A stretch of 64,000 nucleotides of DNA from Streptomyces sp. NBC_00442. Lineage in GTDB: Bacteria; Actinomycetota; Actinomycetes; Streptomycetales; Streptomycetaceae. Both the position numbers and the translations under genes were made by a program. The DNA is taken from NCBI RefSeq assembly GCF_036014195.1, contig NZ_CP107918.1, positions 806,001-870,000 of the forward strand, read 5' to 3'. The number at the start of each line of letters is the position of its first letter. Within the stretch, counting starts at the first letter, position 1. Shown here one piece after another: positions 1 to 64,000 of the stretch. The notes under the pieces were generated by a model. That model searched no databases, was not told the origin of the DNA, and was given only the letters and a program-made list of their open reading frames with translations.

Positions 1-77
1 AGGTCCACCACTCGGCTCCCGGAACGCTCGCACGCCCCGGCCGTGACCGCGTCGCGGGGCGCGGGACGCGGGAGCCC

Positions 78-1208
78 GTGCCGGGGTACGGGGTGGGGGC
101 CGGCCGGGCCGGCGGCGGCCCGCGGCGGGGGCTGCCGCGGATCAGGGCCGGGCTCGCCGCCGTCGGCGCCGCCCTTCTCCTGCTCGCCGCACCCGCCGCT
201 CCCTCCGCCCACGCCGACGCTCCCGCGCCCCCGGTCCTGGCCGACGGGTTCGGCCTGACCCAGGTCGGCGCCGCCACCGGGAGCGCGACCAACTTCGTCA
301 TCACGGTCAGGACGGCCGAGGTCGCGCGGGAACACCACATCCGGATCCTGCTGCCCGCCGGCTACGCCGACGCGCCCGCCAAGCGCTATCCCGTCTTCTA
401 CTTCCTGCACGGTGCCTCCGACGACCCGGCCAATCCCTCGGTGGCCTATCCCGCCCTCACCCGATCCACCTCGATGATCACGGTCATCCCGGACGGCGGC
501 CCCAGGGGCTGGTACACCAACTGGCTCGACCAGAACACCGCCGCCGGGGCGCAGAACTGGGAGAACTTCCACATCGGCCAGGTGATCCCGTTCATCGACG
601 CCAACCTGCGCACCCTGGCGACCAAGCGGGCGCGGGCCGTGGGCGGGCTCTCCATGGGCGGCTTCGGCGCCCTGCACTACGCCCAGCGGCATCCGGACCT
701 GTTCGGCCAGGTCGCCACGTTCTCCGGGGCCGACGACCTGTCGGTGGACCACATGGTGATGCGTGGCGCCGTGGTCGCCACCCTGACCAACGCCGGCGCC
801 CCGCTGTGCGGCAACACCGCGGACGCCACCTGTTCCCTCGACTTCGGCCCCACGGTGTCGAGCGACGCCGTCTTCGGCACGCCGTACCCGGTGCTGGGCG
901 CCGACTGGCGCTGGAACGAGGCGGATCCCTGCGCGCACATGGCGGCGCTGGCCGGGACGGGCATCGCGATCTACACCGGCGACGGCGGGGGCGACCCCTC
1001 CGGCATGGAGTTCTGGGTCGAGTCGGCGGCCCGGCACGCCAAGGACCGCCTGGACGCCCTCGCCCTGCCGTACCACTACGTGGACTACGGCAACGGATCC
1101 ACCTGGGGCGCCGACTGCCACGGCGGACACGAGAGCGGTTGCTGGGCCCAGGACCTCGTGGACTACGTGCCCCGTCTCGAAGCGGCGTTCGCCGGTGCCG
1201 CCCACTGA
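78..1208 (+). CDS. secreted esterase (antigen 85 / esterase D-like alpha/beta hydrolase)
   Basis: Predicted exported serine esterase of the PF00756 family, which hydrolyses or transfers acyl esters outside the cell. After the GTG start, residues 1-47 read as a signal peptide: Arg-rich start, Leu/Ala core at about 25-42, and an Ala-rich end at SAHA. The remaining ~330 residues form one hydrolase domain. The nucleophile elbow GGLSMGG puts the catalytic serine near residue 192, FLHGAS (about 109-114) fits the oxyanion side, and a late HGGHESGCW segment probably supplies the catalytic histidine. The substrate cannot be read. The start is uncertain because the gene lies at the window edge and no strong ribosome site precedes the GTG. 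Confidence 0.85.
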   Translation: MPGYGVGAGRAGGGPRRGLPRIRAGLAAVGAALLLLAAPAAPSAHADAPAPPVLADGFGLTQVGAATGSATNFVITVRTAEVAREHHIRILLPAGYADAPAKRYPVFYFLHGASDDPANPSVAYPALTRSTSMITVIPDGGPRGWYTNWLDQNTAAGAQNWENFHIGQVIPFIDANLRTLATKRARAVGGLSMGGFGALHYAQRHPDLFGQVATFSGADDLSVDHMVMRGAVVATLTNAGAPLCGNTADATCSLDFGPTVSSDAVFGTPYPVLGADWRWNEADPCAHMAALAGTGIAIYTGDGGGDPSGMEFWVESAARHAKDRLDALALPYHYVDYGNGSTWGADCHGGHESGCWAQDLVDYVPRLEAAFAGAAH

Positions 1209-1229
1209 CGGGAGGCGCGGCCCGCGGGC

Positions 1230-1310
1230 GTATTGAGCAGTGATGGTGAGACAGCAATACTGTTGCACCGGAACGGCCGCGCACATGTGGGCCGGAAACA
1301 TGTGGGCCGG
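1230..1310. promoter_or_regulatory. inverted repeat plus 15-bp direct repeat upstream of the MerR gene
   Basis: GTATTG (1230-1235) and CAATAC (1255-1260) form an inverted repeat with a 19-bp gap, a spacing compatible with a dimeric regulator. Further down, ACATGTGGGCCGGAA at 1283-1297 is repeated almost exactly from 1298. Both lie between the esterase stop and the MerR start, so they are candidate operators, possibly for autoregulation. Binding is inferred. Confidence 0.35.
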
Positions 1311-1336
1311 GAACACCGGGGAAACGAGGCACTTCC

Positions 1337-2086
1337 ATGGCGACGGAGACCGAGGAGCCGACACTCACGGTCGACGAGCTGGCCGCGCGGGCCGGTGTCA
1401 CCGTGCGCACCATCCGCTTCTACGGCACCCGCGGGCTGCTGCCGCCGCCCGTGATCGGGCCGCGCCGGGTCGGGCACTACGGGCCCGCCCATCTGTCCCG
1501 GCTCGCGCTGATCGAGGAGTTGCAGCACCACGGGATGACGCTGGCCGCGATCGAGCGCTACCTGCAGCAGTTGCCGGCCGACCTGAGCGCCCACGACCTG
1601 GCGATCCACCGGGCGGTGGTCGCCTCCTGGGCTCCCGACACGGCGGACGACGCGAGCCTGGCCGACCTGGAGCGGCGAGCCGGGCGACCGCTGTCCGCCA
1701 CCGACATCGACCGGCTCACCGCGATGAACGTCCTGGAACGGATCGCGGGGTGCACCGACACCTTCCGCGTCGACCCGGGACTGCTCGCGCTGGGTGTACA
1801 GCTCCTGGACGTGCCCATCGCGCACGAGACGATCCTGGCGGCCCGCACGGTGCTGATGGAGCACACCCGCTCGGCCGCCCACGAGCTGACCCGGCTCTTC
1901 CGTGACGAGGTGTGGAACCCCTACCGGGAACGGGAGTCGGACCCCGACCACGTCGAGGCCATGAAATCGCTCTCCGCCCACATGCAGCCGATGGTGCTCC
2001 AGGCGCTCGTCACCGCCTTCCAGCGCTCCCTGAAGGAGGAGTTGCGGGCGGCGTTCGGCTCGGCCCAGAGCCACCCGGAGGCCTGA
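1337..2086 (+). CDS. MerR family transcriptional regulator
   Basis: DNA-binding regulator of 249 residues. The N-terminal ~75 residues are a typical MerR winged helix-turn-helix: the recognition region contains TVRTIRFYGTRGLLPPP, followed by the wing (VGHYGPAHLSRLALI) and a second helical segment (HHGMTLAAIERYL). The remaining ~170 residues are helical and have no metal-binding cysteine cluster, so this is not a metal-sensing MerR; the C-terminal part probably binds a small molecule or another protein. ATG start with GAAACGAGG upstream. It converges with the fatty-acid degradation operon and may control it, but this rests only on proximity. Confidence 0.88.
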   Translation: MATETEEPTLTVDELAARAGVTVRTIRFYGTRGLLPPPVIGPRRVGHYGPAHLSRLALIEELQHHGMTLAAIERYLQQLPADLSAHDLAIHRAVVASWAPDTADDASLADLERRAGRPLSATDIDRLTAMNVLERIAGCTDTFRVDPGLLALGVQLLDVPIAHETILAARTVLMEHTRSAAHELTRLFRDEVWNPYRERESDPDHVEAMKSLSAHMQPMVLQALVTAFQRSLKEELRAAFGSAQSHPEA

Positions 2087-2143
2087 TCCCCGGGCCCCGG
2101 TCGGGGCGCGGGGAACGGCGCGACCGGCTCGGCACCCCACGCC

Positions 2144-2175
2144 CCGGGTCCGAGGACGAAGCACCCCGGACCCGG
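2144..2175. terminator. hairpin between convergent MerR and fadB-like genes
   Basis: CCGGGTCCG (2144-2152) and CGGACCCGG (2167-2175) form a perfect 9-bp stem with a 14-nt loop, placed between two converging genes. There is no T-run, as is usual for Streptomyces. It could serve both directions. Confidence 0.5.
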
Positions 2176-2183
2176 CGGAGCGC

Positions 2184-4358
2184 CTACGCGTCCTTGAACG
2201 TCTCGCCCTTCTCCGCCTTCTCCACCAGCAGGGCCGGCGGCTGGAAGCGCTCTCCGTAGCGCTCGGCCAGCTCGCGGGCGCGGGCCACGAAGCCGGGCAG
2301 ACCGCCTTCGTACCCGTTGATGTACTGCACCACCCCGCCGGTCCAGGCAGGGAAGCCGATCCCCATGATCGAGCCGATGTTGGCGTCGGCCACCGAAGTG
2401 AGGACGCCCTCCTCGAAGAGACGCACGGTGTCGAGGGACTCCGAGAAGAGCATCCTCTCCTTCATGTCCTCGAACGGGATCTCGTGACCCGGCTTGGTGA
2501 AGTGCTCGCGCAGGCCGGGCCAGAGCTTGGCCCGCTTGCCGTCCTCGCCGTACTCGTAGAACCCCGCGCCGCCGCTGCGGCCGGTGCGGCCGAACTCGTC
2601 GACCATGCGGTCGATGACCGCGTCCGAGGGATGTCCGGGCCAGACTCCGCCCGCCTCCTCGACGGCGCGCTTCGTCTCGTTGCGGATCTTGCGGGGCAGC
2701 GTCAGGGTCAGCTCGTCCATCAGGGAGAGGACCTTGGCCGGGTAACCGGCCTGCCCCGCGGCCTGCTCGACGGATGCGGGCTCGATGCCCTCGCCGACCA
2801 TCGCGACGCCCTCGTTGATGAACTGGCCGATCACGCGGGAGGTGAAGAAGCCGCGCGAGTCGTTCACCACGATCGGGGTCTTCCTGATCTGGCGTACGAG
2901 ATCGAAGGCACGGGCCAGGGCCTCATCGCCGGTGCGCTCGCCCTTGATGATCTCCACCAGCGGCATCATGTCGACGGGCGAGAAGAAGTGCAGACCGATG
3001 AAGTCGGCCTGGCGCGCGACGCCTTCGGCAAGACCGGTGATGGGCAGCGTGGAGGTGTTGGAGCAGAGCAGGGCGTCCGGCTCGACGATGTCCTGGATCT
3101 CCTGGAACACCTTGTGCTTGAGAGCGGTGTCCTCGAAGACCGCCTCGATCACGGCGTCACAGCCCGCGAGGGCCTGGGGGTCGGCGGCCGGGGTGATCAG
3201 GGCGAGCAGCGCGTCCCGCTGGGCCTCGGTCGTACGCCCGCGGGAGAGCGCTTTCGCCAGCAGTTTCTCGGAATACGCCTTGCCCCTGAGAGCGGCTTCG
3301 AGCGACACGTCCTTGAGGACGACCTCGATGCCAGCCCGTGCGCAGGAGTACGCGATGCCCGCGCCCATCATGCCGGCGCCGAGGACCGCGACCTTGCGGA
3401 CGGGGCGCGGCTCGATGCCCCGGGGGCGGCTGACGCCGGAGTTGACCGCCTGGAGGTCGAAGAAGAATGCCTGGATCATGTTCTTCGCGGTCTGCCCGGT
3501 GACCAGCTCGGTGAAGTACCGGGCCTCGATGGTGAGAGCGCTCTCGAAGTCGACCTGGGAGCCTTCGACGGCGGCGGCCAGGATGTTGCGCGGCGCCGGG
3601 TAGGGCGCGCCCTGGAGCTGCTTCTTGAGGTTGGCAGGGAACGCCGGCAGGTTGGCGGCGAAGCGGGGATTGGACGGCGTGCCGCCCGGGATCTTGTACC
3701 CCTTGACGTCCCACGGCTGCTGGGATTCGGGGTGGGTGTCGATGAACGCGTGTGCCTGGGCGAGCATTTCCTCGGGCGTGGCGGCGATCTCGTGCACGAG
3801 AGCGTTCTCCAGGGCGCGCCGCGGGGAGTACTGCGTGCCCTGGAGCAGCACCTTGAGCAGGGCGTCGGCGATGCCCAGGAGGCGGACGGTGCGGGTCACA
3901 CCGCCGCCCGCGGGGAGCAGCCCGAGCGTGACCTCGGGCAGGCCGATCTTGGAGCCGGGGGCATCCAGCGCGATGCGGTGGTGGGCGGCGAGTGCGATCT
4001 CGTAACCGCCGCCCAGGGCGGCGCCGTTGATCGCGGCGACGACCGGCTTGCCGAGCGTCTCGATGCGGCGCAGCGAGTTCTTGATGGCGGTGCCGGTGTC
4101 GAAGGCCTGCTGGGCGTGTTCGGGGCCGACCTGGATCATGTCCTTGAGGTCGCCGCCCGCGAAGAACGTCTTTTTCGCGGAGGTGTAGATGATGCCGCGG
4201 ATGGAGTCCTTCTCGGCCTCCAGGCGGTCCGCGACGGCCGCGATGGAGTCCTTGAAGGCCTGGTTCATCGTGTTGGCGGACTGGTTGGGGTCGTCGAGTA
4301 CGAGGGTGACGACGCCGGTCTCGTCTTGTTCCCAGCGGATGGTCGTGCTCTTCGTCAT
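2184..4358 (-). CDS. fadB: FadB-like multifunctional enoyl-CoA hydratase / 3-hydroxyacyl-CoA dehydrogenase
   Basis: Two consecutive beta-oxidation steps in one chain of 724 residues: hydration of enoyl-CoA and NAD-dependent oxidation of 3-hydroxyacyl-CoA. The N-terminal crotonase domain (about 1-200) carries both acid residues of true hydratases: E120 in LGGGYEIALA and E142 in LPEVTLGLLPAGGG. The dehydrogenase NAD fold starts at VAVLGAGMMGAGIA (about 323-336). The catalytic His-Glu pair lies in LHFFSPVDMMPLVEII (H457, E469), followed by the C-terminal 3HCDH domains. ATG start, 40 bp after the thiolase stop, so it is the last gene of the operon. It resembles SCO6732 from memory, unchecked. Confidence 0.95.
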   Translation of the reverse strand: MTKSTTIRWEQDETGVVTLVLDDPNQSANTMNQAFKDSIAAVADRLEAEKDSIRGIIYTSAKKTFFAGGDLKDMIQVGPEHAQQAFDTGTAIKNSLRRIETLGKPVVAAINGAALGGGYEIALAAHHRIALDAPGSKIGLPEVTLGLLPAGGGVTRTVRLLGIADALLKVLLQGTQYSPRRALENALVHEIAATPEEMLAQAHAFIDTHPESQQPWDVKGYKIPGGTPSNPRFAANLPAFPANLKKQLQGAPYPAPRNILAAAVEGSQVDFESALTIEARYFTELVTGQTAKNMIQAFFFDLQAVNSGVSRPRGIEPRPVRKVAVLGAGMMGAGIAYSCARAGIEVVLKDVSLEAALRGKAYSEKLLAKALSRGRTTEAQRDALLALITPAADPQALAGCDAVIEAVFEDTALKHKVFQEIQDIVEPDALLCSNTSTLPITGLAEGVARQADFIGLHFFSPVDMMPLVEIIKGERTGDEALARAFDLVRQIRKTPIVVNDSRGFFTSRVIGQFINEGVAMVGEGIEPASVEQAAGQAGYPAKVLSLMDELTLTLPRKIRNETKRAVEEAGGVWPGHPSDAVIDRMVDEFGRTGRSGGAGFYEYGEDGKRAKLWPGLREHFTKPGHEIPFEDMKERMLFSESLDTVRLFEEGVLTSVADANIGSIMGIGFPAWTGGVVQYINGYEGGLPGFVARARELAERYGERFQPPALLVEKAEKGETFKDA
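3534..3545. repeat. GAGAGCGCTCTC palindrome inside the fadB-like gene
   Basis: Perfect 12-bp palindrome, one of thirteen close copies in the window. On the coding (minus) strand it reads Glu-Ser-Ala-Leu with a GCT alanine codon. Confidence 0.8.
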
Positions 4359-4398
4359 TGCTCAAATCTCCGTATGAGGGGATGCCGGGACGGGACGG

Positions 4399-5613
<1,215 letters not shown>

Positions 5614-5697
5614 CGTCGGGCCTTTCGGATGAGGGTGGTTCGGGATGCGGGGCCGGCCGCCCGGGGGAATGCGGCCGGCCGGGCGGGGGACGGCGGG

Positions 5698-6840
5698 TCA
5701 GCCGAGCAGGGAACGGCCGATGATTTCCTTCATGATCTCGGTCGTGCCGCCGTAGATCGTCTGGATGCGGCCGTCCGTGAAGGCCTTGGCGACCCGGTAC
5801 TCGGTCATGTAGCCGTATCCGCCGTGGAGTTGGAGGCAGCGGTCGGCGACGCGCTTTTGCAGTTCGGTCGCCCACCACTTGGCCATGGAGGCGTGCACCG
5901 CGTCGAGTTCGCCGTTGGAGTGGTCGACGATGCAGCGGTCGAGGAAGGTGCGGGTGACGGCGCACTCGGTGGCCATCTCGGCGATCTCGAACCGGATGTG
6001 CTGGAGCTTGGAGAGCGGGCGGCCGAAGGCCTCGCGCTCCTTGACGTAACTCGTGGTGATCTCCAGGAGGTGTTCGGCGGCGGCGATTCCGGCGACCGCG
6101 ATGCCCATGCGCTCCTGTGCGAGGTTGGTCATGAGGTGGATGAAGGCGCCGTCGAGTTCGCCGAGGAGATTGTCCTTCGGGACGCGTACGTCGTGAAAGA
6201 ACAGTTCGGCCGTGTCCTGCGACTTCTGGCCGATCTTGTCGAGGTTGCGGCCGCGTTCGAATCCTTCGGCGCCGCGCTCCACGACGATGAGGGACAGGCC
6301 CTTGGCGCCGCCCTCGGGGGTGGTCTTGGCCACGACGACGACCAGGTCGGCGAGGATGCCGTTGGAGATGAACGTCTTGGACCCGTTGAGCAGCCAGTGG
6401 TCGCCCTTGTCCTCGGCCGTGGTGCGGATGCCCTGGAGGTCGGAACCGGCGCCGGGCTCGGTCATCGCGATGGCGGTGATCAGGGAGCCGTCGCAGAATC
6501 CGGGCAGCCAGCGCCGCTTCTGCTCCTCGGTCGCGAGCCCGGTCAGATACGGGCCGATGATGTCGTTGTGCAGGCCGAGCGCGAGCCCCGCCGCCCCGGC
6601 GCGGGTGAACTCCTCGGCGAGGACGGCGCTGTAGCGGAAGTCGCCCTGGCCGCCGCCGCCGTACTCCTCGGGCACGGCGAGCCCGAGCAGCCCCTGCTTT
6701 CCGGCCGCGAGCCACGCCTGGCGCGAGACGATGCCGTCCTTCTCCCACTGCTCGTAGTGCGGCAGGACCTCCTTGGCGAGGAAGGTGCGGACGGTCTCGC
6801 GGAACGCCTCGTGCTCGGCACTGAAGATCTGCCGTTTCAA
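5698..6840 (-). CDS. acyl-CoA dehydrogenase (long-chain type)
   Basis: FAD-dependent first step of beta-oxidation, 380 residues. The start is a TTG at 6840: AGGAGG lies six bases before it and the upstream gene stops one base earlier, so translation is coupled. The flavin signature is ITAIAMTEPGAGSDL (about 121-135). The C-terminal motif is YGGTTEIMKEI, with Gly where short- and medium-chain enzymes have the catalytic Glu; instead NLAQERMGIA places a Glu at about residue 243, where long-chain and isovaleryl-CoA dehydrogenases carry their base. A long or branched substrate is therefore likely, which agrees with the racemase encoded before it. Confidence 0.93.
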   Translation of the reverse strand: MKRQIFSAEHEAFRETVRTFLAKEVLPHYEQWEKDGIVSRQAWLAAGKQGLLGLAVPEEYGGGGQGDFRYSAVLAEEFTRAGAAGLALGLHNDIIGPYLTGLATEEQKRRWLPGFCDGSLITAIAMTEPGAGSDLQGIRTTAEDKGDHWLLNGSKTFISNGILADLVVVVAKTTPEGGAKGLSLIVVERGAEGFERGRNLDKIGQKSQDTAELFFHDVRVPKDNLLGELDGAFIHLMTNLAQERMGIAVAGIAAAEHLLEITTSYVKEREAFGRPLSKLQHIRFEIAEMATECAVTRTFLDRCIVDHSNGELDAVHASMAKWWATELQKRVADRCLQLHGGYGYMTEYRVAKAFTDGRIQTIYGGTTEIMKEIIGRSLLG

Positions 6841-6841
6841 C

Positions 6842-7990
6842 TCAAACCTCCTGTACGGGGGTGGGCGCCGGGTCCGGCGCCAGTGCCGGCAGGTTCCAGT
6901 CGCGGGCCACGTCCGCGGTGTGGGCGCCGGGCAGGGCGGGGGGCCGCCGGATGGATCCGGGGGTGGCGGAGAAGCGGGGTGCGGGCGCGGGCTGGGTGGT
7001 CCCGCCGTACCCGGTGAAGGTGGCGCGGGCCGCGAGGTGCGGATGGTGCGGCGCCTCCGTGAGGGACAGGACGGGAGCGACACAGGCGTCCGATTCCTCG
7101 AAGACGGCCGTCCACTCCTCGCGGGTCCTGGTGCGGAACCGCTCGGCGATGGTGGTGCGCAGCTCCGGCCAGCGGGCGAGGTCCTTGCGGGCGGGGGCCA
7201 CGTCCTGGATGCCGAGGAGGCGGACGAACTCGTCGTAGAACCGCTGCTCCAGGGAGCCGACCGCCATGTACTGGCCGTCGGAGGTCTCGTACGTGCCGTA
7301 GAAGGGACAGCCGCCGTCGAGGAGGTTGGATCCGCGCCGGTCCTGCCAGCCGCCGGCCGCCATCATGGCGTGGATCATCGTGGCGAGGTGGGCGCTCCCG
7401 TCGACGATCGCCGCGTCCACGACCTGGCCCGCTCCCCCGCCCCGCGCGTGCTGGAGGGCGGCGAGCACGCCGATGACGAGGTAGAGCGATCCGCCCGCGT
7501 AGTCGCCGACGAGGTTGGCCGGCACGACCGGGCCGCCGTCGGCGGGACCGATCATGCCGAGGGTGCCGGTGATCGCGATGTACGCGATGTCGTGCCCGGC
7601 ACGCTGGGCCAGCGGGCCGTCCTGGCCCCAGCCCGTCATCCGGCCGTAGACGAGAGCGGGGTTGCGGGCCAGGCACTCCTCGGGGCCGACGCCGAGCCGC
7701 TCGGCCACGCCGGGCCGGTAGCCCTCGATGAGGATGTCGGCGCGCTCGACGAGGCCGAGGACCAGGGCGGCCCCTTGCGGCGCCTTGAGGTCGACGATCA
7801 CGGAGCGCTTGTTGCGGTTGGTGAGGTCGTGCGCCGGGTCGACGCCGAGACCCGCGCCGCCCGGACGGTCCACGCGCACCACGTCGGCGCCGAGATCGGC
7901 GAGGAGCATGGCGGCGAACGGGCCGGGCCCGATGCCCGCCAGTTCGACCACGCGCACCCCGGCGAGCGGGCCGGTTCCTGTCGCTGCCAT
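6842..7990 (-). CDS. alpha-methylacyl-CoA racemase (family III CoA-transferase fold)
   Basis: First gene of the degradation operon, 382 residues from the chosen ATG at 7990 (GGGGG upstream). Racemases of this family interconvert (R)- and (S)-2-methylacyl-CoA so that methyl-branched fatty acids or sterol side chains can enter beta-oxidation. The residues that separate racemases from CoA-transferases appear in the expected places: H133 in AGHDIAYIA, D163 in LVGDYAGGS and E248 in AVGSLEQRFYD, matching His126, Asp156 and Glu241 of the M. tuberculosis enzyme. An upstream ATG at 8005 is an alternative start. It overlaps the ribosome site of the dehydrogenase. Confidence 0.88.
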   Translation of the reverse strand: MAATGTGPLAGVRVVELAGIGPGPFAAMLLADLGADVVRVDRPGGAGLGVDPAHDLTNRNKRSVIVDLKAPQGAALVLGLVERADILIEGYRPGVAERLGVGPEECLARNPALVYGRMTGWGQDGPLAQRAGHDIAYIAITGTLGMIGPADGGPVVPANLVGDYAGGSLYLVIGVLAALQHARGGGAGQVVDAAIVDGSAHLATMIHAMMAAGGWQDRRGSNLLDGGCPFYGTYETSDGQYMAVGSLEQRFYDEFVRLLGIQDVAPARKDLARWPELRTTIAERFRTRTREEWTAVFEESDACVAPVLSLTEAPHHPHLAARATFTGYGGTTQPAPAPRFSATPGSIRRPPALPGAHTADVARDWNLPALAPDPAPTPVQEV

Positions 7991-8015
7991 CAAGCCCCCA
8001 GCCATGTGACACAAC

Positions 8016-8028
8016 TGATGTAACATCA
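8016..8028. promoter_or_regulatory. palindromic operator candidate before the fatty-acid operon
   Basis: TGATGTAACATCA is a perfect palindrome around one central base, 25 bp upstream of the racemase start and in an AT-richer patch. It is well placed for a repressor of the operon; the MerR gene at 1337 is one possible partner. Confidence 0.5.
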
Positions 8029-8283
8029 ATGATGCTAAGAACACGTTCCACTCCGCACAAGCCCCCATGAGCAACCGCTCAGCATGTCGGGCCGGCCGTG
8101 TCGCGCCGGTTGCCCCGATACGCCGGTCTTGCCCGCGGCCCGTCGCCCGCCCGGGTCGCTTTGCGGTCGTCCCGCGGTCCTCGGGGAGACGGGCCCGGAT
8201 GCCCCGACCGGGGCCCGCACGCTAGCCTCACAACCCGGCATCGGCCGACGGCGTCACCAGGCAGCAGAAGTGCGGAGGCACAG

Positions 8284-9465
8284 GTGGAACCCTCGAAGCG
8301 GCATTACGACATCGTGTTGTTCGGCGCGACGGGTTTCGTGGGGGCGCTGACCGCCCAGTACCTCGCGGTCCACGCGCCCGAAGACTGCCGGTGGGCGATC
8401 GCCGGCCGCAACCGCACGAAGCTGGAGCGGCTGCGCGAACGGCTCACCGAGCTCAATCCCGCGTGCGCCACACTGCCGCTGCTCACCGCCGACTCCACCG
8501 ACACCGGCTCGCTGCGCGCGCTCGCCGGGTCGACGCGGGTCCTCGCCACCACCGTCGGCCCCTACGTCTGGTACGGCGAGGGCCTGGTCGAGGCGTGCGC
8601 CGAGGCGGGCACCGATTACCTGGATCTGACCGGGGAGCCGGAGTTCGTCGACACGATGTACGTCCGCCACGACGCGCGGGCCCGTGAGCGGGGCGCCCGC
8701 CTGGTGCACGCCTGCGGCTTCGACTCGGTGCCGCACGACCTCGGTGTCCTGTTCACCGTGCAGCAGCTCCCCACCGGTGTTCCGCTGCGGATCGACGGCT
8801 TCGTCCGCACCAACGCGACCTTCTCCGGCGGCACGCTGGCCTCCGCGCTGACCGCGCTCGGCCGGGGCGCGCAGACCGCGCGGGCCGCACGGGAGCGACG
8901 TCTGCACGAACCGCGGCTCGTGGGGCGGCGGGCCCACGCCCCGCTCGGCGCGCCCCACTTCAGCAAGGAGACCGGCCTCTGGGCGCTGCCCATGCCGACC
9001 ATCGACCCTCAGGTCATCGCCCGTTCGGCGGCGGCCGACGACCGGTACGGTCCCGACTTCCGTTACCGGCACTTCGCCGGCGTCAAACACCTTCCGGTCG
9101 CCATCGGCGGCGTCGCCGCGGTGGGGGCCGTGGCCGTGGCCACCCAACTCCCGCCCGCACGCACCTGGCTGATGAACCGTTACGAGGCGGGTCAGGGCCC
9201 GGACGAGCCGCGGCGGCGGCGCAGCTGGTTCACGGTCCGCTTCGTCGGCGAGGGCGGCGGGCGGCGGGTGTTCACGGAGGTGTCCGGCGGCGACCCGGGC
9301 TACGACGAGACGGCGAAGATCCTCGCCGAAGGCGCGCTCTGTCTCGCCTTCGACGAACTCCCCGAGCGTGCGGGACAGTTGACGCCGGCGACCGCGATGG
9401 GGCCGGCCCTCACCGAGCGGCTGCGGGCCGCCGGGATGCGGTTCCGGGTCGCGGACACGCGCTGA
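8284..9465 (+). CDS. saccharopine dehydrogenase-like / trans-acting enoyl reductase family protein
   Basis: NAD(P)-binding oxidoreductase of 393 residues. The Rossmann nucleotide loop is at the very start (DIVLFGATGFVGALTAQYL), followed by GRNRTKLERL. The saccharopine dehydrogenase C-terminal-like domain contains HACGFDSVPHDLGV and a TLASAL segment. In mycobacteria, members of this family act as trans enoyl reductases in lipid synthesis; in Streptomyces the substrate is unknown. A hydrophobic stretch near residue 280 (VAIGGVAAVGAVAVATQL) suggests membrane association. The GTG at 8284 is preferred because GGAGG lies five bases upstream. Convergent with endonuclease V, 12 bp apart. Confidence 0.82.
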   Translation: MEPSKRHYDIVLFGATGFVGALTAQYLAVHAPEDCRWAIAGRNRTKLERLRERLTELNPACATLPLLTADSTDTGSLRALAGSTRVLATTVGPYVWYGEGLVEACAEAGTDYLDLTGEPEFVDTMYVRHDARARERGARLVHACGFDSVPHDLGVLFTVQQLPTGVPLRIDGFVRTNATFSGGTLASALTALGRGAQTARAARERRLHEPRLVGRRAHAPLGAPHFSKETGLWALPMPTIDPQVIARSAAADDRYGPDFRYRHFAGVKHLPVAIGGVAAVGAVAVATQLPPARTWLMNRYEAGQGPDEPRRRRSWFTVRFVGEGGGRRVFTEVSGGDPGYDETAKILAEGALCLAFDELPERAGQLTPATAMGPALTERLRAAGMRFRVADTR

Positions 9466-9477
9466 CGGAGCCGGACC

Positions 9478-10200
9478 TCAGGACTCCGACCGGGCCCGGG
9501 GCAGGGCCTGTTGGGCTCCCTTGAGGGCTAGGCGGCACAGCGAGTCGGCGTGCCGCGTGGTCTCGGGGAGCCGGTAGCGCCGGGCGAGCCGGAGGGTGTG
9601 GGCGACCGCGCCGTCCAGGCTCACCCGGTGGCCGACCGAGACGAAGACGGGCTTGGTGGCGTCCTGGGTGCGCACGGCGCGGCCCACCTCGGCGCCGTCG
9701 TCGGCGAGCAGCGGGGAACTGTCGCCCCGGCGGGGCCCTGGCGGCTCGTAGGTGAAGGTGAACGGGTTCTTGGCGACGCCCATGACGGGGAGCCCGGTGA
9801 GGACGCCGAGGTGGCTCGCGAGGCCGAACCGGCGCGGGTGGGCGAGCCCGTACCCGTCGCAGACGACCAACCCGGGCTGCGCGTCGAGCCGTTCGAGCGC
9901 GGCGAGCACGGTGGGGATCTCGCGGAAGGCGAGGAGACCGGGAACGTAGGGGAACGCCACCCTGCCGACCGCGGTGGCCTCCTCGACCACCTCCAGGGTC
10001 GCGGCGTCGAGCACCACGGCGGCCGCGACGACGAGGTCGCGCTCGTCGTCGTAGGCCACGTCCACGCCGGTGACGAGGCCGCTGCCCGGGGGCGGCCCCG
10101 GCTCGTCCCGCACGACCCGGCCGCGCAACTCGTCCTGCACGGCGAGCGCGGCCGCCTCGTCGCCCGGCCAGCCCTGCGGAATCCCCGTGATGATCTCCAT
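9478..10200 (-). CDS. nfi: endonuclease V (deoxyinosine 3' endonuclease)
   Basis: DNA repair nuclease that nicks one base 3' of deoxyinosine formed by adenine deamination; 240 residues, the family's usual length. The acidic metal-binding residues are present: D47 in TGVDVAYDD, E94 in LLAFREIP and D115 in VVCDGYGLAHPRRFGLA. FPYVPGLL forms the strand-wedge PYIP-like motif, and GVAKNPF carries the conserved lysine. ATG start. Monocistronic, convergent with the oxidoreductase and divergent from the YciI gene 73 bp away. Confidence 0.95.
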   Translation of the reverse strand: MEIITGIPQGWPGDEAAALAVQDELRGRVVRDEPGPPPGSGLVTGVDVAYDDERDLVVAAAVVLDAATLEVVEEATAVGRVAFPYVPGLLAFREIPTVLAALERLDAQPGLVVCDGYGLAHPRRFGLASHLGVLTGLPVMGVAKNPFTFTYEPPGPRRGDSSPLLADDGAEVGRAVRTQDATKPVFVSVGHRVSLDGAVAHTLRLARRYRLPETTRHADSLCRLALKGAQQALPRARSES

Positions 10201-10273
10201 GCCACCAGCCTAGGTGTCCGAGCGGCCAGGCCCCCGAGGGGCCGCGGCGCGGGCCCGCAGTATCGTGACGATC

Positions 10274-10573
10274 ATGTTCATACTCGAGCTGACCTACATC
10301 GCGCCCCTGGACCGTATCGACGCCCTGCTCGACTCCCACGTCGCCTGGCTCGACGAGCACTACGCGGCGGGCGTGTTCATCGCGTCGGGCCGCAAGGAGC
10401 CCCGCGACGGCGGGGTGATCCTGGCCGTCGGCGACGACCGCGCGGCGATCGAGGAGGTCGTGGCGAGCGACCCGTTCCTCGTCGACGGACTGTGCACCTA
10501 CCGGGTCACGGAATTCCTCGCGACCAAGGTGGCGCCCGAACTCGCCCCGTACCGCGAGACGTTGGCCGGCTAG
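10274..10573 (+). CDS. YciI family protein
   Basis: Small 99-residue protein of the YCII / dimeric ferredoxin-like fold. The sequence MFILELTYIAPLDRIDALLDSH followed by W-L-DEHY and SGRKEPRDGGVILAV matches the family, with the conserved His and Asp around residues 22-28. The biochemical role is unsettled for most members. The ATG lies 12 bases after a TATCGT hexamer with no ribosome site between, so the message may be leaderless. The last four bases overlap the stop of the converging propeller gene. Confidence 0.85.
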   Translation: MFILELTYIAPLDRIDALLDSHVAWLDEHYAAGVFIASGRKEPRDGGVILAVGDDRAAIEEVVASDPFLVDGLCTYRVTEFLATKVAPELAPYRETLAG

Positions 10574-11643
10574 TCCGCAAGCCGCGCCACCCGCCCCTGT
10601 TCGCCCGCGGCCCAGCACCCGCCGTCGGCGGTGCAGTCGACCGTGTCGTACGAGCCGGTGTCCACGGTCCGCCAGGTGCGGCCGCCGTCGCGGGTGACGT
10701 CGGTGCCCGTCGGTCCGACGGCGAGCGCGGCCGAGCGCGAGTGCGCCAGCCACGCGACGCCCGAGCGGTATCCGGCGACCGGCACCGTCGCCCCGCGCCA
10801 GCGGCGGCCGCCGTCCCCGGTGAGCGCCGCGGCGTTCGGTGACGGCTGCCCCGTACGGTAGTCACCGCCCACCGCGATGCCGTGCGTACGGTCACGGAAG
10901 GCCAGCGCGAACACCCCGCGGGCCGGGTCGCCGGCCGGGATGCCCGACTCGGCCGCCGTCCAGGTGAGCCCGCGGTCGGCGGAACGCAGCACCCGACCGG
11001 TCGCGCCGCCGCCCGTGGCGAGCCACACGTCCCTGGGCCCCGACGCCACCAGGCACTGACCGCTCGCGGCGAAGCCGGCCTCTCCCGGCTGCGCGGCCGG
11101 CATCCCCGCGCTGGGCAGGACCGTCCAGGAGCGGCCGCCGTCGGCGGTGGACAGGATGCGGTACTTGCCGTCGACGGGGTCGCTCATCGCCAGGCCGTGC
11201 CGCGGATCGAAGAAGGTCAGGCAGTCGTAGAACGCCTTGGGGTCGGTGTTGCGGAACGACTCGCTCCACGTGGTTCCGCCGTCCTCGGTGCGGTAGACGC
11301 GCGATGCCTCGCCCTCACCGATCGCCAGCACCACGGCGCGCCGCCCGTCGAATGCCTCCACGTCCCGGAACTCCAGACCGGCGGCGCCGGGCGGCGAGAC
11401 GTTCTTCCAGGTGCGGCCGCCGTCCGCGGTGCGCAGGACCGTGCCCCGGGTGCCCGCGACCCACGCGGTCGACCTGCTGATGGCGGCGAGCCCGCGGAAG
11501 CGGGCCTCGCTCCCGGTGTCCCTCATCTGCCAGGCGGGCGTGGAGCGCCCGTGCGCCTGGGCCGGCGCCGTCAGCGCCGCCACCAGGGCCACCCCGCCCA
11601 GTCCCGCCGCCAGCATGCGTCGCGTCTTCCCCATGGACCTCAT
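10570..11643 (-). CDS. secreted Asp-box (BNR) beta-propeller protein
   Basis: Exported protein of about 357 residues with a signal peptide (MLAAGLGGVALVAALTAPA then QAHG). At least six Asp-box motifs are visible at regular spacing: TADGGRTW, TEDGGTTW, TADGGRSW, SADRGLTW, TGDGGRRW and TRDGGRTW, which predicts a six- or seven-bladed propeller like sortilin/Vps10 or Ycf48-type proteins. No sialidase catalytic residues could be recognised, so an enzyme role is doubtful; adhesion or ligand binding is more likely. The start is uncertain: ATG 11643 is chosen because it directly precedes the Arg-rich signal region, and ATG 11634 is possible. Confidence 0.75.
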   Translation of the reverse strand: MRSMGKTRRMLAAGLGGVALVAALTAPAQAHGRSTPAWQMRDTGSEARFRGLAAISRSTAWVAGTRGTVLRTADGGRTWKNVSPPGAAGLEFRDVEAFDGRRAVVLAIGEGEASRVYRTEDGGTTWSESFRNTDPKAFYDCLTFFDPRHGLAMSDPVDGKYRILSTADGGRSWTVLPSAGMPAAQPGEAGFAASGQCLVASGPRDVWLATGGGATGRVLRSADRGLTWTAAESGIPAGDPARGVFALAFRDRTHGIAVGGDYRTGQPSPNAAALTGDGGRRWRGATVPVAGYRSGVAWLAHSRSAALAVGPTGTDVTRDGGRTWRTVDTGSYDTVDCTADGGCWAAGEQGRVARLAD

Positions 11644-11903
11644 GGCGTCGGAAGCTAGCCGAGGCCGCCCCACCCGTCCAGAGTGCCGGGCGCGGGGCAA
11701 GAATTGAGCCATACGAGACACGGGTGGTGCGGTGTGGCCGAGGAGATAGCGGGAACGAGCCCCTTGACGACTGATCCGACCGCGCCCACGGGCCGGTGGC
11801 CGTCAGTGATGCAGGTCACGTGAACCTCCGGTGCACGGAACGCTGAATTTCGACGTCTCTCCGGGCGGCAGGAGAGAACCCCCGAGGCTGAGGGAGCAGG
11901 GCT

Positions 11904-12320
11904 TTGTCCACCGTCATCGAGCAGCCGGTCCAGGTACGTCTGATCGCGTCCGCACCCCGCATGGAGACCGTGCCCGCGACCCTGCGCTACGACCCCGACG
12001 ATCCCTTCGCCGTGCACATGGTGTTCCCGGCACCGGCCACCCTCGAAAACACGGACGTCTCCTGGGAGTTCGCCCGCGACCTGCTCGAATCCGGCATCGA
12101 CGCACCCGCCGGGGTCGGCGACGTGCGCGTGCGGCCCTACGGTTACGACCGCACCGTCCTGGAATTCCACGCCCCCGAAGGCGTCGCCATGGTCCACATC
12201 CGCACCTCCGAGGTGCGCCGCTTCCTCCAGCGCGCCCAGCACCTGGTGCCGGTGGGCCGCGAGCACCACTACCTCGACCTGGACGGGGACCTCGCCGTGC
12301 TGCTGCGCGACGCCTGCTGA
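11904..12320 (+). CDS. ssgD: SsgA/B-like sporulation and cell-division protein (SsgD-like)
   Basis: Member of the SsgA-like protein family found only in morphologically complex actinomycetes; relatives place divisomes or act on cell-wall assembly during sporulation. The 138-residue length and the pattern LRYDPDDPFAVHMVF, WEFARDLLESG, GDVRVRP and the C-terminal LDLDGDLAVLLRDAC cover the whole family domain. The start is a TTG with AGGGAG seven bases before. The symbol ssgD is proposed from resemblance and from similar gene order near SCO6722 as I remember it; another paralogue is possible. Monocistronic, with a ~480-bp gap before the ABC-F gene. Confidence 0.8.
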   Translation: MSTVIEQPVQVRLIASAPRMETVPATLRYDPDDPFAVHMVFPAPATLENTDVSWEFARDLLESGIDAPAGVGDVRVRPYGYDRTVLEFHAPEGVAMVHIRTSEVRRFLQRAQHLVPVGREHHYLDLDGDLAVLLRDAC

Positions 12321-12556
12321 CCCGCTCCACCGACCCGCACCGCCGACCCGCACCGCCGCCAAGACGGCGTCCCTCGTGCACCTCCACCGTTCCTGCCCGG
12401 CCGCGGTGGTGCCCTTTCTTGCTCTGGAAACCCGCACCCTCGGGACCCGCGTCCACGGAACCCGCGCCCACGCGCCCTCGGGGCGGTGTCCGTGCGCTCG
12501 GACCCTGCATCCGCGTGCCCGCCGCCCTCGCCTCCCGCCGCTCCTCGTTAATTGGT

Positions 12557-12586
12557 TTGCGGGCTCGCGGGCGGCGGGCGTACGTT
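12557..12586 (+). promoter_or_regulatory. promoter candidate for the ABC-F leader
   Basis: TTGCGG at 12557-12562 and TACGTT at 12581-12586, 18 bp apart, resemble a principal-sigma promoter. Transcription would begin near 12593, giving a short lead to the small leader ORF at 12611 and a ~200-nt leader in all. The region 12321-12556 shows no other clear feature. Confidence 0.4.
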
Positions 12587-12610
12587 CGTGACTGGCCCTG
12601 TTGTCGTCGA

Positions 12611-12643
12611 ATGGAGCAGGACGTTGCTCGTCTGAGGCCCTGA
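12611..12643 (+). CDS. leader peptide MEQDVARLRP (putative macrolide-arrest uORF)
   Basis: A ten-codon ORF upstream of the ABC-F gene, too short for ordinary gene calling. Codons 7-9 encode Arg-Leu-Arg, the +X+ motif at which macrolide-bound ribosomes stall (known from ErmDL, where the sequence is MRLR). The stop codon TGA sits inside the 5' arm of a 12-bp stem (12640-12651 with 12742-12753). No ribosome site is seen, so initiation may be from a near-leaderless message. The peptide itself probably has no function; translating it would sense the drug. Confidence 0.55.
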   Translation: MEQDVARLRP

Positions 12644-12753
12644 GACACCGCCACGCGCACCTCCTTGACGTGCCGCGCGCCCGGTGTGACCTCTGCCTCC
12701 GAGCCATGTCCTCCACGACCAGGGCCTTCTTCGTGCCCTGAGCGGTGTCTCAG
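12640..12753 (+). promoter_or_regulatory. attenuator-like RNA structure before the ABC-F gene
   Basis: CTGAGACACCGC (12640-12651) is exactly complementary to GCGGTGTCTCAG (12742-12753). The 3' arm can instead fold locally, CTGAG with CTCAG around CGGTGT, and the 5' arm can also pair with CGGTGT at 12682-12687, so alternative folds exist. A ribosome stalled on the Leu codon at 12632 would cover the 5' arm. Whether control acts on transcription or on translation cannot be decided here. Confidence 0.5.
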
Positions 12754-12797
12754 AACCCCCGTTGCCCTCATCCCTTCCCCGCAACCGGGAGACCCGT

Positions 12798-14438
12798 ATG
12801 TCATCTTCCCCCCGTCAGATCAGCTCGGCCGCACTGTCCTTCGCGTGGCCCGACGGCACTCCCGTCTTCGAGGACTTCCAACTCGCCGTCGGCCCTGGGC
12901 GCACCGGCCTCATCGGCCTCAACGGGTCTGGAAAGTCAACCCTGTTGAAACTGATCGCCGGTGTCCTCACCCCGACCGACGGCCACATCAGGGCCGCGGG
13001 CGAGGTCGGGTATCTGCCGCAGAACCTGGTCCTGGACACCACCCTGCGGGTGGACGAGGCCCTCGGCATCGACGCGATCCGCGCGGCGCTGCACGCCATC
13101 GAGAGCGGCGACGCCGACGAGCGGCACTTCGAGACGGTGGGCGACGACTGGGACGTCGAGGAGCGCGCCCGCGCCACTCTCGACCAGCTCGGCCTCGGCG
13201 CCATCGGCCTCGACCGCACGATCGGCGAGGTCTCGGGCGGCGAGTCGGTGCTGCTCCGGCTGGCCGCACTGCTCCTGAGGCGCCCCGACGTCCTGCTGCT
13301 CGACGAACCCACCAACAATCTGGACCTGCCCGCCCGGCGGCGCCTCTACAGCGCCGTCGATGCCTGGACCGGGGTGCTCCTCGTGGTCAGCCACGACCGG
13401 GAACTCCTGGACCGGGTGGACCGCATCGCCGATCTTCGCGAGGGCCAACTCGCCTGGTACGGCGGCAACTTCACGGCGTACGAGGAGGCGCTGCGGGCCG
13501 AACAGGAGGCGGCCGAGCGGATGGTGCGGGTGGCCGAGGCCGATGTGCAGCGGCAAAAGCGCGAACTGACCGAGTCCCAGGTGAAACTGGCGCGGCGTCA
13601 GCGGTACGGACAGAAGAGCTACGACAACAAGGTGGTGCCGAGGATCGTCGCCAACAACCGCAGGCGCGAGGCGCAGGTCTCGGCCGGCAAGCACCGCATT
13701 CTGCAGGCCGAGCGGCTCGACCAGGCGCGCGAGCGGCTCGACCAGGCGGCGGAGGCCGTACGTGACGACGAGGGCATCCGGATCGAGCTGCCGCACACCA
13801 CGGTGCACCCGGGCCGCCAGGTCCTCACCCTGCGTGAGCTCCAACTCCCCTACGGCGCACGGATGGAGGGCGAGCTCGACGTCCGCGGGCCGGAGCGGAT
13901 CGCCCTGGTGGGCCGCAACGGCTCCGGCAAGACCACCCTGCTCAGGACCATCGCCGGGCAGCTGGAGCCGGTGGCCGGCGAGGCGGTCGTCCATGTGCCG
14001 CTGCGGTTCCTGCCCCAGCGTCTCGACGTGCTCGACGACGCGCTGAGCGTGGTGGAGAACGTGGCGCGCCATGCGCCGACGGCGACGGACAACGCGATCA
14101 GGGCGCGGCTCGCGCGGTTCCTGTTCAAGGGGGCCCGCGCCGAGCGGGCGGCCGGCACGCTCTCGGGCGGAGAGCGCTTCCGTGCGTCGCTGGCGGCGCT
14201 GCTGCTCGCGGAGCCCGCGCCGAAGCTGCTGATGCTGGACGAGCCCACGAACAACCTGGACATGGCCAGCGTGAGCGCTCTCACGGCGGCCCTGGACGCG
14301 TACGAGGGCGCGCTGATCGTGGCCAGTCACGATGTGCCGTTCCTGGAGTCGATCGGTGTCACGCGCTGGCTGCTGCTCGACGGCGCGCTCACCGCCACCT
14401 CGGCGGAAGCGGTCACCGAGGGGCTCACGGCGCACTGA
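12798..14438 (+). CDS. ABC-F family ATPase (probable antibiotic-resistance ribosome protection type)
   Basis: Soluble twin-ATPase protein of 546 residues without membrane segments. Two nucleotide-binding domains each show Walker A (GLNGSGKST near 40-48 and GRNGSGKTT near 374), a signature loop (VSGGESVLL and LSGGERFRA) and Walker B ending in DEPTNNLD. Between them lies the charged linker rich in Arg/Gln/Lys typical of ABC-F proteins that reach into the ribosomal E-site. Members displace macrolides, lincosamides or similar drugs, or aid translation generally. The drug-sensing leader upstream favours a resistance role. ATG 12798 is chosen from GGGAG upstream and the usual MSSSPRQISS-like start. 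Confidence 0.9.
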   Translation: MSSSPRQISSAALSFAWPDGTPVFEDFQLAVGPGRTGLIGLNGSGKSTLLKLIAGVLTPTDGHIRAAGEVGYLPQNLVLDTTLRVDEALGIDAIRAALHAIESGDADERHFETVGDDWDVEERARATLDQLGLGAIGLDRTIGEVSGGESVLLRLAALLLRRPDVLLLDEPTNNLDLPARRRLYSAVDAWTGVLLVVSHDRELLDRVDRIADLREGQLAWYGGNFTAYEEALRAEQEAAERMVRVAEADVQRQKRELTESQVKLARRQRYGQKSYDNKVVPRIVANNRRREAQVSAGKHRILQAERLDQARERLDQAAEAVRDDEGIRIELPHTTVHPGRQVLTLRELQLPYGARMEGELDVRGPERIALVGRNGSGKTTLLRTIAGQLEPVAGEAVVHVPLRFLPQRLDVLDDALSVVENVARHAPTATDNAIRARLARFLFKGARAERAAGTLSGGERFRASLAALLLAEPAPKLLMLDEPTNNLDMASVSALTAALDAYEGALIVASHDVPFLESIGVTRWLLLDGALTATSAEAVTEGLTAH

Positions 14439-14439
14439 G

Positions 14440-14530
14440 GGCCGGCCGCCCGGGGACCGGGCCGGGCCGGGCCCGGCGCGGCGCGGCGCGGCGCGGCGCG
14501 GACGGCCGGGCCGGGCCGGGCCCCGCTGTT
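14440..14530. terminator. GC-only repeat tract after the ABC-F gene
   Basis: Almost pure G/C tract made of GGCCGG, five GCGGC-type units and GGCCGGGCC repeats, able to fold into several strong stems. It directly follows the ABC-F stop and probably ends its transcript. Confidence 0.45.
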
Positions 14531-14670
14531 TCCCCGCTCACAGGGAGGGCAGGCGCCAAGAGGTGACCTGCCTCTCGTTGAGCGCCGCCGACCTGGTCAT
14601 TTAACAGAACGTAACCGGACGAAGGGGAAGGTGGACTTGGCTGAGGCTTACGGCCGCTTTAACCTACGGT

Positions 14671-14699
14671 TTCGTAACCTACGTTTGCGTAGGTATACC
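14671..14699 (+). promoter_or_regulatory. desaturase promoter with operator in the spacer
   Basis: TTCGTA (14671-14676) and TATACC (14694-14699) are 17 bp apart. CCTACG-TTTG-CGTAGG (14678-14693), extendable on both sides to GTAACCTACG / CGTAGGTATAC with a mismatch, fills the spacer. A second -35/-10 pair, TTGGCT (14637) and TAACCT (14660), lies upstream. The layout is that of a TetR-repressed lipid gene. Confidence 0.5.
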
Positions 14700-14736
14700 T
14701 GCCGTCCCCCCTTTTCCGTCCCCCTGGAGCACCCCC

Positions 14737-15705
14737 GTGACGATCACTTCTCCCCACCTCGGCAGCTCGGACGCGTGGACCGACGCCCGGCTGCTGTTCG
14801 CGCTGGAAGAGGTAGTCGAAAAGGAGCTCAACCGGCACCTCAAGGTCGCCAAGGACTGGATGCCGCACGACTACGTGCCGTGGTCCGACGCCCGCAACTT
14901 CCCCGGACTCTTCGAGGACGGCGAGGCCTGGGACCCCCAGCAGTCCAAGGTCACCGACATCGGGAAGATCGCTCTGGTGGTCAACCTGCTCACCGAGGAC
15001 AACCTGCCCAGCTACCACCACGAGATCGCCTCGCTGTTCGGCCGCGACGGTGCCTGGGGCACCTGGGTGCACCGCTGGACCGCCGAGGAGGGCCGGCACG
15101 GCATCGTGATGCGCGACTACCTGCTCGCCTCGCGCGCGGTCGACCCGGACAAGCTGGAGCAGTTCCGGATGATGCACATGAGCGAGGGCTTCGAGTCGGA
15201 CAACCGGCACTCGATGCTGCACTCGGTGGCATACGTCGCCTTCCAGGAGCTGGCGACGCGCGTCTCGCACCGCAACACCGGCCACCAGTCGGGCGACCCG
15301 GTCTGCGACCGGATGCTGGCGCGGATCGCCACCGACGAGAACCTGCACATGGTCTTCTACCGCAACCTGCTCGGCGCGGCCTTCGAGATCGCCCCCGACC
15401 TGACGATGCAGTCGGTGCGCGATGTCGTCGTGAACTTCCGGATGCCCGGTCACGGCATGCCCGGCTTCGAGCGGGCCGCGGCACAGATGGCGATCGGCGA
15501 GATCTACAACATGCGGATCCACCACGACGACGTGCTCCAGCCGGTGCTTCGCTACCTGAAGGTCCTGGAGATCGACGGGCTCGGCCCGGAGGGCCTCAAG
15601 GCCCAGGAGGAGCTCGGCCTGTACATGGGCGGGCTCGACTCCGAGGCGTCCAAGTTCGACGAGAAGCTCGCCGCGCGCAAGGCGCGGATGGCCGCACGCG
15701 GCTGA
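14737..15705 (+). CDS. acyl-ACP desaturase (soluble diiron type)
   Basis: Introduces a cis double bond into acyl-ACP using a diiron centre, oxygen and ferredoxin; adjusts membrane fluidity. Of its 322 residues, all six expected iron ligands are in place: E87 (LLTEDNLPSYH), E118 and H121 (AEEGRHG), E171 (FQELATRVSHRNTG) and E201 and H204 (TDENLHMVFY). It has no membrane segments, which sets it apart from the membrane desaturases. GTG start with GGAG upstream. The gene stands alone behind a palindromic operator candidate; no repressor gene is adjacent. Confidence 0.93.
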   Translation: MTITSPHLGSSDAWTDARLLFALEEVVEKELNRHLKVAKDWMPHDYVPWSDARNFPGLFEDGEAWDPQQSKVTDIGKIALVVNLLTEDNLPSYHHEIASLFGRDGAWGTWVHRWTAEEGRHGIVMRDYLLASRAVDPDKLEQFRMMHMSEGFESDNRHSMLHSVAYVAFQELATRVSHRNTGHQSGDPVCDRMLARIATDENLHMVFYRNLLGAAFEIAPDLTMQSVRDVVVNFRMPGHGMPGFERAAAQMAIGEIYNMRIHHDDVLQPVLRYLKVLEIDGLGPEGLKAQEELGLYMGGLDSEASKFDEKLAARKARMAARG

Positions 15706-15783
15706 CGCCGGGCCCCGGGCCGGTGCCGGAGGGAACGGAGAGCCGTTGCCACCGGCACCGGTATGCCGGGCGTGCCGCCCCGC

Positions 15784-16035
15784 TTATCGCCGCCGGGCGC
15801 GCTGGAGGACCAGGCGTTCCCTCTCCGAGAGGCCGCCCCACACACCGAATCGCTCGTCGTTGGCCAGGGCGTACTCCAGACAGGCCTTTCGCTGCTCGCA
15901 GGCGCCGCAGAGCTGCTTGGCCTCGCGCGTCGAACTTCCCGGCGCCGGGAAGAAGAACTCCGGGCCGGCCTGCGCACACAACGCGCCCTGCTGCCAGGTG
16001 AGTTCAGCTTCGCTGCTGATGGTCTTGTTCATCAT
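15784..16035 (-). CDS. WhiB-like iron-sulfur transcription factor
   Basis: Short Wbl protein (83 residues from ATG 16035) that should bind a [4Fe-4S] cluster and act with the principal sigma factor. The four cysteine ligands are C20, C43, C46 and C52 (LCGACEQRKAC), followed by the family turn GVWGGLSERER and a basic Arg-rich tail for DNA contact. Candidate starts are ATG 16035, ATG 16032 and GTG 16056; none has a clear ribosome site, so the message may be weakly translated or leaderless. Which of the Streptomyces wbl paralogues it is cannot be decided here. Confidence 0.9.
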   Translation of the reverse strand: MMNKTISSEAELTWQQGALCAQAGPEFFFPAPGSSTREAKQLCGACEQRKACLEYALANDERFGVWGGLSERERLVLQRARRR

Positions 16036-16118
16036 GGTGTCAACGCTGCCGGGCACTGATCAACGTCCCATCAACGAATCGTGAACGCCGACGTCGATCG
16101 GCCCCTGCGGGGGCGGTG

Positions 16119-16910
16119 CTACGCCGCCGGCATCGAACTCGTGATGATCGCGATGCGCGCACCGAACGGGTCGGCGATCCGGCCCAGCCGGCCCACGCCC
16201 TCCACGTCCGTGGGTGCCATGCGGACCGTGCCGCCCAGCTCCGTCGCCCTGGCGGCGGTCGCGTCGGCGTCGGCCACCTCGATGTACGGCATCCAGTAGG
16301 CGCCGGCCTCGGCTTCCAGCGCGTCGTGATCGAGCGGGACGACGCCGCCGAACATCCCGTCGGGCCCGGCGGTCGCGGGGTTGACGGTCGTGTAGGTGCC
16401 ACCGGGGAAGGGCACCTCGGTGCTCTCCCATCCGAACACGGCGTGGTAGAAGCCGGTGGCCGCCTTGACGTCCGGGGTGTAGAGCTCGACCCAGGCCAGC
16501 GTGTCACGCTCACCGGCGGCTTCCATGCCGCTCATACGCTGGGGCTGCCAGCCCGAGAAGCCGACGCCCGCCGCGTCCTGGAAGACGGCGCTGCGGCCCA
16601 GCTCCATGACGTCCACGGGCGGGACGACGACCTTGCCGCCGGCCTGCTCGACGGACTTGGCCGTGGCCTCGATGTCCGGTGTCTGGAAGTACAGGTTCCA
16701 CGTGGGCCCGCCCTGCTCGGGGCTGGTCGTCATGCCGCCTGCGATGGCCTTGCCCGAGGCCTGGAACATGCCGTATCCGCCGACCTCCGGGCCGCCGGGC
16801 CGATACGTCCAGCCGAAGACGCCGGTGTAGAAGGCGGCCGCCGCGTCGATATCGGGCGTGCCGAGGTCGAACCAGCTGGGAGAGCCCGTCACGTAACGGG
16901 TGCTGAGCAT
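16119..16910 (-). CDS. two-domain VOC (glyoxalase / bleomycin-resistance fold) protein
   Basis: Protein of 263 residues made of two vicinal-oxygen-chelate domains, roughly 8-125 and 135-260. Each begins with a GxPDID/ TPDVKAA-type strand followed by FYxxVFGW, and each has the WNLYFQ or YWMPYIEV strand that usually carries a metal ligand. Such proteins include lyases, dioxygenases and drug-binding proteins; the reaction here is unknown. ATG start with GGAG seven bases upstream. Monocistronic between the WhiB-like gene and the GntR regulator, with no clear link to either. Confidence 0.85.
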   Translation of the reverse strand: MLSTRYVTGSPSWFDLGTPDIDAAAAFYTGVFGWTYRPGGPEVGGYGMFQASGKAIAGGMTTSPEQGGPTWNLYFQTPDIEATAKSVEQAGGKVVVPPVDVMELGRSAVFQDAAGVGFSGWQPQRMSGMEAAGERDTLAWVELYTPDVKAATGFYHAVFGWESTEVPFPGGTYTTVNPATAGPDGMFGGVVPLDHDALEAEAGAYWMPYIEVADADATAARATELGGTVRMAPTDVEGVGRLGRIADPFGARIAIITSSMPAA

Positions 16911-17079
16911 GGTGTGCTCCTTCGTTCGTGTTCCGAGTCGTGCCGCGAGTCGCGCCCCGTCGTCCTGCTCTTCCGAGTCTTCCACCCGCCACTGACAATG
17001 CCGACTTGAGTGCCCGACCGGGGGACGAACGGCCCCCGCATTCCTGTCCAACGCCCGCGGCCCGGGGCGGCGACACCTG

Positions 17080-17850
17080 TCAGCGTGGCTGGAGTGTGGT
17101 GCGCAGGCGGTAGCGGTCCCCGCTGTATTCGACGGTCGACAGGAGCACGGGCCGCTGGTCCCGTGCGTAGATCGTCTGGTCCAGGGCGAGCACGGGCGCG
17201 CCGGGCTCGATGCCGAGATGGCCGGCGAGGGTCTCGTCGGCGCCGCGTGCCTCGATGGTGGTTTCGGAACGGTCCAGCTCGACGCCGCGTGCGTGCAGTT
17301 CCTCGAAGAGCGAGGCGTCGGTGAAGTCCACCTCGTCGAGGCCCGGCGCGAGGGAGGCCACGAGCAGGGTGCGGTCGACGGCGATGCGTACGTCGTTGAG
17401 CAGCCGCACCCGCTCCAGGCGGAGCAGGGGCGCACCGGCCGGTACGTCGAGGCGGTCGGCGTCGTCGAGGGTGGCGGGACGCACCTCCTGGTGCAGCACC
17501 AGGGAACTCGGCCGCATGTGCTTGCGGTGCGCCGTCGTCGTGAACGATTCCAGGTCGTTGGGCCATTCGCGGGGAGCGACGGGCGTCGCGACGAACCAGC
17601 CCCGGCCGTGCGAGGCCGTCACGAGGCCCTGGTCCACCAGGTGCGCCAGGGCTTTGCGCAGGGTCACCCGGGAGATGTCGAGCTGCTCGCCGAGTTCCCG
17701 CTCGGGAGGCAGCCGGGAGCCCGCGACGAGACCGCGGCGCTGGATCTCGTCCTGGATGAGGTCGGCGGTCTGCGCCCACAGCGGGGCGGGTCCTCCGCCG
17801 CGCTCGGTGAAGCGCAGGGGGCGGGCGGGGGTGGCGTCGGCGGCGCTCAT
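17080..17850 (-). CDS. GntR family regulator (HutC/FarR subfamily)
   Basis: Repressor or activator of 256 residues. The N-terminal winged helix (about 20-90) has ERELGEQLDISRVTLRKALAHL and the wing QGLVTASHGRGWFVA. The C-terminal UTRA ligand domain (about 105-255) includes LLRLERVRLL and VLALDQTIYARDQRPVLL, the pattern of sugar-phosphate-sensing relatives such as DasR. It is divergent from the PTS EIIC gene with a 237-bp gap holding five CCACT half-sites, so it most likely controls the sugar genes and itself, with a phosphorylated amino sugar or similar as effector. Confidence 0.92.
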   Translation of the reverse strand: MSAADATPARPLRFTERGGGPAPLWAQTADLIQDEIQRRGLVAGSRLPPERELGEQLDISRVTLRKALAHLVDQGLVTASHGRGWFVATPVAPREWPNDLESFTTTAHRKHMRPSSLVLHQEVRPATLDDADRLDVPAGAPLLRLERVRLLNDVRIAVDRTLLVASLAPGLDEVDFTDASLFEELHARGVELDRSETTIEARGADETLAGHLGIEPGAPVLALDQTIYARDQRPVLLSTVEYSGDRYRLRTTLQPR

Positions 17851-17879
17851 CGGAAACCTCCAGCGGGATGCCCGGAGCG

Positions 17880-17993
17880 TACCACTGCATACCACTGTTC
17901 CCCCGCAGAGCAGGGCCGATCGCCCGGGACCTTGGTCGCGCATCCAGGAAGATGAGCAGACCACTATTGACCACTCCCATACCACTGCATACC
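17880..17993. promoter_or_regulatory. GntR operator candidates: five CCACT half-sites
   Basis: CCACT occurs at 17882, 17892, 17961, 17971 and 17982, that is at 10-11 bp spacing within each group. TACCACTGCATACC is repeated exactly at 17880-17893 and 17980-17993, 100 bp apart. Two clusters of helically phased sites between divergent genes would allow looping or co-operative binding. Confidence 0.6.
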
Positions 17994-18087
17994 TTTGGAG
18001 CGCGGCTCCCGGCAGGTCCGGCGGCCGACCGGTCCGATGTCCACCCCTGGATGGCCGAGGGACCACTCGCGTGATGGAGGAAGACGG

Positions 18088-19500
18088 ATGAGTACGGGCC
18101 CATCGAAGGCCGCCGGCAAGAAGCGCGGCGGCAGTGGCGTCATGGCGGTCCTGCAACGCATCGGGCGCAGCCTGATGCTCCCGGTCGCCACGCTGCCCGC
18201 GGCGGCGCTCCTGGTCCGCCTCGGCGGCACGGATCTGCTCGGCCGCGAGAACTTCCCCGAGGTGATCCGCAAGCTCGGCATGGTCCTGTCGGCCGGCGGC
18301 CAGACCGTCTTCGACTATCTGCCGCTCCTGTTCGCCATCGGCGTGGCCATCGGCTTCGCCAAGAAGGCGGACGGCTCGACGGCGCTCGCGGCCACGGTCG
18401 GCTACCTGGTCTTCAAGGCCGTACTGGCCAGCGACGCCTTCCCCAAGGGCGTGGACGGCAAGCCGCTGGACGCCAAGGTCTTCGGCGGCATCATCATGGG
18501 TCTCATCGCGGCGCTGCTCTATCAGCGTTTCAGCCGGACCAAACTCCCCGAATGGCTGGGCTTCTTCGGCGGCCGCAGGCTGGTGCCGATCCTCTGCGCC
18601 TTCGCGGGCGTCGGCATGGGCATCGTGTTCGGTGTGATCTGGCCGACCGTGGGCGGCTGGTTCTACCACTTCGGTGAGTGGCTGGTGGGCACCGGCGCCT
18701 GGGGCGCGGGGATCTTCGGCCTGGTGGTCCGGGCACTGATCCCGATCGGAATGCACCACTTCTTCAGCGTCTTCCCCTGGTTCGACGCGGGCACCTACGT
18801 CAACCCCCGGACCGGCGCCGAGGTCCACGGCGACATCGCGCGCTTCCTGGCGGGCGACCCGAGCGCCGGCCAGTTCATGACCGGCGGCTTCCCGATCTAC
18901 ATGTTCGCGCTGCCGGCCGCGGCCATGGCCATCGCGCACACCGCGCGCCCCGAGAACCGCAAGATGGTCAAGGGCATGATGATCTCGGTCGCGCTCACCG
19001 CGTTCGTCACGGGTGTCACCGAGCCCATCGAGTTCAGCTTCATGTTCGTGGCGCCGCTGCTGTACGCCGTCCACGCGGTGCTGTTCGGCGTCTCCATGGC
19101 GGTCTGCTACGCCCTGGGCATCCGCGATGGCTTCGGGTTCTCCTCGGGCGCCATCGACTACGTCGTGAACTACGGCATCGCCACCAAGCCCTGGCTCCTG
19201 ATCCCCATCGGCCTGGCCTTCGCGGCGCTCTACTACGTGATCTTCCGCTTCGCGATCGTGCGCTTCGACCTTCCGACGCCGGGCCGGGAACGCGTGGAGG
19301 ACGACCCCGCCGACGGCGCCCCCGTCGTCGGAGAACCCGTCGTCGGAGAACCCATCGACGGAGAACCCATCAGCGGAGAACCCATCAGCGGCCAACACGG
19401 CGGTGAACCCGCCGACGCACCGGCGGACACACCCGTGCGCTCCCCCGCCGCCATTCCCCCGGGCGCCGCCGTGGAGGACGATCCGGCCTCCAGGGCCTGA
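18088..19500 (+). CDS. PTS sugar permease EIIC (glucose / N-acetylglucosamine family)
   Basis: Membrane permease of the phosphotransferase system, 470 residues with about ten hydrophobic segments. Family marks are RIGRSLMLPVATLPAAALL, the IPIGMHHFF loop, the NPRTG-HGDIARFLAGD segment, TGGFPIYMF and the substrate motif VTEPIEFSFMF. No EIIB (cysteine) or EIIA domain is attached or encoded nearby, so it must use partners from elsewhere, as NagE2 uses NagF. The last ~60 residues are a repetitive acidic GEP/V/I-GEP tail unlike the rest. Start at ATG 18088 from GGAGG seven bases upstream. Probably transcribed with the SIS gene. Confidence 0.9.
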   Translation: MSTGPSKAAGKKRGGSGVMAVLQRIGRSLMLPVATLPAAALLVRLGGTDLLGRENFPEVIRKLGMVLSAGGQTVFDYLPLLFAIGVAIGFAKKADGSTALAATVGYLVFKAVLASDAFPKGVDGKPLDAKVFGGIIMGLIAALLYQRFSRTKLPEWLGFFGGRRLVPILCAFAGVGMGIVFGVIWPTVGGWFYHFGEWLVGTGAWGAGIFGLVVRALIPIGMHHFFSVFPWFDAGTYVNPRTGAEVHGDIARFLAGDPSAGQFMTGGFPIYMFALPAAAMAIAHTARPENRKMVKGMMISVALTAFVTGVTEPIEFSFMFVAPLLYAVHAVLFGVSMAVCYALGIRDGFGFSSGAIDYVVNYGIATKPWLLIPIGLAFAALYYVIFRFAIVRFDLPTPGRERVEDDPADGAPVVGEPVVGEPIDGEPISGEPISGQHGGEPADAPADTPVRSPAAIPPGAAVEDDPASRA

Positions 19501-19620
19501 CGCTCCCTCGCTCCACACCCGCTCGACACCGTCCGCCTCCACACCCCGTTCGACACCGTCCACCTCCGGCTTCGCGCTCCCGCCGTCCGCATGCGGCGGA
19601 GCCCACGAAAGGAACTCTTC

Positions 19621-20673
19621 ATGCCCGGATCGCGTATCACCTTCCTCGACGGCCAGGCCGGCCAGCCGCAGGCGCTTGAGCGCGTGATCACCCATGTGCG
19701 GCAGCAGCTCGACGGCCCGGACCTCGCCCGGCTGCGCGAGGTCCGGCGCCCGCTCCTCGCCGGAATCGGCGCCTCGTACGCGGCGCTCGCCCTCCCCGTC
19801 GAGGTGCTCCGCAGCCACGGCGTACCGGCTCAGCGGGTGCTCTCCAGCGAGATCGAGGACGGCCTGCACGGCTTCGACACGGATCTCCTGATCGGGGTGT
19901 CCCAGGGCGGACGCAGCTCGGAGACGATCGCGGCGTTCAAGGCGGCGGGCGGCCCCTCGACGCTCGCCGTCCTGAACGTCAGCCCCTCCCCGCTCGGCGA
20001 ACTCGCCGAACTCACCGTCGACATGGGCAACGAACCCGACTCCTACGCCTCGACCGTCGGGTTCACCGCCACCCTCGTCGCCCTCGACCTGATCGCCGGG
20101 GCCATCGCGGGGCGCGCGGACGACCCGTGGGCGGGCATCGCCGAGCAGGCCGCGGCGGTCCGTGCCCGCGCGGCCGAGGTGGTCTCCTGTCTGCGGTCGC
20201 GCGCGGCGCTGTGCGTGGCGGCCGACTGCGTCGCCTCCGGCGCCTCCCGGGTCAGCGCGGAGGAGGCGGCCCTGCTGCTGCGCGAGGTGCCCCGCATGCC
20301 GGCCGCGGCGTCGGTCACCCGCAACTACCTGCACGGCGAGATGGAGTCGGCGGGCAACACCCTGCACCTCGTCTTCGGCGACGGCCGCGAGGTCGAGCTC
20401 GCCCGGTCCCTGTCCGGGGCCGGCCACCTCACGCTCCTGATCACCACGCAGGACGTCGACCCGGCCGGCAGCCTCGGTGTCGTACGCCTGCCCGAGAGCG
20501 CTCCCAGCGCCAGGGTCGTCCTGGAGACGGTCGTGGTGCAGGAGCTGGTGGCCGCGCTCAGCGACGAACGTGGGGTACCCATCGAGTCGTTCGTGTTCGC
20601 CAACGACGACACCAAGGAAGGCGGCGTCGACGCGGCGGACTTCGAACTGGCCTCACCGGTCGCCGCCGCCTGA
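19621..20673 (+). CDS. double-SIS sugar-phosphate isomerase/deaminase-like protein
   Basis: Cytosolic protein of 350 residues with two SIS domains, as in the isomerase half of GlmS, AgaS or fructosamine-6-phosphate deglycases. The first domain shows LLAGIGASYAALAL and the phosphosugar loop GVSQGGRSSETIAA; the second follows a CVAADCVASGASRVSAEEAALLLRE segment. There is no glutamine-amidotransferase domain. Downstream of the EIIC by 120 bp with a good AAAGGA ribosome site, it probably converts the imported sugar 6-phosphate to a glycolytic intermediate, releasing an amine or ammonia. Confidence 0.82.
   Translation: MPGSRITFLDGQAGQPQALERVITHVRQQLDGPDLARLREVRRPLLAGIGASYAALALPVEVLRSHGVPAQRVLSSEIEDGLHGFDTDLLIGVSQGGRSSETIAAFKAAGGPSTLAVLNVSPSPLGELAELTVDMGNEPDSYASTVGFTATLVALDLIAGAIAGRADDPWAGIAEQAAAVRARAAEVVSCLRSRAALCVAADCVASGASRVSAEEAALLLREVPRMPAAASVTRNYLHGEMESAGNTLHLVFGDGREVELARSLSGAGHLTLLITTQDVDPAGSLGVVRLPESAPSARVVLETVVVQELVAALSDERGVPIESFVFANDDTKEGGVDAADFELASPVAAA
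20494..20505. repeat. GAGAGCGCTCCC palindrome inside the SIS gene
   Basis: One of the thirteen close copies; read in frame as Glu-Ser-Ala-Pro with a GCT alanine codon, and flanked by AG on the right. Confidence 0.8.
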
Positions 20674-20722
20674 CCCGCCCGGTCTTGGCCGCGCCTTGCC
20701 CGTGTCTCCTCGACGGTGCGGG

Positions 20723-21739
20723 CTACTCCTCCTTGGCCGCGCGGCTCGGCTGGACCCGCTTGGGCTCCCCCGGCATCTTGGGGTAGTCCGGCGGGTACGG
20801 CATGTCGCCGAGGCGGTGATCGCGTTCGTCCCGGTCGGCGAGTTCGAGCAGCGGCTCGATGCCGAAGGCGTGATCGTCCATGTCCGCGTGCAGATCGCCG
20901 AGTTGGGCATAGCGGGCGGGCATGGTGCGCAGATCGAAGTCCTTGGGGTGTACGTCGTCGAGCTCGTCCCAGCGCAGCGGCGCCGAGACCGGGGCGTGCG
21001 GCTTGGGGCGCACCGAGTAGGCGGAGGCGATGGTGCGGTCCCGGGCCGTCTGGTTGTAGTCGACGAAGATGCGCTCGCCGCGCTCCTCCTTCCACCAGGC
21101 GGTGGTGACCTTGCCCGCCATGCGGCGTTCGAGCTCACGTCCGATGGCGATGGCACAGCGGCGCACCTCGGTGAACGTCCATCGGGGCTCGATCGGAACG
21201 AACACGTGGATGCCCCGGCCGCCGGACGTCTTGGGCCAGCCGGTGATACCCAACTCACCGAGCAGCGCGCGCAGTTCGTGCGCGACGGGCACGGCGTCAT
21301 CGAAGTCGGTGCCGGGCTGCGGGTCCAGGTCGATGCGGAGTTCGTCCGGATGGTCGGTGGCGTCGCGCCGCACCGGCCACGGGTGGAAGGTCAGACAGCC
21401 CAGCTGGGCGGCCCACAGGACGGCGGCCGGCTCGGTGGGGCAGATCTCGTCCGCGTGACGCCCGCTCGGAAACTCGATCCTGGCGGTGGGAATCCACTCC
21501 GGGAGGTTCTTCGGGGCCCTCTTCTGGAAGAACGACTCGCCGTCCACGCCGTCGGGATAGCGCTCCAGCGTGGTGGGGCGGTCCCGCAGGGCGCGGGTGA
21601 TGCCGTCGGCGACGGCCAGGTAGTACTGCGCCACGTCCAGCTTGGTGTAGCCGGCCTCGGGGAAGTACACCTTGCCCGGATTCGACAGCCGCACGGTCCG
21701 CCCGCCGGCCTCCAGCTCGATCGCCTCGCCCTTGCCCAT
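20723..21739 (-). CDS. LigD-type polymerase/primase domain protein
   Basis: Stand-alone archaeo-eukaryotic primase-like polymerase of 338 residues, the polymerase part of the bacterial end-joining enzyme LigD. It fills gaps at double-strand breaks, preferring ribonucleotides. Signs are the N-terminal LSNPGKVYFPEAGYTKLDVAQYY, SFFQKRAP, the catalytic LRIDLDP (D137, D139), KTSGGRGIHVF and VDYNQTARDRT with the third acid. ATG 21739 is chosen because MGKGEAIELE fits the family start. It is divergent from the DNA ligase by 55 bp; no ku gene is in the window. Confidence 0.92.
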   Translation of the reverse strand: MGKGEAIELEAGGRTVRLSNPGKVYFPEAGYTKLDVAQYYLAVADGITRALRDRPTTLERYPDGVDGESFFQKRAPKNLPEWIPTARIEFPSGRHADEICPTEPAAVLWAAQLGCLTFHPWPVRRDATDHPDELRIDLDPQPGTDFDDAVPVAHELRALLGELGITGWPKTSGGRGIHVFVPIEPRWTFTEVRRCAIAIGRELERRMAGKVTTAWWKEERGERIFVDYNQTARDRTIASAYSVRPKPHAPVSAPLRWDELDDVHPKDFDLRTMPARYAQLGDLHADMDDHAFGIEPLLELADRDERDHRLGDMPYPPDYPKMPGEPKRVQPSRAAKEE

Positions 21740-21794
21740 GCAGGCCACGGTAGGCGGAGGGCGCCAATGCCGCATATCGGTGAGAATCGATTCC

Positions 21795-22868
21795 ATGGAT
21801 CTCCCGGTGATGCCGCCAGTGAAGCCGATGCTCGCCAAGTCCGTGGCGAAGATTCCGCCCGGGATGCAGTACGAGGCGAAGTGGGACGGGTTCCGGGCGA
21901 TCGTCTACCGGGACGGAGCCGACGTGGTCATCGGCAGCCGCAACGGCAAGCCCCTGACCCGGTACTTCCCCGAGCTGGCGGCCGCACTCGCCCAGCGGCT
22001 GCCCGAGCGCTGCGTGGTGGACGGCGAGATCGTGATCGCGCACGAGGGGCGTCTCGACTTCGACCGGCTGACCGAGCGCATCCACCCCGCCGCGTCCCGG
22101 GTAAAGCTGCTCGCCGAACGGACCCCGGCCAGTTTCATCGCCTTCGACCTGCTGGCGCTCGGTGACGCGGCGCTCCTCGACACCCCGCTGGCCGAACGGC
22201 GCTCCCTGCTGAGAGAGGCTCTGAGAGCGGTTTCAGCCCCGGTCCACCTGGCACCCGCGACCACCGACATCGACGTGGCCCGGCGCTGGTTCGAGCAGTA
22301 CGAGGGCGCCGGACTCGACGGCGTCGTCGCCAAGCCGCTCGATCTTCCCTACCGGCCCGACGCCCGCCTCATGTACAAGATCAAGCACGAGCGCACGGCG
22401 GACGTGGTGGTGGCCGGGTACCGCCACCACAAGAGCGGCCCCGTGGTCGGCTCCCTGCTGCTCGGCCTGTACGACGCGCAGGGCGCCCTGCAGCACGTCG
22501 GCGTGTGCGCGGCGTTCTCGATGAAGCGCCGCGCCGAACTGATCGAGGAGCTCGCGCCCCTGCTCATGAACGACCCAGCGGCCGAAGGTCACCCGTGGGC
22601 CGCCTGGGCCGAGGAGGCCGCGCACGAGGGTGCCAGGCTGCCGGGTGGGACCAGCCGGTGGACCGGCAAGAAGGACCTGTCGTGGGTGGCGGTCCGGCCC
22701 GAGCGGGTGGTGGAAGTGGCGTACGACCACATGGAGGGCGACCGGTTCCGGCACACCGCGCAGTTCCGGCGCTGGCGCCCCGACCGCGCTCCCGCCGGCT
22801 GCACTTACGCCCAGCTGGAGGAGCCCGTCGGGTACGACCTCGCGGAGGTGCTGTCAGGGGGTGGGTGA
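21795..22868 (+). CDS. ATP-dependent DNA ligase
   Basis: Seals nicks through a ligase-adenylate; 357 residues, the size of LigC-type repair ligases. The adenylation motif I is YEAKWDGFRAIVYRDG with the nucleophile K29. Further motifs are VDGEIVI (III), SFIAFDLLAL (IIIa), GLDGVVAKPLDLPYRPDARLMYKIKHERTAD spanning IV and V, and an OB-fold domain ending in FRHTAQFRRWRPD (motif VI region). ATG at 21795. It pairs with the divergent polymerase gene, so the two probably share a repair or spore-germination role. The 3' end overlaps the converging transglycosylase by 15 bp. Confidence 0.93.
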   Translation: MDLPVMPPVKPMLAKSVAKIPPGMQYEAKWDGFRAIVYRDGADVVIGSRNGKPLTRYFPELAAALAQRLPERCVVDGEIVIAHEGRLDFDRLTERIHPAASRVKLLAERTPASFIAFDLLALGDAALLDTPLAERRSLLREALRAVSAPVHLAPATTDIDVARRWFEQYEGAGLDGVVAKPLDLPYRPDARLMYKIKHERTADVVVAGYRHHKSGPVVGSLLLGLYDAQGALQHVGVCAAFSMKRRAELIEELAPLLMNDPAAEGHPWAAWAEEAAHEGARLPGGTSRWTGKKDLSWVAVRPERVVEVAYDHMEGDRFRHTAQFRRWRPDRAPAGCTYAQLEEPVGYDLAEVLSGGG

Positions 22869-24113
22869 AGGGCAGCCCGGTCCGGACGGTGTGGCGCCGG
22901 GACCCGAAGCCGACGCGGGGGCGGGCGGTCCGCCGGGGCAGTCCGGCGCGCCGGGGCTGCCCGAGGGCGAGGGGCCGGTGGTCGCGCTCCCGGACGGCGA
23001 GGGCGTGGGGCCCGGCCCGCCGGGCGGCGAGGGGGACGACGACGGAGAGGCCGAAGGCGAGGGGGACGAGGACGGGGTCGGGGACGGGGAGTGGGTGGGT
23101 CCCGGGATCGAGGGGCCGCCACCGCCCGGCCGCGTCGGGACCGGAAGCGAGGGCCGCGCACTCGGCTGGGGCCCGATCACGATGCCGCCGCCCTGCTTGC
23201 GGCCGTGGTCGGCGTCGATCTGCCCCGCACTGCCCGCTCCGGGCGTGGTCGGGAGCGCTCCGTGCCCGTCCGGCACCGCATGGGTACCCCGCCGGTAGAA
23301 CTCCAGCCACGACCGCACCGTCCGCAGATAGGCGTCGGAGTGGTTGTAGCTCAGCACGGCACGGTCCAGGTCGGCGGGCACGGCGAGGTCCCGGGCGCCG
23401 GCGCACAGATAGCCTCCGGCGGCGAGCGCCGCGTCGAAGACGTTGTTGGGGTCCTTTCGCCCGTCGTCGTTGCCGTCCTGCGCCCAGGCCGACCATGTGG
23501 ACGGGATGAACTGCATGGGGCCCACCGCCCGGTCGTACCGGGCGTCGCCGTCCAGGGTTCCGTGATCGGTGTCGGCCACCCGCGCGAAGCCCGCGCCGTC
23601 GAGCACCGGCCCGAGGATCGGTGTGAGGGTCGTCCCGTGCGCGTCGACCCGCCCACCGCCCGCGTGCCCCGACTCCACTTTGCCCAGGGCGGCGAGGAGT
23701 TGCCAGGGAAGGTGGCAGCGCGGTTCGGTGCGGCGCAGCCGGCTCTGTGCCTGCTGGTAGGCGGCGAGGACGGTCGCCGGGATCCCCTCCTGCGTCCACA
23801 CCGGGTCGATCAGCGCGACACCGGGCGCGGGAGCGACGGCTCCGACCGCCTTCGGCGGGGCCTGTGGCGGGAGTTCGGCGTGAAACGACCCGTCGGAAGG
23901 GGACTCTTGACGGACCGTCACCGACGGTGGGGCGGCGGGTTCCGCCCGGCTCTGTGGCGCGGCGCGCACCAGACCGGGGGCTTGTGAGGCCGTGAGCGCC
24001 GCCATCGCTGCGGCCGCGATGGCCGTGCCGGTGAGGCCGCGCCGCAACCGTGTCCCGCCGAGCGGCCCGAGGCCGCGGGACCCGGCGACGTCACGCCACC
24101 GCGGGGCCCTCAT
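22854..24113 (-). CDS. MltB-like lytic transglycosylase, last gene of the mce operon
   Basis: Exported peptidoglycan-cleaving enzyme of 419 residues. A signal region (about 20-50) leads to the SLT domain (about 110-290), with the catalytic glutamate in LLAALGKVESGHAG and the family motifs VGPMQFIPSTW, NVFDAALAAGGYLC and AVLSYNHSDAYLRTV. The C-terminal ~120 residues are a Pro/Ser/Gly-rich tail of low complexity. The start ATG overlaps the stop of the upstream Mce-associated gene (ATGA), so the enzyme is translationally tied to the mce operon. That context suggests it opens the wall for the Mce complex. The 3' end overlaps the ligase gene by 15 bp. Confidence 0.88.
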   Translation of the reverse strand: MRAPRWRDVAGSRGLGPLGGTRLRRGLTGTAIAAAAMAALTASQAPGLVRAAPQSRAEPAAPPSVTVRQESPSDGSFHAELPPQAPPKAVGAVAPAPGVALIDPVWTQEGIPATVLAAYQQAQSRLRRTEPRCHLPWQLLAALGKVESGHAGGGRVDAHGTTLTPILGPVLDGAGFARVADTDHGTLDGDARYDRAVGPMQFIPSTWSAWAQDGNDDGRKDPNNVFDAALAAGGYLCAGARDLAVPADLDRAVLSYNHSDAYLRTVRSWLEFYRRGTHAVPDGHGALPTTPGAGSAGQIDADHGRKQGGGIVIGPQPSARPSLPVPTRPGGGGPSIPGPTHSPSPTPSSSPSPSASPSSSPSPPGGPGPTPSPSGSATTGPSPSGSPGAPDCPGGPPAPASASGPGATPSGPGCPSPTP

Positions 24114-24913
24114 GCCCCCTGCCCGAACGTGTCGATCGCGGAGATCTTCCACGTGGCTCCGCTCCCCCGCACCACGTCGACGGCGAACATGGCCGCGGCG
24201 TAGGTCGTTTCGGGCTTCTTGCCCGCCGTCCGGGTGCTGCTCTGGTCGGCGTAGACCAGAACCCGGGCCCGGCTGCCGTCGATCATCTCCACACCGCTCT
24301 CGGTCACGCTGGTCGTCAGTACCAGCTTCTGGTCCTTGCCCTGCGCCCGGACGGCGGCCAGCATGTCGCGATGTTGCTGAACCGCCTTGCCCGTCAGCAG
24401 AGTTGCGGCTGCCTTGTCGGCGGCCGCGGTGTCCGCGTAGTTGTACGAGAAGAGCGCGGCGACGGCCTTGGCGGTCTGGCCCTTGACGTCACTGGTGCGG
24501 GCGGGGTCGGTCAGGGCGGCGTTCCGGGCGGCCGGGTCGGAGCGCAACGTGTCGGCCCGGGTCGCGGCGAGCCCCGCGAACGCGCCGAGCAGGACGATGA
24601 GCACGCACAGCACGACCGGGGCCGGCACGGACGCGAGGCGGCGCAGTGCGGCGGTGGCCCCGGCGGGTATCCGCGGCGCGGGCAGGCGACCACGAGCGGG
24701 CGACTTCGGGGCATCTTCCTCCGAGGGCTTCGAACTCGCCTGCTCGCCGCGGGACTTGCCTGTCGGTTTCTCGTCGGATCCGTCGGGCAGCGACTCCTTG
24801 CGGGAACCGGCCGTCCGCCCGACGCGATCCGGCGCGGGCTCGACGGCGGCGCGGGCGGCCCCGGCATGGGCCAGCCGGCGCTGACGGTTGACCAAGTGGC
24901 GGGTCGTCGACAT
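24110..24913 (-). CDS. Mce-associated membrane protein (first of four, distal)
   Basis: 267 residues: a long charged cytoplasmic N-terminus (about 1-95), one membrane helix (VVLCVLIVLLGAFAGLAATRA) and an external NTF2-like domain ending in TWKISAIDTFGQGA. The conserved beginning of the outer domain, RNAALTDPARTSDVKGQTAKAVAALFSYNY, also appears in the paralogue at 25524. Such Mas proteins stabilise Mce transporters in actinobacteria. It lies 30 bp after the previous gene and overlaps the transglycosylase start. Confidence 0.8.
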   Translation of the reverse strand: MSTTRHLVNRQRRLAHAGAARAAVEPAPDRVGRTAGSRKESLPDGSDEKPTGKSRGEQASSKPSEEDAPKSPARGRLPAPRIPAGATAALRRLASVPAPVVLCVLIVLLGAFAGLAATRADTLRSDPAARNAALTDPARTSDVKGQTAKAVAALFSYNYADTAAADKAAATLLTGKAVQQHRDMLAAVRAQGKDQKLVLTTSVTESGVEMIDGSRARVLVYADQSSTRTAGKKPETTYAAAMFAVDVVRGSGATWKISAIDTFGQGA

Positions 24914-24943
24914 GTGCGGCTCCTGTCCGAAGGGTGAAGGGGG

Positions 24944-25471
24944 TCAGTTGGCCGCGCTGTCGCCGACCGGCGCCTGGCCGAGGGCGCTCAGCTTCCAGCC
25001 GCCCGCGGTGCGGGTGAGCTCGCCGAGCATCCGGCTGTCCTTGGCCGCGGGTTGCTGTTTGAGTGCCTGGACGGTGATCCGCAGGGCCACCATCACCCTG
25101 GCCCGGCCCGCCCGGTCGTCGAGCTCGGTGACCGCGCCGTCGAGCACCTTGGCGGTGGTGACGGTCTGCGCCTGCTGGACTTGCTTCTCGAACTCACCGC
25201 GCCCGTCCGCCAGTTGCTGACGGAGGTCGCCGGTGGTGGAGTCCTGCCACATGTCGAGGCCGTGGGCCACATCCTTGTGGTCGAGGGTGGAGAGATTCTG
25301 TACGGCCTGCTCGCCCGCCGCGAGCACCTTGTCGCGCGCGCGTGCGTAGGCGGCGGAGTCGTCGTGCGCGGCGCCGTACCAGGACCAGCCCGCCCACACC
25401 GCGAATCCGCCCGCGATCAGGGTGAGTGCCAGCGCGGCGGCGAGCAGGGGCTGGATCGTCATGCGTGCCAT
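24944..25471 (-). CDS. Mce-associated membrane protein (third)
   Basis: 175 residues, with an N-terminal membrane helix (LLAAALALTLIAGGFAVWAG) and a short extracellular alpha/beta domain containing YARARDKVLAAGEQAVQNLSTLD and ending KLSALGQAPVG. It has the same layout as the protein at 26278 and is probably its paralogue, so the four Mas genes look like two alternating types. ATG 25471 is supported by GAGGGAGC upstream and by the missing long N-terminus in the relative. Confidence 0.78.
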   Translation of the reverse strand: MARMTIQPLLAAALALTLIAGGFAVWAGWSWYGAAHDDSAAYARARDKVLAAGEQAVQNLSTLDHKDVAHGLDMWQDSTTGDLRQQLADGRGEFEKQVQQAQTVTTAKVLDGAVTELDDRAGRARVMVALRITVQALKQQPAAKDSRMLGELTRTAGGWKLSALGQAPVGDSAAN

Positions 25472-25523
25472 GGTCTTCGTGCTCCCTCGGTGCGGTGCCG
25501 GCGGTGATGGCGGCGTGCGCGGT

Positions 25524-26252
25524 CTAGCGGGCCTGGATGTCGGTGATGCGCCAGTGGCCGTCGTCCAGTTGGGCCGTGACGGTGAGCTGGGCGGCGGCCA
25601 CGGTGGCGGGCTTGCCATCCCTCTGGGCCCGTTGGTCGAGGAAGACGAGCAGCTCCGCGTGGTCGCGGGTCAGCCGGACGACGCCGCCCCGCACCACATG
25701 CGTGGTCAGAGTGAGCTTCTGCTCGGCGACCCGCTGTCTCAACTCCCCGAAGAGCGCGGCGTATTGAGTGGCTGCCCGGCCTCCGAGCAGATCCTTCGCC
25801 GCGTCCTCGGTCACGCGGGTGTCCTCGGGCACGTAGGAGAAGACCTTCCCGAGTGTGTTGCTGACGTCACCGATGACCTGCGTGGTGGCCCCGGCGTCGG
25901 TGAGCGCCCGATTGCCCGCGGCGGGAGCGTGCGTCAACTGCCGTGCCTGGATCAGCAGTCCGGACCCGAGGAGCAGAAGTGCCAGGGCGAGGACGCAGGC
26001 CAGTGCGAGCGTGCGGCGGCCGGGGCGGCGGGCGGACGCGGGAGCGCCGGAAGGGCCGTCCCGGCCGGCCTCGGCACCCAGGTCCGGGATGGAGGCCGTC
26101 GCGGACCGGTCGCCGCCCACCGGGTCGTCGGCGGAGGCCGTCGCGGACCGGTCGCCGCCCACCGGGTCGTCGGCGGAGGCCGTCGCGGACGGGTCGCCGC
26201 CCGTGGGGTCGCGGTCCGGGCCCTGGACGGCCTTCGCCTCTGCTGTGCTCAC
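25524..26252 (-). CDS. Mce-associated membrane protein (second)
   Basis: 242 residues, with an Asp/Gly/Ala-rich N-terminus (about 1-75), a membrane helix (LALACVLALALLLLGSGLL) and an external domain with NRALTDAGATTQVIGDVSNTLGKVFSYV, ending HWRITDIQAR. The N-terminus contains a near-perfect tandem repeat of 14 residues (see 26092-26211). Its outer domain matches the Mas protein at 24110. Lies 25 bp after the preceding gene in the operon. Confidence 0.8.
   Translation of the reverse strand: MSTAEAKAVQGPDRDPTGGDPSATASADDPVGGDRSATASADDPVGGDRSATASIPDLGAEAGRDGPSGAPASARRPGRRTLALACVLALALLLLGSGLLIQARQLTHAPAAGNRALTDAGATTQVIGDVSNTLGKVFSYVPEDTRVTEDAAKDLLGGRAATQYAALFGELRQRVAEQKLTLTTHVVRGGVVRLTRDHAELLVFLDQRAQRDGKPATVAAAQLTVTAQLDDGHWRITDIQAR
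26092..26211. repeat. 42-bp tandem repeat coding a 14-residue unit
   Basis: Two exact 42-bp units (26092-26133, 26134-26175) and a third degenerate one (26176-26211). They encode ASADDPVGGDRSAT units in the cytoplasmic N-terminus of a Mas protein. The exactness suggests recent slippage or unequal exchange. Confidence 0.85.
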
Positions 26253-26277
26253 GCTGTTTCTCCCTACCGGTCCGGGG

Positions 26278-26784
26278 TCAGGGTGCGGCGACCGGAACCG
26301 CGTTGAGTGCCTTCAACTTCCAGCCCGAATCGGTGCGTTCGAGCGCTGCCTCGATCCGTTTGCGGTCGGTGGTGGCCGCGCCGCCCTTCGGGGTCAGCCG
26401 CACCCGCACCGTCGCGATCAGCTTCGCGCTGCCCGATCGGTCGTCGAGTTCGGTGATGGCCGCTTCAGTGACCTCCCCGCGCGCCGAGGTCGTCGGCCTT
26501 CCGGCGCCCGTCCGGCGGAGTTCGTCGCGGAGCGGGCCCGTGGACGCGTCGAGCCAGGCGCTCAGCGTCGTGTCGGGGTGGGCGGCGTCCAGCGTCGAGA
26601 GCGCGGCCACCTGGGTGCGGCCCGCCTTCAGGGCGGCATCGCGGGAGGCGCCGTACGCGAGGGAGGAGTCGCTCCGCGCCTCCAGGTACGTCCACCCGCC
26701 GAAGACGGCGAAGGCGGCTGCGAGCGCTGTCAACGCCACGACGAGTACGCGGCGGAGTTGAGGGCTGTCCGGGAGTCGCTTCAC
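26278..26784 (-). CDS. Mce-associated membrane protein (first after mceF)
   Basis: 168 residues: an N-terminal membrane helix (VLVVALTALAAAFAVFGGW) and an external NTF2-like domain, YGASRDAALKAGRTQVAALSTLDA, ending WKLKALNAVPVAAP. Same architecture as the protein at 24944. Its ATG overlaps the mceF stop (ATGA), showing that it is part of the mce message. Confidence 0.82.
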   Translation of the reverse strand: MKRLPDSPQLRRVLVVALTALAAAFAVFGGWTYLEARSDSSLAYGASRDAALKAGRTQVAALSTLDAAHPDTTLSAWLDASTGPLRDELRRTGAGRPTTSARGEVTEAAITELDDRSGSAKLIATVRVRLTPKGGAATTDRKRIEAALERTDSGWKLKALNAVPVAAP

Positions 26785-28100
26785 GGCCGGCCGTCCCTTC
26801 CCGCGGCGCCCTGGGTCAGCCCGAGCAGGCCGGCCAGATCACTCGGGCCACTGGCCAGACCGGGCAGACCCAGGGCCCCCGGGAGTGCGGAGGGCCGGGC
26901 CTGCGGCGCCGCGGGCCCGGTCGCGGCCGAGGACCCGTGCGTCGCGGGGGCGGCCGGCAGGGACCCCGGCTGGGCCGGGGCCGGGACCCCGCCGCCGGAG
27001 GGCGCGTGCGCCGAACCCCGTACGTCGGTGCCGCTGCTCGCCGGCGCGGCGCACCGCGCCTTGGTGTTGAGCTTGGGCGTGTCGAGGGTTTCGAGGCCGT
27101 TGCGGTAGGTCGTGCCGCCGTATCCGTCGGTGCAGGGAAGCGGCGCGAAGAACGTGACAGCCATGCCCAGGTTCGCCCCGTTCTTGTCGATGGCCGTGGC
27201 GCCCGCAGCGGCCAACGGCGGGATTTTCACCAGGAGTTCCTCGATCCCACGCTGTCTCGTCACGGCTACGTCCGCCGTGGTGAGGAGGTTGGCGAGCACC
27301 ACGCCGAGCTGCGGATCGAGGTCCCTGAGCAGTCCGCTGACCTGCCCGGCCGCGTCGGGCGCGGCGGCGATCAGACGGCGCAGGTCACCGTCGGACTGCT
27401 TCAGCGTGGCCGCCAGGCTCTGCGCGCCCGTGGCGAACGTCTTGATGGCCTGGCCCTCGTCGGCCTGGGTGCGCAGCACGGTCTCACCGTCCGCGAGCAG
27501 CACGGTCGTGCTCGGCAGCGCCTTGTCCGCCGCCTTGACGAAGTCGCTGCCGTTGTCGAGGAGCGCCTGGAGGTCGTCGCCGCGCCCCTCGAAGGCCTTG
27601 CCGAACTCGTCGACGACCGTACGGAGCGACTCCAGCGGTACCGAGGCGGCCAGGTCGTTGACGCTGGTCAGTACGGTGGTGACGGGCGCCGGTGTGCGGG
27701 TGTCGGACTGCGCGATCTCGGCGCCGTCGCCCAGGTAGGGCGCCCCGGTGGAGGTGGGCCGCAGGTCGATGTACTGCTCGCCGACGGCGGACAGGTTGGC
27801 CACCACCGCCTGCAGTGCGCTCGGGATGGGGGGAGCGGAGTCGTCGATGCGCAGCTCTGCCACGACTCCGTCGTCGGTGAGCCCGATCGGCCCGACGCGT
27901 CCCACCGAGACGCCCCGGTAGGTGACGTTGGAGTGCGTGAACAGGCCCCCGGTCTGGGCGAGATGGACCTTCACCGTGTAGTAGTCGCGGATGCCGACGT
28001 AGTGGCCCACGTCGGCGTAACGGAACCCGGTGTAGCCGAGCACCAGCACGGCGATGGCGAGGAACGCCACGTTCTTGAGTCTGGTCGCACGCGTCAGCAT
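26781..28100 (-). CDS. mceF: Mce family protein MceF
   Basis: Sixth substrate-binding subunit of the Mce lipid importer, 439 residues. An N-terminal helix (VAFLAIAVLVLGYTGFRYA) anchors the protein; the MCE domain (about 40-120) has KVHLAQTGGLFTHSNVTYRGVSVGRV and GEQYIDLRP. A long helical part to about 290 follows, which in Mce complexes builds a tube, then a loop with two Cys and a Pro/Gly/Ala-rich tail. The start overlaps the mceE stop by one base (TGATG). Confidence 0.92.
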   Translation of the reverse strand: MLTRATRLKNVAFLAIAVLVLGYTGFRYADVGHYVGIRDYYTVKVHLAQTGGLFTHSNVTYRGVSVGRVGPIGLTDDGVVAELRIDDSAPPIPSALQAVVANLSAVGEQYIDLRPTSTGAPYLGDGAEIAQSDTRTPAPVTTVLTSVNDLAASVPLESLRTVVDEFGKAFEGRGDDLQALLDNGSDFVKAADKALPSTTVLLADGETVLRTQADEGQAIKTFATGAQSLAATLKQSDGDLRRLIAAAPDAAGQVSGLLRDLDPQLGVVLANLLTTADVAVTRQRGIEELLVKIPPLAAAGATAIDKNGANLGMAVTFFAPLPCTDGYGGTTYRNGLETLDTPKLNTKARCAAPASSGTDVRGSAHAPSGGGVPAPAQPGSLPAAPATHGSSAATGPAAPQARPSALPGALGLPGLASGPSDLAGLLGLTQGAAGRDGRP

Positions 28101-29347
28101 CAGCGCGTACCTTTCTGGCCGCCGACCGGCGGCAGAGCGAACGGCGTCTGCTGCCCGCCCCGGCCGCCCTGCCCGCCCTGCCCGGTGGATGCGCTCGACG
28201 CTTCGTTCGCCGCCTTGGCCGCCCTCGCCCCCTCAGCCCCTTGCGTCTCCGGCGTCGCGGGTGATGCCGGTGTCGCGGGCGCCGACGGTGGCGACGACGC
28301 CGTGAGCGGCGGGATGATCTGGGTGCCGGCCGCGGCCGTCACATCGAGGTAGACGTTGAGGTAGTCGCCCTTCACCCCGCGCAGCACCTCGTCGGTGAAC
28401 GGATACGTGAGCAGCACTTGGAGCGAGTCGGGCAGGTCCTTGCCGGAGTCCGCCAGCTGCCCGAGGATCGGCGCGAGGGACTTGAGGTCGGCCACCATGT
28501 CGTCCTTGCTCTTGTTGACCGTGGAGACGGCGACCGTGGAGAGGGTGTCCAGCGACTTGAGCATCGTCAGGAGTGAACCCCGTTGGTCCTCAAGGACTTT
28601 GAGGCCAGGTGACAGCCCGGTGAGGACGGTGCCGACCTGCTGTTTGCGGGTGGCGAGGGTCGCCGAGAGCCGGTTCACGCCGTCCAGGGCGTCGGTGATG
28701 TCGCCGCGGTGGCCGTCCAGGTCGGTGACGAGGGTGTTGACGCGCTGAAGCATGGAACGCACCTCCGGCTCGCGGCCCGCGATCGCCTTGTTGAGCTCGG
28801 TCGTGATCGTCTTGAGCTGGTTGACGCCGCCTCCGTTGAGCAGCATGGAGAGCGCTCCCAGGACTTCCTCGACCTCCGGATTGCGGTTGGTGCGGGCGAT
28901 CGGGATGGCCGCGCCCGGTCCGAGGCGTCCGCGTGCCGTCTCCTTGGTGTCCTTCGCCGGCGCGGAGAGCTGGACGAACTTCTCGCCGAGGAGGCTCGAC
29001 TGCTCCAGCTGGGCGTAGGAGTTGGCGGGCAGGTCCACATCGCCCCGGATCCGCATGGTCACCTCGGCCGACCATCCGTCGGGGGCGAGCGACACCTTGG
29101 TGACCCGGCCCACCGCCACGTCGTTGACCTTCACCGCGGCCTGCGGCACCAGGCTCAGCACATCGGCGAAGTCGGCGGTGATCTCGTACGGATGGCTGCC
29201 CAGGTCGGCGCCGCCGGGCAGCGGCAGCTGGTCGATCCCGGAGAACGACGGCGCCGAGCAGCTGCCGAGCGTCAGAGCGAGGGCGACGACGACCGCGACG
29301 CCCGCTCCCGCCGCGACACCGCCCCGCCGCGTGATGCGTGGCTTCAT
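28100..29347 (-). CDS. mceE: Mce family lipoprotein MceE
   Basis: Fifth Mce subunit, 415 residues. The signal sequence ends in the lipobox LTLGSC with the lipidated C30, so unlike the other subunits it is a lipoprotein, as MceE (LprK) is in mycobacteria. The MCE domain (about 60-135) contains ITADFADVLSLVPQAAVKVNDVAVGRV and EKFVQLSAP; a helical needle region follows, and a Thr/Pro/Ala tail. The start overlaps the mceD stop (ATGA). Confidence 0.93.
   Translation of the reverse strand: MKPRITRRGGVAAGAGVAVVVALALTLGSCSAPSFSGIDQLPLPGGADLGSHPYEITADFADVLSLVPQAAVKVNDVAVGRVTKVSLAPDGWSAEVTMRIRGDVDLPANSYAQLEQSSLLGEKFVQLSAPAKDTKETARGRLGPGAAIPIARTNRNPEVEEVLGALSMLLNGGGVNQLKTITTELNKAIAGREPEVRSMLQRVNTLVTDLDGHRGDITDALDGVNRLSATLATRKQQVGTVLTGLSPGLKVLEDQRGSLLTMLKSLDTLSTVAVSTVNKSKDDMVADLKSLAPILGQLADSGKDLPDSLQVLLTYPFTDEVLRGVKGDYLNVYLDVTAAAGTQIIPPLTASSPPSAPATPASPATPETQGAEGARAAKAANEASSASTGQGGQGGRGGQQTPFALPPVGGQKGTR
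28848..28859. repeat. GAGAGCGCTCCC palindrome inside mceE
   Basis: One of thirteen close copies, flanked TG on the left and A on the right. On the coding strand it reads Gly-Ala-Leu-Ser with GGA and CTC codons. Confidence 0.8.
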
Positions 29348-30510
29348 CCCCGGCCTCCGCTCGTGGCCGCCGGACCGGAGGAGGGCGACGGCGCGGAGGT
29401 GGAGCCCTTCGCGGTGTCGTCGGCGCTCCCGTACACGGTGCCGATGGGAGGCAGGGGCAGTACGGGGAGCGCTTTCAGGCGTTCCTCGGGTACGGGCACG
29501 AGCGCCGCACTGCCGGCCACCGCGGGATTGGGGGCGTGGACGAGGTCGCCGCCCATGCTGATCTCGTTGATGTCGCCACGGCCGTCCAGGGTGCGGTGCA
29601 CCGGGTCGTAGGCGTTGAGAGCGTTTCCGGCGGCGAGTGGCGCCGTGTCGAGGGCTTCGGCGAGGGAGGCGCGCTGGTCGACGAGGATCTGGGTGAGCGG
29701 GGCGAGCTTGTCGACCTCGGACTTGAGGCTGCCGCGGTTGTCCTGGATGAAGGTCTTGACGTTGCCGAGCGCCGTGCCGAGCTCCTTGAGGGCACCGGCG
29801 AGGTTGTCCTTGTTGTCGGCGAAGAAGGAGGTCACGTCGGCGAGCTGGTTCTGCGCGTCACGCACCGCCCCGTCCTTGTCCTTCAGCATGCTGGTGAAGG
29901 TCTGCAGGTAGGACAGGGTGGCGAAGAGATGGTCGCTGCTGCCGTCGAGGGTCTTGGCCGCCTTGCCGAACTGCTCGATCGAGTCGCCGATGGCCGCGCC
30001 GTTGCCGCCCAGGTTCTTGGCGCCGGTGTCGAGCAGCCCTGAGAGCGCTCCCGACGCGTTGGCGCCGTTCGGGCCGAGCGATGCGCCGAGTTCGGTCAGG
30101 GAGGCGTACAGCTGGTCGACCTCGACGGGGGTGGCGTTGCGTGAGGCGGGGAGTTCCGCGCGGTCGGCGAGCTCGGGACCGCCGGTGTAGGCGGGGGCGA
30201 GCTGGACGTACCGGTCGGCGACGACGCTGGGCGAGACCACGGCGGCCCGGACGTCCTTGGGGACCCGTACGCCCCGGTCCAGACTCACCACCACCTTGAC
30301 CTGCTGCCCCTGCGGGGTCACCGAGTCGACCTCGCCGACCTTGACCCCGAGGATCCGCAGGTCCGAGCCGGGGTAGATGCCGACGGCGTGATCGAAATAG
30401 GCGGTGATGCGTTTGCCGCCGGGGCCCGCGAACACGCGCAGCCCGCCGATCACGGTGACGGCGATGACCGCGAGGGCCAGGACGATCGTGAGAGCGCGTC
30501 GCCGGCTCAC
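29344..30510 (-). CDS. mceD: Mce family protein MceD
   Basis: Fourth Mce subunit, 388 residues. A membrane anchor (ALTIVLALAVIAVTVIGGLRVFA) is followed by an MCE domain: RITAYFDHAVGIYPGSDLRILGVKVGEV and DRYVQLAP. A long predicted helix spans about 120-290, and a Ser/Pro-rich tail ends the protein. Start and stop overlap both neighbours by four bases. Confidence 0.92.
   Translation of the reverse strand: MSRRRALTIVLALAVIAVTVIGGLRVFAGPGGKRITAYFDHAVGIYPGSDLRILGVKVGEVDSVTPQGQQVKVVVSLDRGVRVPKDVRAAVVSPSVVADRYVQLAPAYTGGPELADRAELPASRNATPVEVDQLYASLTELGASLGPNGANASGALSGLLDTGAKNLGGNGAAIGDSIEQFGKAAKTLDGSSDHLFATLSYLQTFTSMLKDKDGAVRDAQNQLADVTSFFADNKDNLAGALKELGTALGNVKTFIQDNRGSLKSEVDKLAPLTQILVDQRASLAEALDTAPLAAGNALNAYDPVHRTLDGRGDINEISMGGDLVHAPNPAVAGSAALVPVPEERLKALPVLPLPPIGTVYGSADDTAKGSTSAPSPSSGPAATSGGRG
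30041..30052. repeat. GAGAGCGCTCCC palindrome inside mceD
   Basis: One of thirteen close copies. On the coding strand it reads Gly-Ala-Leu-Ser, using GGA and the rare TCA codon. Confidence 0.8.
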
Positions 30511-31622
30511 GGGTAGCCTCCGTTCTTCGGCGGCATGCAGCCGGTGCCGGGGAGCGACTTCGCCGGCAGATAGTTCCTGGGGACGAGCCCGCAGATGTAG
30601 GTGTCGAACCAGCGGCCGTTGCCGACGGTGTTGCCGACGAGCCGGAAGTAGGGACCGGCCAGGGCGAGGGTGCTGTCGAGGCCCTGCTGATTCTTGACCA
30701 GGACGTCCGTGACACGCCCCAACGCGTCCAGGGTGGGCTTCAGTTGGGCGGAGTTGTCCTTGACGAGACCGGTGAGCTGGGTGCCGAGCCCGCGGGTCCC
30801 GGTGAGGAGCGCCTGGATGGCGTCGCGGCGCTGCTTGAGTTCCCCGAGGAGCAGCCCCCCGTCGTCGATGAGGGTCTCGAAACTGCTCTTCCTTCCGGCC
30901 AGCGTCTTCGTCAACTGCTGGCTGCCCTTCAGGAGTTGAGCGAGCTGACTGTCACGGTCCGAGACGGTCTTCGACAGGGCCGAGAGCCCCGACACCGCGG
31001 TACGCACCTCGGGCGGCGAGTCCTTGAAGGTGTCGGAGATCGTCTCGAAGCTCTTGGCGAGCTGGGCGGTGTCGATGGCGCCGATCGTGTTGCTGAGCCC
31101 TTCGAAGGCCTGCGTGACGTCGTACGGTGAGGTTGTGCGGGCCAGCGGGATGCGGCGCCCCGGGTCCTGCCGTGCGCTGCCGAGCGGGTCGATGGCCAGG
31201 TACTTCTCACCCAGCAGGGTCTTGATGGCGATGGCCGCCGTGGAGGCGTCTCCGATCCAGGCGTCGTTCACCTTGAAGGTGACCTTCACTTTGGCGCCGT
31301 CCAGGGAGACCCCGCTGACCTCACCGACCTTGACCCCGGCGATCCGTACCTCGTCGCCGTCGCGCAGACCGGCGGACTCGGAGAAGTCGGCGCTGTAGGT
31401 CGTGCCGCCGCCGATGAGCGGCAGCGAGTCGGCGTTGTAGGCGGCCACGCCGATGAGGACCAGGACCAGCAGGCCCACCAGGCTGACGGCGACGGGGTTG
31501 CGTTCCTTCATGGGCCTGAGCCGAGGGCGCTTGAGCGGGGGGAACTTGAGGCGGGGGCGCTTCGGGCGGGAGCCGCCCGGCCGGGCGGTCCGGGCCCCGC
31601 GCCGCGGTACGGGGAGTCTCAT
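30507..31622 (-). CDS. mceC: Mce family protein MceC
   Basis: Third Mce subunit, 371 residues from ATG 31622, which overlaps the mceB stop (ATGA). The cytoplasmic N-terminus is strongly basic, with Arg/Lys/Pro repeats (about 1-38), then a helix VAVSLVGLLVLVLIGVAAYNA. The MCE domain (about 65-145) has TYSADFSESAGLRDGDEVRIAGVKVGEV and GEKYLAIDP. The C-terminus ends after GTGCMPPKNGGYP without the long tail seen in its paralogues. Confidence 0.92.
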   Translation of the reverse strand: MRLPVPRRGARTARPGGSRPKRPRLKFPPLKRPRLRPMKERNPVAVSLVGLLVLVLIGVAAYNADSLPLIGGGTTYSADFSESAGLRDGDEVRIAGVKVGEVSGVSLDGAKVKVTFKVNDAWIGDASTAAIAIKTLLGEKYLAIDPLGSARQDPGRRIPLARTTSPYDVTQAFEGLSNTIGAIDTAQLAKSFETISDTFKDSPPEVRTAVSGLSALSKTVSDRDSQLAQLLKGSQQLTKTLAGRKSSFETLIDDGGLLLGELKQRRDAIQALLTGTRGLGTQLTGLVKDNSAQLKPTLDALGRVTDVLVKNQQGLDSTLALAGPYFRLVGNTVGNGRWFDTYICGLVPRNYLPAKSLPGTGCMPPKNGGYP

Positions 31623-32650
31623 CCCTGGCACCTCGATTCGCTGACCGGGATCCCGGTGGGCGGCGCGCTGCCGTCCGCGGTCTTCACGCCGGACACCTTC
31701 GCCTCGCAGAGGTAGAGGTTGAGCCAGGACCCGTACGACGCGATGCGGGTGATGGCGCGCATCTTGTCGGGGGTCTTGCGCAGGAAGTCGTCGACCTGGG
31801 GAGCGCTCTCGGCGAGGTTCGAGGAGAGCCGGCCGAGCTGTTTGATGTCTTCCTTCAGCGGGGCCCTGCCGTCCTGGAACAGTCCCGCGGTGACGGTGGT
31901 GAGGTCACCCATCGCGGCGATGGCCTCGCCCAGTGGCTTGCGGTCCCCGGCGAATCCGGACACCAGGCGCTGGAGCGTCACCACCAGGTCGTCGAAGCCC
32001 GCTTCGCGGTCGTTGACGGTGGTCAGGACGGTGTTGAGATGGGTGATGACCTCGCCGATCACCTTGTCCTTGGCGGCGACGGTCGTCGTCAGTGAGCCGA
32101 TGTGCTGCAGGAGGCTCTCCACCGTGCCCCCCTCGCCCTGGAGGACCTGCACGATGGAGCCGGCCAGCTGGTTGACGTCCTTGGGCGAGAGGCCTTCGAA
32201 CAGGGGCTGGAAGCCGTTGAAGAGCTGGGTGAGGTCCAGGGCCGGGGTCGTGCGTGCCAGCGGGATGGTGGCGCCGGGAGCCAGGGTCGCCCCGACCGCC
32301 CCGGTGCCACGGCCCAGTTCGACGTACCGCTGCCCGACCATGTTGAGGTACTTGATCGAGGCGGTGGTCGTGCCGGGCAGCGTCCGGTCCCGCCGCACGG
32401 AGAACGTGACCTGGGCGAGCCGCCGGTCGACGACCTCCACCCGGTCGACCTGGCCGACCTTCACCCCGGCGATGCGGACGCTGTCGCCCTCGATCAGGCC
32501 GGTGGTGTCGGTGAAGCGCGCCCGGTAGGTCTCGGTGTCGCCCACCCCGGTGTTGGCTATGGACAGGGCGAGCACGGTGGTGGCCAGGGCCGTCACCAGG
32601 ACGAAGACCAAGGACTTGATCAGGGGTCCCGCGATGCTGCGGCGCTTCAC
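31619..32650 (-). CDS. mceB: Mce family protein MceB
   Basis: Second Mce subunit, 343 residues. The GTG start at 32650 overlaps the mceA stop (GTGA). A membrane anchor (LIKSLVFVLVTALATTVLALSIA) is followed by the MCE domain with ETYRARFTDTTGLIEGDSVRIAGVKVGQV and GQRYVELGRG, then the helical region with VNQLAGSIVQVLQGEGG. Two cysteines near the end (NLYLCEAKV, ESRCQG) may form a disulphide. Confidence 0.92.
   Translation of the reverse strand: MKRRSIAGPLIKSLVFVLVTALATTVLALSIANTGVGDTETYRARFTDTTGLIEGDSVRIAGVKVGQVDRVEVVDRRLAQVTFSVRRDRTLPGTTTASIKYLNMVGQRYVELGRGTGAVGATLAPGATIPLARTTPALDLTQLFNGFQPLFEGLSPKDVNQLAGSIVQVLQGEGGTVESLLQHIGSLTTTVAAKDKVIGEVITHLNTVLTTVNDREAGFDDLVVTLQRLVSGFAGDRKPLGEAIAAMGDLTTVTAGLFQDGRAPLKEDIKQLGRLSSNLAESAPQVDDFLRKTPDKMRAITRIASYGSWLNLYLCEAKVSGVKTADGSAPPTGIPVSESRCQG
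31799..31810. repeat. GGGAGCGCTCTC (reverse orientation) inside mceB
   Basis: Reverse complement of GAGAGCGCTCCC. On the coding strand it reads Glu-Ser-Ala-Pro with a GCT codon, the same peptide as copies in unrelated genes. Confidence 0.8.
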
Positions 32651-33912
32651 TTGATCGTCACCTCCGTCCCTCGCAGGGCGGGGCCGACGAGCAGGCTGCT
32701 CCAGTCGGGAAGGGACTGCGGGGCCTCCTTGAGGCCCGGCGCGAGCAGCTCGTTCACCAGTTGGTTCTCCTGCGGCGAGTTCGGCAGGCCGAGACCGGCG
32801 CCGGAGGCCGTGGCCGAGGCCGTGGCCGTGCTGGTGGGAGCGTTCTCTGCGGGGAGCGGTGCGCCGAGATAGGGCACCGGATAGCAGTGGGGTCCGTCGC
32901 CGGCGGTGTACGCGGGAGCGTCGCGTCCCGGCACGTACTTGCCCAGGGAAGGCACCACCTTGACGGTGACGTGGAGTCCGGGCTTGTCGGTGCCTTTGCC
33001 GAGGGCCTTGTCCATCGCGGGGACGAAGCCGGTCAGCGTGCGCAGGGTGCACGGGAAGGACGGCGCGTACCGGGCGAGGAGCTCCAGCGTCGGGCGGCTC
33101 ACGTCGCTGAGCCGGATGATGTTGTCCTTGTTCTGCTGGAGGAAGGCCGTGAGGTCCTGGGCGGTCGTGGTCGTCCGGCCGTAGACGCCGAGGAGTTGGG
33201 TCTGCTGGTCGACGAGAGTGCCGGTGGTGGTCGTCGCGTCCGTGAGCGCTCTCAGGATGTCGGGGGCGGCGTCACTGTAGGTCTGGGTGACCTTCACGAG
33301 CTGCACCAGGTCGGCGTTGAGCGTGGGCAGGTTCGGGTTGAACTTCTTCAGGTGCGCGTCCAGCGTGACGACGGTGTCGCCGAGCTGGGAGCCGCGTCCG
33401 CGCAGCGCCTGGGCGACCGCGGAGAGCGTGGCGGAGAGCTTGTCCGGTTTGACCGCGGTGAGCATCGGCAGGACGTGGTCGAGGACCTCTTCGAGTTCGA
33501 TGGCGTCGCGGGACCGGTCCTGGGGGATGGTCGCATCGGCTGAGAGCGCTCTCGTCGACGGGTTCGGCGGCGGCACGAGCGCCACGAAGCGTTCGCCGAA
33601 CAGGGTGGTCGGCAGCATCTGCGCCCGCACGTCGGACGGGATGTGGCTGAGCCTGCCGGGCTGGAGGGCGAGGGTCAGCCGGGCCCCTTGGCCATCGGCG
33701 CTGATGCCACGGACCTCACCGACGACGACGCCGCGCAGTTTGACCTCCGCGCCCCGGTGCATCTCGTTGCCGACGCTGCTCGTCAGGACGGTCACCGTGT
33801 CGGAGCGGGTGAAGTCCTTGTCGTACACGGCGATCGAGAACCACACCAGGAGCGCCGGCACGAGGAGGAAGACGACTCCGGCGAGCCGGCGGCGTACGGT
33901 CGGCGCGTTCAT
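32647..33912 (-). CDS. mceA: Mce family protein MceA
   Basis: First Mce subunit, 421 residues from ATG 33912, which overlaps the yrbEB stop (ATGA). It has a membrane anchor (LAGVVFLLVPALLVWFSIAVY) and an MCE domain with TVTVLTSSVGNEMHRGAEVKLRGVVVGEV and GERFVALVPP. A long helical region (about 130-290) includes NPNLPTLNADLVQLVKV, and the PSFPCTLRTL...HCYPVPYLGAP segment contains the conserved cysteines near the distal end. This subunit usually leads the hexamer that forms the lipid conduit. Confidence 0.93.
   Translation of the reverse strand: MNAPTVRRRLAGVVFLLVPALLVWFSIAVYDKDFTRSDTVTVLTSSVGNEMHRGAEVKLRGVVVGEVRGISADGQGARLTLALQPGRLSHIPSDVRAQMLPTTLFGERFVALVPPPNPSTRALSADATIPQDRSRDAIELEEVLDHVLPMLTAVKPDKLSATLSAVAQALRGRGSQLGDTVVTLDAHLKKFNPNLPTLNADLVQLVKVTQTYSDAAPDILRALTDATTTTGTLVDQQTQLLGVYGRTTTTAQDLTAFLQQNKDNIIRLSDVSRPTLELLARYAPSFPCTLRTLTGFVPAMDKALGKGTDKPGLHVTVKVVPSLGKYVPGRDAPAYTAGDGPHCYPVPYLGAPLPAENAPTSTATASATASGAGLGLPNSPQENQLVNELLAPGLKEAPQSLPDWSSLLVGPALRGTEVTIK
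33542..33553. repeat. GAGAGCGCTCTC palindrome inside mceA
   Basis: Perfect 12-bp palindrome. On the coding strand it reads Arg-Ala-Leu-Ser using AGA and TCA, both very rare in this genome. Confidence 0.8.
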
Positions 33913-34712
33913 CCGGCCACCTTCACGGTGGTGGTGGCGCCCCAGATGGCGAGGGAGAGGAAGAAGTCGGTGACGGAGATCAGCACGATCGCGTTGCGGA
34001 CCGAGCGGCCGACCGCGACGCCCACTCCGGCCGGGCCGCCGGTGGCGCGGAAGCCGTAGTAGCAGTGGGCGAGGATCACCATCACGCTGAAGATGAGCAC
34101 CTTGAGGACGGAGAGCAGCACATCGGTGGGTGAGAGGAAGAGGTTGAAGTAGTGGTCGAAGGTGCCGCGTGACTGGCCCTTGAAGACGACCGTGGTCAGC
34201 CGGGACGCGAAGTAGGAGCTGAGCAGCCCGATCGCGTACAGCGGGACGATGGCGACGACCCCGGCGATGATCCTGGTGGTGACGAGGTAGGGCAGGCTGC
34301 GGATGCCCATGCCTTCGAGGGCGTCGATCTCCTCGTTGATGCGCATCGCCCCGAGCTGGGCGGTGAAGCCCGCGCCGACGGTGGCGGAGAGCGCGAGCCC
34401 GGCGACCAGCGGGGCGATCTCGCGGGTGTTGAAGTAGGCGGAGACGAAGCCGGTGAAGGCGGCGGTGCCGATCTGGTTGAGGGCGGCGTACCCCTGCAGG
34501 CCGACCACGGTGCCGGTGAACAGGGTCATGGCGATCATCACGCCGATGGTTCCGCCGATGACACCGAGACCGCCGCTGCCGAAGGCGACCTCGGCCAGCA
34601 GCCGCTGCACCTCCGTGAGGTAGCGCCGCAGGGTGCGCGGGATCCACAGCAACGCCTTCGCATAGAAGGCGAGTTGGTCGCCGGAGCGGTCGAGGAGACT
34701 GAGAAGGGCCAT
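33909..34712 (-). CDS. yrbEB: YrbE/MlaE-type permease B of the Mce transporter
   Basis: Integral membrane permease of 267 residues with five or six hydrophobic segments. Family motifs are GTIGVMIAMTLFTGTVVGLQGYAALNQIG, the coupling-helix region INEEIDALEGMGIRSLPYLVTTR that contacts the ATPase, and FRATGGPAGVGVAVGRSVRNAIV near the end. With YrbEA it forms the membrane heterodimer below the MceA-F hexamer. The start is two bases after the yrbEA stop. Confidence 0.94.
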   Translation of the reverse strand: MALLSLLDRSGDQLAFYAKALLWIPRTLRRYLTEVQRLLAEVAFGSGGLGVIGGTIGVMIAMTLFTGTVVGLQGYAALNQIGTAAFTGFVSAYFNTREIAPLVAGLALSATVGAGFTAQLGAMRINEEIDALEGMGIRSLPYLVTTRIIAGVVAIVPLYAIGLLSSYFASRLTTVVFKGQSRGTFDHYFNLFLSPTDVLLSVLKVLIFSVMVILAHCYYGFRATGGPAGVGVAVGRSVRNAIVLISVTDFFLSLAIWGATTTVKVAG

Positions 34713-34714
34713 GG

Positions 34715-35554
34715 TCAGCCGCCCTTCGGGGGGACGATCTGGAGATAGATCCCGGTGAGGACCATGTTCACGAAGAACAGGAGCAGGAAGGTGATGACGA
34801 CCGACTGGTTGACGGCGTCGCCGACGCCCTTGGGCCCGCCGCGCGGGTTGAGCCCCCGGTAGGCGGCGACGATCCCGGCGATGAAGCCGAAGATCAGCGC
34901 CTTGATCTCGCTGACGTACAGGTCGGGGAGCTGGGCCAGGGCCGAGAAGCTGGAGAGGTAGGCGCCGGGGGTGCCGCCCTGCATGATGACGTTGAAGAAG
35001 TAGCCGCCGAGGGTGCCGACGACGGAGACCATGCCGTTGAGCAGCAGGGCCACGAACATCGTCGCCAAAACTCTTGGTACGACAAGGCGTTGGACGGGCG
35101 AGACGCCCATGACCTCCATGGCGTCGAGCTCTTCGCGGATCGTGCGGGATCCCAGGTCGGCGCAGATCGCGGATCCTCCGGCCCCGGCGATGAGCAGGGC
35201 GACGATGAGCGGACTCGCCTGCTGGATGACGGCCAGGACGCTGGCGCCGCCGGTGAAGGACTGGGCGCCGAGCTGCTGGGTGAGCGAGCCGACCTGGAGC
35301 GCGATGACGGCGCCGAACGGGATGGAGACGAGGGCCGCGGGCAGGATGGTCACGCTCGCGATGAACCAGAACTGCTCGATGAACTCGCGCAGTTGGAAGG
35401 GGCGCCGGAAGACGGCCCGGCTGACGGCGGCGGCGAGCGAGAAGAGCTGCCCGGTCTGGCGGAACGCGCCGAGCCCCGGAAGCGGCGCGCGGCGCGTCCG
35501 GCGCGGCGGGGGCTCCGGCGCCGGCGGCGGGCTCTTCTCGGCCTCCATGGTCAT
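34715..35554 (-). CDS. yrbEA: YrbE/MlaE-type permease A of the Mce transporter
   Basis: Integral membrane permease of 279 residues. A Pro/Arg-rich N-terminus (about 1-28) leads to FIEQFWFIASVTILPAALVSIPFGAVIALQVG, a coupling helix REELDAMEVMGVSPVQRLVVPR, and GLNPRGGPKGVGDAVNQSVVITFLL. It pairs with YrbEB. Its start overlaps the mkl stop (ATGA). Confidence 0.94.
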   Translation of the reverse strand: MTMEAEKSPPPAPEPPPRRTRRAPLPGLGAFRQTGQLFSLAAAVSRAVFRRPFQLREFIEQFWFIASVTILPAALVSIPFGAVIALQVGSLTQQLGAQSFTGGASVLAVIQQASPLIVALLIAGAGGSAICADLGSRTIREELDAMEVMGVSPVQRLVVPRVLATMFVALLLNGMVSVVGTLGGYFFNVIMQGGTPGAYLSSFSALAQLPDLYVSEIKALIFGFIAGIVAAYRGLNPRGGPKGVGDAVNQSVVITFLLLFFVNMVLTGIYLQIVPPKGG

Positions 35555-36537
35555 GGTGTGGCCTCCCGGGTCGGCGCCATGCCGTTCTCGACGGCGCGCC
35601 GCGCCGCGGGCGGCAGCTCGTCGAGCATGGCCATCACGCGCAGTTTGCGGCGCAGCACCGCCTGGCGGGCGGGCAGACCCGGCGAGGGCTCCAGCTGCGG
35701 CACGACGCGTCGCGGCGGAGAACTCACGGCTGCCACAGGCGAGTTCAGCTGTTCCATGGCGAGCGTCGCCGCGTCCTTCTCCTCCGACATGCCGATGGGG
35801 CCTTCGCGGCGCCCACTGAGGAACTGGGCGACGACGGGCTCCTCGCTCGTGAGGAGAACCTCGCGCGGCCCGAAGGTGACGAGGTTGCGACAGAAGAGCA
35901 TGCCCATGTTGTCGGGCACGGTCGCCGCGATGTCGAGATTGTGGGTGACGATCAGCATCGTCGCGTCGATCTGGGCGTTGAGGTCGATCAGGAGCTGCGA
36001 GATGAAGGCGGTGCGGACGGGGTCGAGGCCGGAGTCCGGCTCGTCACAGAGGATGATCTGGGGGTCGAGCACCAGAGCGCGGGCCAGACCGGCGCGTTTG
36101 CGCATGCCGCCGGAGATCTCGCCGGGCAACTTCTCCTCGGCTCCGAGGAGACCGACCATGTCGACCCGCTCCATGACGATGCGGCGGATCTCGGACTCCT
36201 TCTTGCGGGTGTGCTCGCGCAGCGGAAAGGCGATGTTGTCGAAGAGCGACATCGACCCGAAGAGCGCACCGTCCTGAAACATCAGGCCGAAGAGTTTCCG
36301 GGTCTCGTAGATCTCCCGCTCGGGGCTGCTCACCATGTCGACGCCATTGATGAGGACCCGGCCGCGCTCGGGTTTGAGGAGTCCGATGAGCGACTTGAGG
36401 AAGACGGTCTTCCCGGTGCCGGAGGGCCCCAGCATGACGCTGACTTCCCCGGCGGGCAGGGTGAGGGTGACGTCCTGCCAGATGTTCTGCTTGCCGAAGG
36501 ACTTGGTCAGACCTTCGACCACGACTTCAATTCCCAT
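35551..36537 (-). CDS. mkl: Mkl/MceG-type ATPase of the Mce transporter, first gene of the operon
   Basis: ATP-binding subunit of 328 residues that powers the importer. It has Walker A MLGPSGTGKT, a Q-loop at LMFQDGALFGSM, signature EISGGMRKRAGLARAL, Walker B IILCDEPDSGLD and the H-loop IVTHNL, plus a C-terminal extension of ~80 residues found in actinobacterial MceG proteins. Unlike mycobacteria, where mceG is encoded elsewhere, the ATPase leads the operon here. ATG 36537 is chosen because GGAGG sits five bases upstream; earlier in-frame ATGs lack one. Confidence 0.94.
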   Translation of the reverse strand: MGIEVVVEGLTKSFGKQNIWQDVTLTLPAGEVSVMLGPSGTGKTVFLKSLIGLLKPERGRVLINGVDMVSSPEREIYETRKLFGLMFQDGALFGSMSLFDNIAFPLREHTRKKESEIRRIVMERVDMVGLLGAEEKLPGEISGGMRKRAGLARALVLDPQIILCDEPDSGLDPVRTAFISQLLIDLNAQIDATMLIVTHNLDIAATVPDNMGMLFCRNLVTFGPREVLLTSEEPVVAQFLSGRREGPIGMSEEKDAATLAMEQLNSPVAAVSSPPRRVVPQLEPSPGLPARQAVLRRKLRVMAMLDELPPAARRAVENGMAPTREATP

Positions 36538-37949
<1,412 letters not shown>

Positions 37950-38079
37950 CAGCGGCATGACACCTCGCTACGTCCCCGGTCCGTCCGGCCCGACGTACGG
38001 CGGGCCGGACGGACCCCCAACGGCGGCGCACCTGCCGCCGGTCCCCTCCAGGAGCTGAGCCAGTGGAGCTGAACGCGAC

Positions 38080-39621
38080 GTGAGCAGAACCCCGGGAACG
38101 GCCGGCCGGTGGCGAAGCGTGCGCAGCCGGGGTGCGGTGGCGGCGGCCACCGTGGTCCTGGCCGCGATCGTGCCCGGCGCCGACGTGGCCCTCGGAGACC
38201 AGCGCACCAGCGCCGAACTCTCCTACACCTGCGCGTTCCCGTCCGGTGCGCACCCGGTGACGGTGCAGGTGGCGGCCAGGTTTCCGACACGAGCGGCGAC
38301 GGGCGCCGCGATCCGGCCCGCCGAGGTGACCACATCGGTGACGCTTCCCGACGCCGCCGTCGCCGAACTCACCAAGCTCCGCGCCGCCACGACCGGCGCC
38401 ACCACCAGCCTCACCACCGAGATCACCCAGAACGGCGCGGCGGCACAGGCCCTCTGGCTGGGCACCGCGCCCTCCGTGCCGCTCACCTCACCCGGCGGCG
38501 CCGTGTTCCGGGCGACGGGCGAGGTGCCCACCGTCACCGCCAACAGCCCCGGCGACCTCACCGTCACGGCGGCCGGCCTCACCCTCGCGTTCCGCCCGGT
38601 CACCACCGAGGGCGGCGCCACCGACCCGGCCACGCTCTCCGTGCCCTGTACGCCTGCCCCCGGTGCGAAGGGCCTGCTCGCCACGGTGCCCGTCGGCGCC
38701 GCGCCCTCCTCGTCCGCCCCGAGCCCGAGCGCCTCCGCCACCGGCGCGGCGACCGGTGGCGCGACCGGTGGCGGAACGCCCCGCACCCCTGAGAGCGCTC
38801 CCAGGATCGCCCCGCCCAAGGCGCAGGCCGCCCCGGCCGCCTCCGCTCCCCCGTGTCAGGGCGACCCCGCCGACCCGTTGGCCCTCGCGGCCTACACCAC
38901 CGGCTACTCCAACGTCACCAAGATGGGCGAGGCCTCGCTCATCCCCGTCTTCTGCGCCAAGATCGTCCAGGGGCCCAACCAGCTCAAGCGCATCGAGGTC
39001 CGCCCGGGGGTCTTCGAACTGCACCTGCTCCAGAACTCGGTGGGGCGGCTCGACTACCGGGGCCGCGCCCAGACCCCGCCGGGGCCGGCCACGTTCCTCA
39101 CCTTCGGCTTCATGCCGACCACGGCCACGATGACGCTGGAGGCGACCGGGCCCCTGTCCATCGAGTCGGACCTCAACAACACCGCGGGGCACGGCGAGAC
39201 GTACATCAGGGCCTCCCTGGTGCTGCACATCTCCGACGTCAAGGTCAACGGGACGCCCCTCGATGTCGGCCCCGACTGCCGCACCACCGGGCCGGTCTAC
39301 TCCACCGACCCCGACCCGGCGCGCAACACCAAGGACCACATGGTCGTGCTGGGGGAACTCAAGAAGGGCACGGACACCGTCTGGCGCGGCTACTCGCTCT
39401 CCCGCGGCGGACCCCTCGACGGTTCGGTGACCATTCCGCCGTTCACCGGCTGCGGGGTGGGCGAGGACCTCAGCCCGCTGTTCACCGCCTCGGTGTCCGG
39501 CCCGTCCAACACGGTCAAGCAGAACCAGGGGGCACCGTGCGCCTCCGGCATCGAGGACGACCCGGCGCAGCTCTGCACCGCCGACAAGCAGCCGACGACG
39601 ATCCCGACGCCCCTGCGCTGA
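38080..39621 (+). CDS. large secreted protein with DUF6801-like N-terminal domain
   Basis: 513 residues. A signal region (about 13-40, GAVAAATVVLAAIVPGADVALG) is followed by a beta-rich domain (about 45-200) starting ELSYTCAFPSGAHPVTVQVAARFP, which resembles DUF6801 as I remember it. A Ser/Pro/Ala/Gly linker (about 205-255) leads to a second domain (about 265-500) with PVFCAKIVQGPNQLKRIEVRPGVFEL and TIPPFTGCGVGEDLSPLFTASVSG. The last part has the same layout as the third protein's C-terminus (TGCG or SGCG, then SNT or KNS), hinting at shared ancestry. The GTG start is uncertain: GGAG lies about 13 bases before it. Confidence 0.7.
   Translation: MSRTPGTAGRWRSVRSRGAVAAATVVLAAIVPGADVALGDQRTSAELSYTCAFPSGAHPVTVQVAARFPTRAATGAAIRPAEVTTSVTLPDAAVAELTKLRAATTGATTSLTTEITQNGAAAQALWLGTAPSVPLTSPGGAVFRATGEVPTVTANSPGDLTVTAAGLTLAFRPVTTEGGATDPATLSVPCTPAPGAKGLLATVPVGAAPSSSAPSPSASATGAATGGATGGGTPRTPESAPRIAPPKAQAAPAASAPPCQGDPADPLALAAYTTGYSNVTKMGEASLIPVFCAKIVQGPNQLKRIEVRPGVFELHLLQNSVGRLDYRGRAQTPPGPATFLTFGFMPTTATMTLEATGPLSIESDLNNTAGHGETYIRASLVLHISDVKVNGTPLDVGPDCRTTGPVYSTDPDPARNTKDHMVVLGELKKGTDTVWRGYSLSRGGPLDGSVTIPPFTGCGVGEDLSPLFTASVSGPSNTVKQNQGAPCASGIEDDPAQLCTADKQPTTIPTPLR
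38791..38802. repeat. GAGAGCGCTCCC palindrome in the secreted-protein gene
   Basis: Full TGAGAGCGCTCCCA match (38790-38803). In frame it reads Glu-Ser-Ala-Pro, within a run using CCT, GCT and AGG, all rare codons here. Confidence 0.8.
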
Positions 39622-39634
39622 ACGCGTCACCTCC

Positions 39635-39679
39635 GGCGCCGTCACACCCGGCGCCGTCACACCCGGCGCCGTCACACCC
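39635..39679. repeat. three exact 15-bp tandem units
   Basis: GGCGCCGTCACACCC occurs at 39635-39649, 39650-39664 and 39665-39679, just after the stop of the second secreted protein. The rest of the 205-bp gap before the next gene shows no clear hairpin. Confidence 0.9.
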
Positions 39680-39826
39680 GGCTCCCCGAGTCGTCCGCGG
39701 GCCACCCGCGCCCCGTCCGGATTCAGCCAACTCGCCCACCGCGTCAAGCCGTTACCGCACCCGCCCGGCTCCGTACACCTACGTACAGGACGTCAGAAGC
39801 CGAGACGTCCAAGAGGGGACGACCCG

Positions 39827-40774
39827 ATGAGACCCGTATCCACCCGACTGCGAGCAGGACTGCTGGCCTCCTGCACGGCCCTCGCCGCTCTCGCGACGGC
39901 CGGACCGGCCTCCGCCGACGCCGCTCCGGCCACTCAACTCGCCGGCCACTGGGCTCCGTTCAGCCGCTGCCCGGTGGACGACCCGGCCATGCTGGCGGCC
40001 GACGGACGCACCGACATCGTGCAGTGCATCGCCTCCCACTCGGCGAGCGGTTCCATCAAGCTCGGCAGCACGGAGGTCATCACCGGCGCCAGTGACCTCC
40101 AGGTCGGCGTGGTGCAGCACACGGGCGGCACGAACAGCCTGGTCGCACCGGCCGGCGGTGCGCTGATCGCCGACCCCGCCGACATCCCCGGCGGCCTCCT
40201 CGGCCTGATGTGCCCGAGCGACATCCCCATCGTCAGCGGCATCTGCCGGCAGATCACCAACGGCACCCTCAACCGGGTCACCGCGACCGTCGAATCGGCC
40301 GGCACCCCCACGGACTTCAACCTCACCGCGGGCGCCACATCCGGGCAGCCGATCATCGCGATCCCGATCCGCATCCACCTCCAGAACCCGTTCCTCGGCG
40401 GCTCCTGCTACATCGGCTCCGCCGCCCACCCGATCGTGCTGCGCCCGCAGAACGTCACCTCCCCCGCCCTCGGCATCCAGCGCTTCGACGGCAACGGAAC
40501 GCCCGACACCGCCGGGGACATGAACCGGCTCAGCCTCCTCAACGCGAACCAGACCGACACCACGTTCGCGGTGCCGGGAGCAAGCGGTTGCGGCCCGGCC
40601 GGGCTGCTCGACTGGGCGGTGAACCTGAAGACCGGACTGCCCGCGGGGACGGGCAAGAACAGCGTCGTGCTCAACAGCGCGTCGACCTACCTCGCCGGCC
40701 TGCACGCCCCCGGCACGGTCGTCCCGGACAACGGCAAAATCCTTTCCCAGTACTGGCATTCGGCGGCTCAGTAA
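39827..40774 (+). CDS. third secreted protein of unknown function
   Basis: 315 residues from ATG 39827, with AGAGGGG nine bases before. The signal peptide is LLASCTALAALATAGPASA, then DAAPATQ. The mature protein has six cysteines (FSRCPVD, VQCIAS, LMCPSD, GICRQ, GSCYIG, SGCGP), Gly/Ala/Ile-rich strands and a C-terminal part VPGASGCGPAGLLDWAVNLKTGLPAGTGKNS similar in layout to the end of the preceding protein. I do not recognise the family. Position between mce and the PucR regulator suggests the three exported proteins form one functional group. Confidence 0.78.
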   Translation: MRPVSTRLRAGLLASCTALAALATAGPASADAAPATQLAGHWAPFSRCPVDDPAMLAADGRTDIVQCIASHSASGSIKLGSTEVITGASDLQVGVVQHTGGTNSLVAPAGGALIADPADIPGGLLGLMCPSDIPIVSGICRQITNGTLNRVTATVESAGTPTDFNLTAGATSGQPIIAIPIRIHLQNPFLGGSCYIGSAAHPIVLRPQNVTSPALGIQRFDGNGTPDTAGDMNRLSLLNANQTDTTFAVPGASGCGPAGLLDWAVNLKTGLPAGTGKNSVVLNSASTYLAGLHAPGTVVPDNGKILSQYWHSAAQ

Positions 40775-40875
40775 CCTTCGCCGTCCCGCCGGCCCACGGC
40801 CCGCCCGCACCGGGGCGGGCCGTACTGGATTCGGCCGACAACCGATGCCCCCTGAATCGAACGCTGCCCCAAGTG

Positions 40876-40905
40876 TTGTCCATCACAAGGGAGTTGTTCT
40901 AGGTT
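40876..40905 (+). promoter_or_regulatory. promoter candidate for the PucR-type regulator
   Basis: TTGTCC (40876-40881) and TAGGTT (40900-40905), 18 bp apart. TTGT-CCATC-ACAA overlaps the -35 and resembles the inverted repeat at 36654. Downstream at 40940 lies TGGGAGCGCTTTCT, a weaker copy of the iterated palindrome. Confidence 0.4.
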
Positions 40906-40999
40906 CAGCAGTCCGCGAAGGTACGCACCTGTCGGTCGGTGGGAGCGCTTTCTCCATCGGCCCTCCCCCACCGGAGTGCCGTAGTGCAAGGGGAGTGAG

Positions 41000-42208
41000 A
41001 TGCCCACAGCCGCGCAGTCATCGGACACCCAGGAGCCCCTGGGTCCGCTCCCACAGGAGTTCGCCGCGATCATGCGTCCCGAGTTACCGGGCCTGCTCAA
41101 GGAGATCGGCGCGGAGGTCACGCGCGCCTATCCCGAGTACGCCCGGCTCCTCGACGGCCCCTACGGCGAGGCGATCCGGGTCGGTGTCGAGCAGAACCTC
41201 ACCGTCTTCGTCGACCAGGTGGCGTCCCCCAGCGCCCCCTCCGCGCTCCGCGACGAGATGTGCCGCCGCTTCGGCCGGTTCGAGGCGTACGAGGGCCGGA
41301 GCCTGGAGACCCTCCAGGGGGCCTACCGGCTCGGCGCCCGGGTCGCGCTGCGCCGCGCCAAGAAGATCGGCCGGCGCTACAACCTCTCCCCCGCGCTGAT
41401 GCTCAGCTTCGCCGATGCGCTGTTCACCTACGTCGAGGAGCTGGAAGCGCTCTCACGCGACGGCTACCTGGAGGTCACCTCGTTCTCCGGAGAGCGTTCC
41501 GACGCGCTGCGAAGACGGCTGCTGCATCTGATCCTGGCCGGCTCCCCGGTGCCGCGCGCGGCGATCGCCGACCTCGCCGACCGGGCCCGCTGGGCGCTGC
41601 CCGAGCGGGTCACGCTGATCGCGCTCCGCTCGGGGGCGGGTCTCACCCGTGCGGCATTGGACAACGATGTCCTCGTGGACGCGGGCGAACCCCTCCCTCA
41701 CCTCCTGGTGCCGGGACCGGTCGACGAGGCGCGAAGACGGATGCTCGACGCCGCCCTGCTCGGCTCCTGGGCCGCGGTCGGCCTCGAAGTGCCCATCGGC
41801 GATGCGTCCGATTCGCTGCGCTGGGCCCGCCAGGTTCTGGAACTGGCCGCCTCGGGGGTCATCGACGGCGACTCGGGCCGGCTGTACTGCGAGGACCACC
41901 TCGTCACCCTGTGGCTGCGCTCCGATCCGGCGCTGCTCGAACACCTCGGGCGGCGTGAACTCGCGCCGCTCGACGCGCTCACTCCCGGCCGGCGCGACCG
42001 GCTCATCGAGACCCTGCGGACCTGGCTCGCGACCCGCGGTACCGCCGCCCACATGGGCGAACTCCTTGCCGTGCACCCGCAGACGGTGCGCTACCGGATG
42101 CGCACCCTGGAGTCCATCTTCGGCGCCCGGCTCACCGACCCCGAACACCGGTTCGCCACCGAACTAGTGCTACGCGCCAGGGATCTCGGCCGCAGGGATC
42201 GCCCCTGA
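41000..42208 (+). CDS. PucR/CdaR-type transcriptional regulator with a TTA codon
   Basis: 402 residues. The C-terminal helix-turn-helix is typical of PucR proteins: AHMGELLAVHPQTVRYRMRTLESIFG (about 350-380), preceded by a GGDEF-like middle part and an N-terminal helical domain (about 20-170) with ETLQGAYRLGARVALRRAKKIG. Codon 29 is TTA (41084-41086), read only by the bldA tRNA in Streptomyces, so full expression should be restricted to development. It lies between the secreted proteins and the Pls-like synthetase, all on the same strand, and may control either. ATG with GGGGAG upstream. Confidence 0.88.
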   Translation: MPTAAQSSDTQEPLGPLPQEFAAIMRPELPGLLKEIGAEVTRAYPEYARLLDGPYGEAIRVGVEQNLTVFVDQVASPSAPSALRDEMCRRFGRFEAYEGRSLETLQGAYRLGARVALRRAKKIGRRYNLSPALMLSFADALFTYVEELEALSRDGYLEVTSFSGERSDALRRRLLHLILAGSPVPRAAIADLADRARWALPERVTLIALRSGAGLTRAALDNDVLVDAGEPLPHLLVPGPVDEARRRMLDAALLGSWAAVGLEVPIGDASDSLRWARQVLELAASGVIDGDSGRLYCEDHLVTLWLRSDPALLEHLGRRELAPLDALTPGRRDRLIETLRTWLATRGTAAHMGELLAVHPQTVRYRMRTLESIFGARLTDPEHRFATELVLRARDLGRRDRP

Positions 42209-42306
42209 ACGTGCCCCGATCGGCGCCATAATCATCCGAATCGCTTCGAAAACAACGGATAAATATCGTCAAGTACCAAGGCCGGAACGAACCCGCCGCT
42301 CGATAT

Positions 42307-42342
42307 GCCCGTCTGGACGGGCGGATGTCCGAAGGATGTCCG
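42307..42342. promoter_or_regulatory. hairpin and direct repeats before the Pls-like gene
   Basis: GCCCGTC-TG-GACGGGC (42307-42322) is a perfect inverted repeat. It is followed directly by two copies of GGATGTCCG (42323-42331 and 42334-42342), 11 bp apart, so on one face of the helix. The hairpin could end the regulator's transcript; the direct repeats look like an activator site 30 bp from the synthetase start. Confidence 0.45.
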
Positions 42343-42373
42343 TACCACCCGCACTACGCCAGAGGCATACCGT

Positions 42374-45300
42374 ATGTCTTCGCATCCGCCGGCCGTCTTC
42401 CGCGGCGCAGCCGCCCCGCACCCCCGCACCCTGCTCGACGTACTGGACGCGACGGCGGCCGCCCATCCGGGCGCACCCGCACTCGACGCGGGCGGCGAGA
42501 GGCTCACCTACCAGGACCTGTGCGACCGGATCACCGAGCGCGCCGTGCGCCTCACCCGCCACGGCATCGGTCCCGGCGACCGGGTCGGCGTCCGCATCCC
42601 GTCCGGCACCTGCGACCTGTATCTCGCCATCCTGTCGGTCCTGTTGTGCGGCGCGGCGTACGTGCCGGTCGACGCCGACGACCCCGAGGAGCGCGCGGTG
42701 ACCGTCTTCCGCGAGGCCGGGGTGTGCGCGGTCATCGAGGCCGACGAGCGGATACTGCCGGGATTCACGGCACCGCGGGGCGTCCGGTGGCGGGCCGCGC
42801 GGCCGGAGGACGACGCCTGGATCATCTTCACGTCCGGCTCGACGGGGCTGCCCAAGGGCGTCGCGGTCAGCCACCGTTCGGCCGCTGCTTTCGTGGACGC
42901 CGAGGCCCAACTCTTCTTGAGAGAACGGCCTTTGGGGCCGGGCGACCGGGTTCTCGCCGGCCTTTCGGTGGCGTTCGACGCCTCGTGCGAGGAAATGTGG
43001 CTGGCATGGCGGCACGGCGGCTGTCTGGTTCCCGCGCCCCGGTCGCTGGTGCGGGCGGGGCACGAACTCGGGCCCTGGCTCGTGGAGCGCGGCATCACGG
43101 TGGTCTCCACGGTGCCGACGCTCGCGGCGCTCTGGCCCGACGAGGCGCTGGAGGAGGTGCGGCTCCTGATCGTCGGCGGCGAGGCCTGTCCGGGCGCCCT
43201 GGCCGACCGGTTCGCGGTGAAGGGCCGCGAGATGTGGAACACCTACGGTCCGACCGAGACGACGGTGGTGGCAACGGCTGCCCGCATGCTGCCGGGCGAG
43301 CCGGTCCGCATCGGACTGCCGCTCGCGGGCTGGGAGTTGGCGGTTCTGGACGCGGCCGGAGACCCCGTTCCGTACGGAGCGGAGGGCGAGCTGGTCATCG
43401 CGGGGGCCGGCACCGCCCGCTACCTCGACGGCGCCAAGGACGCCGAACGCTTCACGCCGCTGCCCCTCCTCGACACGCTGCGCGCCTATCGCACCGGGGA
43501 CCTGGTGCGGGCCGACGCGGCCGGGCTCGTCCACATCGGCCGGGCCGACGACCAGGTCAAGGTGGGTGGGCGGCGCATCGAACTCGGCGAGATCGACGCC
43601 ATGCTGAGAGCGCTCCCAGGGGTGCGGGCGGCGGCCTGCGCGGTCCGCGGCACCCCGGCCGGAGGCCAGATCCTGGTCGGCTACGTCGTCCCCGAGCAGG
43701 CCGGCTTCCGCGCCGACCAGGCCCGCGGCTTCCTCGCCGAACGACTTCCGGCCGCTCTGGTGCCGATGCTCGTCGAGGTGCCGGGCCTGCCGACCCGCAC
43801 ATCGGGCAAGGTCGACCGGGACGCCCTGCCCTGGCCGCTTCCCTCCCAGCGCGGCCCGGCGGCCGGGGCCCCGGCCGGGCAGGAAGGTCCGACCGTGGCC
43901 CGTCTCGCCGGGGCGTGGGAGCGGATGCTGGGGGTGCGCCCGCAGCCGGACAGCGACTTCTTCGCGCTCGGCGGTTCCAGCCTGAGCGCCGCGCGGCTCG
44001 CCTCCGAGCTGCGCGAGCACTATCCGGGCGTGTCCGTCGCCGACCTCTACCGCCGTCCCCTTTTGCGGGACATGGCCCAGCACCTCGAATCGCTCGAAGG
44101 CCCCACGGCAAAGACGCAGGCCGTCCAGCCCGTGCCCCGCGGCGCCGCCGTGGTCCAACTCCTCGTGACCACGGCCCTGTTCGGGGTGGCCGGTCTTCGC
44201 GGCCTGGTCGCCCTGGCCGCGCTCGACAACATCGTGGGCTGGCTCGCTCCCCAGGCCTGGGCCCCGCACACCTCGTGGTGGTTCGTGCTGGTCGCCACGG
44301 TGGTCCTGATGAGCGCGCCCGCCCGCTTCGCGATCGGCGCGGGGGCGGCGCGCCTGCTGACCCGGGGGGTGGGGGCAGGTGCCCATCCGCGGGGCGGCCG
44401 CGTCCATCTGCGGCTGTGGACGGCCGAGCGCGTCGTGGCGGCGTTCGGCGTTCCGTCCCTGCTGGGCACGCCCTGGGCGCGTCTGTACGCGCGGGCGCTC
44501 GGCTGCCGTCTGGGCCGGGACGTCGCCCTGCACGCCATGCCCCCGGTGACCGGCCTCGCGACGATCGGCCGCGGCGCCAGCGTGGAGCCGGAGGCCGACA
44601 TCAGTGGCTGGTGGCTGGACGGGGCGACGCTGCACATCGGCCCGGTCCACATCGGCGACGGCGCACGGGTAGGACACCGCAGCACCCTGCTGCCCGGCGC
44701 GGTCCTCGGCGCCGACTCCGAACTGGAGCCCGGCGCCTGCCTCGGCGGTCGCATCCCGCCCGGCCGGCGCTGGCTCGGCTCACCGGCCCGGCAGGGGGAG
44801 GCGTACGAGCGTGTCGCCGGCACCGGCTGGCCCGCGCCGCGCCCGGGGCGCTCGCGCCGCTGGGCCGCAGCGTACGCGCTCTCGCTCGTCGCACTGCCGC
44901 TCCTGACGCTGCTGTCCACCGCTCCGGCGCTGGTCGGCGTCTACTTCCTGGTGCGTTCCTGCGACACGCTCTCGCAGGTCGCCGTACGCCTGCTCCTGTC
45001 GGCGCCGCCCATCGCGATGGCGACCACCCTGTCCTCCATGCTGGTGCTCGCCGCCCTCGTACGGATCCTCGGGCGGGGCATCAAGCCCGGCTTCCACCCG
45101 GTGTGCGGCGGCGTCGCCTGGCGCGCCTGGCTGGTGACACGGCTCGTCGGCGGCGCCCGCGGCAGCCTCTTCCCGCTGTACGCGAGCCTGGCGACGCCGG
45201 TGTGGCTGCGGCTGCTCGGGGCGCGGGTGGGGCGGCGCGCCGAGATCTCGACCGTGCTGCCGCTGCCCTCGCTCCTGACTGTCGAGGACGGGGCGTTCCT

Positions 45301-46324
45301 CGCCGACGACACACTGGTGGCGCCGTACGAAATCCGGGGCGGCTGGCTCAAGTTGGGCACCGCGAACGTCGGGCGCAGGGCCTTCGTCGGCAATTCGGGC
45401 ATCGTCGGACCGGACCGCCGGGTGCCTGACAACGCGCTGATCGGCGTGTTGTGCGACGCGCCCGCGCAGAGCGAGCCGGGCAGCTCCTGGCTCGGGCGGC
45501 CTGCGCTTCCGCTGCCCAGAGTGGCGGCCACGGCCGATCCCGGCCGGACCTTCGACCCGCCGCGCCGGCTCGTGCTGGCCCGCGCCGGCGTCGAGCTGTG
45601 CAGGGTGGTGCCGCTGATGTGCTCGGTGCTGCTCGCCGAGGCCGTACTCATCGGTGAGCAGAGCGCTCTCAACCGGGGCGGCCTTGTGTTCGCCGCGCAG
45701 GCGGGCACGGTGCTCCTGCTGGCCGCCGCCGTCGTGGCGGGGCTGACGGCGACCGCGGCGAAGTGGATCCTGGTCGGCCGGTTCGAGGCGGGCGAACATC
45801 CGCTGTGGTCGTCCTTCGTGTGGCGCAACGAGCTGTACGACACCTTCGTGGAATCCCTCGCGGTGCCGTGGATGGCGGGCTCCTTCACCGGGACCCCGGT
45901 CCTCAACTGGTGGCTGCGCAGCCTGGGGGCGCGGATCGGGCGCGGGGTGTGGCTGGAGACGTACTGGCTGCCGGAGACCGATCTCGTCACCCTCGGGGAC
46001 GGAGTGAGCGTGAACCGCGGGTGTGTGCTCCAGACCCACCTCTTCCACGACCGGATCATGCGGCTGGACACGGTGCGGCTCGCCGAGGGCGCGTCGCTCG
46101 GCCCGCACAGCATCGCGCTGCCCGGCACCGACATCGGCGCCCGCGCTTCGGTGGGCGCCGCGTCGCTGGTGATGCGCGGCGAGAGCGTGCCGCCCGACAC
46201 CCGCTGGGCGGGCAACCCCATCGCGGGCGAGCGGCCCGTCCCGGCTGCCGACGAACTAGTGCGACTGGAACCGATGGTGACGGCTCGTCAGGAGACTTCG
46301 CCCCGGGAAGGGAGCACCGCGTGA
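42374..46324 (+). CDS. Pls/PosA-family NRPS (epsilon-poly-L-lysine synthetase type)
   Basis: 1316 residues, nearly the 1319 of epsilon-polylysine synthetase. Order: adenylation domain (about 20-485; A3 TSGSTGLPKG at 153, A10 TSGKV with K479), carrier domain with phosphopantetheine serine S536 (ALGGSSL), then about 700 residues with six membrane segments framing hexapeptide-like repeats such as GRGASVEPEADISG. There is no condensation or thioesterase domain. The substrate residues read by analogy with PheA give DAESIGTVVK, close to the lysine code DAESIGSVCK that I recall for bacitracin synthetase, so lysine or another diamino acid is likely. ATG 42374 follows AGAGG. The stop overlaps the M1 peptidase. 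Confidence 0.92.
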   Translation: MSSHPPAVFRGAAAPHPRTLLDVLDATAAAHPGAPALDAGGERLTYQDLCDRITERAVRLTRHGIGPGDRVGVRIPSGTCDLYLAILSVLLCGAAYVPVDADDPEERAVTVFREAGVCAVIEADERILPGFTAPRGVRWRAARPEDDAWIIFTSGSTGLPKGVAVSHRSAAAFVDAEAQLFLRERPLGPGDRVLAGLSVAFDASCEEMWLAWRHGGCLVPAPRSLVRAGHELGPWLVERGITVVSTVPTLAALWPDEALEEVRLLIVGGEACPGALADRFAVKGREMWNTYGPTETTVVATAARMLPGEPVRIGLPLAGWELAVLDAAGDPVPYGAEGELVIAGAGTARYLDGAKDAERFTPLPLLDTLRAYRTGDLVRADAAGLVHIGRADDQVKVGGRRIELGEIDAMLRALPGVRAAACAVRGTPAGGQILVGYVVPEQAGFRADQARGFLAERLPAALVPMLVEVPGLPTRTSGKVDRDALPWPLPSQRGPAAGAPAGQEGPTVARLAGAWERMLGVRPQPDSDFFALGGSSLSAARLASELREHYPGVSVADLYRRPLLRDMAQHLESLEGPTAKTQAVQPVPRGAAVVQLLVTTALFGVAGLRGLVALAALDNIVGWLAPQAWAPHTSWWFVLVATVVLMSAPARFAIGAGAARLLTRGVGAGAHPRGGRVHLRLWTAERVVAAFGVPSLLGTPWARLYARALGCRLGRDVALHAMPPVTGLATIGRGASVEPEADISGWWLDGATLHIGPVHIGDGARVGHRSTLLPGAVLGADSELEPGACLGGRIPPGRRWLGSPARQGEAYERVAGTGWPAPRPGRSRRWAAAYALSLVALPLLTLLSTAPALVGVYFLVRSCDTLSQVAVRLLLSAPPIAMATTLSSMLVLAALVRILGRGIKPGFHPVCGGVAWRAWLVTRLVGGARGSLFPLYASLATPVWLRLLGARVGRRAEISTVLPLPSLLTVEDGAFLADDTLVAPYEIRGGWLKLGTANVGRRAFVGNSGIVGPDRRVPDNALIGVLCDAPAQSEPGSSWLGRPALPLPRVAATADPGRTFDPPRRLVLARAGVELCRVVPLMCSVLLAEAVLIGEQSALNRGGLVFAAQAGTVLLLAAAVVAGLTATAAKWILVGRFEAGEHPLWSSFVWRNELYDTFVESLAVPWMAGSFTGTPVLNWWLRSLGARIGRGVWLETYWLPETDLVTLGDGVSVNRGCVLQTHLFHDRIMRLDTVRLAEGASLGPHSIALPGTDIGARASVGAASLVMRGESVPPDTRWAGNPIAGERPVPAADELVRLEPMVTARQETSPREGSTA
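43606..43617. repeat. GAGAGCGCTCCC palindrome inside the Pls-like gene
   Basis: Full TGAGAGCGCTCCCA match (43605-43618). In frame it reads Leu-Arg-Ala-Leu-Pro with the rare codons AGA and CCA, in a conserved part of the adenylation domain. Confidence 0.85.
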
Positions 46325-47739
46325 CCCGGTACAGCCGGCGGTCCCTGGTCCGGGTCGCCGCCCTGTCCACGCTCGGCGCCCTCGCCGTGGCGGACGAGGA
46401 GACCACCGGCCGCCGCGACCGCTACTTCCCGCAGCACGGCTCGTACGGGCACGACACGCTCGCCTACGACCTGCGGATCGCCTACGACTCCGCCAGCGGC
46501 CGCCTCGCCGGCACGGCGCTCATCCAGGCCGTGGCGTTGCGACCGCTGGAACGGGTCGAACTCGATCTGTTCCGGCTCAGCGCCCACGCGGCGCACGTAG
46601 ACGGCAGGGCGGCCCGGGTCCGCCAACGACAGGGCAAGCTGTATCTGACACCTCGTCAACCTGTCGCGACCGGCGCCGTGTTCACCACGACGGTGCGGTA
46701 CGGAGGGCGGCCCGGCCCGATGCGTTCGCCGTTCGGGAGCATCGGCTGGGACCGTACCGGGGACAGCCACGACGGCACCCTGGTCGCCTCCCAGCCGCTC
46801 GGGGCGCCGTCCTGGTTCCCCTGCAACGACCGGCCCGACGACAAGGCCGCGTACACCTTCCGCGTCACGGTGCCGCGCGACCGGCAGGCGCTCGCCAACG
46901 GCACACTCACCGAGTGCCGCAGCGAGGGTGCCACCGATGTGTGGACCTACCACCACCCCGGGCCCATGGCCACGTATCTGGCCGCGCTCTACACCGGCCG
47001 CTTCCAGCACGACAGCGTGCTGGCCCCCGGGCCGCCGGGCGGCAAGCCGATCCCGGTCCACAATTCCTATCCCTCACGGCTCGCCGAGCCGGCCCGGCAC
47101 GACCTGGGCCGCCAGCCCGACATGCTGAGGCACTTCTCGCAGCTGTTCGGGCCCTACCCGTTCGAGGCCTACGGAGCGGTGGTGGTCGACGCGGACCTCG
47201 GGGCGCCCGTCGAGAACCAGACCCGTTCGGTGTTCGGCCGCAACCACATCGACGGCCGGCGCGGCTGGGAGACGCTCGTGGCCCACGAGCTGGCACACCA
47301 GTGGTTCGGCAACAGTGTGGGCATCCGCGAGTGGCGGCACATCTGGCTCAACGAAGGGTTCGCGACGTACGCCGAGTGGCTGTGGTCCGAGCACATCGGC
47401 GAGGACAGCGCGGACGAGATCGCGCGCCGCGAATGGCGCGGTCTCGCGCGGCGCGGCCAGAACCTGCGGCTCGCCGAGCCGGGCCCGCGCCGCATCTTCG
47501 ACGACCGCCTCTACAACCGGGGCGCCTGCACCCTGCACGCGTTGCGCCTGACGCTGGGCGACGACGGGTTCTTCGCGGTACTGCGCGGGTGGCACGAGGC
47601 TCGGCGGGGCCGGACCGGCGACACGTCCGCCTTCATCGCGCACGCCGAGGCCATGGCGGGTGACACGGTCCGCCCGCTCCTCCAGGCCTGGCTCTACGAG
47701 AAGAAGCTCCCGGAACTGCCGATGCCGGTGGCCAACTGA
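46321..47739 (+). CDS. Tat-exported M1 family metallopeptidase, partner of the Pls-like synthetase
   Basis: 472 residues from a GTG that overlaps the synthetase stop (GTGA). The N-terminus SRRSLVRVAALS fits a twin-arginine signal. The M1 zinc site is intact: H322-E323-x-x-H326 in AHELAHQWFGN and E345 in NEGFATYAEW. The exopeptidase loop normally GxMEN reads GAPVEN. In epsilon-polylysine producers a membrane-bound zinc aminopeptidase degrades the polymer, so this one probably trims or detoxifies the product of the synthetase. The C-terminal domain is short, about 120 residues after the zinc site. Confidence 0.92.
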   Translation: MTRYSRRSLVRVAALSTLGALAVADEETTGRRDRYFPQHGSYGHDTLAYDLRIAYDSASGRLAGTALIQAVALRPLERVELDLFRLSAHAAHVDGRAARVRQRQGKLYLTPRQPVATGAVFTTTVRYGGRPGPMRSPFGSIGWDRTGDSHDGTLVASQPLGAPSWFPCNDRPDDKAAYTFRVTVPRDRQALANGTLTECRSEGATDVWTYHHPGPMATYLAALYTGRFQHDSVLAPGPPGGKPIPVHNSYPSRLAEPARHDLGRQPDMLRHFSQLFGPYPFEAYGAVVVDADLGAPVENQTRSVFGRNHIDGRRGWETLVAHELAHQWFGNSVGIREWRHIWLNEGFATYAEWLWSEHIGEDSADEIARREWRGLARRGQNLRLAEPGPRRIFDDRLYNRGACTLHALRLTLGDDGFFAVLRGWHEARRGRTGDTSAFIAHAEAMAGDTVRPLLQAWLYEKKLPELPMPVAN

Positions 47740-47757
47740 CACAGGGCGCTCGCGCTC

Positions 47758-47839
<82 letters not shown>

Positions 47840-47931
47840 CATCGTCTGGAAGCGCTCGCACCGGGCTGTCGTCGTATACAAACCTTGTCGACGGCGAGGA
47901 CTCCGGACGCATGTGTGCCGGTTTGTACGTA

Positions 47932-47958
47932 CATATGGCCCTTGCTAGGCCCCATATG
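47932..47958. promoter_or_regulatory. CATATGG hairpin upstream of the urea transporter
   Basis: CATATGGCC (47932-47940) pairs with GGCCCCATATG (47948-47958) around a 7-nt loop with a two-base bulge. It is AT-richer than its surroundings and lies 64 bp before the urea-transporter start; operator or RNA element cannot be told apart. Confidence 0.4.
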
Positions 47959-48021
47959 CCGCCCCTTACAGTGCGCTTGGCTGTTTCCGGTCGATTTCAT
48001 GGTGCTTAGGGGGAGAGTCAC

Positions 48022-49026
48022 GTGCGAATGCCGCGTACTGGGCAACGGGGGCTGTTCGCGGTGCACGTGCTGCGGGGCCAGGCGCAGGTGCACTTCATGC
48101 CGAGCGCGGTGACCGGGGCCATCTTCACGGTCGCGCTGTTCGCCGCGGGGTGGCAGTACGGCCTCTACGGGTTGCTCGGCACCGCGCTCGGCACCGGCAC
48201 CGCGCACCTTCTCGGCGTGGACCGGACCCGGGTGTCGGCCGGCCTCGAGGGGTTCAACGCCTGCCTCGTCGCGGTCGCCTTCGCCGTGTTCCTGGGCCCG
48301 CAGCACCCCTCCACGATGGTCCTCGCGGCGGGCGGCTGCGCGGTCGTCACCGTGATCACGGCGGCGGCCACCACCTTGTTGCGCGGCTGGGGGCTGCCCA
48401 CCCTGACCCTGCCGTTCTGCCTGATGGCGAGCGCGATGACGATCGCGGCGCCCGGTTTCGAGCGGGTGTGGCACCACGGCCCGGGGACGGCAGGGCTGAG
48501 CCGCGCGGCCGAGGGGTCGGTCGCCCTGGCCGTCGACGACGTCGGCCGTGCCTTCTTCGCCAACATCGCGCAGATCTTCCTCATGCCGCAGTGGTACGTC
48601 GGTCTGATCCTCCTCGTCGGCATCTTCGCTGCCAGCCGGACGGCCGGGGCGATGGCCTGCGTCGGCAGCGCCGTCGGCCTGATGACCGCCTGGGCGCTCG
48701 GGGCCCCCACCGCCCGGATCGTGGACGGCACCATGGGGTACAACGCGGTGCTCGTGGCGATGGCGCTGTGCGGGGTGCTCCTCGCGGCGGACCGCTGGAG
48801 CCTCGGTTTCGCGGTGGCCGGAGCGGCGGCCGCCACCGTGCTCGGGCCCGCGGTGAACGCGCTCTTCGCCCCGGCCGGCGGGCACGCCTTCACCTGGCCG
48901 TTCGTCCTCACCACCCTGGTATTCCTGGCCTCCGTACCGGCCCTTCCCAGGCTCCATCGCACCGCGCCGCCCGTGCGGCCGCTGGCCGAGCCCGCGACCG
49001 GCTCCGACGTGGTGCTGGGCGCCTGA
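48022..49026 (+). CDS. urea transporter (UT family)
   Basis: Channel-type urea permease of 334 residues with about ten hydrophobic segments. It has the family duplication: LRGWGLPTLTLPFCLMASAM matches the first LPxxTxPF selectivity motif, and the second half holds MGYNAVLVAMALCGVLLAADRWS and HAFTWPFVLTTLVFL. The N-terminal half includes LEGFNACLVAVAFAVFLGP, the matching partner element. GTG start with GGGGGAGAG upstream. No urease or regulator is adjacent, so it probably supplies nitrogen to a urease elsewhere. Followed by a strong terminator hairpin. Confidence 0.9.
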   Translation: MRMPRTGQRGLFAVHVLRGQAQVHFMPSAVTGAIFTVALFAAGWQYGLYGLLGTALGTGTAHLLGVDRTRVSAGLEGFNACLVAVAFAVFLGPQHPSTMVLAAGGCAVVTVITAAATTLLRGWGLPTLTLPFCLMASAMTIAAPGFERVWHHGPGTAGLSRAAEGSVALAVDDVGRAFFANIAQIFLMPQWYVGLILLVGIFAASRTAGAMACVGSAVGLMTAWALGAPTARIVDGTMGYNAVLVAMALCGVLLAADRWSLGFAVAGAAAATVLGPAVNALFAPAGGHAFTWPFVLTTLVFLASVPALPRLHRTAPPVRPLAEPATGSDVVLGA

Positions 49027-49059
49027 GCGCGCGTCCCGCGCGGCGCCGTGGGCACAAGA

Positions 49060-49084
49060 ACCGAGGCCGGAACTCGGCCTCGGT
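49060..49084 (+). terminator. terminator hairpin after the urea transporter
   Basis: ACCGAGGCCG (49060-49069) pairs perfectly with CGGCCTCGGT (49075-49084) around GAACT, 34 bp after the stop. Streptomyces terminators commonly lack the T-run. Confidence 0.75.
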
Positions 49085-49158
49085 GCGGTGCAGTTCCTCT
49101 CGTGGACCCACGATAAAAGCACTGGCCTGGACCAGGACCGGCCCGTACCTTGCTGCCC

Positions 49159-50622
49159 GTGACGAGCGACCCCCGTGAACCGTCGGACCTTCTTCCTCCC
49201 CCCAGACTCTTCTCCCGTACGTATCTGGCGGTCACCGCGAGTTTCGCCGCGGTGATGTTCTTGACCGGGTTCGCGGCACTGGCGGTGATGCCGTTGCTGC
49301 CGGTGGCCGCCCGAGACCTCGACGGAGTCGGCCTCTACCCGCTGGTGGCAGGGGCGTTCGTGGCGGCGAGCCTGCTCGGTGGGGTGCTGGGCGGGACATG
49401 GGCGGACCGCGGCGGGGCCCGGCGGCCGCTGACGGTCGGCGTGATCCTGACCGTCGCGACGCTCCTCGTCTCCGCGACCAGCACCACGATCTGGCAACTC
49501 GTCGTCGGACGCTTCACCGACGGCATCGCCGCGGGCCTGGTGGCGGTGTCCGTCAACGCGGCCATCGGGCAGTCCTATCCGGATCTGCTCCGGGCCCGCG
49601 CCCTGGCCCTCATGAGCGCGTGCTGGATCGTGCCGTCACTGGCCGGGCCGCCCCTCGCCGGGTTCGTCGCGGCGTCGTGGTCGTGGCGCGCGGTGTTCTA
49701 CGGCGTGGCCGGGCTCACCCTGATCCCCGCCGCGGCCGCCGTGTTCCTCCTGCGCGGACGATCGGCACGGCCAGGATCGCCGCAGGCACCCGCGAGTCCC
49801 GAAACGTCCGCGCGACGGCCCGCCCTGCCCGCGGCGGTGGCGGTGAGCGTGGCGGCGGCTCTCACCCAGTACGGCGTCTCCACCTGGAACGCAGGGCACG
49901 CGGTGTGCGCCTCGGTCGGTGTGGTGGTGCTCGTGGCGTTCGCCCCGAGGCTGCTGCCACCGCGCACATGGCGGGCGGGGAGCGGATTGCCCGCCACGGT
50001 GCTGCTGCGCGCACTGACCTCGGGCGCCTTCTTCACGCTGGAGACCTACGTCCCCCTGATGCTCAGCACGGCCCGCCAAGTACCCGGCGTCGTGACGGGG
50101 TTGGCGTTCACCGGGGCGGCGCTCGCCTGGGCCGGAGCCTCCTGGGCGCAGGGCCGCCTGCAGAACCGTGTGTCGCGGCACCGGCTGGTCGCCATCGGTG
50201 CCGCGATCATGGCGGCCGCGGTGGGGGTGGCCGCCATGTGCGCCATGCCGGCGGTCCCTCCGGCCGTGGCGGTGTCCTCGATGGCGATGGCCGCTGTCGG
50301 CATGGGGCTCGCGACGCCGTCGCTCACCCTGCTCTCGCTCGCGCACACACCTGCTGACAGGCAGGGGTACGCGAGCGGCGCGATGCAGACCTCGCAGAAC
50401 CTCGGCCAGACTCTGGTGCTGGCGGTGACGTCGGCCCTGTTCACGGCGGTCTCCGCGGTGTCGGCGAGTCCACTCCCGGCATTCGCCGGAGCGTTCGCGC
50501 TTCTGCTCCTCCCGATCGCGGGCGCCGCAGGCCTGGCCGGCCGGACGCGCGTCACGGCTGGAGACCGACACGACGATGCCGCGGGGATGCCGGTCACCAC
50601 GGCGGAGGGACAGGTGCGGTAA
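49159..50622 (+). CDS. MFS transporter (drug efflux type)
   Basis: 487 residues from GTG 49159, with twelve hydrophobic segments. The loop 2-3 motif is GGTWADRGGARRPLTVG, motif B-like LVVGRFTDGIAAGLVAV follows, and the sixth-seventh loop is Pro/Ser-rich. It is related to 12-TMS exporters and sugar/drug transporters of the CynX or EmrD kind; the substrate is unknown. TTG 49150 is an alternative start. No ribosome site is visible and TACCTT lies seven bases before the GTG, so a leaderless message is possible. Confidence 0.85.
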   Translation: MTSDPREPSDLLPPPRLFSRTYLAVTASFAAVMFLTGFAALAVMPLLPVAARDLDGVGLYPLVAGAFVAASLLGGVLGGTWADRGGARRPLTVGVILTVATLLVSATSTTIWQLVVGRFTDGIAAGLVAVSVNAAIGQSYPDLLRARALALMSACWIVPSLAGPPLAGFVAASWSWRAVFYGVAGLTLIPAAAAVFLLRGRSARPGSPQAPASPETSARRPALPAAVAVSVAAALTQYGVSTWNAGHAVCASVGVVVLVAFAPRLLPPRTWRAGSGLPATVLLRALTSGAFFTLETYVPLMLSTARQVPGVVTGLAFTGAALAWAGASWAQGRLQNRVSRHRLVAIGAAIMAAAVGVAAMCAMPAVPPAVAVSSMAMAAVGMGLATPSLTLLSLAHTPADRQGYASGAMQTSQNLGQTLVLAVTSALFTAVSAVSASPLPAFAGAFALLLLPIAGAAGLAGRTRVTAGDRHDDAAGMPVTTAEGQVR

Positions 50623-50903
50623 GCACGGCGGCGGGCTGAGGGACGGCAGCGGTGGCAGGCAAGGCAGAAGGATGCTGGCCCACATGGCCCCGGCCCATGG
50701 GTCCCCGCCACACACCGCCCCGGTGCACGGGCCCCCGCCACACATGGCCCCGCCCTATAGACCCCCGTCACACATCCCCCCTATTGGGCCCCGTCTCACA
50801 GCCCGCCCGACGTATCCCTGCCTCACCCACCCCGCCCCCGGCAACCTCATCCACGCGGCCCACACCGCATGCGTGCCACCTGCGGCGGTGTGAGGCTGCG
50901 AGA
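50623..50903. repeat. CCCGCCACACA degenerate repeats in a gap between MFS genes
   Basis: From about 50690 to 50790 a C/A-rich motif (CCCCGCCACACA, GGCCCCCGCCACACATGGCC, CCCCGTCACACAT) recurs four times at 20-30 bp steps. I see no promoter that stands out and no hairpin. Confidence 0.6.
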
Positions 50904-52976
50904 GTGACCACCGCCAGCGATGCAGCGCCCGTGTCAACGCCACCCGTGCTCGATGTCCGGCAGCGGAACATCGTCTTCGGAACGATCATGCTCGGCATGC
51001 TGCTGGCCGCGCTCGACCAGACCATCGTCGGGACCGCGCTCCCCACCATCGTCTCGGACCTCGGAGGCGCCGCCCACATGTCGTGGGTGGTCACCTCCTA
51101 CCTTCTGGCGGAGACCGTCGCCACCGCCCTGGTGGGCAAGTTCGGGGACCTGTTCGGCCGCAAGGTCGTCTTCCAGGTCTCCGCGATCATCTTCATCACC
51201 GGATCGTTCCTGTGCGGGCTGGCGACGAACATGTCGCTCCTCATCGCCTGGCGGGCGCTCCAGGGCGTCGGCGCCGGCGGTCTGATGGTGACCGCGATGG
51301 CGTTGATCGCCGACGTGATCCCGCTGCGCGAACGCGGCAAGTACCAGGGAGCGATCGGCGCCGTGTTCGGCGTGTCCACCGTCATCGGTCCGCTGCTCGG
51401 CGGACTGTTCACGGACCACCTGACCTGGCGCTGGGCGTTCTATGTCAACGTCCCCATCGCCATCGTCGTGGTGATCGCGGCGGCCCGGAACATCCCCTCG
51501 GTCCGCTCGACGGCCAAGCCGGTCATCGACTACCTCGGCATCGGCCTGGTCGCCGCCGGCTCCAGCGCCCTGATCCTGGCCACGAGTTGGGGCGGCAACG
51601 AGTACGCCTGGGGTTCCGCGACCATCATCACCCTGTTCGCGGCCGGAGTGATCGCGCTCTCACTGTTCTGCTGGGCGGAGACCCGGGCCGCCGAGCCGAT
51701 GCTGCCGATGCGGCTGTTCCGCAACCCCGTCTTCACCGTGTGCTCGGTCCTCAGTTTCATCGTCGGGTTCGCGATGCTCGGCGCGATGACCTTCCTGCCG
51801 ACCTATCTCCAATACGTCGACGGCGACTCGGCCACGGTCTCCGGCGTACGTACCCTGCCCATGGTCATCGGACTGCTCATCGCATCGATCTTCAGCGGCA
51901 ACGTGGTCAGCAGGACCGGCCAGTACCGGATCTTCCCCATCGTCGGCGCCCTGGTCATGGGGGTGGGCCTCTACCTCCTCTCGCTGATGGGGCCCGACGT
52001 CGGCGCCTGGCTGGAATCGCTCTACATGTTCGTGCTGGGCCTGGGAATCGGGCTGTGCATGCAGGTCCTCACCATCGCCGTGCAGAACACCGTCGACTAC
52101 GCCGACCTGGGCACGGCGACGTCCGGAGTGACCTTCTTCCGTACGCTCGGCAGCTCGTTCGGCACCGCCGTCTTCGGCACCATCTACGCCAACACCCTGA
52201 AGACCAACCTGCAGGACGGGATCGCGGCGGCGGCGCGCGCCGGCGGTACGAACCCGGCGCAGCTCACCAAGGCGGCGCAGTCGCCGGAGGGCCTGCACCA
52301 GCTGCCCCCGGCGTCGTCCGCCCCCATCGTTCAGGCCTATTCCGACAGCCTCCACACCGTGTTCCTGTGGACGGTCCCGGTCGCCCTCGTGGGCTTCCTG
52401 GTCGCGCTCTTCCTCAAGCAGGTGGAGTTGCGGGACAGCGCGCGTTCGTCCTCCACCGACATGGGCGAGGGCTTCGCCCAGCCGACCACGGGCGACTCCG
52501 CCAAGGTGCTCGAACTCGCCGTGGGCAAGATCGTGCGTGGGGCGGACATGACCACGGCGCGACGCATCGTGGCGGCCTCCGACACCCGGCTCGACGTGGC
52601 CGGCGCCTGGGCCGTCATGCAGGTCGATCAGCACACGCGCATGGTCGGCCACGCCAGCCTCGGCCTGATCGCCTCCCGTCGTCACGTGCCGCCGGAGGTT
52701 CTGGTGCCCGTGTTCCAGCGAATGGTCGACGAGGGGTTCCTCAGTCGCGAGGGCAGCTACTTCTCGCACACCCCCGCCGGAGAGCGCGAGGTCGCGGCCA
52801 TCACCGATTCGTGGGCGACCTGGCTCAACGAGCAGCTGGAGAAGGACCGGGGCCGGCCGCGCAGCGCGGAACTCCGCGCCGCCGCGGACACGATCGCCAA
52901 GCGCCTGATGGCCGAGGACCTCGCCAACGGGCTGCCCGCGGCCCGCGAGAGAGTGGGCACGGCCACCCGCCTCTGA
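50904..52976 (+). CDS. DHA2-family multidrug exporter fused to a winged-helix domain
   Basis: 690 residues. Residues 1-515 are a 14-segment MFS exporter: motif C-like ALIPLR region, [19 protein letters not shown], motif [15 protein letters not shown] and [13 protein letters not shown]. Residues about 545-690 carry a MarR-like winged helix ([24 protein letters not shown], then [30 protein letters not shown]) that looks cytoplasmic. GTG 50904 fits because it starts at MTTASDAAP before the first helix. Antibiotic or dye export is likely. The C-terminal codons are duplicated downstream (see 52975). Confidence 0.9.
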
Positions 52977-53122
52977 GAGCGGGCACGGCCACCCGCCTCC
53001 GAGAGCGCTCCCGGCCACCCGCGCCCGAGAGCGCGCCGCCGGTTGCCTCACCTCTGAGAGCGCTCCCTGTCGCCCCACCCCGGAGAGCGCCCCGGCCACA
53101 CGCACCACCTGAGAGCGCTCCC
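52975..53122. repeat. array of six GAGAGCG units between convergent genes
   Basis: GAGAGC-core units start at 52975, 53001, 53037, 53056, 53083 and 53111, spaced 19-36 bp. Three (53001-53012, 53056-53067, 53111-53122) are full GAGAGCGCTCCC; the others are degenerate (GAGAGCGGGC, GAGAGCGCGCCG, GAGAGCGCCCCG). The first two are embedded in a 26-bp duplication of the end of the exporter gene, GGCACGGCCACCCGCCTC from 52956 and again from 52982. Confidence 0.85.
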
Positions 53123-53147
53123 AGCCACCGCTGTGCCGGAGCGTCTT

Positions 53148-53591
53148 TCACCCGGCGGGCTGGTCGTCCGCGACGACGCCGTCCACATAGACCCAGCCGC
53201 CCTCGACCCGTGAGAACCGGCTCTGCTCGTGCATCGAGCCGGTCTCCGCGCCGTGGGCGTAGTGCGCCCGGAAGGTGACCGTGCCGGTGGAATGAAAAGC
53301 GCTCCCATCCGTGGCGCCCAGGATCTCCAGACGCGTCCAGCGCATGCCGGGGTCGAAGTCGATGCCCGCGGGCCGGGTGTCGGGGTGCCAGGTGCGCAGC
53401 AGGTACGGCCCGTCGTGCACGGCGAAGGCACTGAACCGCGAACGCATCAGCGCCTGTGCAGTGGGGGCGGCGGCCGCGCCCGAGTGGTACCGCCCGCAGC
53501 ACTCGGCGTAGGCGGCCGGCAGCCCGCAGGGGCACGACTCCGGGGCGACGGGCGGGGTGGGGCGTGCGGGGCGCTTGGTACGACGGGACAT
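53148..53591 (-). CDS. YchJ family protein with SEC-C zinc motif
   Basis: 147-residue member of the UPF0225/YchJ family. The N-terminal SEC-C-type zinc motif PESCPCGLPAAYAECCGRYHSG provides Cys-x-Cys and Cys-Cys-x5-His-like ligands. An NTF2-like domain follows, with MRSRFSAFAVHDGPYLLRTWHP and a Trp/Val strand GWVYVDGVV near the end. Molecular role unknown; SEC-C motifs bind SecB-like partners or nucleic acid. ATG start near the divergent GPP34 gene. Confidence 0.9.
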   Translation of the reverse strand: MSRRTKRPARPTPPVAPESCPCGLPAAYAECCGRYHSGAAAAPTAQALMRSRFSAFAVHDGPYLLRTWHPDTRPAGIDFDPGMRWTRLEILGATDGSAFHSTGTVTFRAHYAHGAETGSMHEQSRFSRVEGGWVYVDGVVADDQPAG

Positions 53592-53766
53592 GGCTCCATC
53601 TGATCACAGCCGTACGCCCGCCACGGCCCCCTCGGTCTCACTAGGATGCGCTCATGTCCGGTGCCCCACGGGCGCCGGCCCACGACGAGGGCCCGGCCTC
53701 GGACCGGTGGCCCCGGCCACCCAGCCCCGGCCCCAGCTCCGACGCCCACCCCGCCCCCAACCTCCA

Positions 53767-53815
<49 letters not shown>

Positions 53816-53828
53816 AGGGAACCCCAAC

Positions 53829-54440
53829 ATGACCACAGCACGGGACCTGCTGATCGTCAGCATGGACGTGCCCGCCGCCGACCGTCCCGTCGAGCAGGGC
53901 GACCTTTCGCTGGCCCTCGCCGGAGCCGAACTCCTGGATCTGGCCGCCGCCGAGGCGCTCGGCGTGGACGACGACGACCGCATCGTCCCGGGCCCGCCGT
54001 GCGATCTGACCGACGGGCCGCTGGCAGCGGCGGCAGCGGCGCTCGTCCGCCATGAACCGTACGAGTCCGTCGAGGACTGGCTGTGGCGCCGGGGTCGCGG
54101 GCTGCGCGCCGTCTACCTCGCCACCCTGGAAGCCGAGGGCAGGGTCGTTCGGCGGCGTCACCGGTTCCATCCGCTCAGTACCGGACGGACCGCCGTGGTC
54201 GATTCGCCGGACCGGCAGCGTGCGGCGGAGCGCTGGGCATCGGGCGAACCCGTACTCGCCGCTCTCGCGGCGGCCGTCCGTATCCAGGACGCGGCGGCCG
54301 ACGAACTGGCACGCCTCACCTCGGACACCGTCGTGACCGTACTGGCCGCCGTCGACGAAGCCGTGACGGAACTTGCCGGAGAACGGCAGCGGCGCACGAT
54401 CGAGGACGCCGCGTTCGACAACATCTGGCGGGGCCAGTAA
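53829..54440 (+). CDS. GPP34 (GOLPH3/Vps74-like) family protein
   Basis: 203 residues, nearly the whole GPP34 domain. Family features are LSLALAGAELLDLAAAEAL near the start, a variable middle and an all-helical second half ending TVVTVLAAVDEAVTELAGERQRRTIEDAAFDNIW. In eukaryotes relatives bind PI4P and retain glycosyltransferases in the Golgi; in actinobacteria the role is unknown and several paralogues exist per genome. ATG 53829 after AGGGA is preferred over longer in-frame starts, because upstream is only the Pro-rich hexamer repeat. Confidence 0.85.
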   Translation: MTTARDLLIVSMDVPAADRPVEQGDLSLALAGAELLDLAAAEALGVDDDDRIVPGPPCDLTDGPLAAAAAALVRHEPYESVEDWLWRRGRGLRAVYLATLEAEGRVVRRRHRFHPLSTGRTAVVDSPDRQRAAERWASGEPVLAALAAAVRIQDAAADELARLTSDTVVTVLAAVDEAVTELAGERQRRTIEDAAFDNIWRGQ

Positions 54441-54777
54441 CTCCGTTTCGGATGGGGTCGGATCCGGTCGGTTCCGGCCCTGTACTGCCTGCTCCAGCAC
54501 GGCCTGGTCCGGTACGGCCTGCTCCAGCAGGGCCCGGGTCCGGAACGGCCCCAACCCGGTCCGGTACGGCCCGGCCCGGCGCTCAACCCGCGTCGTCCGA
54601 CCGGCGCGACATGCCCGTGCGCGGGCGCGTGCGGGTGCGCCATCCACTGTCGGCCATACGTGGCCATATGCGGCTGCACCAGGTTTTGTCGCAGGCAATC
54701 TCGCCTTTCGGACTCTACGGTGATCACGGTGCGTCAACACGCACCGCAACATGAGTCACCGGTCAGGGAGTTGAGAC
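54441..54777. repeat. 337-bp gap with degenerate GGTCCGGTACGGCC repeats
   Basis: From 54460 to 54590, a motif of about 24 bp (GGTCCGGTACGGCCTGCTCC and variants) is repeated at least four times in degenerate form. The last 100 bp are more balanced and probably carry the promoter of the secreted protein; no clear -35/-10 pair was found. Confidence 0.7.
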
Positions 54778-55437
54778 ATGAGGCAGAGGTTGCGCGCCCT
54801 GGTGGCGGTCGGCGTTCTGATGCTCGCGGCGGCGGGACCAGAGAGCGCTCCCGCCGCCGCGATGACCCGCGGGTGCCCCGCGGGGCAGATCTTCGCCACC
54901 GACAACACGGCGATCATCACCGACCCCGCCGACCCCGCGCTCAGGACCCGCCTCACCCGCTTCGACCACGAGGTGCGCGGGATCATTCGCGCCAACGGCT
55001 CGCAGCCGGGCGCCTCGACACTCCTCAACGGGGTTTTCTGGTCGCGCGAGTTGCAGCAGATCACCTATGAGCGCTCGCGCGAGTTCGACGTCGACCGGGT
55101 CGGCCGTGAGGGGCTGCACCACATCGCCGGGGTGGTCGCCAAGCGGTACCACCAGGAGTCGGTGCTCACCTTCCGCTGCCTTCCGCGCACCTCGCCGCAG
55201 GCCGACGCGGTCGAGATCCAGGCGCCCGGGGTCTCGGCGGGAGCGCTCCACGGTGCGCTGGTGAGCGACCCCCGGGCCCGGGACGAGCTCGGCGGCGGGT
55301 CGGTCACCCTCGACGGCCGGCTCGTCCTCGTCGCCCCGCTCAAGGATCTGCCGCTGGCCCGGACGTTCACCCGGAGCCTCGGCGTCGATTGGTCCCGGGC
55401 CCAAGTGCGGTACGGGGACGAGGAATTCGTCGCATAG
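54778..55437 (+). CDS. secreted protein of unknown function
   Basis: 219 residues from ATG 54778 with GGGAG nine bases upstream. The signal peptide (LRALVAVGVLMLAAAGP, then SAPAAAM) is followed by a ~190-residue mature domain with two cysteines (RGCPAG and FRCLPR), GQIFATDNTAIITDP and a recurrent Ser-Arg/Asp pattern. No family was recognised. Convergent with the methyltransferase gene. Confidence 0.75.
   Translation: MRQRLRALVAVGVLMLAAAGPESAPAAAMTRGCPAGQIFATDNTAIITDPADPALRTRLTRFDHEVRGIIRANGSQPGASTLLNGVFWSRELQQITYERSREFDVDRVGREGLHHIAGVVAKRYHQESVLTFRCLPRTSPQADAVEIQAPGVSAGALHGALVSDPRARDELGGGSVTLDGRLVLVAPLKDLPLARTFTRSLGVDWSRAQVRYGDEEFVA
54841..54852. repeat. GAGAGCGCTCCC palindrome in a signal-peptide coding region
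   Basis: One of the thirteen close copies; in frame Glu-Ser-Ala-Pro with a GCT codon, the same peptide as in three other genes of this window. Confidence 0.8.
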
Positions 55438-55504
55438 CGACTCATCACACGCACTCCACACGCACTCCGCCCCCGCCGGGGCCCCCGCCCGTCTCGCCCC
55501 GCGC

Positions 55505-55530
55505 GCACGCCCGGCCGCGGCCGGGCGTGC
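55505..55530. terminator. 26-bp perfect palindrome between convergent genes
   Basis: GCACGCCCGGCCG and its exact complement CGGCCGGGCGTGC abut at 55517/55518 with no spacer, giving a 13-bp stem in cruciform form (hairpin with a short loop if four central bases open). It lies between the secreted protein and the methyltransferase, so it probably terminates both. Confidence 0.7.
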
Positions 55531-55588
55531 CGGGCCACGGCCCCGTCGCGGCCTCACGGCTTCCGGACCACCTCCGGCCCCGCGGGCC

Positions 55589-56395
55589 TCAGACCTTGCG
55601 GGCCACGCCGGCGTAGACGGGGATCGTCTCGTCCCCGTCGAGAGCGCTCTCACCGAGCTCGGGGTGCCAGAAGGCAGCAAGGCCGACGCCCGGGGCGGCC
55701 AGTTCACGGCCGTGGAAGAAGCGGGTGACCTCCGCCTTGGTCCGCGGGCGCAGCGTGACGCCGCCGCCCTTGTACAGCTCCACCGCGCGGGCCGCGCTCT
55801 CCTGGTCGAAGTCGCCGGTGATCTGCGACAGGACCAGGTAGCTGCCCGGCGCGAAGACGTCGAGGAGGCGGTTGACGATGCCGTACACATCGTCGTCGTC
55901 CCCGATGAAGTGCGTCAGAGCGATCAGCGAGACCGCTACGGGGCGCTCGAAGTCCAGGGTGTGGCGGGCGAGTTCGAGAATGCGCTCGGGTTCGCGGGCG
56001 TCGGCCTGGATGTACTCGGTGACGCCGTCGGGCGCGGAGCGCAGCAGTGCCTCCGCGTGGCGCAGCACGATCGGGTCGTTGTCCGCGTACACGATACGGG
56101 CGTCGGGTGCGGTGCGCTGGGCGACCTGGTGGAGGTTGGGCTCGGTGGGGATGCCGGTGCCGATGTCGAGGAACTGGCCTACGCCCCGCTCGGCGAGCCA
56201 GCGCGTGGCGCGGTGCATGAAGGCACGGTTGACCCGGGCGATGTCCCGGCCGCGCGAGTCGAGCGCGAGCAGCTGCTCGGCGAGCACCTCGTCGACCGGG
56301 TAGTTGTCCTTGCCGCCGAGGAACCAGTCGTAGACACGGGCCGGATGGGGCTTGCTGGTGTCGATCTGGACGGCGGTGCGGTCTTGCCCGGTCAT
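55589..56395 (-). CDS. SAM-dependent methyltransferase (DUF574 / Methyltransf_19 family)
   Basis: 268 residues. Family hallmarks: IDTSKPHPARVYDWFLGGKDNYPVD at the start, motif I VGQFLDIGTGIPTEPNLHQ and the SAM-contact ARIVYADNDPIVLRHAEALL. These enzymes are numerous in Streptomyces and their substrates are unknown; many lie near WhiJ-type or DUF397 genes, as here. ATG start. Contains a copy of the iterated palindrome at 55640-55651. Confidence 0.9.
   Translation of the reverse strand: MTGQDRTAVQIDTSKPHPARVYDWFLGGKDNYPVDEVLAEQLLALDSRGRDIARVNRAFMHRATRWLAERGVGQFLDIGTGIPTEPNLHQVAQRTAPDARIVYADNDPIVLRHAEALLRSAPDGVTEYIQADAREPERILELARHTLDFERPVAVSLIALTHFIGDDDDVYGIVNRLLDVFAPGSYLVLSQITGDFDQESAARAVELYKGGGVTLRPRTKAEVTRFFHGRELAAPGVGLAAFWHPELGESALDGDETIPVYAGVARKV
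55640..55651. repeat. GAGAGCGCTCTC palindrome inside the methyltransferase gene
   Basis: Perfect 12-bp palindrome; on the coding strand it reads Glu-Ser-Ala-Leu with a GCT codon. Confidence 0.8.
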
Positions 56396-56588
56396 GTGCG
56401 CTCCATGGGGATGAAGGTCAGCGAACAGGATTGTGGAACACGGCAGTTGCGGCTCGAACAGCGGACGGGAACCGGCGGCCCGGCGAGTGCGGCACGACCT
56501 GGCGGGATCGGGCGGAATCCGGAGGGATCCGGAGGGATTCGGAGAGACCCGGAGGGGTCCGGCGCACGGAGTCGGCGGGAACGCGTGG

Positions 56589-56622
56589 ATCGTGGATCAG
56601 GTCAGATCGTGGATCAGGTCAG
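56589..56622. repeat. exact 17-bp tandem duplication at the DUF397 stop
   Basis: ATCGTGGATCAGGTCAG at 56589-56605 is repeated at once at 56606-56622; the second copy holds the stop codon of the DUF397 gene. Upstream, 56515-56570 carries degenerate CGGAGGGAT repeats. Confidence 0.9.
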
Positions 56623-56880
56623 CAGGAAGTCGGCCTTGCCCGACTTCGCACCCTGGATGAAGGCGGCGATCTCGCCGGGTGTGTAGATCAGCGCGGGGCC
56701 TTCGGGATCGGCGGACTGGCGCACCGCGACCCTGCCGTCGGCCAGTTTCATGGCCTCGAAGCAGTTGCCGCCGTTGCCTCCGCTCCAGGGCTTGTGCCAG
56801 CCCTCGGCGCCGAGCTCGGCGGCGGGCATGCCGTTGTAGATGCGCCCGGCCGCCGTCCCGCCGTCGTATATGTGATCCAT
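56614..56880 (-). CDS. DUF397 protein of a WhiJ-type set
   Basis: 88-residue protein carrying the DUF397 core: WHKPWSGGNGGNCFEAMKLADGRVAVRQSADPEGPALIYTPGEIAAFI. These small proteins are always found beside XRE-DUF5753 regulators and are thought to bind and antagonise them. Its ATG follows the regulator stop without a gap, so the pair is translationally coupled. Confidence 0.9.
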   Translation of the reverse strand: MDHIYDGGTAAGRIYNGMPAAELGAEGWHKPWSGGNGGNCFEAMKLADGRVAVRQSADPEGPALIYTPGEIAAFIQGAKSGKADFLLT

Positions 56881-57741
56881 TCACAGCTCCTTGCGGAGAC
56901 CCTTGAGGATCTCCTTCGTGCGTTGTGCAGTGGCGGCCTGAGCCGCCATGCGGTCCATGACCTCCAGGTGGGTGGCCACCTCGGGGCGGGCGTCCAGATA
57001 GACGGCGCCGGTCAGGTACTCGCTGTAGACCATGTCCGGAAGTTCGGGCACGGCGAAACGGAAGAGGACGAAGGGCCCGTACGTGCCCGGGTGGTGACCG
57101 GAGGCGAACTCGGCGACCTGCACGGTGACGTTGGGCAGCGTGGAGGCTTCCAGGAGGCGGTCGATCTGATCCCGCATCACCTGCGGCGTGCCGACCGGGC
57201 GGCGCAGCACCGTCTCGTCCATGACGACCCACAGCCGGGGCGCGTCCTCCCGGGTGAGAAGCGACTGGCGCTCCATGCGCAGGGCCACGTGCCGGTCTAT
57301 GTCGGCGTCATTGGTGGCGCCGAGCGCGCCGCTGCGCATGACGTGGCGGGCGTACTCCTCCGTCTGCAGCAGACCGGGCACGAAGTGCGGCTCGTACGAT
57401 CTGATGAGCGAGGCCGCGCCCTCCAGACTGACGTACATGCTGAACCAGTCCGGCAGGATGTCGTGGAAGCGTTGCCACCAGCCGGGCTTGTTGGCCTCCT
57501 CGGCGAGGGCGACGAAACCTTCCGCCTCCGCGTCGGCGATCCCGTACGCCTTCAGGAGCAGGACGACGTAGGGAATCTTGAGGGAGACCTCGGCCATCTC
57601 CATGCGCCGGACGGTGGCCGGGGCCACCCGCAGCACCTTGGCCGCCTCCTCCCGCCGGAGGCCGGCCCGCTCGCGCAGGTCCTGGAGGCGTCTGCCCAGC
57701 ACGACCTGGCCCACGGTCGGGGCGGACCGGGGTTCACTCAC
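56881..57741 (-). CDS. XRE family regulator with DUF5753 (WhiJ-like)
   Basis: 286 residues from GTG 57741 with GGGGAGG six bases upstream. An N-terminal helix-turn-helix (about 10-65, RREEAAKVLRVAPATVRRMEMAE) is followed by the DUF5753 ligand domain (about 100-280), which includes EPHFVPGLLQTEEYARHVM and GHHPGTYGPFVLFRF. WhiJ-type regulators hold back aerial growth or antibiotic production until a signal frees DNA. It is divergent from the ATP-binding protein, which is the usual third member. Confidence 0.92.
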   Translation of the reverse strand: MSEPRSAPTVGQVVLGRRLQDLRERAGLRREEAAKVLRVAPATVRRMEMAEVSLKIPYVVLLLKAYGIADAEAEGFVALAEEANKPGWWQRFHDILPDWFSMYVSLEGAASLIRSYEPHFVPGLLQTEEYARHVMRSGALGATNDADIDRHVALRMERQSLLTREDAPRLWVVMDETVLRRPVGTPQVMRDQIDRLLEASTLPNVTVQVAEFASGHHPGTYGPFVLFRFAVPELPDMVYSEYLTGAVYLDARPEVATHLEVMDRMAAQAATAQRTKEILKGLRKEL

Positions 57742-57947
57742 TTCAGACCTCCCCACGCGCTGTTGCGTGCAGTGTGCCACGTCGTTGCAGATAGGAGAAC
57801 GGCACTCTGCATTTTTCACAGTGCCTCTTGCCAAGTGTCCGCCGCGGGTACAAGGTGGGTCGGTGAACCAGTTCACACGCGGTCGTCGAGTGCAGCCTTG
57901 GGGGAGGCGGCACGGGGCTCCGCTTCCCCACTGTGAGGATTCCGGTC

Positions 57948-58424
57948 GTGGCTCCTGGTAACGCGCTCATCCCCCAGCTGACAGGCGCAGGCTCCGGGAC
58001 CGCTGTGGTGCGGCGGTACGCGTTCGACGTGCCGTCCCGTACCGATTCGGTCTCGGTGGCCCGGCGCCGCAGCAGGGAGAAGCTGACCGGCTGGGGGCAC
58101 CACGAGGAACTGCACGAGACCGCCTCCCTGGTGATCTCGGAACTCGTCACCAACGCCGTCATCCACACCGCCGGCGACCACATACTGTGCGAACTCACCG
58201 ATCTGCGGCGGGCGTTGCGGATAGCGGTCAGGGACCTGGGCTGCGGCCCGGCCGGGCCGCGCCTGTGCCACTCCGGTGAGGAGGAGGAACGCGGACGCGG
58301 GCTGCTGCTCGTGGACGCGGTGAGCAGCGCATGGGGCTCGCACGACGCCCCGTACGGGCTCGGCCGGATCGTCTGGGCCGAGCTGGCGCACGAGGGGCCG
58401 GGCAAGGCGGTCCTTGAGTGCTGA
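57948..58424 (+). CDS. ATP-binding protein (anti-sigma-factor-like HATPase)
   Basis: 158 residues, GHKL-type ATPase of the RsbW/SpoIIAB class. The N-box is ELVTNAVIHTAGD, followed by DLRRALRIAVRDLGCGPAGP (G1-like) and RGRGLLLVDAVSSAWGSH (G2-like). Stand-alone members accompany XRE-DUF5753 and DUF397 genes in many Streptomyces. GTG 57948 is chosen because GAGG lies nine bases upstream; GTG 57933 is an alternative that would overlap it. Confidence 0.85.
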   Translation: MAPGNALIPQLTGAGSGTAVVRRYAFDVPSRTDSVSVARRRSREKLTGWGHHEELHETASLVISELVTNAVIHTAGDHILCELTDLRRALRIAVRDLGCGPAGPRLCHSGEEEERGRGLLLVDAVSSAWGSHDAPYGLGRIVWAELAHEGPGKAVLEC

Positions 58425-58900
58425 GAGAGATTCTTCCCTGGGGACCCCGGGGCGGGCGACAGGGCCCGCCACCGGATGGGTCCGGAACCGCCGGGCCCCG
58501 TGGCCCCGTGCGCAGTGGGGGTGCGCACGGCGTGCTCGGGCCCGGCGGCTCCGCCGCTCGACCCGGCGGCGGGGTGCTCCTGCCGTCGATCCGGCCGGCG
58601 GCGCTGGGCCGGGACGCGGTGGGGGTGCCCGCCGGACACGGCTTCAGGCTCCTGTCCCGGCTGCCGAGCTCCGGCTGCGTGTTCGCCTCCGCCGACTGGT
58701 GGTGGTGGATCGTGCCGGCCGGCTCCGACCACGAGCTGCCCTGGCCGGGGCCGGTGCGCTACGCGCCGGGCGCGGTGGTCCCGGACGCCGGCGCGCCGCG
58801 CCTGATCCACTTCCCCGAGGGACCGACGCCCTACACCCCGCCGATCCCGCTGTACCTGGTGGTCTGCCAGCTGACCGGCACCGCTCCGGCCTGGGCCTGA
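58418..58900 (+). CDS. hypothetical protein, coupled to the ATP-binding gene
   Basis: Up to 160 residues. The first ~50 are Gly/Pro/Arg-rich and may be untranslated; the remaining part, VLLPSIRPAALGRDAVGVP through WWWWIVPAGSD and IPLYLVVCQLTG, looks like real protein. GTG 58418 overlaps the preceding stop by seven bases; GTG 58508 is an internal alternative. No family was recognised. Codon bias supports the second half. Confidence 0.6.
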   Translation: MLREILPWGPRGGRQGPPPDGSGTAGPRGPVRSGGAHGVLGPGGSAARPGGGVLLPSIRPAALGRDAVGVPAGHGFRLLSRLPSSGCVFASADWWWWIVPAGSDHELPWPGPVRYAPGAVVPDAGAPRLIHFPEGPTPYTPPIPLYLVVCQLTGTAPAWA

Positions 58901-58932
58901 GCCGGTACGCGCCGCGCCCGCCGACGGGCGCG

Positions 58933-59847
58933 TCAGTCCGTGGGCAGGCCGTCCGCCGCCTCGGCGAGCGCTTCGAGGACCGGCCGGAACAGCGGATGGC
59001 GCTCGGCTCCCCCGCGTACCGCGGCGAACACCCTGCGGGTCGGCGCGAGGCCCGCCACGGGACGCACCACCGTGTCCTTCCGCTCCATGCCGCTCAGCGC
59101 GGAACGCGGCACGAGGGCCACTCCCGCGCCCGCTCCCGCCAGCGCCACCACGGCGCGGAAGTCGTCGGACGAGTGCACCAACTTGGGCTGGAAACCGGCG
59201 AGTTCACAGGCCGTCAGCATGACGTCGTGGCAGGGGTTTCCCGGGTAGGGGCCGATCCAGTCGTCGTCGGCGAGCGCCGAGAGCGGAACCTGCGGGTCCT
59301 GGGCGAGGGGATGCGCCGCGTGCAGCACGGCGTCGAAGGGCTCGGCGTACAGCGGGACGCGTGAGAGCCGGCTGTCGTCCTCGCGCGGCGCTCCCCGGTA
59401 CTCCACGGCGAGGGCCAGATCGGCCTCGCCGTCCAGGACCAGGGGCAGGGCCTCGTCGCCCTCGGCATCGCGGACGCGGACCCGGATCGCGGGGTGGCTC
59501 GCGCGCAGCCGCACGATCGCGGGGGCCAGCACCTCCGCGATCCCCGTCGCGAAGGCGGCCACGGTGACTTCTCCGGCCGCCCCGCCCGCATAGGCGGCCA
59601 GCTCCGCCTCGGCCCGCTCCAGCTGGGCCAGGACCGCGTTGGCGTGCTCCAGAAGGATCTCGCCCGCGGCGGTGAGCCGTACGCCCTTGCCGCTACGGGT
59701 CAGCAGGGTGTGCCCGGTCTCCTGTTCGAGGGCGGCGAGCTGCTGGGAGACGGCGGAGGGCGTCAGATACAGCGCTGCTGCCGCGGCGGTCACCGTGCGG
59801 TGGTCCGCCGCGGCACGCAGGATGCGGAGCCGGCGGGGGTCGATCAC
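58933..59847 (-). CDS. LysR family transcriptional regulator
   Basis: 304 residues from GTG 59847. The N-terminal winged helix (about 1-60) reads RRLRILRAAADHRTVTAAAAALYLTPSAVSQQLAALEQETG, and the C-terminal effector domain (about 90-295) has the periplasmic-binding-protein fold with EADLALAVEYRG and GVALVPRSAL. It lies just downstream of kbl on the same strand, so it may control the threonine genes or amino-acid export; a target cannot be shown. Confidence 0.9.
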   Translation of the reverse strand: MIDPRRLRILRAAADHRTVTAAAAALYLTPSAVSQQLAALEQETGHTLLTRSGKGVRLTAAGEILLEHANAVLAQLERAEAELAAYAGGAAGEVTVAAFATGIAEVLAPAIVRLRASHPAIRVRVRDAEGDEALPLVLDGEADLALAVEYRGAPREDDSRLSRVPLYAEPFDAVLHAAHPLAQDPQVPLSALADDDWIGPYPGNPCHDVMLTACELAGFQPKLVHSSDDFRAVVALAGAGAGVALVPRSALSGMERKDTVVRPVAGLAPTRRVFAAVRGGAERHPLFRPVLEALAEAADGLPTD

Positions 59848-59931
59848 GCAGCCATTGTCGCGCGCCCGGCAGCCCGGCGACGACGCGCCGGGGACGCGGA
59901 CGCGCCTGCGCGCCGGCCCCGGCACACGGCG

Positions 59932-61113
<1,182 letters not shown>

Positions 61114-61231
61114 CGGGTTCTGCTCCTAAGGCGGGCGGAGAGCGGAAGGGCGGGGACGGCGGGCCGGTCCTGTGGAGGGCCGGCGGGCCTGCGGTCCCCG
61201 CCGGGCGGCGGGTCGGGCCGCCCGGGGGGGC

Positions 61232-62260
61232 TCAGACGGTCCAGTCGAGGATGATCTTGCCGCTGCGCGCGGTGGCGGCCTCGTCGAAGGCGGCGTCGAA
61301 GTCCTGGTAGCCGTACTTGCCCGTGATCACGGGGCTGAGGTCGAGCCCGCCTTCGAGCAGCACCGTCATGGCGTACCAGGTCTCGAACATCTCGCGCCCG
61401 TAGATGCCCTTGATGGTGATCATCGACGTGACGATCTTGGCCCAGTCCACGGCGAATTCCTGGGCCGGCAGGCCGAGCATGGCGATGCGGCCGCCGTGCG
61501 TCATGTTGGCGACCATGTCGCGCATGGCCTCGGGGCGGCCCGACATCTCCAGGCCGATGTCGAAGCCCTCCTTGAGGCCGAGCTGGGCCTGGGCGTGGGC
61601 GATGTCGTGCTCGGCGACGTTGAGCGCGAGGGTGGCGCCCGCCTTGCGCGCGATGTCGAGGCGGGACTCGCTGACGTCGGTGATGACGACGCTGCGGGCA
61701 CCGGCGTGCTTGGCGACCGCTGCGGCCATGATGCCGATGGGGCCCGCGCCGGTGATCAGCACGTCCTCCCCCACCAGGGGGAAGGAGAGGGCCGTGTGCA
61801 CGGCGTTGCCGAACGGATCGAAGATCGCCGCGACGTCGAGGTCGACCTTGGTGCGGTGCACCCACACGTTGGAGGCGGGCAGCGCCACGTACTCGGCGAA
61901 CGCGCCGTCGCGCCCCACGCCGAGACCGATCGTGGCGCGGCACAGGTGCCTGCGGCCCGCCAGGCAGTTGCGGCACTTTCCGCAGACCAGGTGGCCCTCT
62001 CCGCTGACCAGGTCGCCGACCGCGATGTCCTGGACGTCCGCGCCGATCGCGGCGACCTCGCCGACGAACTCGTGGCCGAGGACCAGGGGCGTCGTGACGG
62101 CGCCCTGCGCCCAGCCGTCCCAGGAGCGGATGTGCAGGTCGGTGCCGCAGATGCCGGTGCGAAGGACCTTGATCAGCACATCGCCGGGCCCGGTCTCCGG
62201 CTCGGGTACGTCCATGAGCCACAGTCCGGGTTCGGCGTGCTGCTTGACAAGTGCCTTCAT
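61232..62260 (-). CDS. tdh: L-threonine 3-dehydrogenase
   Basis: Zinc-dependent dehydrogenase of 342 residues that oxidises threonine to 2-amino-3-oxobutyrate. Catalytic zinc ligands are C38 (GICGTD), H63 and E64 (LGHEFVG); structural zinc cysteines are C93, C96, C99 and C107. The NAD fold starts at [22 protein letters not shown] 62260 follows GGGAG. The product is unstable, hence the coupling with kbl. Confidence 0.96.
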
Positions 62261-62702
62261 GGGCGGTGCTCCCGGCGTACGGAGAGTGGCGGCCGGCCAC
62301 GGAGGGGTGGCCGGACGTGGGGCTGACCGGACGCACGGCCGGAGGTACCGCCGTACGTGCTGATCCGGCGGACCGGAACAGGCTGCCGAGCCCGGCCGAT
62401 CCGACTGATCACCAATCTGCCGAGCCCCGGCCCCCGCGTCCATCGAGGATTTCTTAAGCGGGCCAACAGCCAAGCTTCACGCGCGCCCCTCGCGCCCCGG
62501 GGGTTCCGCGCACCCCCCTGAATCACGTGCGGCGCACCGGCTGCTCCACACGGGTCACACCGACTGCCCCCCTGGAGACACGGCGAGTCACCACACGTCA
62601 CGGTGCATCACGCCGGGGACCTCTCCCGGCGGGCCCGCCGCGCCCCAGGTTTGGCCGAAATCCTTCGGTACCGTGCCGGTAAGGGAGGGCCCGGAGACGT
62701 GC
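62261..62702. other. 442-bp region upstream of tdh
   Basis: No gene supported. TTAAGA-like sequence near 62450 within a locally AT-richer stretch might be part of the tdh promoter; the rest is GC-rich. I see no riboswitch-like fold. The neighbouring minus-strand gene ends at 62703. Confidence 0.4.
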
Positions 62703-63470
62703 CTAGTGGCTCGGCACCACGCTCAGACGGGCGCGGCCGCGCCGCGCGACGGGCGGCTCGGTCTCGCGCAGGACCAGGGTCAGCCGCCGAAGCCCGAACT
62801 TCCGCAGCGTACGCGGGGATTCGACCACCAGACGGCAGCTGGTGCGGCCGCGCTCGGGGTCGGGGTGGCGCACCTGGCGGACCGTGCCGTCGTGGTGCAC
62901 CGCCGCGTCGCCGACCGCTCTGACCCAGTGCGGAAGGCCGAGGCGGAAGGCGGCGTCCATGATCGGGTCGTCGGCGATCTCACGCCGGATGTCCGCGAGG
63001 CCGGGAGCGTTCTCGTCGTCGGCGAACGCCTCGGCGAACTGGGCCAGCAGGGGCAGGCACCAGCCCGTCTCGTGCTCGGCGAGCACGCTGGCGGCCTCCG
63101 GATGGAACAGGACGAAGCGCAGGAAGTTGTGGTCGGGCATCGCGGTCGGGTGCGGCCCCACGCCGCCGAAGAGCGCGTCGTACGCCGGATTGGCGTGCGC
63201 CACGCCCCAGCCCGGATCGAGCACCACGGACGGGAAGGGAAGGGCGTCCGTCATCGCGAAGTAGTCGTGGACATAGGCCCTGAGCTCCGGATCTCCCGGG
63301 AGCGCCGGGGTGCCGTTCGTTGCTGCCGTCGTGTCGTCGGCGGCGCGCTCCCCCGCGGCCGTCTGCTGTCCGGGCCGCTCCGGGACCAGGGCGAACGGGC
63401 GCCCCACCACCGGGACGTGCGCCGCCGGAACCTTGGTCACCGAATCCTTCGCCACCGATTCTTCCGCCAT
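62703..63470 (-). CDS. MmyB-like ligand-binding domain protein without HTH
   Basis: 255 residues. Residues about 75-245 match the ligand domain of MmyB-type regulators: FPSVVLDPGWGVAHANPAYDALFGG, HNFLRFVLFHPEAASVL and VRQVRHPDPERG. In typical members an XRE-type HTH precedes this domain; here residues 1-60 are low-complexity with no HTH. The domain binds fatty-acid-like or other small ligands in relatives. It is divergent from another regulator at 63733, which may carry the DNA-binding role. GAGGAG lies about 11 bases before the ATG. Confidence 0.82.
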   Translation of the reverse strand: MAEESVAKDSVTKVPAAHVPVVGRPFALVPERPGQQTAAGERAADDTTAATNGTPALPGDPELRAYVHDYFAMTDALPFPSVVLDPGWGVAHANPAYDALFGGVGPHPTAMPDHNFLRFVLFHPEAASVLAEHETGWCLPLLAQFAEAFADDENAPGLADIRREIADDPIMDAAFRLGLPHWVRAVGDAAVHHDGTVRQVRHPDPERGRTSCRLVVESPRTLRKFGLRRLTLVLRETEPPVARRGRARLSVVPSH

Positions 63471-63630
63471 CGAGTACGCGACTCCTCTTGCTGGCCCGCT
63501 AGTGCGGCGGCCGGCCTTCGGGCCCGCCCGGGGCTCGGAGGGCGATCTTCACACCGCGTGGCGATCCTGATACCGCCGCCACAATGATGTCAAGCATCGT
63601 GGCATTCCGGCCCCCCGAAGCTTTGATTGC

Positions 63631-63644
63631 GCCACAACTGTGGC
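63631..63644. promoter_or_regulatory. GCCACA-AC-TGTGGC operator candidate
   Basis: Perfect 6-bp inverted repeat between the divergent MmyB-like gene and the regulator at 63733, in an AT-richer stretch. A looser repeat, GCCAC...GTGGC, spans 63578-63603. Either gene product could bind here. Confidence 0.45.
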
Positions 63645-63732
63645 AAGTTCTGGTTGTTGTTGCCGGGACCCGCTAGCCTCCGGAGCATCCACTGTTGTGC
63701 CCACCGACTCGCATGATCTAGGAGAACTACTG

Positions 63733-64000
63733 GTGACGGACGGCTTCTTGGTTCCGGGACCGGCAGCCACGGGCCCCCTCGCGGCCGTCATCGCCCGTGT
63801 GGCCGAGCTCGCCGGAAAGCTCGGAATGGATCATGCGGACGTCTTCGACGTCCACCGGCTCTCCGAGGCATCGGGCGTGCCCGCCGACGTGGTCGGCGCG
63901 CTGCTCGACGGCCGCCCGGCCGGCGAACCCGATCTGCAGGCGCGTTTCCTGCAGCGGTTCGGCCTGCTGCGCAGCACCCGGCGCAAGCCCAACGGCCGCC
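63733..64000 (+). CDS. transcriptional regulator, XRE-like, truncated by the window end
   Basis: Partial: 89 codons from GTG 63733 with AGGAGA seven bases before. The sequence begins VTDGFLVPGPAATGPL and contains HADVFDVHRLSEASGVPADVVG then LLDGRPAGEPDLQARFLQRFG, the pattern of Streptomyces regulators that carry two helix-turn-helix motifs, the second normally just after the point where the window stops. DNA binding is inferred. Confidence 0.65.
   Translation, partial: MTDGFLVPGPAATGPLAAVIARVAELAGKLGMDHADVFDVHRLSEASGVPADVVGALLDGRPAGEPDLQARFLQRFGLLRSTRRKPNGR

Follow-up and report, generated by a model that had tools for sequence, protein, structure and literature searches.

Retained sites and shared edges in related species suggest a chromosome domain in Streptomyces demarcated by a gene-regulator protein

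Few bacteria are known to have chromosome domains defined by iterated sites. Among the closest described systems is that of MatP and matS in the Ter macrodomain of E. coli, where a 13-bp target is repeated 23 times in 800 kb (available part of PMC3330122). The Streptomyces domain described here resembles it in that a short palindromic-type site is iterated in one large domain and is rare outside (36 of 52 sites in 179 kb), and in that a dedicated DNA-binding protein is proposed for it. Unlike the matS domain, it lies off the replication terminus, at neither the origin nor a telomere; its site is a LacI-type operator, it is specific to one clade, and the protein proposed to bind it belongs to the LacI family, its gene lying at the edge of the domain. 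The mean spacing is about one site per 5 kb, as against about one per 35 kb for matS.

The motif TGAGAGCGCTCTCA has been described as a CelR-like operator in PMC3377646, in the available part of which variants of this operator are reported and the known CelR/CebR sites lie upstream of sugar and cellulase genes. The present sites share with that system the motif and a LacI-family candidate with an operator upstream, but most of them lie in genes of unrelated function rather than in the promoters of sugar genes, and the exact core is rare among them. The HIP1 palindrome of cyanobacteria, likewise iterated in coding sequence, is a genome-wide element, whereas the Streptomyces sites form one 179-kb domain. 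The Streptomyces chromosome is divided into rrn-bounded compartments (available part of PMC9723626), and the domain, which falls in the left terminal compartment, would similarly be a structural partition of the linear chromosome; those partitions are made by rrn operons across the genus, whereas this one consists of iterated operators in one clade. Compared by position, it also differs from ParB/parS, whose sites cluster near the origin, in lying some 2.7-2.9 Mb from dnaA. Open-access literature searched for the 12-mer and for clustered LacI sites in Streptomyces yielded no account of such a domain.

Extent of the operator-dense domain

The window, meaning the whole stretch of 64,000 nucleotides analysed (806-870 kb), contains 13 GRGAGCGCTCYC sites (Table 1), and all those listed in a preliminary description were recovered in place (13 of 13). 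Over 100 dinucleotide shuffles the mean was 0.13 and no shuffle held more than 1; the preliminary description had given a rough estimate of well under one. The eight weaker relatives it had named are likewise present, each no more than 2 bases from where it was first placed, seven with one mismatch and one with two; the whole window holds 14 more 12-mers one mismatch off the consensus, as against 1 for the consensus read backwards.

Across the whole 7.73-Mb linear chromosome 52 sites were found, compared to 5 for a backwards-consensus control, and 36 of these fall within a single, sharply bounded domain at 802-981 kb that makes up only 2.3% of the chromosome (binomial p ~1e-46). This confinement does not bear out the genome-wide scatter that the preliminary description had implied. 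To the right of the domain, the 64 kb from 986 to 1050 kb contain no near-site of the 14-mer even at up to 3 mismatches. Outside the domain 14 sites are listed, including 6 that form satellites at 1189-1193 kb and at 1244-1246 kb. The 2 remaining of the 52 lie beyond 4.6 Mb, a count that leaves little room for a mirror domain in the right arm. Density within the domain is uneven, with 3 sites in 886-926 kb of the present genome and 1 in 180-260 kb of its relative G062; this unevenness, together with the satellites and other outside sites, counts against domain marking. The chromosome ends in an 11.6-kb terminal inverted repeat and carries dnaA at 3.72 Mb, which rules out origin or terminus marking; the domain, at 0.80-0.98 Mb, is in the left terminal part, outside the leftmost (1.32 Mb) of eight rrn operons.

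These distributions bear on the idea of a DNA mark spread over the whole genome, as in HIP1, restriction-modification or repair, which would suit a palindromic, iterated and mainly intragenic sequence. Such a mark is scarcely credible given the single domain, the stretch at 986-1050 kb and the finding that the 12-mer is not enriched in most of 392 genomes of the genus. More specifically, the HIP1-like interpretation first put forward is contradicted by one 179-kb domain in 7.73 Mb and by restriction to one clade, and regional confinement disfavours the repair or restriction mark proposed with it. Four high-count genomes were queried (G382, G142, G091 and G196), and the site places obtained for G382 (48 of 48 sites) and G142 (27 of 41) are scattered across many contigs.

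Table 1. Coordinates of the domain, the candidate binder gene and the sites in the window (window positions unless a chromosome or contig is named)
Feature	Position	Strand	Remarks
Operator-dense domain	chromosome 802,131-980,962	.	left end 3.9 kb left of window, right end 111 kb right
Window 1..64000	G000:C1:806001-870000	.	portion of operator-dense domain
LacI-family gene, candidate binder	G000:C1:802295-803317		at domain left edge; outermost site 802,131 upstream
Degenerate tandem array	52949..53122	.	period 26-28 bp; from MFS gene 3' end into intergenic stretch ahead of convergent gene; weaker units at 52975, 53027, 53083
Site GAGAGCGCTCTC	3534..3545	.	in 3-hydroxyacyl-CoA dehydrogenase/enoyl-CoA hydratase gene (2184-4358, -), frame 0; retained by G330, with one mismatch each in G061 and G062
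Site GAGAGCGCTCCC	20494..20505	.	in SIS-domain gene (19621-20673, +), frame 0; retained only by G330
Site GAGAGCGCTCCC	28848..28859	.	in mce gene (28100-29347, -); retained by G330, G061, G062
Site GAGAGCGCTCCC	30041..30052	.	in mce gene (29344-30510, -); retained by G330, G061, G062
Site GGGAGCGCTCTC	31799..31810	.	in mce gene (31619-32650, -); retained by G330, G061, G062
Site GAGAGCGCTCTC	33542..33553	.	in mce gene (32647-33912, -), with rare codons AGA and TCA; retained by G330, G061, G062
Site GAGAGCGCTCCC	38791..38802	.	in DUF6801 gene (38137-39621, +); retained by G330 and G062, lost from G061
Site GAGAGCGCTCCC	43606..43617	.	in AMP-binding/PP-binding gene (42374-46324, +), with rare codons AGA and CCA; retained by G062, with one mismatch in G330, lost from G061
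Site GAGAGCGCTCCC	53001..53012	.	intergenic, full site of array
Site GAGAGCGCTCCC	53056..53067	.	intergenic, full site of array
Site GAGAGCGCTCCC	53111..53122	.	intergenic, full site of array
Site GAGAGCGCTCCC	54841..54852	.	in gene without Pfam match (54778-55437, +); retained only by G330
Site GAGAGCGCTCTC	55640..55651	.	in Methyltransf_19 gene (55589-56395, -); retained only by G330
Near-site GAGAGCGCTTTC	3244..3255	.	one mismatch
Near-site GAGAGCGCTTCC	14170..14181	.	one mismatch
Near-site GGGAGCGCTCCG	23251..23262	.	one mismatch; full site in G330
Near-site GGGAGCGCTTTC	29465..29476	.	one mismatch
Near-site GGGAGCGCTTTC	40941..40952	.	one mismatch
Near-site GGAAGCGCTCTC	41443..41454	.	one mismatch
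Near-site CAGAGCGCTCTC	45659..45670	.	one mismatch

Distribution among relatives and selection on the sites

The same domain is present in three relatives (G330, G061 and G062), which hold 34, 40 and 43 sites (the counts are not in the order of the genomes), and the four-genome set comprises 153 sites. In each of the four, the site that ends the domain on the left is found upstream of the LacI-family gene, and the right edge, at 981-982 kb of the present genome, is common to the three genomes examined for it (all but G061). G061 is a draft covered here over C119:1-220,000 and C306:1-40,000, with 14 of its 61 sites lying beyond what was covered. Counting only sites aligned across their length, which drops 11, 17 and 26 of 44 for G330, G062 and G061, respectively, G330 retains 27 of 33 sites, compared to 35% of flanking 12-mers; taken by itself, G061 shows weak retention (8 of 18, p 0.07), which counts against a domain. 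Site positions turn over between genomes while the total number stays similar, and 26 of the relatives' 118 sites fall in DNA that has no match in the compared DNA of the present genome, suggesting that position in the domain matters and not gene identity.

Among the genomes examined the domain is restricted to this one small clade. Two collinear outgroups with the LacI gene at the same place have no sites in 180 kb (G194) and 220 kb (G326); their collinearity spans 796-935 kb and 766-978 kb of the present chromosome, respectively, with the last 3-46 kb of the domain beyond it. At the 12-mers orthologous to sites the outgroup DNA shows 1-6 differences, and the sites thus arose by substitutions in resident genes. 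Other perfect palindromes around the outgroup LacI genes are not comparably enriched, the top 12-mer reaching 3 and 4 copies as against 18 in the present domain.

This comparison bears on whether a mobile repeat, gene conversion or a horizontally acquired element brought the sites in. The array of 26-28-bp units, which grew by local duplication, fits such an origin, but no similarity around the scattered sites reaches beyond ~14 bp, and the outgroups, collinear and lacking the sites, differ at orthologous 12-mers by those few bases; the explanation is therefore very improbable, and outgroup collinearity, over the span compared, speaks for rejecting the acquired element. At the gap orthologous to the array, G330 has two near-sites; the stretches covered in G061, G062, G326 and G194 have none. 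When closely spaced sites generally (28 pairs at 300 bp or less) were tested for helical phasing, the vector length was 0.51 at a period of 11.0-11.2 bp but also 0.44 at 10.2 bp; with eleven periods tried on non-independent pairs, no phasing is claimed.

A null of shuffled synonymous codons predicts 0.27 sites where 25 are observed, which rules out a protein-level cause. In alignments of at least 75% identity, GCT codons are retained in 10 of 10 cases within sites and 34 of 156 elsewhere, and AGA codons in 6 of 6 and 16 of 40, respectively. Rare codons in sites are thus kept far above those elsewhere, indicating that selection acts on the DNA; together with the synonymous null, this upholds the DNA-level element of the preliminary description. 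The rare codons it had reported at 33542 and 43606 match the reading frames called here by a simple gene caller, written for this analysis, that uses no annotation.

Within coding sequence lie 104 of the 153 sites, in agreement with the earlier view that most are not promoter operators, and the genes that bear them belong to unrelated families. The other 49 are enriched relative to the ~16% of bases outside coding sequence; this fits regulation too and is counted against the domain explanation. Twelve of the 49 lie between convergent genes (13% of intergenic bases), while divergent gaps are under-used, not favoured, with 11 of 49 sites in 34% of intergenic bases (p 0.06; p-values count sites of related genomes as independent).

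The sites might alternatively form a local regulon, in which an ordinary LacI repressor has its targets here and the intragenic copies are auxiliary operators, roadblocks or a means of raising its concentration locally, close to the gene that encodes it. LacI-family regulators do use auxiliary operators within genes, such as lac O2. Consistent with this, the enrichment outside coding sequence is accompanied by sites that recur in orthologous gaps of all four genomes, frequently two or three to a gap; the genes downstream are the LacI gene, one at 876,184 and, at 882,585, one of the ROK family. Against it stand the intragenic majority, the sparing use of divergent gaps, the unrelated families of the genes, and the turnover of positions at similar number, with sites also in lineage-specific DNA. 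On balance a local regulon is a possible but rather doubtful account.

Candidate binder and proposed origin of the domain

Judged by its sequence, the palindrome is of the CelR-like LacI-family operator type, the domain sites being of the form YGAGAGCGCTCYCR, with the central AGCGCT palindrome of CelR operators. The preliminary description had equated the consensus with the CebR operator; the LacI-family CelR/CebR type holds, but the exact core GGGAGCGCTCCC occurs in only 2 of 153 domain sites. In two unrelated Streptomyces whose numerous sites are dispersed, by contrast, that core makes up 34 of 48 and 20 of 27 of those listed. With so few exact cores and so many sites within genes, a CebR promoter regulon is unsupported.

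The sites are probably bound by the LacI-family protein whose gene lies at the left edge and has its own upstream operator in all four genomes. Other proteins of the clade, from NPDC strains, are 88-93% identical. Outside the clade, 8 of 10 orthologues have a related site upstream (1-3 mismatches). The solved LacI-family chain closest to it by sequence is 5ysz, which we take to be Thermobifida CelR. The present genome has 16 LacI-family genes, with a chance expectation of ~0.37 in a 180-kb stretch, and the gene is thus telling only through its matching operator and edge location. Its helix-turn-helix is identical between eight clade proteins and the outgroup proteins shown, so that the protein alone does not account for a clade-only domain; the clade-specific changes (8 positions, 0 in the helix-turn-helix) offer no obvious clue. 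The E. coli LacI has a C-terminal tetramer tail. The left-edge protein is of ordinary family length, and its C-terminal end has no obvious tail of that kind, suggesting that bridging would require other means.

A second CelR-like LacI at 312 kb, present with an operator-like site in the present genome, G330 and G062, counts against the left-edge binder. Its helix-turn-helix is closely similar, AGAGCGCTCT lies just upstream, and its counterparts in G330 and G062 share 95% and 91% identity with it, respectively. The edge gene could thus be a chance neighbour, and the sites could be bound by this protein, by CebR or by an unrelated nucleoid protein of like specificity. This seems unlikely, given that the draft of G061, which has the domain, contains no 312-kb orthologue above 49% identity, and given the scarcity of the CebR-type core. 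Outside-domain sites at 306 and 312 kb adjoin glycoside-hydrolase-like genes, as read from their translations.

The explanation favoured here is a clade-specific domain of ~180 kb marked by the left-edge LacI protein, either in the manner of MatP/matS or by dense local looping, to which we give an even chance. Dimers would occupy some 35-45 sites per genome, in places as arrays, and occupied sites would interact by bridging, looping or a partner. Through such interactions the segment could acquire a folding, anchoring or local silencing of its own, comparable to what MatP achieves with matS in Ter. We infer that the protein binds the sites, that they act jointly, and that they serve domain architecture instead of regulating many single genes. 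As to origin, a metabolic LacI repressor may have been recruited as a domain organiser in one clade, its operators seeded by point mutation over 180 kb beside its own gene and maintained as a density and not as fixed positions, giving a MatP/matS-like system in the terminal compartment; this fuller account falls a little short of an even chance.

If true, this organiser system would be young enough that close, collinear genomes still lack the domain. Because one clade carries the domain and collinear outgroups lack it, while both have the candidate binder and site gain, loss and selection within genes can be measured, these culturable non-model Streptomyces allow a direct test of how a domain is born or, alternatively, of how the sites of a regulator spread around the gene encoding it. 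The domain explanation names GAGAGCGCTCYC inside genes as the sequence predicted to be bound by the 802-kb LacI.

Extent and location of the site-dense domain

The thirteen copies of the 12-bp palindrome that the preliminary description located in the window are all present where it placed them, against an expectation of 0.13, and its eight weaker relatives are all genuine near-sites. The whole genome of Streptomyces sp. NBC_00442 contains 52 sites (50 of them listed by position), as compared with 5 for the reversed pattern used as a control, and 36 fall between 802,131 and 980,962. The window makes up one third of this domain (802-981 kb), and the domain itself was therefore invisible to the preliminary description. 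It is also conspicuous in a search allowing up to three mismatches to a 14-mer, which returned zero matches in the stretch from 986 to 1050 kb. The 14 other listed sites comprise six in two satellites, two at 306 kb and the remainder single (Table). The satellite at 1,189-1,193 kb has a counterpart in the relatives G330 (5 sites) and G062 (2 sites).

The window lies on a single contig of 7,725,772 bp, which is taken as linear because its ends share an identical 11.6-kb terminal inverted repeat; the sole DnaA match in the genome is at 3.72 Mb, and the closest named loci and proteins are those of Streptomyces. The domain lies outside the leftmost (1.32 Mb) of eight rrn operons. Since the distal rrn operons are described in PMC9723626 as the limits of the Streptomyces central compartment, the domain belongs to the left terminal compartment.

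Table. Coordinates of features (G000:C1, the NBC_00442 chromosome contig; G061:C306, a contig of strain WM6378)
Feature	Position	Remarks
Two full sites	G000:C1:306216-306477	near other secreted-enzyme-like genes
Second CelR-like LacI gene	G000:C1:312244-313284	adjoins probable beta-glucosidase gene; GAGAGCGCTCTA site upstream
Lone sites outside domain	576, 742, 766, 2,729, 3,716, 4,609 kb	from the 50 listed of 52 sites
LacI-family gene, candidate binder	802,295-803,317	exactly at domain left edge
mce operon	window 24000-37000	
Gas-vesicle genes	G000:C1:978000-981300	domain right edge
Satellite, 4 sites	G000:C1:1189177-1193151	208 kb past domain right edge
Satellite, 2 sites	G000:C1:1243995-1245707	
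Tandem overlapping pair of sites	G000:C1:4608927-4608949	upstream of secreted-enzyme-like gene; distant from domain
Densest patch found	G061:C306:1-34000	20 sites; 14 in DNA unmatched in compared own region

Distribution among relatives and origin of the sites

Three relatives possess the domain, with 43 sites in G330, 40 in G061 (strain WM6378; parts of two contigs) and 34 in G062 (strain CB01201), out of 58, 61 and 45 per genome, respectively. Among 392 genus genomes, NBC_00442 included, counts range from 1 to 58 and its 52 is surpassed only by G330. G061 and G062 are both about 86.5% identical to the window across the mce region, and the 20.8-kb mce locus holds 6 sites in the window, 5 in G061 and 6 in G062; of 78 other loci compared, 7 have one site and 71 have zero. 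The outermost site on the left, mapped onto NBC_00442, is upstream of the LacI gene in all four genomes, with stray sites beyond it at 742 and 766 kb in NBC_00442 itself and, in G330, at the equivalent of about 748 kb; the right edge falls at 981 kb (NBC_00442 and G330) or 982 kb (G062).

Collinearity with this region extends to two outgroups, G194 and G326, whose LacI gene (79% identical) has the same position and neighbours; zero 12-bp sites were found in the 180 kb and 220 kb compared, corresponding to 796-935 kb and 766-978 kb, respectively. Orthologous positions there differ from the NBC_00442 site by 1 to 6 bases, and thus the sites arose by substitution in resident genes. Identity to these outgroups falls to about 70% in the mce operon of this clade, as against 78-91% in much of the flanking DNA, which points to a divergent or replaced operon.

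Synonymous-codon shuffling of each domain gene (500 rounds) gave a mean of 0.27 sites and a maximum of 3, as against 25 observed. Among 44 NBC_00442 sites tested for conservation, 33 are alignable in G330 and 27 of these keep the consensus (flanking 12-mers identical, 35%; p 5e-8); the corresponding figures are 11 of 27 in G062 (20%; p 0.01) and 8 of 18 in G061 (26%; p 0.07). Rare GCT codons are kept in G330 in 10 of 10 cases inside sites and 34 of 156 elsewhere in the same genes (p 7e-7), and rare AGA codons in 6 of 6 and 16 of 40 (p 0.008); selection therefore operates on the DNA sequence itself. In the reciprocal direction, NBC_00442 has 25 of 34 aligned G330 sites, 10 of 18 from G062 and 8 of 14 from G061, and 26 of the relatives' 118 sites lie in DNA unmatched in the compared NBC_00442 DNA. 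Despite this turnover of positions, the number per domain remains steady at 34-43.

Of the 153 domain sites in the four genomes, 104 are within called coding sequences (52 in frame 0, 46 in frame 2, 6 in frame 1) and 49 outside, whereas noncoding bases make up only 12-18% of domain DNA. Convergent gaps hold 12 of the 49 intergenic sites versus 13% of intergenic bases, and divergent gaps 11 versus 34%; the intergenic sites are not promoter-like in placement. Among the genes scanned (30 of the 56 called in the window, plus 30 elsewhere), those bearing sites have no family in common: they include fatty-acid oxidation, mce, SIS, AMP-binding, methyltransferase, histidine kinase and gas vesicle genes.

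Candidate binder and interpretation

The 153 sites are GAGAGCGCTCTC (78), GAGAGCGCTCCC (73) or GGGAGCGCTCCC (2), the next outward base being C or T in 82%. The motif is a CelR-like operator of the LacI family: in PMC3377646, TGAGAGCGCTCTCA is given as a variant form of the CelR site that precedes sugar operons. NBC_00442 has 16 LacI-family genes. The one at the domain edge is flanked by a site 164 bp upstream and another just downstream, and its product has as best solved relative the LacI-family chain 5ysz (308 bits), which we take to be Thermobifida CelR. The protein has orthologues (E <= 1e-90) in 340 of the 392 genus genomes; eight proteins at >=88% identity form the clade, the next being at 78%, and the helix-turn-helix is identical within and outside it. 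The family is tied to the motif because 8 of 10 orthologues examined outside the clade carry a related upstream site (1-3 mismatches). A rival candidate binder is the CelR-like LacI at 312 kb; however, no orthologue above 49% identity was found in G061, although G061 has the domain. The 306-312 kb locus is probably an ordinary sugar regulon with nearly the same motif.

Together, the sites and the edge LacI gene look like a domain-marking system: a short operator is maintained at the DNA level, by its density across a fixed stretch of chromosome and irrespective of gene type, and the gene for the likely binder stands at the boundary. That the sites determine chromosome architecture is inferred. 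The plain alternative would be a repressor whose local auxiliary operators have become excessively numerous. The proposed domain-marking system may be likened to MatP/matS in its mode of working; it is not a member of that system, as the domain does not lie at the terminus and the candidate binder belongs to another family. Far from the domain, the tandem overlapping pair (Table) looks, from its arrangement, like a classical operator.
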